Source: Lachnospiraceae bacterium
GTDB taxonomy: Bacteria > Bacillota > Clostridia > Lachnospirales > Lachnospiraceae
Direction of reading: 5' to 3'
DNA: 39,837 bases
Assembly (NCBI GenBank): GCA_017622795.1
Contig: JAGAQI010000109.1
Coordinates: 1-39,837 of the forward strand
Below the pieces are notes generated by a model. That model was given only the letters and a program-made list of their open reading frames with translations, did not search any database and was not told the DNA's origin. Shown piece after piece: positions 1-39,837 of this stretch. Position 1 is the first letter of the stretch. The number at the start of each line of letters is the position of its first letter. The position numbers and the translations under genes were made by a program.

Positions 1-466
1 ACCCTGGGCAAAACACAGTACCGGTATGCTTATGATGCCGATGGCAATGTAACCTCCGTAACCGATGCCATGGGCTATACCACATGGTACAGCTATGATA
101 TTACCGGAAATCTTTTAGAGGTAAGAGCACCAAAGAAGGAAGAAAACGGACAGGTATGGTATCAGATTTACCGGTACACCTATAACAAAAACGGACAGAC
201 CGTAACGGCAGCATCCTCTGCGGAGTTTGTAACCGAAGCCGGCCTGCCGGCGCAGTGGGATACGGTAAGCTATACCTACGATGCGGCCGGAAATGTAACA
301 AGCATAAAGGACAGCGCCGGTAATGAGGTACAGTACGTTTATAATGCTTATTCCCAGCTTTTGGAGCAGAAGACCATTAACGGTGTTAGCAACCAGGTAA
401 CCACATCCTATACCTACACCAACATGGGCTCCGTGGCAGAAACGGAAGGCTACCGGTATGCTTATG
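1..466 (+). pseudogene. RHS/YD-repeat protein, 3'-truncated fragment
   Basis: Reading frame 1 is open from the window edge. It encodes YD-type repeats: YRYAYDADGNVTSV, YSYDITGNLLEV, YTYDAAGNVTSI and YVYNAYSQLLEQ. These are typical of RHS proteins, large secreted or surface shell proteins that often carry a C-terminal toxin. The gene begins outside the window. After YRYAY (about position 466) the RHS character stops and the frame continues to 795 only as the antisense of the neighbouring FliK-like gene. No toxin tip or terminator follows. A 16-bp direct repeat (19-34 and 451-466) ends exactly where homology stops, which suggests a deletion, a recombination or an assembly join. The RHS identity is well supported by the repeats. 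How the break arose is uncertain. Confidence 0.75.
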
Positions 467-2075
467 CCCTTATATCAAAGGTATACCGGTTCAATCCGCC
501 CGGAGCATGTTCCTCCAAAAACTGCTCCAGCAGGGTCGGGGTAGTTTCATCCTCAGGTTCCCGGACAGCAACCTCTGACTGCAGGGTGTACCCCTTGGCG
601 GCCAGTGCTTCTGTAAGCTTTGGCATTTCAGCTTTTATCAGATTGCCGGATTCTTTGTCCGTCATGGAAAATCGGGTAGTAACATGGTTACCGGAAAGCG
701 TTACAAAAATATCGGTAGTGCCGAGGGCGTCTAATTCCAAATGTAACAGGGCACTTAAGGTGTCGGAAGGCTTCAGGGCCTTCTTTTTTTCGTAGACGTA
801 AAGCTCACCGTGGGCAGGAGTTTCCTTAAATTTCAGCGGAAGCTGGATGTACGGGAACACATTGTTTACCGCCTCCATAAAGGACAGGTTCTGTTTCATC
901 TGCTTTGGTGCGGCAGCAGCGTTGTTCTCTGCGGTTTGCTCGGCAACCTTTTGGGTCAGCTGCTCCAGCTGTTCTAACTTTTCGTTTAGCTCATCGTAAT
1001 AGTGTTGCACCTTTTCCGGGTCTGCTACGTCCTCCGGTTTCAGCAGGATGGAATCAAGAAAATCCCTGATTAGAGGTTCTGCTTCTGCACGGACCTCCGG
1101 CATCTTTGCAACGGTTTCTGTTGTAGAAGGCGCGGAGGCGTCCGGAGCGGTTTGTGTGCCTGATTGCGGTGAAGCAAAAGAAGCAACCGGTTCATCATTT
1201 GTACCGCTTGGAACAGGATGTGTATCTGTACTTGCGGCGGTATCTGTATCTCCGGCAGCAGAAAAAAGTTGTCCCGATGCGGTTTCCTGTGACAGAGCTG
1301 ATTCTGCACTTTGCATAGGAGCAGGTTCTTGCCCGGAGATTACATTGGTTGCAGGAGTTGTTGCAGAAGTTGTTGCAGTATCACTTCCTACCATTTGCTT
1401 AAGCTGTTGCAGTATTTCCTGCTTTGCCGGACCCGACCGCATTTGTTCGATGGATTTTGCCAGGTCTTGTAACATATCCTGAGCCTGCGTCAGCAGCTTG
1501 GCGTTTCTGTCATGATACTTTACAAACTGCTCTACATTTTCCTTGGTTACCGGAATCTGGTGCAGTTCCATTAAAATCAAATCCTTGACCGGAAGTTCCG
1601 GATATTTGGCGGATAAGGACAGATAATGGCGGATGGATGCTTCGTTTGCCGGCTGCTGATGGTTCAACAGTTCGGTGACGATGGAAACGCTGCGTTCGGT
1701 TTTCTGGATGTTGGCAGTGCTTAAAGCTTTGTCAATCATTGGGTTTTCGCCCGGCGTATCTTCCTTTGCCAGTTTCAGTAGAATCTGTTCTTCCGTGGTT
1801 TGTGCCACGAAAAAACGGGCATTTTCGCCGATGGACAAATTCAGTGTTCCTTCCGTGCGGGCAGAAACCGTAAAACCGTTTTCTAAAAGTACCTGGATCT
1901 GGTTGGCACGTAGGTCTAACACCTGGCCCTTTAAAAATTGTCCCTGAGTCACGTTCGTCTGGTTTAACAGCTGCGCAGCCTTGGCGGGCGTCAGGTTTTT
2001 GGGCAGGGTAACCGGTGCTTTTTCCTGCTTTGCCGGTTTATATAAATTTGTCATCATCTGGCTGATGAGTCCCAT
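462..2075 (-). CDS. FliK-like flagellar hook-length control protein (orphan)
   Basis: A 537-residue protein with a start at 2075 preceded by GAGGAG. Residues 1-120 form a small conserved N-terminal part (LDLRANQIQVLLENGFTV). A long Gln/Thr/Ser/Ala-rich low-complexity linker follows (about 225-335), then a compact C-terminal domain (about 405-537) that resembles the FliK/Flg_hook C-domain: a hydrophilic beta-rich segment (TDIFVTLSGNHVTTRFSM) followed by KLTEALAAKGYTLQSEVAV. This three-part layout is usual for FliK, the ruler that sets hook length and switches export specificity. No other flagellar gene is in the window, so the flagellar role is inferred from fold alone. It lies 17 nt after the LURP-one-like gene on the same strand, probably co-transcribed. 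Its TAA stop (462-464) sits within sequence shared with the RHS fragment. Confidence 0.6.
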   Translation of the reverse strand: MGLISQMMTNLYKPAKQEKAPVTLPKNLTPAKAAQLLNQTNVTQGQFLKGQVLDLRANQIQVLLENGFTVSARTEGTLNLSIGENARFFVAQTTEEQILLKLAKEDTPGENPMIDKALSTANIQKTERSVSIVTELLNHQQPANEASIRHYLSLSAKYPELPVKDLILMELHQIPVTKENVEQFVKYHDRNAKLLTQAQDMLQDLAKSIEQMRSGPAKQEILQQLKQMVGSDTATTSATTPATNVISGQEPAPMQSAESALSQETASGQLFSAAGDTDTAASTDTHPVPSGTNDEPVASFASPQSGTQTAPDASAPSTTETVAKMPEVRAEAEPLIRDFLDSILLKPEDVADPEKVQHYYDELNEKLEQLEQLTQKVAEQTAENNAAAAPKQMKQNLSFMEAVNNVFPYIQLPLKFKETPAHGELYVYEKKKALKPSDTLSALLHLELDALGTTDIFVTLSGNHVTTRFSMTDKESGNLIKAEMPKLTEALAAKGYTLQSEVAVREPEDETTPTLLEQFLEEHAPGGLNRYTFDIRA

Positions 2076-2092
2076 GATAATTCTCCTCGTTT

Positions 2093-2572
2093 CTAATTAT
2101 TTCTGGAGCATTTTTCTGCATCAATAGCTAATACAAGCATCAGGGCGTATAAGGCATCCTGCGGGTTCTCCACATCGATGGAGTAGGTGTCGGTCCAGTT
2201 GAATAATTCCTTGGTAACGGTGGCAATGAGATTGCCGCTACCGTCGATAATCTGATAGTCCCATTCCCAGAAATCACCGTCTACGTGCCAGCCGTTAAAA
2301 TCAATATCAAAGGCCGGCTTAAAGAGAGTGAATTCCTTTTGGATGCAGCCGAGATATTCCCGTTCATCGCCAAGGTACAGTTCAAATTTCGGAAGAAAGG
2401 TCAGTACCTTTTCTTTCAGGGTTGCTACATGGGTGCCATGTGCATCATGGATGTGCAGACAATGCCCCCAGGAAAGCTGACCCTCTACGGAATATACGGT
2501 GTTGCCGCTCTCGTCAAAAATATCATAACTGTCTAACCATGAAAAAAATCGTTGTTTAAATAAAAGCTTCAT
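2093..2572 (-). CDS. LURP-one-related / YxjI-like protein
   Basis: A 159-residue protein starting MKLLFKQRFFSWLDSYDIFDE. The ATG at 2572 is chosen because GGGAGGAG stands 7 nt upstream. An upstream in-frame ATG at 2626 would lie inside the promoter region and lacks a binding site. The sequence has the pattern of the LURP-one-related (YxjI, DUF567) family: an aromatic start, a repeated 'D.sGn.vy.v.g' strand unit (DESGNTVYSVEG; DGSGNLIATVTKE) and FDIDFNGWHVDGDFWEWDYQI. The fold is a tubby-like beta barrel around a helix. The biochemical role in bacteria is not known. It is the first gene of a two-gene unit with the FliK-like gene. Family call likely; function unknown. Confidence 0.7.
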   Translation of the reverse strand: MKLLFKQRFFSWLDSYDIFDESGNTVYSVEGQLSWGHCLHIHDAHGTHVATLKEKVLTFLPKFELYLGDEREYLGCIQKEFTLFKPAFDIDFNGWHVDGDFWEWDYQIIDGSGNLIATVTKELFNWTDTYSIDVENPQDALYALMLVLAIDAEKCSRNN

Positions 2573-2605
2573 TCTTATTCTCCTCCCATAGTACTTATCG
2601 GAATA

Positions 2606-2634
2606 ATTGTACCACATCTTATGCATTTTTGGAA
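2606..2634 (-). promoter_or_regulatory. Candidate sigma-A promoter for the LURP-one/FliK-like unit
   Basis: On the minus strand TTCCAA (2629-2634) and TACAAT (2606-2611) are separated by 17 nt, about 35 nt upstream of the chosen ATG at 2572. The -10 is good and the -35 weak. Confidence 0.45.
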
Positions 2635-2660
2635 GAAGGGATGTTTTTTTCGAAAAAGTG

Positions 2661-2669
2661 TGTTAAAAT
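2661..2669 (+). promoter_or_regulatory. Candidate extended -10 promoter for the LD-carboxypeptidase operon
   Basis: TGTTAAAAT gives a TG extension followed by TAAAAT at 2664-2669, about 50 nt upstream of the ATG at 2718. The -35 region is only a T-run (2644-2650). Confidence 0.4.
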
Positions 2670-2717
2670 AAAAGCGGTTTGGCTTTGAAACTATTATGGG
2701 AAAGAGGAGAACATGTC

Positions 2718-3758
2718 ATGAGATACCCAAAACCTTTACAAAAAAATGAAACCATCGGCTTTGTGGCGCCGTCCTTCGGATGCTCCATTGAGCCTTATAA
2801 ATCTGCGTTTAACAATGCCCAAAAGAAATTTGCAGAACTGGGATACGGCCTGCAACTCGGTCCCAACTGTTATGAGGGCAGGGGCATTGGCATCAGTAAT
2901 ACCCCAAAAGCCTGCGGTGAAGAATTGACGGAAAGCTATTGCGGGAAGGAAAATCAGGCCATTATTTCCTGCGGCGGCGGAGAATTGATGTGTGAAATTT
3001 TAGACCATGTAGATTTTGATAAAATCCGGTCAGCAGAGCCAAAGTGGTACACCGGTTATTCCGATAATACAAATTTCACCTTTTTGCTTACCACTCTTTG
3101 TGATGTGGCATCTCTTTACGGTCCGTGTGCCGCTGCTTACGGTATGGAACCATGGCATCCGGCCCTGCAGGACGCATTCGATTTGATGACAGGAAAAAAG
3201 AATACGGTATGCGGTTATGACGGTTGGGAAAAGGAGTCGTTAAAGGACGAGGAGCATCCGTTGGAACCATACAATATTACAGAAAAAAGAGTATTAAAGG
3301 TATATGATCCTACAACGGGCAGTATCAGTGAAAACGGCAGTGCAAATATTTCCGGCAGACTGATTGGCGGATGTCTGGACTGTCTGGATATTTTAGTCGG
3401 CACCAAATTTGATAAGGTGCCGGAGTTTGCCGAAAAGTACAAGGAAGAAGGCAATGTTTGGTTTCTGGAAGCCTGCGACTTAAATGTGATGTCCATCCGC
3501 CGGGCCATCTGGCAGCTGGAGCACAGCGGCTGGTTTAACTATACCAAAGGCTTTTTAATCGGACGTCCTTTATGTATGGGACAGGAAATGATGGGACTTG
3601 ACCATTATACAGCAGTTACCGGTATCCTTGGCAAGTATAACGTGCCAATCATCCTGGATGCGGATGTAGGACATTTTGCGCCGATGATGCCGCTGATCTG
3701 CGGAAGCTTTGCAACCATCACAGTGAACGGAAACGAGATACAGATTGAGATGAAATAG
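2718..3758 (+). CDS. LD-carboxypeptidase / S66-family serine peptidase (MccF-like)
   Basis: A 346-residue cytosolic protein. The ATG at 2718 follows AAAGAGGAGA. S66 peptidases cleave the L,D-peptide bond of murein tripeptide/tetrapeptide for wall recycling; relatives (MccF) cleave microcin C-type conjugates and give immunity. The family's catalytic set is present: the nucleophile elbow GYSD with Ser115, Glu251 in WFLEACD, and His319 in DADVGHFAPMMPL. The length matches the family. The insert around 165-205 and the strongly acidic surface fit the MccF-like branch as well as the recycling enzyme, so the substrate is open. It is the first gene of a probable operon with the two WG-module proteins (27-nt gap). 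Confidence 0.85.
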   Translation: MRYPKPLQKNETIGFVAPSFGCSIEPYKSAFNNAQKKFAELGYGLQLGPNCYEGRGIGISNTPKACGEELTESYCGKENQAIISCGGGELMCEILDHVDFDKIRSAEPKWYTGYSDNTNFTFLLTTLCDVASLYGPCAAAYGMEPWHPALQDAFDLMTGKKNTVCGYDGWEKESLKDEEHPLEPYNITEKRVLKVYDPTTGSISENGSANISGRLIGGCLDCLDILVGTKFDKVPEFAEKYKEEGNVWFLEACDLNVMSIRRAIWQLEHSGWFNYTKGFLIGRPLCMGQEMMGLDHYTAVTGILGKYNVPIILDADVGHFAPMMPLICGSFATITVNGNEIQIEMK

Positions 3759-3785
3759 TTATCGGGAAGAACAAAGGAGATAAAG

Positions 3786-5042
3786 ATGCGCAGGAGAATG
3801 TTGCAGAACGTGCTGACCATTGTGGCAGCAGCGGTCATACTGGTTTTAATTGTGATTGTAGCGGTAAAAATATCTGCAAACATGGGAGATTTTACACAAC
3901 AAAAGAATACCGGGGAACAAACGAAAAAGGTGGCAGGCTACACCTTAAAGACCGTACCGTTTTTTGTATATGAGAAGCTTAGTGAAGACGCTTTTCTGGT
4001 AATTGAGAATGAATTGCTGGGTGTGGCAAACCGTCAGGGCGAATATGTGGTTCAACCGCGGTTTACCTATATGAACTATTTTGATGGTGAGTGGATTAGC
4101 TTTCAGGATGAGTACAATATGGGTTATGTGTATGACACCAAAGGAAACGAATTATTTACCTTTAACAGTTCAGATTCACAAATATCTGAGGATGGGATTA
4201 TTTATACGGTTTGGACCAGCTATCAGAAAGGAATAAAGACAGAACTGCTTACCGGTAGGCAGCCCGCAGATTATAACGGAATCCGCTATTACAATGCACA
4301 GACCGGGGAGCTGATTTTTGAAGCCCACAACCATAAAGTTGCTTTGGCATCGGCATCCTTACCGGATGAAAACGGCATGGCGGTGGTGGTTATTGATAAT
4401 GGAAGTGTAACTACAGTACATCGTATTACCAAAGATGGTTATGAAACGGAAAGCTTCAAGAAAACGGATTCGCGGCAGTTTTGTTATACCAGTTATTTGA
4501 ACCACTTACTCAATCTGATGTCTGAGAGCTGGCTGAAGTGTGGCTCAGTGGGAGAAAAGACGGAAGAGGTTCTCTTCAATGTACAGACCGGTGAGGTGGT
4601 AAGCCTTCCGGAGAAATATCAGGATACCTATGCGTATTATTATGATAAATCCAAAGGATTGTATTACGGTATTTCCACGTTGACAGAACAGGAGTACTAC
4701 GGAAAACTGCCGGAGACGATGCACTATGCGGTTTGCTATGGGGACAAGGTGCTGACAGAGGAAATCTATACATGGATTACCTTCGAAGACAATTATATTT
4801 TGGCAGGAAATGAAACACTGTCCCACGTTTTGGATTATGATGGCACTGTATTAAACGAGTTTATCAATATGTCCAATGCTTTTGTGGACGGAAAGCTTAT
4901 GGTATACAGCGGCGTGGGCGTTTATGTAATGGATGAAGATCGAAACATTGACAAAAAGAGTCTTATGAGAAACTGTTATAATCTCGGACCGGGATATATC
5001 TGGGATGGAAACCGGGGGTACATAATCTATGAAGAGAAGTAA
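3786..5042 (+). CDS. Membrane-anchored WG-like repeat protein, single module
   Basis: A 418-residue protein with an AAAGGAG site 5 nt before the ATG. Residues 1-5 are basic and about 9-30 (LTIVAAAVILVLIVIVAVKIS) form an N-terminal membrane anchor, so the rest is probably outside the cell. The ectodomain is one copy of a ~370-residue module also present twice in the next gene. Shared landmarks are ENELLGVANRQGEYVVQP (WG-like), a Y-G-I-R-Y-Y-N-A-Q-T-G-E-L-I-F block, HRITKDGYE, P-E-K-Y-Q-D, VLTEEIYTWITF and VLDYDGTVLNE. WG repeats usually build beta structures for binding; no enzymatic motif is visible. It overlaps the next gene by 14 nt, indicating translational coupling. Function unknown. Confidence 0.85.
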   Translation: MRRRMLQNVLTIVAAAVILVLIVIVAVKISANMGDFTQQKNTGEQTKKVAGYTLKTVPFFVYEKLSEDAFLVIENELLGVANRQGEYVVQPRFTYMNYFDGEWISFQDEYNMGYVYDTKGNELFTFNSSDSQISEDGIIYTVWTSYQKGIKTELLTGRQPADYNGIRYYNAQTGELIFEAHNHKVALASASLPDENGMAVVVIDNGSVTTVHRITKDGYETESFKKTDSRQFCYTSYLNHLLNLMSESWLKCGSVGEKTEEVLFNVQTGEVVSLPEKYQDTYAYYYDKSKGLYYGISTLTEQEYYGKLPETMHYAVCYGDKVLTEEIYTWITFEDNYILAGNETLSHVLDYDGTVLNEFINMSNAFVDGKLMVYSGVGVYVMDEDRNIDKKSLMRNCYNLGPGYIWDGNRGYIIYEEK

Positions 5043-7761
5043 AGAGAAAAAACTGATAGCGCTGGTGATTATGATAATGTCCTTGCTTGTGGTGGTACTG
5101 GTGATAGCGGTGGCATCCCTTGCAGGAAAATATTCATCTGCATGGAAAGAGGAGAGAAGAACACCGGAGCCTCCGCCGGCAACAGAAACACCGGTACCGA
5201 CATTGATGCCGACAGAAACACCGTTGCCAACAGCCACTCCAACACCTACGGCTACTCCGGCTCCGACGGCAACGCCGGTACCGGAAGCAAAATATCCGGG
5301 CATGGATCCGTATTTGGCTGCACGGCTGCAAGAAGTGGCAGAGAAAGAAAATATCGGAGCGCTTCTTGGAACCGCCTATGACGATATGGGAACGTTAACC
5401 GGGAAAAGCATGTCCTGTATTGTGGAAAAGGACGGAAAATGGGGTATGGTTTCCGTGACGGGAGAAGTGCTTGTACCGTTAAAATATGAGCGTTACAGCT
5501 TTAAGGATAATACCGGCTGGGCAGAGTTTGAGCAGAACGGGTATTTTTATGTATATGATGAGCAGGGAAAGCTGATTCGTCTGTATTCGGATAAAACAGC
5601 ATATCGCATGCAGAGCGAGGATGGGCATTTGTTCCGCACCGCAAAGTCCTACATGAGCGGTATGGAAATTACGCTTATTATACCGGAAATGAAAGAGGAA
5701 GATTATTATGGTGTGGAATACCGCAGCAGGGAAACCGGAGAACTTTTGTACCGGGCGGTCGGCGGATACGATGATGTGGGTATGTTCACCTACCCGGATG
5801 AAACCGGACGGGCTATTGCTATCCGCGGCAACGGAAGCACCAATACGATCTATTCCATTACGGCAGAGGGCTGTGAGAGCCGGACAATGGAGCTTCCGGA
5901 AGGAATCATCGCCCGCAGATTTGACTTTGTGGGAAACTATACCTGGGCAGATATCTCTTTAAGCCGGGGCTGGGTAAAGGTATTTGTAGCCGATGTGAAG
6001 CAAAGCTTTTTGACGCAGAGGCAACAGAACTATTATGCATTTTTGAATGTGAATACCCTGGAGCTGGTACCGTTTCCGGAAGAATACCAGGATTACTTTA
6101 CGGTATATAACAAGGGCTACGGGGATACCATGGCTATCCGTGTAAATACGGAAGATGACTCAAAGGAACTGTATGCCCTTTGTAAAGGCAACCGGAAACT
6201 GACAGAGGAGCTGTATACCGGAGTAAGGTTTGATGAACGGTATATTTTTGCATATTATAAATCAACCGGAGTAGATGTCCTGGATTATGAAGGAAATGTG
6301 GTGGCAAGTTACTCAGACAGTAACGGAACATTTTTCAACGGCAGACTTTTAGTACTGGATGAAGCCGGCCTGTACTTTGTAGATGAAAACTTTGAGCAGT
6401 GTTCTGAATTTCTTCTGCCGGGAATAGAAGTAGACAGCTGTCTGGCACGTGGCGTGTATGTAGACGGAAAGTATTATTTCTTACCGGAGATTGCCATGGA
6501 GGAGCTGCCAAAAACCAGTGTAACAGAGCAGCCGCAGCTTACTGAAGTACCAATGCCTACCGATGTTCCGGTAAAGCTTGTACAAACCGAGTATGAGATT
6601 ACGGAATTTAAGTATGAAGTGTACCGCTATCTGGGAGATGTGTATATCATCCGGAATGGGAAATATTTTGGCATGGCGGATACACAGGGAAATATTCTCG
6701 TGGAACCGGGCTATGAGCAATGGGTATACGAGGATCAGGACTGGGTCAGCTTTGAAGATTCCGGACTGGTTACCCATGTGTTTGACCGCAGTACCGGTAA
6801 GGAATTGTATACGTATAACTATTATGCCGGCACCATGACTACGGAGTCGGGACAGCAGTTTGACCGCACGGTTTTTTACCGTCAGGGTATGCGAATTGAA
6901 TTTGACAGTAACGAACCGGATTTCTATTACGGAATACATTACTACAACGCTGAAACGGGAGCACTGATTTTTGAACTGACGGATGAAATGTGTCTGACAG
7001 AAGAAAATCCAAAGCCGGATTTTCAGATTGCTACCATGCCGGATGCTACCGGAACAGCGGTGGTAATCGGCGGCAGCGGATTTTATAATACCATGTATCA
7101 GATTACAAAAGACGGTTACACGGAAGAAACCTATAGGGAAGAGTTTTTGGAGCGACGGTTCTTTTACTTCAGTGACCACAGTGTATGGAACCGTACCAAT
7201 TTATACGACGGGTGGCTGATTACCACCATTTGCGAAGAACGGGGAGATTTGCTGGATTACACGGTGGAATGGATGGATATTTTGTATAATGTCCACACCA
7301 AGGAACGGTTGATACTTCCGGATGATTATCAGGAATGGCGGGGCGAGTTTTACCAGCATTCCGCCGGTGTTTACTACGGGATTTCCGGAGAGAGCAGTTA
7401 TGACAAGGCAATGGGTGAAACGGAGTATTTGTATTATGCGATATGTCGCGGAAATGAAGTGCTGACTCCGGAATTGTATCAGTGGATACGCTTTGATGAA
7501 ACGTATATTATTGCCGGAAATAACAGCTTTTCCCATGTTTTAGACTACGATGGCAACGTCCTGGCGGAATATAAGGATGTAGCATATCCGTTTGTGGACG
7601 GTAAGACTTTGGTATGCGATGATACGGGAGTATTTTATATTGACGAAACCCTGAGCCGGTGTTCTGACTATCTTATGACAGGGGTGGATTACTGCCATCC
7701 GGGCTTTGTATGCAAGGGTGATAAGTGTTATCTGATACATCAGAAAAATACGGAAGATTAA
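5029..7761 (+). CDS. Membrane-anchored WG-like repeat protein, two modules on a Pro/Thr stalk
   Basis: A 910-residue protein. An N-terminal basic/hydrophobic anchor (about 8-32) is followed by a Pro/Thr-rich stalk (about 44-86, ATPTPTATPAPTATPVPE) and two tandem copies of the module seen in the preceding gene (about 87-490 and 515-905), joined by a short Pro-rich linker (TEVPMPTDVPVK). Module 1 has a textbook WG unit, KDGKWGMVSVTGEVLVP; module 2 has NGKYFGMADTQGNILVEP. Both keep Y-Q-D/Y-Q-E, LTEELYTGVRF / LTPELYQWIRF and VLDYEGNVVA / VLDYDGNVLA. The start lies inside the upstream gene's end and has only a weak binding site, consistent with coupling. Likely an extracytoplasmic sensing or binding protein; the ligand is unknown. 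Confidence 0.85.
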   Translation: MKRSKEKKLIALVIMIMSLLVVVLVIAVASLAGKYSSAWKEERRTPEPPPATETPVPTLMPTETPLPTATPTPTATPAPTATPVPEAKYPGMDPYLAARLQEVAEKENIGALLGTAYDDMGTLTGKSMSCIVEKDGKWGMVSVTGEVLVPLKYERYSFKDNTGWAEFEQNGYFYVYDEQGKLIRLYSDKTAYRMQSEDGHLFRTAKSYMSGMEITLIIPEMKEEDYYGVEYRSRETGELLYRAVGGYDDVGMFTYPDETGRAIAIRGNGSTNTIYSITAEGCESRTMELPEGIIARRFDFVGNYTWADISLSRGWVKVFVADVKQSFLTQRQQNYYAFLNVNTLELVPFPEEYQDYFTVYNKGYGDTMAIRVNTEDDSKELYALCKGNRKLTEELYTGVRFDERYIFAYYKSTGVDVLDYEGNVVASYSDSNGTFFNGRLLVLDEAGLYFVDENFEQCSEFLLPGIEVDSCLARGVYVDGKYYFLPEIAMEELPKTSVTEQPQLTEVPMPTDVPVKLVQTEYEITEFKYEVYRYLGDVYIIRNGKYFGMADTQGNILVEPGYEQWVYEDQDWVSFEDSGLVTHVFDRSTGKELYTYNYYAGTMTTESGQQFDRTVFYRQGMRIEFDSNEPDFYYGIHYYNAETGALIFELTDEMCLTEENPKPDFQIATMPDATGTAVVIGGSGFYNTMYQITKDGYTEETYREEFLERRFFYFSDHSVWNRTNLYDGWLITTICEERGDLLDYTVEWMDILYNVHTKERLILPDDYQEWRGEFYQHSAGVYYGISGESSYDKAMGETEYLYYAICRGNEVLTPELYQWIRFDETYIIAGNNSFSHVLDYDGNVLAEYKDVAYPFVDGKTLVCDDTGVFYIDETLSRCSDYLMTGVDYCHPGFVCKGDKCYLIHQKNTED

Positions 7762-7772
7762 AGGATACTGAT

Positions 7773-8891
7773 ATGAAACAAGTGCTTTTACGAAAACGGA
7801 ATATGCTTTTATTACTAATCCCACTGGGAATACTGCTTACCGGTTGGACAAAGGCAAATGCCCGTGTGGCAGAAGAAGTTTTTGCTGCCGGAATTTATAA
7901 GGTGTTGTCCCAGGGAATGAGTATGCTTACCGGATGGATTCCGTTTTCTCTGATGGAGCTTATCATTATTGCGGGACCGGTTGCGGTGCTGGTGCTTACC
8001 GTCCGGCAGATAGTGCAAAGTGTAGCAGCGCAGCGTATTACTCTGATAGTTACCATGCTGCAAAATCTGCTTTGTCTGGCAGCAGTTATTTACTTTGGAT
8101 ATGTGTTACTTTGCGGTGTCAACTATCACCGTTACCCGGTGGCATATCATTTGGGCCTTACTGTGGAAAAATCCACGGTGGATGAGCTGGCAGGCTTATA
8201 TACCGAATTGGCGGATAAAGCAACAGAACTTCGGGCACAGCTTACCACGGAGGATGAAAAAGGTATTTATGTGTTGCCATATTCCGAGCAGCAGTTGGGA
8301 AAAGAGGCCAAGAAAGCGTACCGGGAATTTGCGAAAGAGTATCCGGTATTTGGTGGTTTGTATCCGGCACCAAAGCACGTGTTCTTTTCCAGGCTTATGT
8401 CCTGGACAGAAATCACCGGTGTCTTTACCCCATGGACGATGGAAGCGAATGTAAACATTGATATTTCACCATACTCCATCGGCTCCACCATGTGCCACGA
8501 ACTGGCACACTTAAGGGGTTTTATGCGGGAGGATGAGGCAAATTATATCTCCTACCGCGCCTGCATGTCATCGGATTCTTTGGATTTACAATACAGCGGA
8601 ACCATGCTTGCCCTGATTCATACAGGAAATGCCCTGTACCGTCAGGATGCGGAATTGTACTTTGAAATATATCAGGCGCATATCAGTGCCAAGGTCAGCG
8701 GTGACCTGATAGCCAATAACGAATATTGGGATCAGTTTGAAAAAACGGTGGTGGGTGATACCACGGTGGGTGAAATCGCAGATAAGGTAAATGATGCTTA
8801 TCTGAAAGCCAATGACCAGACGGACGGTACAAAAAGCTACGGCAGAGTGGTAGATTTACTGCTGGCGGAATACAAACAGCGGAAAAATTGA
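7773..8891 (+). CDS. DUF3810-type membrane zinc metallopeptidase
   Basis: A 372-residue protein. The ATG at 7773 follows AAAGGA; the longer in-frame start at 7725 lies inside the upstream gene. Three hydrophobic stretches are visible (about 11-23, 60-76 and 91-114), then a soluble domain with CHELAHLRGF (His242, Glu243, His246) and an acidic REDEAN following at 252-257, where the third zinc ligand is expected. HELAH-x-RGF-x-REDEAN is characteristic of DUF3810 membrane proteins. The active site probably faces outward. No substrate is known. It starts 11 nt after the WG-module gene, so it may process or stabilise those surface proteins (inference). A terminator follows. Confidence 0.8.
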   Translation: MKQVLLRKRNMLLLLIPLGILLTGWTKANARVAEEVFAAGIYKVLSQGMSMLTGWIPFSLMELIIIAGPVAVLVLTVRQIVQSVAAQRITLIVTMLQNLLCLAAVIYFGYVLLCGVNYHRYPVAYHLGLTVEKSTVDELAGLYTELADKATELRAQLTTEDEKGIYVLPYSEQQLGKEAKKAYREFAKEYPVFGGLYPAPKHVFFSRLMSWTEITGVFTPWTMEANVNIDISPYSIGSTMCHELAHLRGFMREDEANYISYRACMSSDSLDLQYSGTMLALIHTGNALYRQDAELYFEIYQAHISAKVSGDLIANNEYWDQFEKTVVGDTTVGEIADKVNDAYLKANDQTDGTKSYGRVVDLLLAEYKQRKN

Positions 8892-8898
8892 TAAAATC

Positions 8899-8930
8899 AA
8901 GGGGAATCGAAAGATTTCCCTTTTATTTTT
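8899..8930 (+). terminator. Rho-independent terminator after the DUF3810 gene
   Basis: Stem AAGGGGAATC / GATTTCCCTT with a GAAA tetraloop (8899-8922), followed by a T-rich tract. It closes the 2718-8891 operon. Confidence 0.8.
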
Positions 8931-8940
8931 ATGAAAATTA

Positions 8941-8954
8941 TGTTATGATATACT
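8941..8954 (+). promoter_or_regulatory. Candidate extended -10 promoter for glnS
   Basis: TGTTATGAT (TG-N-TATGAT) at 8941-8949 is overlapped by TATACT at 8949-8954. The -35 is poor and T-rich. A short stem GCCT / AGGC lies in the leader (8963-8983). Confidence 0.35.
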
Positions 8955-9024
8955 TTATGATAGCCTGCGTATATTCTGTAGGCAAAAAAATGAGCTGAAC
9001 AAGTAGAAAGGCATGGAAAGAAAC

Positions 9025-10710
9025 ATGGCTGAAGAAGTAAAAGACGAAGTAAAAGAAGTAGTATCCAAAAATTTTATCGAAATGATTATTGAAAAGGATT
9101 TGGCAGAGGGTAAGCATACCAACATTGTCACCCGTTTCCCACCGGAACCAAACGGTTACCTCCACATCGGACATGCAAAATCCATTTTATTAAACTATGG
9201 CTTGGCAAAGAAGTACGGCGGTAAGTTTAATCTCCGTTTTGATGATACCAATCCAACCAAAGAAAAAACGGAATTTGTAGAGTCCATCAAGGCTGACGTT
9301 AAGTGGGTTGGCGGTGATTTTGAAGACAGACTGTTCTTTGCATCTGACTATTTTGACCAGATGTATGAGGGTGCAATTAAGTTAATCAAAAAGGGCAAAG
9401 CCTACGTTTGTGATTTAACCGCAGAAGAAATCCGTGCGTACCGCGGTGACTTCGAAAATCCGGGTAAAAACAGCCCATACCGCGACAGAACCGTAGAAGA
9501 AAATCTGGCTCTGTTCGAGGCTATGAAAAACGGTGAATTCGAAGACGGAACCAAGGTGCTTCGTGCAAAAATCGATATGGCATCCCCTAATATCAACATG
9601 AGAGACCCGGTTATTTACCGTGTGGCAAGAATGACCCACCACAACACCGGCGATAAGTGGTGCATTTATCCGATGTATGACTTTGCTCATCCAATTGAAG
9701 ATGCGATTGAAGGAGTAACCCATTCCATCTGTACACTGGAATTTGAGGACCATCGTCCGCTGTACGACTGGGTGGTAAGAGAATTAGAGTATCCAAATCC
9801 ACCACAGCAGATTGAGTTTGCAAAGATGTATTTAACCAACGTTATTACAGGTAAGAGATACATCAAGCGTTTAGTGGAAAACGGTACCGTAGACGGTTGG
9901 GACGATCCACGTCTTGTTTCCATTGCAGCGCTTCGCCGCCGTGGTTTCACACCGGAATCTTTACAGTTGTTTATGGAACTTTGCGGTGTTTCCAAGGCAA
10001 ACAGCTCCGTAGACTACGCAATGCTTGAGTACTGTATCCGCGAAGACTTAAAGCTTAAGAAGAACCGTGTCATGGCAGTGCTTGATCCGGTGAAGCTTGT
10101 TATCGACAATTATCCGGAAGACCAGATCGAGTATCTGGATGCTCCGAACAATTTAGAAAATGAAGCTCTGGGTGAAAGAAAGCTTCCTTTCGGCAGAGAA
10201 CTTTACATCGACCGTGACGACTTCATGATTGAGCCTCCAAAGAAGTATTTCCGCCTGTTCCCGGGCAATGAGGTTCGTTTAATGAATGCTTATTTTGTAA
10301 CCTGTACCGGTTATGAAACAGACGAAGAGGGCAAGGTAACCGTAGTTCACTGTACTTACGATCCTGAAACCAAGAGCGGTTCCGGCTTCGAAGGCAGAAA
10401 GGTAAAGGGTACCATTCATTGGGTAGCTGCAAAGACAGCAGTTCCGTGTGAGGTGCGTTTATATGAAAACCTGGTGGATGAATCCAAGGGTGCTGTTTAC
10501 AACGAAGATGGCAGCGTGAATTTAAATCCTAACTCCAGAACCATCTTAACAAACTGTTTTGTAGAGCCAAGTGTGGCTGATGCTAAGGCTTATGACAGCT
10601 TCCAGTTCCTGCGTAACGGTTATTTCTGTGTAGACTGCAAGGATTCTACTCCGGAACATCTGGTATTTAACCGTATTGTTTCCATGAAGAGCTCTTACAA
10701 GCCTCAGTAA
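9025..10710 (+). CDS. glnS: Glutaminyl-tRNA synthetase
   Basis: A class I aminoacyl-tRNA synthetase that charges tRNA-Gln with glutamine in the cytosol. Seen directly: the [15 protein letters not shown] signature with HIGH, FDDTNP, and [21 protein letters not shown], followed by the beta-barrel anticodon-binding region ([19 protein letters not shown]...). The KMSKS region reads [12 protein letters not shown], a relaxed form where the E. coli enzyme has MSKRKL. The ATG at 9025 (MAEEVK) is preferred; the ATG at 9013 has its AGAAAGG only 1 nt away. Product of 561 residues, near the usual ~555. Its presence means this organism can charge tRNA-Gln directly rather than relying only on the GatCAB route. 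Confidence 0.95.
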
Positions 10711-10743
10711 AAAGGCAAAAGAGAAAAATTTTGGAGGATTACT

Positions 10744-11598
10744 ATGGCAAATATTTTTTCAGGGCTTGAGTCTTTAGGACTTGGCAATCTGTCCGAAATG
10801 CAATTGTTTGAACATAAAGAAAAAGAAAAGGAAGCGGCTCAAAAAGCAGCACAGCCGGCAGAAATCAAAGAAGAAGATTTGTTGTTTAACAAAACGTTTA
10901 TTTGTAAGGCGTGCGATAAGGAATTTAAGTCTAAAATGGTGCGTGCGGGTAAGGTAAAATTACTCAGTCAGGATACGGACTTACGTCCGAAATATCAGCA
11001 TGTGGATTCCTTAAAGTACGACGCGATTGTTTGTCCGTTTTGTGGTTATGCTGCCCTGCATCGTTACTTTGACCACTTATCCGATACCTAGATTCGTTTG
11101 ATCAGAAACAATATTTCCGCAAACTTCCGTGGTTTAAAGGAAGGAGAGGATATTTTAACCTATGACGAAGCGATTACCAGACATAAGCTGGCATTGGTAA
11201 ATGCGGTGGTAAAGCATGCCAAGGCAAGTGAAAAGGCATATACCTGTTTGAAACTTGGCTGGTTGTGCAGAGGTAAGGCAGAAACACTTCCGGAAAACAC
11301 ACCGAACAGGAAAGAAGTCAAGAAGCAGCTGGCTGAACAGGAAAAAGACTACATGGCGAATGCTTATGAAGGATTCATGGAAGCTTTTTCCAAGGAACCG
11401 TTTCCAATCTGTGGCATGAAGGAAATTCCGTTAACCTATATGGTTGCTGATTTAGCAAGACAAATCGGTAAGTATGACGAAGCGCTTCGTATGGTTGCCA
11501 GAGTTATCACATCCAGAGAAGCAGATGAAAGAATTAAATCCAAAGCAAGAGATTTAAAAGATTTAATCCGTGCGGAAAGCGGCAAGGCAGAAGAATAA
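10744..11598 (+). pseudogene. DUF2225 protein interrupted by an in-frame TAG
   Basis: One continuous reading frame of 284 codons has a TAG at 11089-11091 (codon 116). The N-part has zinc-ribbon pairs C54/C57 (CKACDKEF) and C97/C100 (CPFCGYAALHRYF); the C-part continues at once with IRLIRNNISANFRG and a TPR-like helical region rich in alanine and lysine. DUF2225 relatives run through this point, commonly with Gln-Ile at this place, so CAG to TAG is the simplest explanation. The second half has only a TTG (11098) without a ribosome binding site. A good GGAGG precedes the ATG at 10744. TAG is used as a normal stop by other genes here (2718-3758, groEL). Real nonsense mutation, suppression or sequencing error cannot be told apart from this sequence. 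Confidence 0.75.
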
Positions 11599-11614
11599 TT
11601 TATCAGATACAACT

Positions 11615-11645
11615 AAGGTGGCGGTGCGTGTCGCAACGTCACCTT
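11615..11645 (+). other. Intergenic stem-loop between the DUF2225 and DUF6062 genes
   Basis: A 14-bp stem (11615-11628 with 11632-11645, one G-T wobble and one mismatch) closes a 3-nt loop. No T-run follows, so it is more likely an mRNA processing or stability element than a terminator. Confidence 0.45.
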
Positions 11646-11671
11646 ATTCTGTGACAATGGAGGAGAAAATC

Positions 11672-12409
11672 ATGAAAGAGCAGTTATATACCATTCCGGT
11701 AAATGAAGCTTTTGCGCTGGACTGCGAATGTCCGGTATGTGCCATGCATCACAAATTAAAGGAGGATGCATTGGATTTCACGTTGGGTCCAAGTTATATG
11801 GAAGATGATATCCGAATGGTAACCGACAAAGTAGGATTTTGCAGAGAGCATGTACAGCAATTGTATAACAAGCAGAACCGATTGGGTCTTGCGTTGATGT
11901 TAAAAACCCACGCGGATAAAACCATCCGTGATACATCCAAGCTGGTAAAAAATTATAAGCCGGCCAAACCAAGTCTCTTCAAAAAGGATACAGAGACAAA
12001 TCCATTGCTTACGTATCTGGAAGAAGTGCAGCACAGCTGTTTTGTCTGCAATAAAATAAATAATGTATTCGACCGTTATATTGCCACCATCTTTTTCTTA
12101 TATGAAAAGGAATCAGATTTCAGAAATACGGTGGACAATTGTAAGGGCTTTTGTTCCGAGCACTATGCGTTGTTGCTTAAGGAGGCTCCAAAGCAGCTGT
12201 CAGGAAAATATATGGAAGATTTTACAAACGCCCTGCATAAATCTTATATTAGGGGCATGGAACGGGTAAGGGATGACTTATCCTGGTTTATTGATAAGTT
12301 TGATTACCGTTATACCAACGAGCCGTGGAAGAACTCCAAGGACTCCCTGCAGCGCATGATGATGAAGCAGAACAGCCTGGAGTATTTCCCTGACGATGGC
12401 AAAAAATAA
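11672..12409 (+). CDS. DUF6062-type Cys/His protein
   Basis: A 245-residue soluble protein. The ATG at 11672 is preceded by GGAGGAG; the longer in-frame extension would overlap the upstream gene and the stem-loop. Two similar Cys/His units are visible: CECPVC (18-23) with FCREH (56-60), and CFVC (123-126) with FCSEH (160-164). The pattern suggests two structural metal sites. This matches the DUF6062 family of Clostridia, which has no known function. It sits directly after the DUF2225 gene, another zinc-ribbon protein, and these may form a unit. Confidence 0.7.
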   Translation: MKEQLYTIPVNEAFALDCECPVCAMHHKLKEDALDFTLGPSYMEDDIRMVTDKVGFCREHVQQLYNKQNRLGLALMLKTHADKTIRDTSKLVKNYKPAKPSLFKKDTETNPLLTYLEEVQHSCFVCNKINNVFDRYIATIFFLYEKESDFRNTVDNCKGFCSEHYALLLKEAPKQLSGKYMEDFTNALHKSYIRGMERVRDDLSWFIDKFDYRYTNEPWKNSKDSLQRMMMKQNSLEYFPDDGKK

Positions 12410-12489
12410 AAAAAGAATAAAATCGCCAAAAATAGGTCAAAAGTCCTATTTTATATTACGGAAGTTGTGATAAGATAAGTATATCGAAT

Positions 12490-12516
12490 TTAGCACTCAA
12501 AACAAGAGAGTGCTAA
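12490..12516 (+). promoter_or_regulatory. CIRCE operator (HrcA binding site)
   Basis: A perfect TTAGCACTC-N9-GAGTGCTAA (12490-12498, 12508-12516) stands 46 nt before groES. HrcA binds this inverted repeat and represses groESL until heat or folding stress titrates it. A TATATC -10-like box at 12480-12485 with TTACGG 18 nt upstream places the operator at the transcription start. Confidence 0.97.
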
Positions 12517-12562
12517 CAAATATATAAAAAAGAAAATAGTACTGAGATAAGGAGGATTCATT

Positions 12563-12850
12563 ATGAGATTAGTACCATTAGGAGATAAGGTTGTATTAAA
12601 GCAGTTATTAGCAGAAGAAACAACAAAGTCCGGCATCGTTTTACCGGGTCAGGCTAAGGAAAAGCCACAGCAGGCAGAGGTTATTGCAGTTGGACCGGGC
12701 GGTGTGGTAGACGGCAAGGAAGTTACCATGCAGGTTAAGGTTGGCGACAAGGTAATTTATTCCAAGTATGCCGGCACAGACGTTAAGCTTGGTGATGATG
12801 AGTACATCGTAGTAAAGCAGAACGATATCGTAGCTATCGTTGAGGACTAA
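12563..12850 (+). CDS. groES: Co-chaperonin GroES
   Basis: A 95-residue lid of the GroEL chaperonin chamber. MRLVPLGDKVVLKQL at the start, the mobile-loop region TTKSGIVLPGQAKEKPQQ (18-35), then EVIAVGPGG and the C-terminal EYIVVKQNDIVAIVED are standard. AAGGAGG stands 7 nt upstream. It is first in the CIRCE-controlled operon with groEL 55 nt downstream. Confidence 0.98.
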   Translation: MRLVPLGDKVVLKQLLAEETTKSGIVLPGQAKEKPQQAEVIAVGPGGVVDGKEVTMQVKVGDKVIYSKYAGTDVKLGDDEYIVVKQNDIVAIVED

Positions 12851-12893
12851 AGAAAAAATCTGCTATCCGGCAGTTGAGTTATTATAGTTTTAG

Positions 12894-14525
<1,632 letters not shown>

Positions 14526-14546
14526 TAAAAGACAAATATTGCTGTT

Positions 14547-14993
14547 CGTAAATTACAAGGTGTGTCTATGCTCCGGCAAGGCACACCTTGTTTGCGTGAT
14601 TTCCTTATAAAACCCGCTTTCCTTGCACAGACTTCCCCACCTCTTTCTTTCCACCTTTCGCAGTCATAAACAAAAGTCCGGAACCGAAAACTCGGTAACG
14701 GAGAACTGACGGAAAGCGTCCGCAGGACGCGGTTTTCAAAAAGGGAAACTTGCGCTCTCGGAAAACTATGTTTTCCAGAGACGCAGGTCTCCCTTTTTGA
14801 AAAGTGCTTCGCACATGCCCGTCAGTTCTCCATTTACCTCAAACATTCGGCTTCCGGACTTTTATTCCTGCGAGCGGTGGGAAGTTATCGGTGGAGTCTT
14901 GAACAAGGAAAGCAGAACGTTTTATGCGGAAAATCACGCAAACTAAACTGTGTGTGCACTTGCCGGAGCATTTGACACACGCAAATGATTACG
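14547..14993. repeat. ~447-bp imperfect palindrome downstream of groEL
   Basis: Nearly the whole space between groEL and the next structured element folds on itself around a centre at about 14768. Paired blocks from outside in: 14571-14580 with 14959-14968; 14591-14604 with 14928-14942; 14616-14625 with 14904-14913; 14672-14688 with 14846-14863; 14700-14712 with 14819-14831; 14733-14746 with 14790-14803; and GGAAAAC / GTTTTCC at the tip. Each arm also carries small hairpins: 14556-14590 (CAAGGTGTG / CACACCTTG) near the outer left end, a GTGTGT / ACACAC match near the right end, GCGTCC / GGACGC at 14717-14731, and GTGCTTCGCAC at 14804-14814. No plausible gene lies inside. The first hairpin could stop groEL transcription. 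The whole could be a non-autonomous mobile element or a structured RNA. Confidence 0.85.
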
Positions 14994-15010
14994 TAATCTT
15001 CTAAGAACAG

Positions 15011-15109
15011 GAAGACACCCGTCTCATCTATGAGGAAAACGTAGAGCTGCGAAGCAGCGGCGCACGCCTTTGGCGGGCGGTTTTGCGAATAGTATGAGAA
15101 GGTGTCTTA
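15011..15109. other. Four-stem cloverleaf-like element
   Basis: Closing stem AAGACACC (15012-15019) with GGTGTCTT (15101-15108), then TCTCAT (15022-15027) with ATGAGA (15094-15099). Inside are two hairpins: GCTGC-GAA-GCAGC (15046-15058) and the arms 15061-15068 / 15072-15079. An AT-rich tract with a T-run follows (15109-15120). It lies between convergent transcription units and might terminate either. It is not a tRNA: no T-loop GGTTC is present. The orientation of any RNA is unknown. Confidence 0.55.
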
Positions 15110-15120
15110 TAATTTATTTT

Positions 15121-15660
15121 TTACGCCTGCTCCTTTAACTTCCACGATTTCAGTTCTTCGTACGGCTCGGCTCTTGCAAGCACAATCTTTTCAGCCGTTG
15201 CTCCAAATGCACTAAACTTTTCCTGAACAATGGCAAAAGCTTCTTTTATAGTATCCGGAGTCAATTTTACTACAATTGCTGCATGAGGAACCCACTGGTT
15301 TGGCAGGTAACGTCCACGGTTTCCTACATCGGCATACTGTAATAATCTTTCATTGACTGTTTTACAGGTGGTTTGTAAAAATTCATTCATTACCGGACCG
15401 AGATAAATAACAAACGGATTAAAAATTCCGATATTTGCAAACCAAATAAAATTTTTCGCCATGGATTCTGCAATGCTTTCCATTTCTGAAAGAAGTGCTT
15501 CTTCGTTATCACTAACCAGAGCAGAAACAGTTACATGGGGTGGAATTTTGGACTGTTTCATATAATCACAACCGGTCACTCTTGCAACTTCATCAATCAT
15601 CTCTTGAATCTTATTTTCGGTTTCATTGTCAAATTCCAATGTTACTGCATAGTCTTTCAT
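15121..15660 (-). CDS. 2H phosphoesterase (2'-5' RNA ligase-like)
   Basis: A 179-residue protein. The ATG at 15660 has AAAGGAG 9 nt upstream. The two halves each carry one histidine motif of the 2H superfamily: PPHVTV (His42-Val45) and VPHAAIVV (His126-Ile129). The second reads HxA where HxT/S is usual, so one hydroxyl ligand may be missing or supplied elsewhere. 2H enzymes open 2',3'-cyclic phosphates or 2'-5' bonds in RNA and nucleotides. It lies 26 nt after the P-loop kinase-like gene, probably in the same transcript, hinting at nucleic-acid end processing (inference). Confidence 0.75.
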   Translation of the reverse strand: MKDYAVTLEFDNETENKIQEMIDEVARVTGCDYMKQSKIPPHVTVSALVSDNEEALLSEMESIAESMAKNFIWFANIGIFNPFVIYLGPVMNEFLQTTCKTVNERLLQYADVGNRGRYLPNQWVPHAAIVVKLTPDTIKEAFAIVQEKFSAFGATAEKIVLARAEPYEELKSWKLKEQA

Positions 15661-15686
15661 CTTATGAATCTCCTTTCAATTTTTGA

Positions 15687-16352
15687 TTACACCAACCCAA
15701 AATGTTTTGCCAGCTTTTCACAAATCTCTTCCCTGGTATCTTTACCGTTATCCTCTCTTACCAGTGTAAAGAACCCACTGTTTAGAAACTCCTCGTAATG
15801 TTCCTTACTGTTAATCAATGCCAGACCTTTTCGGTAATTCTTCATTACTTCTTCAGAATTCTCGCAGCTGTCAATGACACTTAAGATAAACTGTTTTTCC
15901 GGGTCACTGCGGTCAAAGAAGCGTTCCACACTCATGGATTGAGGGGAGAGCATTATGGCTATATGGTTGTAGTCAGAAATTTCTTTTAAAATGTCTAAAG
16001 GAATATTGGTATCCACAATTACTTTTTTATCACGGGAAAGGGAGATAAGCTCCGCAATTTCAAATCCTGCGGCTTCCCTGCCTGTACCGTAAATCCAACG
16101 TTCGTATTCTTCCGGGGCACGGGTAACAAAGTCTTTGAAATCAGTCAGGCTTTTTATGTAGCACAAATCCGGCTGAATAACCGGATCTGCGACGGTGTCG
16201 GTTACTTCGGTAAAATAATTTTCGCCGCAGAAAACCATGTCGTATCTTTCTGCAAGCATTTTTACCATGGTGGATTTGCCGGCGTAGGCAGTGCCGGTAA
16301 TAAAGTAAACATTACGCAGATAATGTTTTAAAATATTATTTTCTATGTTCAT
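15687..16352 (-). CDS. P-loop kinase-like NTPase
   Basis: A 221-residue protein. The ATG at 16352 has GAGGT 7 nt upstream; the longer start at 16391 has no binding site. Walker A is clear: FITGTAYAGKSTMVKML (GxxxxGKST, 20-28). VIVDTNIPLDIL may serve as the Walker B-like strand with acidic residue, and RFFDRSDPEKQF supplies lid arginines. The layout resembles shikimate/cytidylate/polynucleotide-kinase-like small kinases; the substrate cannot be named. It is upstream of and close to the 2H phosphoesterase. Confidence 0.7.
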   Translation of the reverse strand: MNIENNILKHYLRNVYFITGTAYAGKSTMVKMLAERYDMVFCGENYFTEVTDTVADPVIQPDLCYIKSLTDFKDFVTRAPEEYERWIYGTGREAAGFEIAELISLSRDKKVIVDTNIPLDILKEISDYNHIAIMLSPQSMSVERFFDRSDPEKQFILSVIDSCENSEEVMKNYRKGLALINSKEHYEEFLNSGFFTLVREDNGKDTREEICEKLAKHFGLV

Positions 16353-16414
16353 GAACCGTACCTCATTTTCCTTATTGTCTTGTGTTCTCATTGGCTAATG
16401 AAAAGTATAGAACT

Positions 16415-16443
16415 ATTATAATACATTCTTTTTTCTTTGAAAA
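16415..16443 (-). promoter_or_regulatory. Candidate sigma-A promoter for the P-loop/2H unit
   Basis: On the minus strand a perfect TATAAT (16415-16420) lies 62 nt upstream of the ATG at 16352. The -35 at about 16438-16443 is weak (TTTTCA). Confidence 0.45.
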
Positions 16444-16466
16444 GCGGAAGACAGATGGTAAAAGTA

Positions 16467-16527
16467 CATAAAAGAAGAACAAGTCTGAAAAATCCGCGAT
16501 TTTCTATTCCTATGTTCTTCTTTTATG
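16467..16527 (-). terminator. Terminator of the interrupted peptidoglycan-binding gene
   Basis: A perfect 15-bp inverted repeat, CATAAAAGAAGAACA (16467-16481) and TGTTCTTCTTTTATG (16513-16527). It overlaps the TAA stop of the minus-strand gene and is followed, in that direction, by a T-rich stretch. Confidence 0.6.
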
Positions 16528-17110
16528 CATACTCTGCAATTCTGCTTACTGCTACATAGATGGCGGAAATTTTGTACCAGGTGTTGAAACCCACCACGCC
16601 ATCCGGAGTTAAGTTAAAAATCTTTTGAAATTCTTGCACTGCATCCTCTGTACCTGTGCCGAATATTCCGTCCTCAGCTACTTTAGGAATCCGCGGATAC
16701 GCAGTAGAAATGACATTTAGCTGCTGCTGGATCGTGCGGACACTGTTACCACGGGAACCTGTGCGAAGTGCTGCACCCGGATAGGAGGAAGGGATTCCGG
16801 AAATTTCTTCTGTGGAATTGATATAAATGCTGTTGCCGTAAAAGTTCCGCAGAATCTGAATCGGTGTATAGCCCTGGTCACCCAGGGATTTACTGCCCCA
16901 CTGGGTCATAAGACCGGGACAGGATACCTGTCTTCCGTCACAGTATTGGGTAAGAATCGGCTGTTTGACATTCGGACGGGAAAGATAATTATTAAAAATA
17001 TTGTCTACCGCAGCATCGATGGTATCGTAGATGTTACGTTCAGGAATCCATTTATGGTCAAAAGCAGTGGAGGAGGTAATGGTGAAGTCATAACCCCGGG
17101 CACGATACCA
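16523..17110 (-). pseudogene. SpoIID-like/peptidoglycan-binding protein, 3' half (split by element)
   Basis: This is the last 195 codons of a gene whose first half lies at 31120-31811. The homologous text begins at the shared Trp codon (17108-17110): WYRARGYDFTITSSTAFDHKW. Seen: the end of a SpoIID-like domain (TQYCDGRQVSCPGLMTQWG; GYTPIQILRNFYG) and a C-terminal peptidoglycan-binding domain (LRTGSRGNSVRTIQQQLN; EDGIFGTGTEDAVQEFQK). Only a GTG at 17120, inside element DNA, opens the frame, with no ribosome binding site, so this half is probably silent in the integrated state. Joined with the other half it gives an uninterrupted 424-residue protein. The SpoIID relationship points to spore or wall metabolism. 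Confidence 0.9.
17106..17110. other. Attachment core, left junction (attL)
   Basis: TACCA. Left of it is the 3' half of the interrupted gene; right of it is element DNA containing ACCAC (17118-17122) and ATTCGGG (17125-17131), the right half of the reconstructed attP palindrome. Confidence 0.88.
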
Positions 17111-17253
17111 CGAGGCGACCACAAATTCGGGATAGAGTTTCTATCACAGAATGCTATCTTATCAGGTGGAAATTCAAGAAGCACAATGGTCGTTATGCAG
17201 GAATTGGACAAGCCGAGAAGATAATTATGGAGCCAGTGGAAAAAGCAGGCTAA
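17111..17253 (+). other. Alternative 3' coding tail of the recombinase in the excised form
   Basis: If the element circularises, the recombinase frame crosses the core (codon ACC, then A|CG) and runs 47 more codons to TAA at 17251-17253. The tail starts TRRPQIRDRVSITECY and includes IRWKFKKHNGRYAGIGQ, and is basic. In the integrated form this stretch has no upstream start and is untranslated. The open frame and the terminator 56 nt further on support it being the native 3' end. Not proven to be expressed. Confidence 0.65.
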
Positions 17254-17308
17254 GGATATTTTGGAAAGATAGATTATTATTGTTAAGATTATGTGGTAGT
17301 AAATGAGT

Positions 17309-17352
17309 AAAGCCATAACCTTAAAGCAGTTTGCTGTGGGCTATGGCTTTTT
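17309..17352 (+). terminator. Terminator near the left end of the element
   Basis: AAAGCCATA (17309-17317) pairs with TATGGCTTT (17342-17350), with an inner AGCA / TGCT stem and a T-run on the plus strand. In the circular form it would end the recombinase transcript. In reverse it may end the methylase-like gene. Confidence 0.7.
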
Positions 17353-17372
17353 CTATGTACTTATATATAGGA

Positions 17373-18665
17373 CTACTCGTTTGTAACAGTTACAGGGGAA
17401 ACTTCAGCCTTTGGAAATAAAAGGTCTGTGGTTTCTGGTGTCCATTGAATCTGTCTGTCAGGTGAATAGTGCTGATTGCTAATCATGAGTTCAGTGTCCT
17501 GCTCCAATTGAACCTGCTCAAAGTGATAACCCTTATTAAAAAAGAAAAGTCCAAGCTTCTTTTTAATAATTTCATGTGCTTGTATAGTATTGTAACGCTT
17601 GTCTGATTTAGGAGCAGAGCTACGGCAGTAATATATGAATGGGTACTTTGCTTTTTCAAGCTTTGCGGAAACCTTGTGGTGGAAGCTGTTGTAATCGTAA
17701 TCTTTAATTCCACATTCCTTTTCACTTCCAATGTAAGGGACATCTAATAAGACAAGTTTATTTTCTTCATTCTCTAAATAGGAAAGACAATCCTCCTGTG
17801 TAATTGTAGCATTGCAGGTAACCAGCTTGGCATGAGCAGGGAGAAAGCCGCCAAGTCTGCGAAAAATCTTGTCTGATTGCTCGATGAACTTTTTATCAAT
17901 GCATTGAAGAATGAAGGTGTATACAGCAATTTCTACATTGCAATCCACCTTATGATAGTTGCGGCGGTTATCTCTATATGTTTCCGTAGCTTCTTTGTAA
18001 ATTCTTCTTTGTGGGTTCATGGTGTCAGGAGTATTGATAAAGGAAAAGTCAATGCTCAAAATTCCCTTAATTAGCTCTAATGGCTTCTTCAACAGTACAT
18101 TTAGAAAATTAGTTCTTAATGGATTTAGGTCATTAAGAATAACTTTTTTCCAAGGATGATTGTAAGTGCCGAAGAAGAGAGAACCTGTGGCACAACAAGC
18201 ATCAACGAAGGTCATCTGCTCTGTATGCAGATTCATATTTTTAATTGCTGTTGCAGTAGCCTGTTGCATATCTGTATTCTTGTACCCAATAATTGTGTAA
18301 AGAGGGTAGATTCTAGACATATAGTTATCCAAATTCATTTCTAAATAAGATAAAATGGCTAGTTCAAGTAGTTGTGAAGGATTACTGTTTTTATATATCT
18401 GTGATAATTTATCTTTCAAGGCGTTGTGAACCTCAATAGTTTTGCAGTGTTTGCTGTGTTCTGGATTACTGCCTAGGTCTGTATGTAGAAATACAGTATC
18501 TGGGTATATTTTTTCTTCGCTGATAAGTAGCAGCATGAGAAGCACCAGAGTGCAGTCAGTATCCATGCAATGCTCTGCAAATATGGAAGGAAAATCTTTC
18601 TTTAACTTTTCTTTGGCTTTCTGCCATAGTTCCATGTTGATTTTAAATTTAATATCTTTCTTCAA
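17373..18665 (-). CDS. D12-type DNA adenine methylase-like protein
   Basis: A 430-residue protein from a TTG at 18665 that has GGAGGG 10 nt upstream; an ATG at 18758 gives 31 more residues but has no binding site. The SAM-binding motif reads FVDACCATGSLFFG (about 153-166), corresponding to FxExFxGxG of Dam-like D12 enzymes, followed by VILNDLNPLRTNFLNVL. The catalytic motif is LLDVPYIGS (308-311 DVPY) instead of DPPY. Methylation of N6-adenine is the family role; the changed proline and unusual motif I leave activity uncertain. No cognate restriction enzyme is visible, so it would be a solitary element methylase for self-protection or regulation (inference). Confidence 0.65.
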   Translation of the reverse strand: MKKDIKFKINMELWQKAKEKLKKDFPSIFAEHCMDTDCTLVLLMLLLISEEKIYPDTVFLHTDLGSNPEHSKHCKTIEVHNALKDKLSQIYKNSNPSQLLELAILSYLEMNLDNYMSRIYPLYTIIGYKNTDMQQATATAIKNMNLHTEQMTFVDACCATGSLFFGTYNHPWKKVILNDLNPLRTNFLNVLLKKPLELIKGILSIDFSFINTPDTMNPQRRIYKEATETYRDNRRNYHKVDCNVEIAVYTFILQCIDKKFIEQSDKIFRRLGGFLPAHAKLVTCNATITQEDCLSYLENEENKLVLLDVPYIGSEKECGIKDYDYNSFHHKVSAKLEKAKYPFIYYCRSSAPKSDKRYNTIQAHEIIKKKLGLFFFNKGYHFEQVQLEQDTELMISNQHYSPDRQIQWTPETTDLLFPKAEVSPVTVTNE

Positions 18666-19332
18666 TATTTTTGAACCCTCCTTGATGGTTATTTTTGAAA
18701 AGAGTTCACGGAAACTATAGGATGCCGTAGATGGGGCAGATTGCATAGAAAAAAGCATTAGAACATGAGGTTTGGCATCAGAACGCAGTTTTTCCGTGAA
18801 AATTTATTAAAAATAGCCAAGATTAATGGGCTTTTTACACGGAATAGAAAAGACAGATATTCAAATGTTTTACAGCTTGCAGATGAAGTAAATGATATGG
18901 AAAAGCGACAAGAGGCTTTATAAATGGTGCAGATTAGGCAGAAAGTGTGAATGAGATAATGGTAAAAAAGGCAGCAAGCATTTTAGAAAAAGCGGCAGAT
19001 TTTCCGACAATGTAAATGAAGAAAGATTACCTCAAAGCGGTAGTGATTAGAAAAATTGCATTAAATTTAGGGGCAATTCACGGGAGGATTTTTGGAAAAA
19101 TGGCAGTAGCGATTATGCTTTTTTTCTCAAAATTCCCAACACTATTTTTAATAATAGCCCTGATTGCGATACCAGATGAGTAGAGTATTATATAGAAGAT
19201 GGTGGTAAACGCATATATAATTCTTTTTCAGACAATGAAAAACAATAAGATTTATTTTAGAACTTTGAGATGAAACTTATATAATTTAGAGAAGAAGTAG
19301 TACAACAAAACTCTTCCTCTCATGTGGTGGCA
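18666..19332. other. Gene-poor stretch with short doubtful reading frames
   Basis: No gene of normal size. Two short plus-strand frames can be read: 18765-18923 (52 residues, MRFGIRTQFFRENLLKIA..., no ribosome binding site) and 19016-19183 (see the separate entry). The rest is AT-rich with many stops in all frames and looks like decayed or regulatory DNA. Confidence 0.4.
19016..19183 (+). CDS. Possible small membrane protein (55 residues)
   Basis: MKKDYLKAVVIRKIALNLGA followed by a hydrophobic stretch (MAVAIMLFF...PTLFLIIALIAIP, about 29-52) and a TAG stop. The basic N-terminus and one or two membrane helices are plausible for a small membrane peptide. No ribosome binding site is visible, so this is weak. 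Confidence 0.25.
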   Translation: MKKDYLKAVVIRKIALNLGAIHGRIFGKMAVAIMLFFSKFPTLFLIIALIAIPDE

Positions 19333-19500
19333 AAATGCAGACCGCCAAGTCAGTAATTCATTGTCAGTACCTTTGTATCCTCTGATTGGCTGTCTGCATT
19401 TGCAGGATATAGTCTTATGTCCAGTTGCTGGGTGATACGCATGGGTGCAGGATATTCAGGCAGTACCCAGCGTATTCGCCCGTGGGCATCCATATCCTGA
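19333..19500 (+). ncRNA. Structured leader RNA candidate upstream of the 19537 gene
   Basis: A long hairpin pairs 19333-19353 with 19382-19401 (AAATGCAGAC / GTCTGCATTT at its base). Downstream, GCTGGGT (19427-19433) can pair with ACCCAGC (19465-19471), or GATACGC (19434-19440) with GCGTATT (19470-19476): mutually exclusive choices. AGGATAT (19449-19455) can pair with ATATCCT (19492-19498). The structure ends 20 nt before AAAGGAG. It has the look of a switching leader or replication/copy-control RNA; no known class was recognised. Confidence 0.45.
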
Positions 19501-19536
19501 TACACCGCCAAATAATATGCAAAGGAGACTATATTT

Positions 19537-20133
19537 ATGTTGTTATTATCACATTATCTAATTGATTATCTAAGTACAGAAGCTGTTGAACACAGCAAAG
19601 TGGTGGCGGATTTTACGCAATCATTGGCAGTATATGAAGATTTCAAGCCTGACCAAGTTGAAGATGAAAAGACAGGGCTTGCTTATGACAAAGCTGTGGA
19701 GAGTATGAAGGAGTGGTTGCGAAAAGCAATGCTGGTATATATGGCAGAAGCTCATATCTATACACAATCCAGCGTGAACCTGATATTACCAAGTGGTGAA
19801 CTTTCACTTGAAGTTCTCGCCGATACTGCTAAAAGTCAACAGGATGGAGGCTATTATGAAGAGGCTGAAATGGTAATGACGCCTATTGGTTACATGAATT
19901 ATGCTGTCTATTCTTTCATAAGGGATGTAAAGGTTAATCCTGTGCGTATGTTCTATGAGCATCTTGCAAAGTGCGTGAACAATATGCACCATATACTGAT
20001 AATGAAGGGAGCGGATGAGCTGTTTTTGAGTAAGGAATTATTGAAAGACAATGCCATTCAAGACCCTTTAGATATTCAGCGGATTGCCTTTCTAATGGAG
20101 GCTGTACCGCAGTTCTTCAGCGAAACAGTATAA
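19537..20133 (+). CDS. Element protein of unknown function (198 residues)
   Basis: AAAGGAG stands 9 nt before the ATG, so translation is well supported. The protein is soluble, acidic and helical (LIDYLSTEAVEHSKVVADF; EEAEMVMTPIGYMNYAVYSF), with no catalytic motif recognised. It follows the structured leader and precedes another unknown gene by 18 nt, suggesting a two-gene unit ended by the terminator at 20644. Function unknown. Confidence 0.7.
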   Translation: MLLLSHYLIDYLSTEAVEHSKVVADFTQSLAVYEDFKPDQVEDEKTGLAYDKAVESMKEWLRKAMLVYMAEAHIYTQSSVNLILPSGELSLEVLADTAKSQQDGGYYEEAEMVMTPIGYMNYAVYSFIRDVKVNPVRMFYEHLAKCVNNMHHILIMKGADELFLSKELLKDNAIQDPLDIQRIAFLMEAVPQFFSETV

Positions 20134-20151
20134 GTGTGTGAGGTAGTTGCT

Positions 20152-20589
20152 ATGGCGGAATTATTACAAGGCAGGATTCGTGTATTAAAGCATTTTGAGT
20201 ATAAGATAACAGGTGTCAATAGATATGGCTTCAAGCGAGAGGTCACGATAAGTCCTACCCACCAGATGGAAACATTCTCTTTCAGGGATACCAATTTCAG
20301 GTTCCAGATAGACAAGCAGTTGTATATCCTTAATTTTAAGGATTTGGATATGACGAAGATTATTACACCGACACGATATATTCCAGAGCTTGCTAACCGC
20401 AGAGACAAACATATCTTGTTAGCCATCTATGATTTGATTGCTGAGGTGTCCGTGTATAAAGCAGGCTTGTCGGAAGAGTTGGACTTGGAGGCATTGAAGC
20501 GGAGGTATGGTAGTTGCTATGATAATGTCAATCTTGATGTAGTGGTAGCCAATATAGAAAGAGCAATCCAGCCTATTGGGGTAAAATAG
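20152..20589 (+). CDS. Element protein of unknown function (145 residues)
   Basis: The ATG at 20152 is chosen because GAGGT stands 7 nt upstream; a GTG at 20134 touches the previous stop and has no site. The N-terminal half is beta-rich (RIRVLKHFEYKITGVNRYGFKREVTISP) and the C-terminal half helical (LLAIYDLIAEVSVYKAGLSEELDLEALKRR). Not recognised. Confidence 0.65.
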   Translation: MAELLQGRIRVLKHFEYKITGVNRYGFKREVTISPTHQMETFSFRDTNFRFQIDKQLYILNFKDLDMTKIITPTRYIPELANRRDKHILLAIYDLIAEVSVYKAGLSEELDLEALKRRYGSCYDNVNLDVVVANIERAIQPIGVK

Positions 20590-20643
20590 CAGGCAGATGT
20601 TTCTTCTGCCGAATGTGGCGAATTAAATATAGATATGGGAAAG

Positions 20644-20677
20644 AGAACTTGCAATGCAGATTGTAGGTTCTTTTTTT
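20644..20677 (+). terminator. Rho-independent terminator
   Basis: A 12-bp stem with wobble pairs (20644-20655 with 20660-20671), GCAG loop and a seven-T run. It closes the 19537-20589 unit. From here to the promoter at 20982 no gene is seen; one further hairpin, CGGCA / TGCCG, lies around 20906-20921. Confidence 0.8.
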
Positions 20678-20981
20678 CGTGAAAAATGCAAGATAGATTG
20701 TGTTTGCTTTAGGTTTCTTGGAAGTGTAGATGTAAAAGTGGTATTTGGCATAAGAAATGCTGAGGTATATTACACAAGGTTTGAGCGACTCCATTCGTGA
20801 GCAAAGTAAGAAAATACAAAGCGTCAAGCGAGTGCAGAAAATAGGTATAGTTGTGTGGGATGAGATTTTTCAATGATTCGTAATGTTTAGGGGGTACGCC
20901 AAAGTCGGCAGTAGAATGCCGGTGCAGACGATAAAAATTATTAAGACAGCATAAGTTTTTGAGATACTTTCCAAGACACGC

Positions 20982-21009
20982 TTGACTTGTGGGAGATACC
21001 TGTTAAAAT
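20982..21009 (+). promoter_or_regulatory. Promoter for the 21045 gene
   Basis: TTGACT (20982-20987), 16-nt spacer, TAAAAT (21004-21009), 36 nt before the ATG. Confidence 0.65.
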
Positions 21010-21044
21010 ACACACAAAAATTTTCTTGGAAAGGAAGTGTTTAT

Positions 21045-21320
21045 ATGCCTACGCTCAAGCAGATAGTAAAGGCTCATCCAAACTGTTTTATTTTGGTGGC
21101 TCCAAACCTTCGAGATGCTCTGTCAAATAAGCCAAAATCTTTTAAAGTGTTACAGACAACGCTTACCACGGATTCTTGTGAAAAAGCTCTAGCTTATTAC
21201 GAGGCTCATGGATTTGGTAATGTGGTAGCTCTACCAAACTTTAGTGCCAAAGGCAGAGCACCTGAACTGCCGCCTCGCCATGTAGCAAAATTATTCAGAG
21301 TGCTTTACGGCAGGGAGTAG
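21045..21320 (+). CDS. Small element protein of unknown function (91 residues)
   Basis: The ATG at 21045 (MPTLKQIVKAHPNCFILVAP) follows GGAAAGGAAG; an upstream in-frame ATG overlaps the promoter and is rejected. Basic, compact alpha/beta sequence ending in RHVAKLFRVLYGRE. It has its own promoter and a terminator directly after, so it can be expressed alone, as with element control or antirestriction-type small proteins, but nothing in the sequence identifies it. Confidence 0.6.
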   Translation: MPTLKQIVKAHPNCFILVAPNLRDALSNKPKSFKVLQTTLTTDSCEKALAYYEAHGFGNVVALPNFSAKGRAPELPPRHVAKLFRVLYGRE

Positions 21321-21334
21321 TTTAATGTGTCATG

Positions 21335-21366
21335 GGACTCGTCAGCTTGGCGAGTCCTTTTCTCTT
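21335..21366 (+). terminator. Rho-independent terminator
   Basis: GGACTCG (21335-21341) and CGAGTCC (21351-21357) followed by TTTTCTCTT. It lies between two element genes and argues against a start for the next gene at 21325. Confidence 0.8.
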
Positions 21367-21387
21367 AAGGTGAAAGGTGGTGGTAGT

Positions 21388-21792
21388 GTGGCTATAAGTG
21401 ATGCTTTGTATATGGAGCTACTTAACAAATTGGTAAAGGCGGTTAAGAAAAATCCATCTCGTGTGGCTGAATTGAAAGAAGAATGCGTAAAAGAATTTGC
21501 TAACTTTGTCAGAAAGCGTCAACAGGATGTGATAATTACAATGCTGACAAGGCTGTATTCGCATAATTATAATGCACTCAAAAGGGATGCAGCAATGATT
21601 TCCCTGATGGAGCTTAAGAAGGAAGCTTCAAGGGAAGAACGCCTGACTTTACTTACAGTATTATGGGGAGCGATAGGAATATACTTCAAGGATGATTACT
21701 CATTCCTGATAAACGAATGCCAGCGAGTTATAAATTTTCATGAAAGCTGTGGCGAAGGTGGAGAGGATTTGGAAGATTTGCCTTTTGTATAG
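21388..21792 (+). CDS. Element protein of unknown function (134 residues, GTG start)
   Basis: The GTG at 21388 (VAISDALYMELLNKLVKAVKK) has AAAGGTGG about 8 nt upstream. An ATG-type start further up would lie in the terminator hairpin. Strongly helical, charged protein (KRQQDVIITMLTRLYSHNYNALKRDAAMISLMELKKEASREERLT region, about 46-90) ending in an acidic tail. Not recognised. Confidence 0.6.
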   Translation: MAISDALYMELLNKLVKAVKKNPSRVAELKEECVKEFANFVRKRQQDVIITMLTRLYSHNYNALKRDAAMISLMELKKEASREERLTLLTVLWGAIGIYFKDDYSFLINECQRVINFHESCGEGGEDLEDLPFV

Positions 21793-21934
21793 GGCTTGGG
21801 GTATCGCTTGCTCCTGCCTTTCTATGGCATTGGGGCTGTTCTTGGGTGTACCTGCTTTTATTGTGGCTGTCGAATTATTTTGTGGAATTTTGTGCAACTA
21901 TGTGGCAACGAAAAAATTACTTTGGTGGAAGTGA
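21740..21934 (+). CDS. Possible small membrane protein (64 residues)
   Basis: Overlaps the end of the previous gene in another frame. The middle is hydrophobic (GIACSCLSMALGLFLGV; AFIVAVELFCGILC) and could form two membrane helices with a basic end KKLLWWK. No clear ribosome binding site at the ATG; an internal TTG after GGAAG is an alternative start. Moderate to low support. Confidence 0.4.
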   Translation: MKAVAKVERIWKICLLYRAWGIACSCLSMALGLFLGVPAFIVAVELFCGILCNYVATKKLLWWK

Positions 21935-21943
21935 AAATAGAAC

Positions 21944-21973
21944 TTGACACACCTCTTTGGAGTATGGTAATAA
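21944..21973 (+). promoter_or_regulatory. Promoter of the DUF262 operon
   Basis: TTGACA (21944-21949) with TAATAA (21968-21973) after 18 nt. It drives 22062-23953. Confidence 0.6.
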
Positions 21974-21999
21974 CACACACAACCAAAAACAAACAATTT

Positions 22000-22038
22000 C
22001 GCAAAGCTACTGAAATTCAGTAAAATCAAGGCTTTGCG
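22000..22038 (+). promoter_or_regulatory. Leader stem-loop before DUF262
   Basis: CGCAAAGC (22000-22007) pairs with GCTTTGCG (22031-22038), with an inner ACTG / CAGT stem. It ends 5 nt before the AAAGGAGGT binding site, so it may affect translation or mRNA stability. Confidence 0.5.
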
Positions 22039-22061
22039 GTGCAAAAGGAGGTATATTTTCT

Positions 22062-23321
22062 ATGCAGAAATCTACATTGCCACAAGGCATCAAGACGTTA
22101 CGAAATTGGAGAGACAAGGGCATCTTGACCTTTGACCATCCAATACAGCGTTCCACTGGTCAGTGGTCATTGTTACAAAAGAGCTTATTGGTTCACTCTA
22201 TGATAGCAGGATATCCCATCCCTAATTGTTACTTCTTAAAAACCAAGAATGACAATGGAGATACAGTTTACTCCTGTTTGGATTCTAAACAACGTCTTAC
22301 ATCTGTTTTTGAATTTATCGAGGAAGATGGCTTTGCTTTACATTCAGCTACGCCTACTGTGCGATATGATGGCTTTGAATATGATTTGGCTGATACAAAG
22401 TTTGTTGACTTGCCTGAGGAACTGAAAGATGAAATATTAGGGTACAGGCTTAGTATATTTTGTCTTGAGGATTGCAGCGATGAGGAAGTGGAAGAAATCT
22501 TCGCCAGATTAAATAACAGCACTCCGCTGTCAGCAATACAGAAAACAAGGAGTGTCATTGGGAGTGATATGGCTCGTTGGTGCAAAGAGATTTGTAATTC
22601 TGAATTTTATCAGCATTCCGTGAATATGACACTTGCTCAGATTCGCAGAGAGGCTGATTTGGAAACATTACTCCAAGCTATGTTGCTCTTAGATTCCAGA
22701 CATGAAGGCTATGACGAGTGGAAGGCTATCTCTACAGCAGAGGTAACGAAATATTGTAGTTACATCAGGGGCTGTTACAATGAGGATAAGCGTCTTATGA
22801 TGGAGGAAATTATTACTTATCTGTCAAAAGCATTTCCGCATCAGCATAAATTCCTAAAGAAATCCAATGTTCCAACAGTTATTGTGTTGGCAAAGCTGGC
22901 TTTGGAAAATGAAATTGAAGCTGAGGAGTTCAAGCGATTTATAGATGCTTTTAGTAACAGTGTATGTCCTGCATTTGAGGAGTGTACAGGCTCAGGTAAT
23001 GTGAAACGTTTCAAGACAGAAGGTAGACTTGTAGCTATGGCAACTGCGATGGAAGAGTATTTCAAGTTGGAAGATTTGAGAGTTCTTTCAATCTCCGGGG
23101 TAGATCCAGAGGAAGCAACGGAAGTTGCTAGTAAAATTGCAATGGACGAGGAGGCTGTAGAAGAAGTTGTTGCAATCGTCGAGGAAAGTGACGAGGCTGA
23201 AATGGAAGGTGCAGAAATTGTAGAAAATACAGAGCTTCTTGATGAGGGTACAAGTTCTGATGTGCTTGTTGAAACTGCGATGGAATTTTCTTCGGAAGAG
23301 GTAGAGCCTGATGGAGAATGA
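22062..23321 (+). CDS. DUF262-domain protein with acidic tail
   Basis: A 419-residue protein with AAAGGAGGT upstream. The N-terminal ~170 residues carry DUF262 hallmarks: PIQRSTGQWS (27-36, for the usual YQR..vW), an LVHSMIAGYPIPNCYFLK strand-helix unit, and CLDSKQRLTSVFEF (74-78 DSKQR for the usual DGQQR), then IFARLNNSTPLS. DUF262 is a ParB/sulfiredoxin-like nucleotide-binding fold found in GmrS/GmrD modification-dependent restriction and other defence proteins. Here it stands alone, without the DUF1524 HNH nuclease half. The last ~60 residues are very acidic (EEAVEEVVAIVEESDEAEME), DNA-mimic-like. Likely a regulatory or anti-defence/defence role on the element (inference). Confidence 0.75.
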   Translation: MQKSTLPQGIKTLRNWRDKGILTFDHPIQRSTGQWSLLQKSLLVHSMIAGYPIPNCYFLKTKNDNGDTVYSCLDSKQRLTSVFEFIEEDGFALHSATPTVRYDGFEYDLADTKFVDLPEELKDEILGYRLSIFCLEDCSDEEVEEIFARLNNSTPLSAIQKTRSVIGSDMARWCKEICNSEFYQHSVNMTLAQIRREADLETLLQAMLLLDSRHEGYDEWKAISTAEVTKYCSYIRGCYNEDKRLMMEEIITYLSKAFPHQHKFLKKSNVPTVIVLAKLALENEIEAEEFKRFIDAFSNSVCPAFEECTGSGNVKRFKTEGRLVAMATAMEEYFKLEDLRVLSISGVDPEEATEVASKIAMDEEAVEEVVAIVEESDEAEMEGAEIVENTELLDEGTSSDVLVETAMEFSSEEVEPDGE

Positions 23322-23718
23322 TAAGTATATACTTGCATATTTATTGCGTGTTGGCGAAAATGGTCAGCAGTATAAGGGCTACTTTGCGGAACTTGAAAAT
23401 TCTCTGAAGGCTGAACAGCAGTTAGTGGGTGGGCGTATTACCACCTATCCATTGAGTGATGAGATAGACATTATTTCATGTGATGATGCTGTTGCTAAAT
23501 ATATGAAACTTAATCGTGCGTTGTATGATTTGCAGGGTAATTTCATAACTGCTTTTCTTGGGAATATTATGGTAGTACGACATAAGGGTGACTGCTTTAC
23601 GAGTATCAGATACGAGGATAAGGAAATCATTGAAAAATGCCTGAAGCCAATTGAGCGTATTTTTGCAGGTCAGGTATTTCTTGCGGATGCAGATTCATTA
23701 CTAAAGTGGGAGGGGTAA
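23311..23718 (+). CDS. DUF3846-like protein
   Basis: 135 residues; the ATG at 23311 overlaps the DUF262 gene end by 11 nt and follows GAGGT, indicating coupling. The text LVGGRITTYPLS, MKLNRALYDLQGNFITAFLGNIMVV and CFTSIRYEDKEIIEKCLKPI corresponds to the DUF3846 pattern (LVGG-I...; NRALYD..G; G-FFI; FTSL). The domain occurs on plasmids, conjugative elements and phages of Firmicutes with no known function. Confidence 0.65.
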   Translation: MENDKYILAYLLRVGENGQQYKGYFAELENSLKAEQQLVGGRITTYPLSDEIDIISCDDAVAKYMKLNRALYDLQGNFITAFLGNIMVVRHKGDCFTSIRYEDKEIIEKCLKPIERIFAGQVFLADADSLLKWEG

Positions 23719-23722
23719 AACA

Positions 23723-23953
23723 ATGGCACAGCCAATTGATAAGAAGGCTTACTATTCCATGAGATATCCTCACGGAACTGTGGTGGAATTAACTGCACCG
23801 ATAGAGGATGCATATTCCCCTAAACCTGTCGGGGCTAGATTCAGGGTGGACTTTATCGATGATATGTTCCAACTACAGGGTAAATGGCTACCGCCTGAAA
23901 ACGGCAGTATTGCGATTATTATTGAACATGACAAATTCAAAATTGTGGAATAA
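23723..23953 (+). CDS. DUF4314-like small protein
   Basis: 76 residues, with GGGAGGGG before the ATG. YPHGTVVELTAPIEDAYSP, PVGARFRVDFIDD and a 'W..enGS' strand resemble DUF4314, a small beta-barrel common in element gene sets next to DUF3846. Third gene of the DUF262 operon. Function unknown. Confidence 0.6.
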   Translation: MAQPIDKKAYYSMRYPHGTVVELTAPIEDAYSPKPVGARFRVDFIDDMFQLQGKWLPPENGSIAIIIEHDKFKIVE

Positions 23954-23957
23954 CAAA

Positions 23958-24004
23958 AAAGTGGTTGAAATCCTCTGAAAGTTAGGAAGTCAGCCACTTT
24001 ATTG
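23958..24004. terminator. Bidirectional terminator between convergent genes
   Basis: AAAGTGGTTG (23958-23967) and CAGCCACTTT (23991-24000) with A/T-rich flanks on both sides. It separates the DUF262 operon from the XRE gene, whose stop codon lies in the right arm. Confidence 0.65.
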
Positions 24005-24235
24005 TTTGAAAAACTCGTTGAAGTCGCAGTTGAAGATATCTGTTAATGCTATGAGCAAATCTACAGAAGGATTATTTAATCCCATTTCCACTTTGCTGTA
24101 GGTAGAGGCACTTATTTCAACACCTCTGATTTGCAGTTTTGCGACAATATCACGATTGCGTAAACCATGCTCCAAGCGTAGGCGTTTAATGTTTTCGCCG
24201 AGGAGATGGTTGGTACGCTGATTTACTCTGTCCAT
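23999..24235 (-). CDS. XRE/Cro-CI family transcriptional regulator
   Basis: 78 residues, with GAGGTG 8 nt upstream of the ATG. The helix-turn-helix domain fills the protein: LGENIKRLRLEHGLRNRDIVAKL, then SASTYSKVEMGLNNPSVDLLIALTDIFNCDF. It is a single-domain repressor of phage-CI type. It reads away from the 24367 gene, and the shared intergenic region holds duplicated operator-like repeats, so it most likely represses its own gene and the divergent cargo gene. Confidence 0.85.
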   Translation of the reverse strand: MDRVNQRTNHLLGENIKRLRLEHGLRNRDIVAKLQIRGVEISASTYSKVEMGLNNPSVDLLIALTDIFNCDFNEFFKQ

Positions 24236-24280
24236 TATAATTCACCTCAAGGTAAAGTGTAATAGATAAATTAAAAAAGT

Positions 24281-24340
24281 GATTCCAAAATAGACCCAAA
24301 TGTGATATAATGTTGGGTGTCATTCCAAAATAGACTCAAA
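24281..24340. promoter_or_regulatory. Divergent promoter with duplicated XRE operator-like repeats
   Basis: GATTCCAAAATAGACCCAAA (24281-24300) and CATTCCAAAATAGACTCAAA (24321-24340) are direct repeats exactly 40 bp apart. Between them is TATAAT (24306-24311), the -10 for the plus-strand cargo gene, with TTCCAA (24283-24288) inside repeat 1 as its -35. On the minus strand TTGGAA inside repeat 1 can serve as -35 for the XRE gene (TATTAC 18 nt on). Bound repressor would cover both promoters. Confidence 0.7.
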
Positions 24341-24366
24341 AGACAAAGAGAAGGGTGGAAAATATT

Positions 24367-26001
24367 ATGACTATCGGGCAATTTCGAGAAAACGTCAAGG
24401 TAAATGCGAAGTATAGAGAAGAATGCTTGGCGTATCGTAATAGTTTAGCAGACCGTTGGGATTATAATGCTGTTGCTGGTATTTTGATTGGTTCAAAGAG
24501 CAGACATACTGGTGGGCAGTTACATGTTCTTGAGCAGAACATTGGTATTGGACAAGGAGACAATGGAAATCATGTAGTGCTTAAATTAAGTGAAAAGAAG
24601 TTAGATATTGTATTCGCTAAATACGAGAAAGACATGAATACACCGTTAGCTGTTGTTTTACAAGAGATTGTGAGTGCAGCACCAGAGTACGAAGGAATAA
24701 TTGATTTTATAACTGAAAGATATGTTGGGGAAAAAGTAGCACTTAATATTGCAAATACAGCGAATAAATTTGAACAAACTAGAAATTCTTCGCTTACTGA
24801 TAGGGGAGTGAATTGCGTAGCAGAAACGGTTGCTCCTAATCGTTCACGGCAAGATGGCGATATTCTTTCTGCAATCGCTGGGAAGTTTGATGTAAATAGT
24901 AAATATAGTTGTTTTTGTGTTACTTATATTGGCTCTGGAAATGAAAGTGAAGAAACCAGATGTAATTATGTTGAGTATTGTGGCAACTTGTATTTTATGA
25001 ATTATAAGGGTGTGGTAGACCCTAATGTAAACAATAGTGATAGATATAATATTGTAATTGGTAGGGTTTCGTTACAGAGTTATAAAGTTGAAATTCTCAA
25101 AGAGTATAGCAGTATAAATTGGAAATATACGCCATATAACATTGTTAGAAAGAGTAATCTCTTTTCTATTAGTGATGGAAAGGTGTGGTATATTACTTAC
25201 GAAAATGATGATGCAAATAATGGAGGTCAGAGTAATAAACTTGTAGTCAAGTGTTTGGATATAAATACAAAACAGGAATGTAAGGTTATGGATATCCCTT
25301 CTACATATTCTGAAGCTAGATTTCCAATTGTAAATGGTAATGTATTGACCTTTTTGGCAAATGGTAAGCTGGTAGTGTACAATTTAAGTACAAAGAAAAA
25401 AACTGCTCAAAATGCTGAACAGATTATCTGCTATGGTCATGGGTATATCTTCTTTTCAAAGGATACAGATAATCGTGTTTCATCGATAAATGTACTTGAT
25501 GTAAATACAGCAGAGGTTAAGAAGCTCGTTGATGTTATGCCATATTTACAAAATAGTAAGAGCTCTAATTTGTATTATATTAATAGTGAAAACTTAGATG
25601 TCTATATACAAGGAACACTGAGGAAAAGCATTTATAAGATAAGTCGTATGGGTAGTATGAAAGAAATAAAGGGCTTCTATAATGGTAGCAATTATAGCCT
25701 AGACACTCATTTTGATGGTAGACGTGAAGATTTGAGCTTTAATGGAAAAATGTATGTTGCGTCCAGAAAAGGCTTAACGGGTGGAAGATATAATGCTGAT
25801 GGAAGTGAACCTTTTGATAATTTCTTAGTAGAAATTGATGAGAATGGTTCATGCTTATTTACTAAGATGGATGTCTATCCAGACGATACCTGCAATTTAG
25901 TTTCATTGAGCGCAGCAGGTGGTATTGTGATATGCAATATAGACTATAATGGTATAGTTATGAGACATAACAATAAGTGGTATAGAATAAAAAATAATTA
26001 G
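24367..26001 (+). CDS. Large cargo protein of unknown function (544 residues)
   Basis: The ATG at 24367 follows AAGGGTGG; a GTG four codons earlier overlaps the binding site. No signal peptide or membrane segment. Residues 1-150 are helical (GQFRENVKVNAKYREECLAY; IIDFITERYVGEKVALNIA). Residues about 185-544 look like a beta-propeller made of repeated 'Y.i...V..LDi.T.e.k.l' strands, e.g. NKLVVKCLDINTKQECKVMD, GKLVVYNLSTKKKTAQNAEQ, SSINVLDVNTAEVKKLVD and NSENLDVYIQGTLRKSIYKI, similar in style to DUF5050-type repeats. No catalytic motif seen. Its promoter is under the divergent XRE operator, so expression is probably conditional, like a phage lysogeny-controlled cargo or defence gene. Function not known. 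Confidence 0.75.
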   Translation: MTIGQFRENVKVNAKYREECLAYRNSLADRWDYNAVAGILIGSKSRHTGGQLHVLEQNIGIGQGDNGNHVVLKLSEKKLDIVFAKYEKDMNTPLAVVLQEIVSAAPEYEGIIDFITERYVGEKVALNIANTANKFEQTRNSSLTDRGVNCVAETVAPNRSRQDGDILSAIAGKFDVNSKYSCFCVTYIGSGNESEETRCNYVEYCGNLYFMNYKGVVDPNVNNSDRYNIVIGRVSLQSYKVEILKEYSSINWKYTPYNIVRKSNLFSISDGKVWYITYENDDANNGGQSNKLVVKCLDINTKQECKVMDIPSTYSEARFPIVNGNVLTFLANGKLVVYNLSTKKKTAQNAEQIICYGHGYIFFSKDTDNRVSSINVLDVNTAEVKKLVDVMPYLQNSKSSNLYYINSENLDVYIQGTLRKSIYKISRMGSMKEIKGFYNGSNYSLDTHFDGRREDLSFNGKMYVASRKGLTGGRYNADGSEPFDNFLVEIDENGSCLFTKMDVYPDDTCNLVSLSAAGGIVICNIDYNGIVMRHNNKWYRIKNN

Positions 26002-26059
26002 GGCAAGGCGGAGCATTAATACAAGAGTGGTATTTGCCTTGGATGCGAAGGAGATTATT

Positions 26060-26347
26060 ATGAATTACTTTGATTATGATGGATTTCGTAATTATTATTT
26101 AGCAAAGTCTAAATTGCCAAAGAAACAGGCTTTAATTCAGGACTTTTGGCAGGAATGGATAGATAAGTTTGGCACAAGTAGTAGTTTGACTTATGTATGC
26201 GGAGTTTCTGTAAAGTACATTAGCGACTTGTGGAAAGCACCAAATAAAAAAGACTTGAAAATTAAGTTGATTTCAAGAGGCTATTCTGACCAAGCTATAG
26301 AGAGTTTGTTTAAGTGTTTTACAGACTGGCTTAAGGCTACAAAATAG
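26060..26347 (+). CDS. Element protein of unknown function (95 residues)
   Basis: The ATG at 26060 has AAGGAG 8 nt upstream. A small basic helical protein (DYDGFRNYYLAKSKLPKKQALIQDF; LIQDFWQEWIDKFGTSSSLTY), probably soluble. It follows the large cargo gene by 58 nt and precedes a strong terminator, so the two form an operon under the XRE-controlled promoter. Not recognised. Confidence 0.6.
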   Translation: MNYFDYDGFRNYYLAKSKLPKKQALIQDFWQEWIDKFGTSSSLTYVCGVSVKYISDLWKAPNKKDLKIKLISRGYSDQAIESLFKCFTDWLKATK

Positions 26348-26360
26348 TAAAAATTTATAT

Positions 26361-26398
26361 AAGCTCTGTGGGTTCTTGTAGCCTGCGGAGCTTTTTTC
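26361..26398 (+). terminator. Rho-independent terminator
   Basis: AAGCTC...GAGCTT with additional GG/CC pairs and a TTTTTT run; it ends the XRE-controlled cargo operon. Confidence 0.8.
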
Positions 26399-26417
26399 TC
26401 TATGGGGAGGTGATATT

Positions 26418-26684
26418 GTGAAATTAAAGGATTTGCTTCAAAGATTTTGTGAGGAGCATGGCAACTATAAATATTGCTCTGCTGTTGATAAAGCTGTTTG
26501 TGATGATGTAAATTGCGTTGGTATCGTTGTAAGCAAAGGTGCATCTTACATGGAAATGCTGATGGAACTTACAGCGTTTCTGACCACAGAGGGGTATACT
26601 GATTTTGCCTGCGAATTGGAGTGTGCTTCGGTGGCAAGTTGCGGAGAGGATAATGTCGTGATTTTTCTTAACGCTGAAGCATAA
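26418..26684 (+). CDS. Small cysteine-rich element protein (88 residues, GTG start)
   Basis: GTG at 26418 with GGGGAGGTGAT just upstream. Cys residues at CEEHGNYKYC, CDDVNC and CELECASVASC give seven cysteines in 88 residues, in pairs that might bind a metal. Starts KLKDLLQRFCEEHG. Not recognised. Confidence 0.6.
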   Translation: MKLKDLLQRFCEEHGNYKYCSAVDKAVCDDVNCVGIVVSKGASYMEMLMELTAFLTTEGYTDFACELECASVASCGEDNVVIFLNAEA

Positions 26685-27569
26685 TGTTCACTTATTTGTT
26701 ATGGGTATCACTTGCTTGTCTGTAGTCAGACTTTTGCTGTCGTGATTTGTTGGGGGTGAGTGTAAAGTGGTTTGTTTTGAGTCTATATAGGTTGTTGGCA
26801 TTTTTATTCTTTGTCTTTATCCAATTTTTTATGTTTTGATTTTTTATTGCTTGTAGAAATACTCACTTACCACTTCCAATTTGATTTTGCTTGTTTAGAG
26901 TTATTTTGATATGTTGCCATCAGAGAATGCCGTGAGTTGTGCGCTTTTTCTTTGCCCCACTTTTCTGCGTGTAAAAATTGTGTGTGCTTTTTTCTGAAAA
27001 AAGCAACGGAAAATACAAACGCTATTATAAAAATGCTTGTTTTAGCCTGAAAATAGGGGCTTTTGAAAAAAATAAATAATTGGTGGGTGTGTGCTTTTTT
27101 TCTGTCTTGGGGTTGTGGATGATTTATAAGCGTGCTGTTTCTGCGATTGTAGCATAACCACCAAATTAGCCCCTGCAAATTCGTCACTTTATCCCTTGAA
27201 TTGATTCTTTGCAAATGTTATAACACACACCAACCGTTCGTAAAGCTGTCAAAAAGTTCATTTCTTTCGTATTTGCCCATTTAGCCCTTTTATGGTGCTT
27301 GTGGCAAATACCTTGGCTGGCTTCGAAAAAAGCCGACACGGGGCAACACACGCTGTCACTTTTGGCTCGGTGTTGGTTTCCGTCTTTTCCTGCGGAGCTA
27401 CTGGCTCGGTACTGGGGAGTTCGGAATACCATGGATTGGCGAACTATATGATTTCGGGCTGAAAAATGGTTCGAATAAGTGTCTGTAAGGAGTTTGCGGA
27501 GGTTCGTGTGGTGTATGGACTTTTACGGGCGGTTTGAAATCAAATATTTATGGAAAGGTGGCGTTATTT
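26685..27569. other. 885-bp region without a convincing gene
   Basis: AT-rich, T-rich on the plus strand. It contains a hairpin GCTTTTTTC / AAAAAGC (26986-27004), and a short duplicated GGCTCGGT (about 27363 and 27411). A minus-strand frame around 27270-27430 reads a Pro/Thr/Glu-rich peptide (SELPSTEPVAPQEKTETN) ending in KGLNGQIRKK, and could be the remnant of a larger protein. It could hold an origin (replication or transfer) or decayed genes; nothing decisive is seen. Confidence 0.35.
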
Positions 27570-28175
27570 ATGCAGAGCAAACAATTTGGCTATGCAAGGG
27601 TTTCTACTTCTCATCAGAACACTGATAGGCAGGTAGCTGCTCTTGTGGAGTATGGAGTTGAAGAAAGGGACATCATAGTTGATTATCAAAGTGGTAAGGA
27701 CTTTAACAGAAAAGGATATCTTTCGTTAAGAGATAATATGCTTCGCTCTGGCGATACATTAGTATTCAGCGAACTTGACCGCATGGGTAGGAATAAAACC
27801 ATGATTAAAGAAGAATTGCAGTGGTTTAAGGCTAATGGCATTAGAGTAAAGGTATTAAATATTCCGACAACGCTTATTGATATCGAGGGGAATGATTGGG
27901 TGCTTGAGATGGTCTCTAATATTTTGATAGAGGTTTTGTCTACCATAGCGGAAGAGGAACGTGTGAAGAACCATCAACGACAAGCAGAAGGCATTGCTTC
28001 GGCAAAGGCTAAGGGTGTAGTCTTTGGTAGACCTACGGTGAAGAAACCTGAGAACTATGAGAATATAATGCAACGGGTAACCAATGGAGAGATTACTGCT
28101 GTTCAAGCGATGCAACTTATGGGCATTCACAAAACGACATTCTATAAGTTGAAAAAATTGTATTGGAAACAGTAA
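27570..28175 (+). CDS. Small serine recombinase (resolvase/invertase family)
   Basis: 201 residues; the ATG at 27570 has AAAGGTGG 8 nt upstream. FGYARVSTSHQNTDRQ carries the catalytic serine (about Ser11), FSELDRMGRNKTMIKEEL the conserved arginines, and a C-terminal helix-turn-helix (ITAVQAMQLMGIHKTTFYKLKK) binds DNA. Family members resolve cointegrates or invert segments. It is a different type from the large recombinase at the element end, so it probably does something other than integration, e.g. dimer resolution or an internal inversion. No inversion repeats were found nearby. Confidence 0.9.
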   Translation: MQSKQFGYARVSTSHQNTDRQVAALVEYGVEERDIIVDYQSGKDFNRKGYLSLRDNMLRSGDTLVFSELDRMGRNKTMIKEELQWFKANGIRVKVLNIPTTLIDIEGNDWVLEMVSNILIEVLSTIAEEERVKNHQRQAEGIASAKAKGVVFGRPTVKKPENYENIMQRVTNGEITAVQAMQLMGIHKTTFYKLKKLYWKQ

Positions 28176-28232
28176 AGAATTTTGCCATCGGATAACATGG
28201 TATTAAATTTATTTTTTTGGAGGTGTATTTTA

Positions 28233-28655
28233 TTGTATCAGTTAAAGAATTGGGTTTTGTATTTATGGAATGAAAGACATGGTGTTGCTTTTGGAATGGT
28301 TTATAATAATCCAAGGTTTCCACAAGGACATGAGATTCAAACTTCTGTGATAGAAAAAATAGTGATTGAGGAAGAACAGGGACAATTATGTATTGTTACA
28401 CGCTCAGGAAGTCATTATTGTTTGAAGTTTTCAGAAATGAACTTTGATGCCATTGAAAAAATAAGAGCTTGTTTGGCTGTGTATAATATTTCTGCGGAAA
28501 TTTTTGATAAATGCGTAGAATGTATACAAAGGTATAAGAAAGATGCATTAAAAGAGGTAATTTCAAAACTACATGGAGAGGGATTGTTTACTCCTGATTG
28601 TGTCGAGGGAGAGTCTGCACATTTAGATTTTGACGAGGAGGGTATTGATGAATGA
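28233..28655 (+). CDS. Element protein of unknown function (140 residues, TTG start)
   Basis: TTG at 28233 is preceded by GGAGGTG with 9-10 nt spacing; the ATG 51 nt upstream has no site. Beta-rich N-terminal part (LKNWVLYLWNERHGVAFGMVY; IEKIVIEEEQGQLCIVTRSG), then helical, ending in an acidic tail (FDEEGIDE). Its TGA overlaps the next ATG (ATGA). Not recognised. Confidence 0.6.
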   Translation: MYQLKNWVLYLWNERHGVAFGMVYNNPRFPQGHEIQTSVIEKIVIEEEQGQLCIVTRSGSHYCLKFSEMNFDAIEKIRACLAVYNISAEIFDKCVECIQRYKKDALKEVISKLHGEGLFTPDCVEGESAHLDFDEEGIDE

Positions 28656-28978
28656 GTAAGCAATTGATTTCTGTGCAATTTTATGTGCCTAGGGTTAATA
28701 ATAAAATGGAGAAGATTGAGTATAGTGCCTACCGGGAGGAATTATTGGCTATGCTGAAATCACAGGGGGTATCAGACGTTAAAAGCTTTATTGAAACGAA
28801 GCAAATTGATGATATCTGCTTCGAAGAGGAGCTTTTGAATCTAAAGTGTAATGCTCTTGTTGTACAAGGGTTGGTAGATGAATATAAACGATTAGTTACA
28901 AAATATCATGCTGTGTTTAAACATAATTTTTATGTATATAGGATTGGAGATACAAGTCATACTTTTTGCCCTGAATAA
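28652..28978 (+). CDS. Element protein of unknown function (108 residues)
   Basis: Starts within the ATGA overlap of the preceding gene, so it is translationally coupled and likely works with it. Mixed alpha/beta text (LISVQFYVPRVNNKMEKIEY; YREELLAMLKSQGVSDVKSF). Strong terminator 20 nt after. Not recognised. Confidence 0.6.
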   Translation: MSKQLISVQFYVPRVNNKMEKIEYSAYREELLAMLKSQGVSDVKSFIETKQIDDICFEEELLNLKCNALVVQGLVDEYKRLVTKYHAVFKHNFYVYRIGDTSHTFCPE

Positions 28979-28999
28979 TAAAACAGCGATATGTAGATT

Positions 29000-29044
29000 A
29001 TCCAACGAAAAGTCCTAATGAAGGATGCTTCGTTGGATATTTTT
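29000..29044 (+). terminator. Strong Rho-independent terminator
   Basis: Perfect ATCCAACGAA (29000-29009) / TTCGTTGGAT (29029-29038) with ATTTTTA following. It isolates the recombinase operon from upstream genes. Confidence 0.85.
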
Positions 29045-29155
29045 AAATTACAATCTGCCTGATGTCCTCCAAGTATGCAATATGCTTTTACTTTTGGCGG
29101 TAATGGCTGTTTTTCCCTAAATGCTTTCATTTCAAGTGAAGCTGTAATCTGGGGA

Positions 29156-29192
29156 ATACGCAGTATCAATTTTGCGGGAGGATACTGCGTAT
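29156..29192 (+). promoter_or_regulatory. Perfect 12-bp inverted repeat over the start of the recombinase operon
   Basis: ATACGCAGTATC (29156-29167) and GATACTGCGTAT (29181-29192) flank a 13-nt loop that contains the GGGAG ribosome binding site. The last two stem bases are the AU of the start codon at 29191. As RNA it could hold the start region in a hairpin; as DNA it is a candidate operator. Confidence 0.7.
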
Positions 29193-29424
29193 GTGTGCAA
29201 GTGACAAGCCAAGAAGGAATATAAATGCTAAGATGGAGCATTTAGAAGGTGAAATCATCGAAACAGGTATGAGTCAGGTAGTTCAGTGTATTAATAATGG
29301 GAAATACACGTTTACGCTTCAGTATGAAAATACGAAGCCAGAAGATGATGAAGAGATTAATAATGATATAAAATCCATTATGTTATCTCTTATCTTAAAT
29401 ACTTTAGAAAAGGAGAGTAAGTAG
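29191..29424 (+). CDS. Small recombinase-associated protein (77 residues)
   Basis: GGGAG lies upstream of the ATG inside the inverted-repeat loop. The gene ends 1 nt before the large recombinase start, so the two are coupled. Pattern: a short strand region (QCINNGKYTFTLQYENTK) followed by an acidic/basic helix (NDIKSIMLSLILNTLEKESK). Size and place resemble the small proteins that accompany TnpX-like recombinases; it might be a directionality factor (inference). The start lacks a second candidate, so this call depends on the hairpin's site. Confidence 0.55.
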   Translation: MCASDKPRRNINAKMEHLEGEIIETGMSQVVQCINNGKYTFTLQYENTKPEDDEEINNDIKSIMLSLILNTLEKESK

Positions 29425-29425
29425 T

Positions 29426-31150
29426 ATGCAGGATATGTTACGAGTAAGAATTTTGCTTCGTGTTTCTTCTACGGGGCAGTTGGATGCAGATGGTGACTTG
29501 GGAACACAACGCGCCATTGTACTTAATTATGTGAAACAAATGGCAGGCAATGGCTGGGTCTATGATGAGGCAGACCCTGCTTCGGAGTACTATGAAGGAG
29601 CTAATTCAGGCTATAAAAATCCTGTGGAGAAGCGAGAGGTTCTTCAGCAGATTAAACGGGATGCGAAGAAGAAGCAGTTTGATATTTTAGTGTGCTATAA
29701 GGATGACAGAATTGGTAGAAAGTCTGACGAGGTTCCTATGTATATAAAGGAACTTGCAAAGTATGGCGTAGAGGTTTATACAGTAAAGGATGGTTGTATT
29801 ACTCCTCATAATCGTACAGAGGCGTTAATGAACTCGATTCGTTATTGGCATGCGGAGGGGAGTAGTGAGGATACTGGTCAGAGAGTAAGGGATACCGCCA
29901 TTGAGAACGTGAAAAAAGGGCGTAACATGGGTGGTAAGGCTCCGTATGGTTATACCTTGGAATTTTCAGGGGAACTTAGCAAGCATCAAAGAGCTTTAAA
30001 GAAGAAGGTAAAGGTTCCTGAGCGTGTTAAAATTGTATTGAAGATTTATGACTTGGCTATTACAAAGGGGTATGGGGCATTTAAGATTGCAAAAATCTTA
30101 AATGAAGATGAATACTATAGAAGCATGGCACCTAACGGAGAGCATTGGAGAACTGGGACTGTAGGTGATATTTTGAAAAATCCAATCTACACGGGCTATG
30201 AAGCGTATAATAGGCGTACCCATACAGGGGAGTCACTTACACGTCTTAGCAGAGAGGAATGGGTGCTTTCTGAGGTTTGTAATGAAGAATTAAAGATTAT
30301 GGAGGTAGAATACTGGGAAAAGGCACAGGTAATCCGCGAGAAGCGTAAGTCTGTGATAGATGCCCGTGTGGAGGTGCATAGGGAAAGAGATGGTTATGTT
30401 CCGCAGAGTACATCTGGTAGCCTGCCTCTGATTGATGTGGCATGTTGTGCCTGCTGTGGAAGAAAGCTTACTAATGGCAGTAAATATAATTATTGGACTA
30501 CGAAGGATGGAGAGCATCGTAAGAGTCTGGTGCGCTATTATAGATGTCAGACTAAGCATGCGGCTACTCCATGTGAGGGGATTGGAAATGTCAGAGCAGA
30601 TGATTTGGAAGAGGTAGTATATGGCTTTGTAAAGGAGTATCTTGGTGTACTTGAAGATAATTCTATGGTGCTTGAAAAGGTGAAGGCAACTAGGAATTTA
30701 GAGCGTGAAAACGACAAGCGGCGTTTGAAGAACCTGCAGAAGAAGGTTAAGGATATTGAGGAAGATACAAAGACGCTACAGGAGTTCCTGCCTAAGGTAT
30801 TAAGAGGGGAAATGCCTCTTTCCATCGAAATGTTTCAGGAGCAGTTAAATGGCATGGAGGTAAAGCGTAAGGCTGTACTTGAGGAAATGCATACATTGTC
30901 TGTTAAGATTGCCAATACAAAGGAGGCGGAGCTTCAGACAGAACAGCTGCTGTGCCAGCTTCCTACATGGAAGGATGTGTTTGATAAGGCGGATTATGCT
31001 ACGAAGCAGATGCTGGTAAACAGATTGATTGAGAAGGTGGAAGTGTCGAGAGACAGTGTGAAGGTGTGCGTGAGAATTAACCTTGAGGAGTTTTTCTCCC
31101 GAATGAGTGGTGGTTTTCCTACCATTCCGTGTAAACCCGGTTCAGCGTGA
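29426..31150 (+). CDS. Large serine recombinase (element integrase/excisionase)
   Basis: 574 residues in the integrated form. AAAGGAG stands before the ATG. Resolvase catalytic domain about 6-155: LLRVSSTGQ with the nucleophile serine (Ser14), YKDDRIGRKSDEV arginines. Recombinase domain about 165-290 (GKAPYGYTLEF; ILNEDEYYRS; GDILKNPIYTGYEAYNRR). Zinc ribbon about 338-383 (CCACCGRKL, RCQTKHAATPCEG), then a long coiled coil (about 415-510). These are the parts of TnpX/SpoIVCA/phiC31-type enzymes that recombine attP with attB by paired dinucleotide exchange. The last eight residues (IPCKPGSA) are encoded by chromosomal DNA beyond the core; in the circular form they would be replaced by a 47-residue tail. 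Confidence 0.95.
   Translation: MQDMLRVRILLRVSSTGQLDADGDLGTQRAIVLNYVKQMAGNGWVYDEADPASEYYEGANSGYKNPVEKREVLQQIKRDAKKKQFDILVCYKDDRIGRKSDEVPMYIKELAKYGVEVYTVKDGCITPHNRTEALMNSIRYWHAEGSSEDTGQRVRDTAIENVKKGRNMGGKAPYGYTLEFSGELSKHQRALKKKVKVPERVKIVLKIYDLAITKGYGAFKIAKILNEDEYYRSMAPNGEHWRTGTVGDILKNPIYTGYEAYNRRTHTGESLTRLSREEWVLSEVCNEELKIMEVEYWEKAQVIREKRKSVIDARVEVHRERDGYVPQSTSGSLPLIDVACCACCGRKLTNGSKYNYWTTKDGEHRKSLVRYYRCQTKHAATPCEGIGNVRADDLEEVVYGFVKEYLGVLEDNSMVLEKVKATRNLERENDKRRLKNLQKKVKDIEEDTKTLQEFLPKVLRGEMPLSIEMFQEQLNGMEVKRKAVLEEMHTLSVKIANTKEAELQTEQLLCQLPTWKDVFDKADYATKQMLVNRLIEKVEVSRDSVKVCVRINLEEFFSRMSGGFPTIPCKPGSA
31120..31124. other. Attachment core, right junction (attR)
   Basis: TACCA. On the element side GTGGT (31107-31111) and CCCGAAT (31098-31104) form the left half of the attP palindrome; on the chromosome side the 5' half of the interrupted gene continues. 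Confidence 0.88.
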
Positions 31151-31811
31151 AGGATAAAATAGCCAGGATGTTGGCATAAATGGTGGATTCCGGCCAGGTG
31201 GCATAGATTTCGCTGGAGGCAACGTTTTTGATGTAGTCACGATAACGGACGGTATAATTCTTTGCATTACGGTTATTCGGTGTACCGTCGTGGACGACAA
31301 CAAACTCCGGAATAACAACACTGGGAAGAACAATTTCGCCGGAAGAAGTGTTTTCTTTTACTTCTGCCTCGGCAATTTTTGGAGGATAGGAACCGTAGAG
31401 GGTATGGTCAGGAATTATAAATTCTTCCACCGTATCCGGAAGACCGGCAGGGCTTGGGAGTAACTGTACCTGTTGTTTGGCGGTAACACCGGCTAAAATT
31501 TCTGCGCCGGAAATGCGGATTGGTTCATACCCCGGGGCAGAAATGTCCAAAATATATTCGCTGTAAGGACGTACGTCAGAAGGCGTTTGGCTTAATTCAT
31601 AGGGTGGGGCAGGAAGATTGATAAACGGGGTAAAACCGGAGGAGTCGGTGCGGAGTACTTCAACGGGGCGGGAGGGGTTATCTAACGAAGTGATGGAAAT
31701 GGTGGCTTCTGCAATCGGGAAGTTGGTGCTGATGTCAGTTAATTCCGCTTGAAAACCACCTTCTGTGTCCGAAAAAGTTTCTGTTGTGACCGGATAAATA
31801 AGACGATGCAT
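31120..31811 (-). pseudogene. SpoIID-like/peptidoglycan-binding protein, 5' half (split by element)
   Basis: 229 codons plus the Trp codon from ATG 31811 (AGGAG 6 nt upstream; MHRLIYPVTTETFSD). It contains a carboxypeptidase-regulatory/transthyretin-like beta domain (about 10-95: FQAELTDISTNFPIAEATIS; ILDISAPGYEPIRISG), a linker and the start of the SpoIID-like domain (YTVRYRDYIKNVASSEIYAT; LAILSFTLNRVYTEW). In the integrated state the frame ends in a TAG created at the junction (TGG TAG), giving a truncated 230-residue protein without the peptidoglycan-binding domain. The intact family member is a clostridial wall protein. Confidence 0.9.
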
Positions 31812-31838
31812 GAAAACTCCTAAAAAGAGCATTATGTT

Positions 31839-31866
31839 TACTATATGTAACGGAACCGGAATTGGT
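31839..31866 (-). promoter_or_regulatory. Sigma-K-type promoter candidate for the interrupted gene
   Basis: On the minus strand AC (31865-31866), 17 nt, then CATATAGTA (31839-31847), matching the B. subtilis sigma-K pattern AC-N17-CATAnnnTA. The -10 ends 28 nt before the ATG, the right distance. The motif is short, so a chance match is possible. Confidence 0.5.
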
Positions 31867-31878
31867 GAAAAATTATAT

Positions 31879-31906
31879 TTGCATATAAGTAAAAAAGTGA
31901 TATAAT
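31879..31906 (+). promoter_or_regulatory. Sigma-A promoter for apt
   Basis: TTGCAT (31879-31884), 16 nt, TATAAT (31901-31906), 89 nt before the apt ATG. Confidence 0.75.
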
Positions 31907-31994
31907 GAAAGATATTAATATGTATTATTATGCCGTTTTGTGGTTAAAGGATTGAAAACGGAGTAAATAATTTTAAATGGTGAGGTATATCATT

Positions 31995-32519
31995 ATGAAG
32001 AGAGTAGAAGATTATGTAAGAACTATCCCTGATTTTCCGGAGCCGGGTATTATGTTCCGTGATGTTACCAGCGTTTTGCAGGATGCAGACGGACTGCAGC
32101 TTGCTATTCAGGGGGTAGAAGATTTACTTAAAGGTTTAGAATTTGATGCGGTGGTTGGTCCGGAATCCAGAGGTTTTATTTTTGGTGTGCCGGTGGCTTA
32201 TAATTTAAAGAAGTCTTTTATTCCGGTGCGTAAAAAGGGTAAGCTTCCATGCGAAACAATTGAAAGAACCTATGACTTAGAGTATGGTACGGCAACTATC
32301 GAAATGCATAAAGATGCTATTAAACCTGGTCAGAAGGTAGTTATTGTAGATGACCTGATTGCAACCGGCGGTACCATCGAGGCTATCACAAAGCTGGTGG
32401 AAGAGCTTGGCGGTGAAGTGGTAAAAATTGTATTTTTAATGGAATTAGAAGGTTTAAACGGACGAGAAAAGCTTCAGGGCTATGATGTGGATTCTGTAAT
32501 TAAGTATCCGGGCAAATAA
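31995..32519 (+). CDS. apt: Adenine phosphoribosyltransferase
   Basis: 174 residues; the ATG at 31995 follows GTGAGGT with about 9-nt spacing, and the GTG at 31977 is an unneeded extension. It makes AMP from adenine and PRPP in purine salvage. The PRPP loop VVIVDDLIATGGTIEA is present, with FRDVTSVLQD near the start and VVGPESRGFIFG as the base-binding region. In Firmicutes apt commonly precedes rel, as here. Confidence 0.95.
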   Translation: MKRVEDYVRTIPDFPEPGIMFRDVTSVLQDADGLQLAIQGVEDLLKGLEFDAVVGPESRGFIFGVPVAYNLKKSFIPVRKKGKLPCETIERTYDLEYGTATIEMHKDAIKPGQKVVIVDDLIATGGTIEAITKLVEELGGEVVKIVFLMELEGLNGREKLQGYDVDSVIKYPGK

Positions 32520-32572
32520 TTTAGTTTCAGCTTCAACATACTACTTACAAAGGCATAAGGTGCGGTGAATAT

Positions 32573-34876
32573 ATGGCAGAACAGGAAGCAAAAAGAAAAG
32601 GCATAGTAATCAAAAAGGCAATTGAAGAAAAGTCATTGAGTATGCCTGTGGGTTTCACAGACCCGGAAGACTTGTATAAAAAACTGATAGATACGGTGTA
32701 TGAATACCGGCCGGGAACGGATATTTCCATGATTGAAAAGGCATATCGTCTTGCATATGATATGCACAAGGATCAAAAAAGAAAATCCGGAGAGCCGTAT
32801 ATCATTCATCCTCTTTGCGTTGCCATTACACTGGCAGAACTGGAGCTGGATAAGGAAACCATCGTGGCAGGTATTCTGCATGATGTGGTGGAAGATACGG
32901 ATTTTACCATGGAAGATGTGGCACGGGAATTCAGTGACGAAATTGCTTTGCTGGTAGACGGTGTTACAAAACTGACCCAGTTGAATTATGATGCAGATAA
33001 AATTGAGCTTCAGGCAGAAAATTTGCGTAAGATGTTCCTTGCTATGGCAAAGGATATCCGGGTTATTATGATTAAGCTTGCAGACCGTCTTCATAATCAG
33101 CGTACCATGCAGTTCCAAAGTCCGGAAAAGCAGAAGGAAAAATCCAGAGAGACCATGGACATTTATGCACCTTTGGCCCAGCGTCTCGGTATTTCCAAAA
33201 TTAAGATTGAATTGGATGATTTATCCCTAAAATATTTAGAGCCTGAAATATATAAAGAACTGGCTGAAAAAATTGCCCTGCGTAAATCTGACAGAGAGGC
33301 ATTTGTGTCAGGTATTATTGATGCGGTAGCGGAAAAAATTTCCGAGTACGGTATTGATGCACAAATCGACGGAAGAATCAAACATTTTTTCAGTATTTAT
33401 AAAAAAATGAAAAACCAGAACAAGACACTGGATCAGATTTATGATTTGTTCGCAGTCCGCGTACTGGTGGAAGATGTGAAGGATTGTTACGCGGTACTTG
33501 GTATTTTGCACGAAATGTATATCCCGATTCCGGGGCGCTTTAAAGATTACATTGCCATGCCAAAGCCGAATATGTACCAGTCCTTGCACACTACGCTGAT
33601 TGGTCCGAACGGAACACCGTTTGAAATCCAAATCAGAACTTATGAAATGCATAAAACGGCGGAATACGGTATTGCTGCCCATTGGAAGTATAAAGAGGCA
33701 CAGAATGGTGTAAAGTCAGATGCCAACGAAGAAGAAAAGCTGGCATGGTTACGCCAGATTCTGGAGTGGCAGCGTGATATGTCCGACAGTAAGGAGTTCC
33801 TTAGCGGACTTAAGAACGATTTGGACTTGTTCTCTGACAACGTATATTGCTTTACTCCTACCGGAGATGTTAAAAATTTACCGGCGGGATCTACCCCTGT
33901 GGATTTTGCTTATGCTATTCATAGTGCGGTGGGTAACAAAATGGTGGGAGCCAGAGTGAACGGTAAGCTGGTTACCTTTGACTATGTGTTACAAAACGGT
34001 GACCGGGTGGAAATTGTCACCTCCCAGAATTCCAAGGGACCGAGCCGTGACTGGTTGAGTGTAGTAAAAAGCACCCAGGCCAAAAATAAAATAAATCAGT
34101 GGTTTAAGTCAGAACTGAAAGATGACAGTATTCAGCACGGTAAGAATCTGTTAACTGCTTATTGTAAGGCAAAGGCAATTAAGCAGTCTGATATTACCAA
34201 GCCGGAATTTTTGGAAGTCTGCATGCGAAAGTATGGCTTCCGTGACTGGGATTCCGTTTTGGCAGCCATTGGACGGGGGGCCTTAAAAGAAGGCCAGATT
34301 GTCAATCGTTTGCTGGAAGAATACAACAAAAAGCAAAAGAAGGAAATGACGGATGAAAAGCTCATGGAATCCCTGCAGGAAGTACATGAGAAAAAGCTTC
34401 CGATCAGCGTGAAGGCCAAAACCGGCATCATGGTGCAGGGTATCGATGATGTGGCGGTACATTTCTCCAAGTGCTGTTCGCCGGTACCGGGTGATGAGAT
34501 TATCGGTTATGTTACCCGTGGCCGCGGTGTGTCCATTCATCGTACGGACTGTGTTAATGTTATTAACGCACCGGAAGAAGACCGAATCCGTTTTATTCCG
34601 GCAGAGTGGAACCGTCTCGAAGATAAGAGAGAAGATTTGTACTTTGCGGAAATTAATGTATTTGCCAATAACCGAAGTGGTGTCTTGTTAGATATTACGA
34701 AGATTTTGACGGAAAATAAAGTGGATATTTCCAACTTAAACAGCCGTGTCAGCAAGCAGGGAACTGCTACCATTACCATGGGATTTGAAGTACACGGAGC
34801 AGAACAGTTAAGCTATCTTATTACGAAAATCCGTCAGGTAGAAAGTGTGATTGATGTCGTCAGAACGACCGGCTGA
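32573..34876 (+). CDS. rel: Bifunctional (p)ppGpp synthetase/hydrolase Rel
   Basis: 767 residues, the long ribosome-associated form. HD hydrolase domain: YIIHPLCVA, ILHDVVEDT. Synthetase domain: GRFKDYIAMPKPNMYQSLHT with an RFKD motif (RxKD, the bifunctional type), and AEYGIAAHWKYK. TGS domain: DNVYCFTPTGDVKNLPAGSTPVDFAYAIH. Zinc-finger-like region: CCSPVPGDEIIGYVTRGRGVSIHRTDC. C-terminal ACT domain: INVFANNRSGVLLDITKILTEN. It makes the stringent-response alarmone when ribosomes meet uncharged tRNA and degrades it otherwise. All domains are intact. It follows apt by 53 nt. Confidence 0.96.
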   Translation: MAEQEAKRKGIVIKKAIEEKSLSMPVGFTDPEDLYKKLIDTVYEYRPGTDISMIEKAYRLAYDMHKDQKRKSGEPYIIHPLCVAITLAELELDKETIVAGILHDVVEDTDFTMEDVAREFSDEIALLVDGVTKLTQLNYDADKIELQAENLRKMFLAMAKDIRVIMIKLADRLHNQRTMQFQSPEKQKEKSRETMDIYAPLAQRLGISKIKIELDDLSLKYLEPEIYKELAEKIALRKSDREAFVSGIIDAVAEKISEYGIDAQIDGRIKHFFSIYKKMKNQNKTLDQIYDLFAVRVLVEDVKDCYAVLGILHEMYIPIPGRFKDYIAMPKPNMYQSLHTTLIGPNGTPFEIQIRTYEMHKTAEYGIAAHWKYKEAQNGVKSDANEEEKLAWLRQILEWQRDMSDSKEFLSGLKNDLDLFSDNVYCFTPTGDVKNLPAGSTPVDFAYAIHSAVGNKMVGARVNGKLVTFDYVLQNGDRVEIVTSQNSKGPSRDWLSVVKSTQAKNKINQWFKSELKDDSIQHGKNLLTAYCKAKAIKQSDITKPEFLEVCMRKYGFRDWDSVLAAIGRGALKEGQIVNRLLEEYNKKQKKEMTDEKLMESLQEVHEKKLPISVKAKTGIMVQGIDDVAVHFSKCCSPVPGDEIIGYVTRGRGVSIHRTDCVNVINAPEEDRIRFIPAEWNRLEDKREDLYFAEINVFANNRSGVLLDITKILTENKVDISNLNSRVSKQGTATITMGFEVHGAEQLSYLITKIRQVESVIDVVRTTG

Positions 34877-34943
34877 TAAAGGGTAATATGTAACAGAAAG
34901 GGCCGAAAGTATCCTTGGCAGAGAGAAAGAGAAGGCAATAGTT

Positions 34944-35567
34944 ATGGAAATAAAACGCCTGGTTCTTGGTCTTGTAAGAACCAATTGCTATATTGTTTAT
35001 AATAAAGACACAAAAAAAGCGGTAATCATTGACCCGGCGGCGGATTCCCGCCGTATAACGGAAGAAATTTCTGCCCTCGGAGTAACTCCGGAAGCGGTGC
35101 TGCTTACCCATGGACATTTTGATCATATGCTGGCGGCAGAATCCTTAAAGAATGGTTATCAGATTCCGATTTGCGTGGCAAAAGGGGATGCAGAACTGTT
35201 AAAGCATCCGGATAGGAATTGTTCGCAGCAGTTTTTGCATATGTCCTACAGTATTTCTGCGGATGAAGAATTGGAAGATGGTCAGGGTCTGCGCTTTTTA
35301 GACGGTGCCTTTACGGTGATTACCACACCGGGACACACGGAAGGAAGCTGCTGTTACTATGCAAAGAAGGAAGATATCCTGTTTTCCGGAGATACTTTGT
35401 TTCAGGAAAGTGTGGGACGGACGGATTTGCCAACCGGTAGTGCGGCAACGCTGATAATTTCCATTCGGGAAAAGTTATTTGTACTGCCGGATAATACCTT
35501 GGTGCTTTCCGGTCATGGCGACCAGACCACCATCGGAGAAGAAAAGCAGTATAATCCATATGTGTAG
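34944..35567 (+). CDS. MBL-fold metallo-hydrolase (glyoxalase II-like)
   Basis: 207 residues with AAGG about 8 nt before the ATG. The zinc-ligand signature LLTHGHFDHML (HxHxDH, about 54-63) is present, with TPGHTEGS (His), FSGDTLF (Asp) and VLSGHGDQT (His). This is the short hydrolase type commonly annotated as hydroxyacylglutathione hydrolase-like; bacteria without glutathione use it on other thioesters or phosphoesters. The substrate is not determined. It lies in the rel-hemZ-HD-aspS gene series. Confidence 0.9.
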   Translation: MEIKRLVLGLVRTNCYIVYNKDTKKAVIIDPAADSRRITEEISALGVTPEAVLLTHGHFDHMLAAESLKNGYQIPICVAKGDAELLKHPDRNCSQQFLHMSYSISADEELEDGQGLRFLDGAFTVITTPGHTEGSCCYYAKKEDILFSGDTLFQESVGRTDLPTGSAATLIISIREKLFVLPDNTLVLSGHGDQTTIGEEKQYNPYV

Positions 35568-35583
35568 TTAAGGAATTAGTACT

Positions 35584-37083
35584 ATGATAGAAATAAAAAT
35601 CACCGGCGAGGATTACGAACAGGATATCCGTCCGCTGGTAAAATCCTTTTACCCGGACGATGCTATCGTCATTGCGGGAAAGGAAAAGGAAGAAATAACA
35701 GAACAACCGGATAAGTTTTTAGAACTTGTAATTGAGCCTTGGCAGTGTCACATCCGTTTTCAGGCAGAAGAGCGGGTATACGAAGAAACCGAGGATTTTT
35801 CCGAGCCGGTTCCGGGTGTTTATAAAAACGAAGGAACCCCTGACCGCAGAATGTACCGTAATTATCTGCATCGAAGACTATACGGCATTCTTGTAAAAGA
35901 AACCGGTAAGGAACTTCCCTGGGGAACCTTGACCGGAATCCGCCCGACCAAGCAGGCATTGGAACGTCTGATGCAGAAAGAAGAACGGGAAAGTATTGCA
36001 AAATATTTTAAAACGGAGTATCTTTGTTCTGATGAAAAAACAGAGTTATGTATCCGGGTGGCGGAGCAGGAGCAAAAGCTTCTGTACGGTATTGAAGATA
36101 AAGACAGCTACAGTGTATATATCGGCATTCCGTTTTGTCCGAGCATTTGTCTGTACTGTTCCTTCAGTTCTTATTCCCTGAAGCAGTATGAGGCCTATGT
36201 GGAGCCGTATTTGGAGGCACTGTTTAAAGAAATAGAATATGCGGGAACCTGTTTTCCGGAGAAAAAACTTGTCAGTATCTATATCGGTGGTGGTACACCT
36301 ACCACTTTGACGGCGGACCAGCTGAGGCGTTTACTGAAAAAGGTAAAGGAAACCTTTGATTTTACGTATCTTAGGGAATGGACCGTAGAAGCCGGGCGTC
36401 CGGACAGCATTACGAAAGAAAAGCTTGTGGTGTTAAAGGAAGAGGGAGTCACCCGGATTTCCATTAATCCGCAGAGTATGCAGCAAAAAACCTTAGATTT
36501 AATCGGAAGAAAGCATACGACTGAGCAAATTAAGGAAGCATTCGCATTGGCAAGGGAATGCGGACATGACAATATCAACATGGACTTAATCATTGGGCTG
36601 ACCGGCGAAACGGCAGAAGATGTCAAAGAAACACTTTTGGAAATCGAAAAGCTGAATCCGGACAGTCTGACGGTGCACACGTTAGCAGTAAAGCGTGCGG
36701 CTCGTTTAAATATCGAAATGGACCGTTACCGCGATCAAAAATCGAGGGAAGCGGTGGAAATGATGGATGCCTGTCAGCAGTATACCAAGTCCCATGGTTA
36801 TGAACCGTACTATTTGTACCGTCAAAAGAATATGGCGGAGAATTTAGAAAATATCGGTTATGCAAAGCCGGGAAAAGAAGGCTTATATAATGTGCTTATC
36901 ATGGAAGAACACCATACGATTTTAGCACTTGGCAGCGGTGGTTCCACCAAGTTTAATTTTGCCGGAACCAATCGCCTGGAGCGGGTAGAAAATGTAAAAA
37001 GTGTAAAAGACTATGTAGAGCGTATCGACGAAATGATACAGCGGAAAAAAGATTTCCTTGAGGAATACGGAGGATTACTCTGA
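35584..37083 (+). CDS. hemZ: Coproporphyrinogen III oxidase-like radical SAM enzyme HemZ
   Basis: 499 residues. The radical SAM cluster motif is GIPFCPSICLYCSFSSYS (CxxxCxxC, near 185-192), followed by YIGGGTPTTLTADQL and WTVEAGRPDSI, then NINMDLIIGLTGET. The N-terminal ~170 residues form the HemZ-specific extension. HemN-like enzymes decarboxylate coproporphyrinogen III without oxygen; HemZ relatives may instead act in haem handling. It follows the MBL gene by 16 nt. Confidence 0.88.
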   Translation: MIEIKITGEDYEQDIRPLVKSFYPDDAIVIAGKEKEEITEQPDKFLELVIEPWQCHIRFQAEERVYEETEDFSEPVPGVYKNEGTPDRRMYRNYLHRRLYGILVKETGKELPWGTLTGIRPTKQALERLMQKEERESIAKYFKTEYLCSDEKTELCIRVAEQEQKLLYGIEDKDSYSVYIGIPFCPSICLYCSFSSYSLKQYEAYVEPYLEALFKEIEYAGTCFPEKKLVSIYIGGGTPTTLTADQLRRLLKKVKETFDFTYLREWTVEAGRPDSITKEKLVVLKEEGVTRISINPQSMQQKTLDLIGRKHTTEQIKEAFALARECGHDNINMDLIIGLTGETAEDVKETLLEIEKLNPDSLTVHTLAVKRAARLNIEMDRYRDQKSREAVEMMDACQQYTKSHGYEPYYLYRQKNMAENLENIGYAKPGKEGLYNVLIMEEHHTILALGSGGSTKFNFAGTNRLERVENVKSVKDYVERIDEMIQRKKDFLEEYGGLL

Positions 37084-37742
37084 TGGAACGTAACAAAAGT
37101 GCGGAAGACTTAATTAAAAGTATTCTGCAGCGTCTTAACATGGCAGAGATAATGGAAGAAGATTTATATGATAATATCGACCATGCAGAACTGGTGGCAG
37201 TTTTGGTAAGGCAGTTATGCACTCAGATGGAGCTTCCGCTGGATTTCCAGCATCAGGTGGTTATGGCAGCCTATCTTCATGACATCGGCAAACTGCGGTT
37301 AAGTAAAAACCTGTATGGACGTGATAAAAATGCTCTGCAAATTGAAGAAACAAAATACATGAGAATGCATGCCAAGGTGGGTGCGGACATGTTGGAGGAA
37401 TGCGGATTTACTCCGGAAATCTGTAATGCAGTACATCATCATCACGAAAATTATGATGGCAGCGGCTACCCGGGAAATTTATCCGCGGAAAAGATTCCGC
37501 TGGAGGCCAGAATCTTGCGCGTGTGCGATGTTTTTGCAGCATTGATTTCCGACCGGCCGTATCGCAAAGCGTTTGACGTGGATACCGCCATGGAGCTCAT
37601 GATAGAAGATAATAAATCCTTTGACATGAAGATATTTTTGGATTTCATGAAGGTGTTTCATTCCGAAGGAATTGAACAGGTAACACGGCTGGCAGATGAA
37701 ATCAATGAACGTAAACGTTTGGAAGCATCAAAAGGCAGTTAA
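37083..37742 (+). CDS. HD-GYP-like phosphohydrolase
   Basis: 219 residues; the ATG overlaps the hemZ stop by 1 nt (TGATG), with GGAGG 9 nt upstream. AAYLHDIGKLRLSKNLYG (HD about 65-69) and HHHHENYDGSGYPGNLSAEKIP with ARILRVCDVFAALISDRPYR are the HD-GYP signature (HHE..DGSGYP). HD-GYP domains hydrolyse c-di-GMP or related cyclic dinucleotides. No receiver or sensor domain is attached; it is a stand-alone catalytic domain. Substrate not proven. Confidence 0.8.
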   Translation: MERNKSAEDLIKSILQRLNMAEIMEEDLYDNIDHAELVAVLVRQLCTQMELPLDFQHQVVMAAYLHDIGKLRLSKNLYGRDKNALQIEETKYMRMHAKVGADMLEECGFTPEICNAVHHHHENYDGSGYPGNLSAEKIPLEARILRVCDVFAALISDRPYRKAFDVDTAMELMIEDNKSFDMKIFLDFMKVFHSEGIEQVTRLADEINERKRLEASKGS

Positions 37743-37798
37743 TAATTTAAACAAAATATAAATAATATATACGGCGAAAGGCCGGGAAAGAGGAAGTT

Positions 37799-39586
37799 AT
37801 GGCAGAATCCATGAAGGGTTTAAAGAGAACCCACAGATGTACCGAGGTTTCCGTAAAGAACGTTGGTGAAACCGTTACCGTTATGGGCTGGGTACAGAAA
37901 AGCAGAAATAAGGGCGGTATTATTTTCGTTGATTTACGTGACCGCTCCGGTATTTTACAGGTAATTTTAGAAGAGTCCGATTGTGGCGCTGAAAACTTTG
38001 CTAAGGGCGAAAAGCTCCGCAGCGAATTTGTTATTGCTGTTGTTGGTGAAGTTACAAAACGTTCCGGTGCAGTAAATGAAAATCTTGTTACCGGTGATAT
38101 TGAAATCCGTGCGAAAGAACTTCGCATTCTTTCCGAGGCAGAGGTTCCTCCGTTCCCAATTGAAGAGGACTCCAAGACGAAGGACGAGTTAAGATTAAAG
38201 TACCGTTACCTTGACCTTCGCCGTCCTGACTTACAGAGAAACTTAATTCTCAGAAGTAAGGTGGCAACTGCAGCAAGACAGTTCCTTGCAGATGAAGGTT
38301 TCCTTGAAATCGAAACTCCGATGCTTACTAAGAGTACACCGGAAGGCGCAAGAGACTATCTTGTACCAAGCCGTGTTCATCCTGGTACATTTTACGCACT
38401 TCCACAGTCTCCGCAGCTGTTCAAGCAGTTACTGATGTGCTCCGGTTATGACCGTTACTTCCAGATTGTTAAGTGTTTCCGTGATGAGGACCTTCGTGCC
38501 GACAGACAGCCGGAATTCACCCAGATTGATATGGAATTATCCTTCGTTGACGTAGATGATGTTATCTCTGTAAACGAAAGATTACTTCAGAGAATGTTTG
38601 CAGAAATCGGTGTTGAGGTTCAGCTTCCAATCCCGAGAATGACCTGGCAGGATGCCATGGACCGTTACGGTTCCGATAAGCCGGATACCCGTTTCGGTAT
38701 GGAACTTAAGGATGTTTCCGACATCGTTAAGGATTGCGGTTTTGCGGTATTTACCGGCGCTCTTGCTAACGGCGGTTCCGTTCGCGGTATCAACGCAGAG
38801 GGTCAGGCAGCAATGCCAAGAAAGAAGATTGATGCACTGGTTGATTTTGCAAAGACTTACGGTGCCAAGGGTCTTGCTTATCTTGCCATTGATGAAGAAG
38901 GCAACTACAAGTCCTCCTTTGCTAAGTTTATGACAGAAGAAGAACTGAAAGCCCTGGTTGCAGCAATGAACGGTAAGCCGGGTGACTTGTTATTCTTCGC
39001 AGCAGATAAGAACAAAGTGGTTTGGGACGTCCTTGGTAACCTTCGTCTGGAAATTGCAAGAAATCTTGATATGTTAGATAAGGGTCAGTACAACTTCCTG
39101 TGGGTAACCGAGTTCCCGCTTCTTGAGTACTCCGAAGAAGAAAACCGATATGTAGCGATGCACCACCCATTCACCATGCCTATGGATGAAGACTTACCTC
39201 TTCTTGATACCGACCCTGGTAAGGTTCGTGCTAAAGCATATGATATCGTATTAAACGGTTGTGAAGTGGGCGGCGGTTCCGTTCGTATTTTCCAGAGCGA
39301 TGTTCAGGAGAAGATGTTCTCCGTGCTTGGTTTCTCCAAGGAAGATGCTTACGAACGTTTTGGCTTCCTGTTAAATGCTTTCAAGTACGGTGTTCCGCCT
39401 CATGCAGGTCTTGCTTATGGTTTGGACCGTCTTATCATGCTTATGGCAAAGTGTGACAGCATCCGTGAAGTTATCGCTTTCCCTAAGGTTAAAGATGCTT
39501 CCTGCCTCATGACCGATGCACCAAATGTGGTTGATAAGAAGCAGTTGGATGAATTATATATTGATCTTGTAAAAACTGAAGAGTAA
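37799..39586 (+). CDS. aspS: Aspartyl-tRNA synthetase
   Basis: 595 residues with AAAGAGGAAG before the ATG. N-terminal OB fold for the anticodon (VTVMGWVQKSRNKGGIIFVDLRDRSG), then class II motifs: motif 2 CFRDEDLRADRQPEFTQID and motif 3 GLAYGLDRLIMLM. The length fits the bacterial type with the GAD insertion domain. It charges tRNA-Asp; some bacterial forms also charge tRNA-Asn. The codon choice is that of a highly expressed gene. A terminator follows. Confidence 0.97.
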   Translation: MAESMKGLKRTHRCTEVSVKNVGETVTVMGWVQKSRNKGGIIFVDLRDRSGILQVILEESDCGAENFAKGEKLRSEFVIAVVGEVTKRSGAVNENLVTGDIEIRAKELRILSEAEVPPFPIEEDSKTKDELRLKYRYLDLRRPDLQRNLILRSKVATAARQFLADEGFLEIETPMLTKSTPEGARDYLVPSRVHPGTFYALPQSPQLFKQLLMCSGYDRYFQIVKCFRDEDLRADRQPEFTQIDMELSFVDVDDVISVNERLLQRMFAEIGVEVQLPIPRMTWQDAMDRYGSDKPDTRFGMELKDVSDIVKDCGFAVFTGALANGGSVRGINAEGQAAMPRKKIDALVDFAKTYGAKGLAYLAIDEEGNYKSSFAKFMTEEELKALVAAMNGKPGDLLFFAADKNKVVWDVLGNLRLEIARNLDMLDKGQYNFLWVTEFPLLEYSEEENRYVAMHHPFTMPMDEDLPLLDTDPGKVRAKAYDIVLNGCEVGGGSVRIFQSDVQEKMFSVLGFSKEDAYERFGFLLNAFKYGVPPHAGLAYGLDRLIMLMAKCDSIREVIAFPKVKDASCLMTDAPNVVDKKQLDELYIDLVKTEE

Positions 39587-39595
39587 ATAAAAATT

Positions 39596-39633
39596 ATCCG
39601 GCAGAAGAGTATAAATTTTCTGCCGGATTTCTT
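39596..39633 (+). terminator. Rho-independent terminator of aspS
   Basis: ATCCGGCAGAA (39596-39606) / TTCTGCCGGAT (39618-39628), perfect 11-bp stem, followed by TTCTT. Confidence 0.88.
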
Positions 39634-39652
39634 AAATATTTGTAAAATTTAT

Positions 39653-39681
39653 TTGACTATTTCCTTTAAAAATGGTATCAT
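39653..39681 (+). promoter_or_regulatory. Promoter of the cold-shock gene
   Basis: TTGACT (39653-39658), 17 nt, TATCAT (39676-39681). A palindrome GTGTGA / TCACAC follows at about 39689-39702 in the 5' leader, as found in some cold-shock leaders. Confidence 0.75.
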
Positions 39682-39733
39682 ATGTTTGGTGTGATTCACA
39701 CTAAATTTTTATTTTATTTCGGAGGAAATACAC

Positions 39734-39837
39734 ATGCATAAGGGTACAGTTAAGTGGTTCAACAACCAGAAGGGCTTCGGTTTCATCTGTGACGAAGCTG
39801 GCAACGACGTATTCGTACACTATTCCGGTCTTAACAT
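39734..39837 (+). CDS. Cold-shock protein CspA family (partial, runs off the window)
   Basis: [33 protein letters not shown] begins a CspA-type OB fold with the RNP1 motif KGFGFI and RNP2-like VFVHYS. GGAGG stands 8 nt upstream. These small RNA chaperones keep mRNA unstructured in the cold. The 3' end lies beyond the window. Confidence 0.95.

Follow-up and report, generated by a model that had tools for sequence, protein, structure and literature searches.

The gene sleC, which encodes the spore cortex-lytic enzyme, is split in a Lachnospiraceae bacterium (JAGAQI010000109.1; the 39,837 nucleotides analysed are called the window) by an element that carries its own large serine recombinase (LSR). 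With a probability of about 0.65, we consider this to be an intervening element of the skin type, whose excision in the mother cell would make sleC whole again. Similar elements found at the same point in relatives suggest that the element is cut out and the gene rejoined during spore formation. The features of the locus are listed in Table 1.

Table 1. Features of the split sleC locus, in window coordinates
Feature	Position	Strand	Remarks
sleC 3' half	16523..17110	-	YRARGYDF onward to the C-terminal PG_binding_1 domain
att core TACCA, 3'-half junction	17106..17110		inferred crossover dinucleotide AC at 17107-17108
Whole intervening element	17107..31120		14,014 bp between inferred crossover points
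attP arm ATTCGGG, left element end	17125..17131		read from sequence
DNA methyltransferase-like protein	17373..18758	-	weak matches only (phrog_56, MTase_II); no Pfam match
DUF262/GmrSD_N-like protein, possible defence cargo	22062..23321	+	PADLOC NsnA 77 bits; phrog_2598
HTH_3 regulator	23999..24235	-	domain match
Small serine invertase/resolvase (phrog_125)	27534..28175	+	PHROGs/domain matches
77-aa ORF, candidate recombination directionality factor (RDF)	29191..29424	+	one base upstream of the LSR; no Pfam match
LSR, 574 aa	29426..31150	+	Resolvase + Recombinase + Zn ribbon; site-A LSR clade
attP arm CCCGAAT, inverted partner, right element end	31098..31104		read from sequence
att core TACCA, 5'-half junction	31120..31124		inferred crossover dinucleotide AC at 31121-31122
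sleC 5' half	31122..31832	-	pre-pro region and start of SpoIID-like domain; ends LNRVYTEW, then in-frame TAG

An earlier note on this DNA had proposed that two halves of one SpoIID-like/peptidoglycan-binding protein lie 14 kb apart on the same strand. Both halves were indeed found on the minus strand and the domains are present, but the gene can be named more precisely as sleC. An intact congener aligned with pre-pro-SleC (PDB 9h68) over residues 23-427 of 429 (E ~1e-131), and showed full-length homology, with the pre-pro region, the SpoIID-like domain and the C-terminal PG_binding_1 domain by which we recognised SleC; no SleC model exceeded the cut-off in an NCBIfam scan. The two window halves each matched that same congener when compared one by one. 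The 5' half was 89% identical to residues 1-235, and the 3' half 92% identical to residues 231-429, of the SleC of genome G001. The 5' half could start at 31832 or at an ATG at 31811, giving 431 or 424 residues, respectively, when the halves are summed by reading; the second value is the length of the unbroken frame that the earlier note had obtained by joining the halves at TACCA. In same-genus genomes without the element sleC was whole and ran uninterrupted through the junction, as had been anticipated. Because TEW and YR were contiguous in 27 rows of the 29 homologous loci examined, the split between them is not due to chance; one more locus (L007) was also contiguous when read in its right frame, and another (L017, from G035) was itself interrupted at the same point.

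The core TACCA of the plus strand (TGGTA on the gene strand) is common to both junctions, and arm symmetry places the probable crossover dinucleotide at AC (GT on the gene strand) in both. Inverted arms surround a short core identical to that of attB, as expected for serine-integrase sites, the attB having been deduced from the window flanks and from congeners. According to this symmetry, the predicted attB would lie inside sleC at the Trp-Tyr codons TGG and TAT, with a central GT. The intact congeners, the common core, the attP-like inverted arms and the LSR ending at the junction together bear out the idea of a precise insertion, and removal of the element restores one open frame in a sporulation gene, as in elements of the skin type. 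Targeting of a tRNA gene was ruled out, ARAGORN finding no tRNA in the window.

The LSR frame is open in the window, all three Pfam domains scored above the cut-off, and its length falls within the range of about 450-650 aa that we took for LSRs. Its 3' end crosses the junction, the last codons being antisense to sleC. A recombinase adjoining the junction is a property of skin-type elements, and a serine recombinase of the type that inserts such elements or phages had already been noticed beside this one. The closest solved relative of the profile of the LSR family at this site (A-family) was YokA, the SPbeta integrase, which we take to be SprA. A small ORF preceded the LSR in all nine elements examined at the same site (site A); the window copy resembled the others weakly (best E 0.14). 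A PHROGs scan of the 10 larger ORFs of the window found none of the head, tail or packaging families expected for a temperate prophage.

A survey of the family showed that sleC is a recurrent target, mostly of two dedicated integrase families. A sleC match was found in 255 of 397 genomes, of which 45 were searched again (44 with weak best scores, plus G000). Element sequence was read at the sleC junction in 33 genomes (12 at site A, 19 at a second site, B, and two at a third), that is, about 13% of the 255 sleC-bearing genomes surveyed. The remaining 12 of the 45 were left out of this count: in G115 and G139 the halves meet contig ends only, in G078 the contig ends at site B and a split is unproven, G246 has a frameshift, the insert of G171 has matching inverted repeats at both ends and is IS-like, and G107, G117, G128, G141, G187, G192 and G337 showed no junction or were not a split. 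Two genomes from outside the family, G049 (site B) and G058 (near site A), are not among the 33 either. Of the 33 splits, 30 had an LSR in the sequence retrieved, and in 28 an LSR lay at most 250 bases from a sleC half. Each main site had one LSR clade, with 10 site-A LSRs behind an 87/86 branch and 19 site-B LSRs behind a 100/100 branch, and the family dedicated to the sleC codon of the window was found in 12 genera of the survey. Seven second splits near site B were also suspected, two of which lie elsewhere.

The A-family was also followed through the LSR itself. The best 80 of 112 relatives gave 79 loci in named genomes, and 77 of these had a sleC half cut at the site-A codon within 9 kb; in the other two the sequence stopped soon after the LSR match, 36 and 21 bases beyond it. 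Commensal isolates with the site-A architecture include Sellimonas caecigallum SW451, Mediterraneibacter catenae SW178, Hespellia stercorisuis DSM 15480, Schaedlerella arabinosiphila DSM 106076 and Faecalicatena orotica. As the window is one contig from a draft assembly, the split could be pictured as a misjoin, or else as a dead remnant of an old insertion unable to excise. We regard both as extremely improbable, given the exact core with attP arms, the open LSR frame, and the same architecture in those 77 of 79 loci from the best 80 of 112 relatives, as well as in assemblies of one contig (G359) and three contigs (G145). Its presence in many genomes rules out an assembly chimera.

Among the first six examined of 80 viral loci (from 98 found), at least two virus contigs, of 68 and 146 kb, carried an A-family LSR, an apparently intact attP and phage tail genes. 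They favour plain integration, in which phages and related elements exploit a conserved site within a gene dispensable to vegetative cells; sleC would be knocked out in the lysogen, excision would occur on induction only, and lysogen spores would germinate poorly or by another route. The presence or absence of the element within the genus is also in keeping with this explanation, which we judge unlikely in view of the size and state of the elements and of their hosts, described below. All 234 phage records matched by tblastn with the window LSR were below 60% identity, searching phages and plasmids with the element by megablast gave nothing useful, and scanning genome and viral contigs for the window LSR as a single protein was unproductive. 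The predicted circular junction of the window element was absent from the viral contigs searched, so neither an excised nor an empty form of this very element came to light, which weighs against the skin-type reading.

Four site-B elements found through the split sleC have shrunk to 2.4-2.6 kb and yet keep an open LSR of 511-532 aa, which is not expected from plain integration. Retention of the LSR in small A-family elements is uninformative, because these were found through that LSR. Damage is apparent in some LSRs at split sleC genes: the open stretch is 294 aa in G074 and likewise short (464) in G136, and the LSR is in pieces in G327 and G233. These agree better with plain integration. The sleC halves, on the contrary, show no decay and are as conserved as intact genes: the median deviation at conserved columns was 0.015 in 37 split sets (the counted 33 plus G049, G115, G139 and G078) versus 0.014 in 61 intact ones (p = 0.36). 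A few split genes exceeded the intact maximum of 0.076, among them G049 (0.117), from outside the family, and the uncounted G115 (0.082). In-frame stops were found in six of 105 halves of the 79-locus set, all at query residues 219-236, at the junction or on its element side. Such conservation, which rules out a pseudogene, could instead mean that the insertions are young.

The sporulation context of the hosts also argues against plain integration, as spoIVA was kept in 32 of the 33 genomes with split sleC and a split sigK co-occurs: in the genome of the window sigK is interrupted too, beside an LSR. We infer sporulation of this host from its genes, because its assembly is fragmented (147 contigs) and 86.6% complete. 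In C. difficile, sleC is a target of sigma-K, the mother-cell factor, according to the portions of the reports available to us (PMC5025042, PMC3789822). This kind of target and the second split gene uphold the resemblance to skin elements that the earlier note had seen.

Promoter scans gave different results for the two LSR families. A consensus scan detected no sigma-E-like pattern, strict or relaxed, directly upstream of the LSR in any of nine site-A elements, nor a sigma-E/K-like one within 200 bases upstream of the small ORF of these nine. Thus, the mother-cell promoter expected on the recombinase or candidate RDF of a skin-type element was not seen by pattern scanning, and its absence from the LSR and operon of the window is compatible with plain integration. 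Against this, the strict sigma-E-like pattern accompanied site-B-family LSR genes in 3 of 17 cases in sleC and 5 of 28 at cotJ, with about 0.03 for each in shuffles. The sleC count was not blind, because the pattern was written after some sequences had been seen; the cotJ set was first inspected for promoters in that scan.

On these grounds we favour the skin-type reading, and the following course is proposed. The LSR of the element would have recombined attP with attB inside sleC, in a site-specific integration. In sporulating cells the LSR would excise the element in the mother cell, the compartment in which C. difficile transcribes sleC, with the aid of a directionality factor that may be the 77-aa ORF. 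A whole sleC would thereby be regained by the terminal mother cell, which would make SleC, and the forespore would retain the element. Because mother-cell excision would restore sleC and the forespore would keep the element, it would work like skin and SPbeta/spsM.

In the accounts available to us, spore formers excise mobile DNA during development from a handful of genes (sigK, spsM, spoVFB, gerE and yabG). The skinCd element of Clostridioides difficile, with LSR CD1231 and RDF CD1234, likewise bears an LSR and interrupts, at a single point, a sporulation gene of the mother cell; its excision, for which the RDF is needed, restores sigK (PMC5025042, as available), whereas excision of the window element is proposed from sequence and its target is a germination enzyme instead of a sigma factor. 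SPbeta in spsM of Bacillus subtilis also uses a serine integrase, and its excision rebuilds a spore gene (PMC4191935, in the part available). Its integrase and RDF are YokA and YotN in the solved complex and SprA and SprB in papers; it differs from the window element in its target, the latter being 14 kb long with no phage structural family in the 10 ORFs scanned (PHROGs). The gin element in gerE of Bacillus cereus ATCC10987 is a non-phage intervening element with serine recombinases (PMC5595907, in part), but it has another target, other genes and a host of another class.

Elements in sporulation genes also include yin in yabG (Clostridium botulinum) and vfbin in spoVFB (B. weihenstephanensis), and YabG is the protein that processes pre-pro-SleC in C. 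difficile (PMC10747680, from the portion available). That portion describes yin as unique to one strain, whereas the sleC elements occupy dedicated sites in many genera. It also reports mixed integrated and excised populations for yin, which could suggest a reversible switch in which excision in a fraction of vegetative cells yields germination-competent and germination-delayed spores together, as bet-hedging; the second, small serine invertase of the window element fits such a switch. We find it quite improbable, as LSR excision often needs an RDF (PMC5025042, in part).

Diverse LSR families sharing one conserved attB in a coding gene were described by Durrant et al. 2022 (PMC10083194). The targets named in the text available are magnesium chelatase, prolyl isomerase and competence genes, and 'sporulation' occurs there once, in the title of a reference. 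Our literature search found no report of sleC interruption. In the present survey the gene of a key germination enzyme is a recurrent target of such elements. Should these bacteria spread from host to host in the form of spores, which of them germinate would depend on the occurrence and timing of sleC reassembly, and the link between element carriage and spore germination is directly testable. In split genomes sleC will appear as broken or absent in the output of gene callers, and many new integrase/att pairs are on offer.

More tentatively, the skin-type reading might extend to a layered rearrangement programme in Lachnospiraceae, one we would presently not bet on: dedicated families of serine-integrase elements would split sigK and then genes of the sigma-K regulon (sleC at up to three codons and cotJC at up to two, sometimes with two elements per gene), ordered mother-cell excision would rebuild them in succession, and the rebuilding of sleC would decide which spores can germinate.

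When the circle of the window element is closed, the LSR frame runs 46 codons beyond the junction codon at the opposite end, a length indistinguishable from chance. Because the frame runs on in this way, the C-terminus of the LSR may differ between the integrated and the circular form.

The sleC gene of G000 was found in two halves on the minus strand of the window (contig C78 of a draft genome with 147 contigs and 86.6% completeness), and a search with the N-half gave a single copy in this genome. The earlier note had claimed that both halves were one gene split at one point with TACCA as the core, and the relatives without the element corroborated this: the junction text TEW/YR was contiguous and in frame in 27 of the 29 homologous rows, and in L007 too once its frame was corrected, indicating that sleC was whole before the insertion; the remaining row, L017, was itself cut at this point. 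The serine recombinase that the note had placed at the junction proved to be a large serine recombinase (LSR) with its last codons within sleC, and we consider a precise LSR insertion into sleC nearly certain. The name SleC rests on a structure-database match, because NCBIfam gave no match above the cut-off. In C. difficile, transcription of sleC is driven by a sigma-K promoter, according to the accessible text of two reports (PMC3789822; PMC5025042).

The element measured 14,014 bp between the inferred crossover points and, besides the products listed in the table, encoded proteins without assignment; no phage structural families were found in the 10 window ORFs scanned with PHROGs. The two arms just inside its ends lay at almost the same distance from the core, a layout shared with serine-integrase attP sites, and the centre between them, as read from the nucleotide sequence, would be the GT of TG[GT]A on the gene strand. 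The LSR frame spanned the junction and, in a closed circle, would extend 46 codons past the junction codon of the other element end, so that the C-terminus of the LSR may not be the same in the circle as in the inserted element.

Features of the split sleC gene and its element in the window, and of loci elsewhere
Feature	Position	Strand	Remarks
sleC N-half	31832-31122	minus	ends ...LNRVYTEW, then stop
sleC C-half	about 17110-16523	minus	resumes at YRARGYDF; PG_binding_1 domain present
Shared core TACCA	17106-17110 and 31120-31124		common to both junctions
Arm ATTCGGG	17125-17131		just inside one element end
Arm CCCGAAT	31098-31104		just inside other element end
LSR, 574 aa			right element end; Resolvase, Recombinase and zinc ribbon; last codons extend into sleC
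LSR frame across junction	17113-17253 with 31119-31150		
77-aa ORF			one base upstream of LSR
Small serine invertase			in element
DUF262/GmrSD_N protein			in element; related to PADLOC model NsnA
Methyltransferase-like protein			in element; weak match
HTH regulator			in element
sigK part, L222 (G000:C31)	8166-10350		
sigK part, L223 (G000:C127)	6842-7129		
Candidate spoIVB with LSR, L224 (G000:C89)	6985-9846		
sleC-like gene, L182 (G262:C27)	2-271		cut at A or B
sleC-like gene, L183 (G355:C64)	2871-5981		cut at A or B
sleC-like gene, L184 (G205:C8)	5938-6819		cut at A or B
Two convergent LSRs with 105-aa fragment, L190 (G123:C49)	2718-6139		fragment between the LSRs

With the intact SleC of the congener G001 as query, matches were obtained in 255 of the 397 genomes of the family. 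Loci were fetched and junctions read in 45 re-searched genomes (44 with weak best scores and G000), and element sequence was present at one or both sleC junctions in 33 of them. Site A, that of the window (about residue 236), was the split point in 12, site B (about residue 303, WMT/QWGS) in 19 and site C (about residue 175) in two. The fetched sequence contained an LSR in 30 of these 33 splits, at no more than 250 bases from a sleC half in 28; for G355 (main copy), G204 and G173 no LSR was seen there. The control gene SpoIVA (PF09547), judged from matches alone and with a model that spans less sequence than sleC, gave matches in 258 of the 397 genomes (256 above the cut-off), with clearly weaker best scores in G069, G246 and G313 and two matches in G233, G246 and G313; on this control, splitting does not look general to sporulation genes in these drafts. 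Further sleC-like genes cut at site A or B are listed in the table. In G171 (L138/L139), sleC was split near residue 100 by an insert with matching inverted repeats at both ends, which looks like an insertion sequence rather than an LSR element. Elements interrupting sigK, spsM, spoVFB, gerE and yabG have already been published; among the matches listed from the open-licence literature, no paper dealt with an interrupted sleC or cotJC.

In a tree of 48 LSRs, a 100/100 branch set apart the 19 site-B enzymes and an 87/86 branch the 10 site-A enzymes, the two site-C enzymes being ungrouped; each of the main sites, A and B, appears to have one integrase family. LSRs of the A type (E up to 1e-40) occurred in 14 of the 397 genomes, ten of them lying in surveyed site-A splits. 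The one in G355:C64 had parts of a second sleC-like gene on either side and that of G262 adjoined a sleC part with its cut at site A; no sleC part was found within the fetched stretches around the weaker ones of G152 and G203. A profile of the site-A family detected 112 relatives in named genomes, and in 77 of the 79 loci given by the best 80 of these 112 a sleC half cut at site A lay within 9 kb of the LSR; in the other two the sequence ended 36 and 21 bases past the LSR match. The C part was cut again at site B in five loci (L322, L333, L348, L350 and L364) and ended slightly beyond it in L353 and L371, and L385 had one cut at site A and another near site C. Element size was 2.7-7.4 kb in the 25 loci with both halves; the 6-kb flanks bias this range towards small elements. 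The LSR was placed in sense at the C part in 42 of the 79 loci, in antisense at the N-half in 27, in sense near the N-half in four, and elsewhere or unseen in six.

Such LSRs were also present in IMG/VR, where the first six of the 80 loci retained out of 98 were examined. Behind the A-family LSR of two contigs, L234 (68 kb) and L235 (146 kb), lay inverted arms AACCACGAAT...ATTCGTGGTT enclosing a core with the site-A text of sleC, containing GAATGGTA (L234, reverse strand) or GGTACAGGAAC (L235). No sleC was found inside their 10-kb flanks and phage tail families were among the scanned ORFs of both; at least part of the site-A family thus moves as phages. The viral contigs L232 and L233 lay within sleC, cut at A and B; neither L236 nor L237 had a sleC half next to its LSR, and no such inverted arms were seen in L236.

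Split genes (37 sets, of which four lie outside the 33; median 0.015, mean 0.023) and intact genes (61; median 0.014, mean 0.018) deviated to the same extent at strongly conserved positions (p = 0.36), the greatest value being that of G049 (0.117), a genome outside the family. In-frame stops were found in six of the 105 halves of the 79-locus set, all at query residues 219-236 and at the junction or on its element side. The dN/dS of the window halves against congeners, where defined, was 0.014-0.081 and thus similar to that of intact pairs (0.019-0.130), although dS was saturated. The spoIVA gene was present in 32 of the 33 hosts of a split sleC, G204 being the exception. Four site-B elements found via the split gene (2.4-2.6 kb) had little left besides an LSR of 511-532 aa. 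Evidence to the contrary is that the LSR seemed damaged or short in G074, G136, G327 and G233. The conserved halves, spoIVA and the kept LSRs fit a continued need for sleC and for excision; young insertions would look alike.

Upstream of the site-B-family LSRs, a strict sigma-E-like pattern (e.g. GTATTTTTT-N14-CATACAAT) was found in 3 of 17 in sleC, a count that was not blind because the pattern was drawn up after some of these cases had been read, and in 5 of 28 at cotJ (two of 30 excluded for want of a usable upstream stretch), the shuffles giving about 0.03 for either set. Within 70 bases upstream, 8 of 17 and 8 of 28, respectively, had a -10-like CATA box, versus 1.2 and 2.4 from shuffles. 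Nine other LSRs (7 of 16 similarly excluded) had no strict pattern and one CATA box, versus 0.6 expected. In the window (site-A) family, the sigma-E-like pattern was found in none of nine elements directly upstream of the LSR, nor any sigma-E/K-like pattern in the 200-base stretch ahead of the small ORF (0/9). This ORF precedes the LSR in all nine site-A elements examined, and we propose it as a candidate recombination directionality factor; in C. difficile, this factor is the component under mother-cell control, according to the accessible text of PMC5025042.

The sigK gene was split in five of 33 genomes scanned (G000, G035, G027, G235 and G258), with an LSR in each fetched stretch. Its parts in G000 lay on two contigs, the LSR directly preceding the C-part, and this interruption is a skin-like element. 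A genome in which sigK has to be rebuilt in the mother cell can also rebuild sleC in that compartment. Mother-cell excision of the sleC element is inferred and likely. In L224 of this genome, an LSR was located just past the end of a candidate spoIVB behind recN, both gene names being our assumption; the spoIVB-like frame ends ...GKLIGAVTHVCVNL*, presumably short of the usual C-terminus, and G000 may thus have an LSR at a third sporulation gene.

LSRs resembling the site-B enzyme from G346 were present in 66 of the 397 genomes. Apart from the surveyed splits, 36 loci with such LSRs were examined (L184-L200, L202-L219 and L221): 30 had cotJB or cotJC parts, one had a copy of sleC with its cut at site B and five had neither. 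Of the four N-terminal ends of cotJC that were read, the cut followed SQYGG in three and SQFGG in one, and the two C parts read began with YGGPDG; L198 and L209, in which a second LSR was present, had cotJC parts that stopped at about residue 38-40 of the downstream piece. Sigma-K dependence is also described for cotJB2-cotD, the manganese catalase operon of C. difficile (PMC3789822), and the pattern is accordingly one of an integrase lineage with a preference for late mother-cell genes. Between the two convergent LSRs of L190, the 105-aa fragment, which we take to be polysaccharide-deacetylase-like, is perhaps another interrupted gene.
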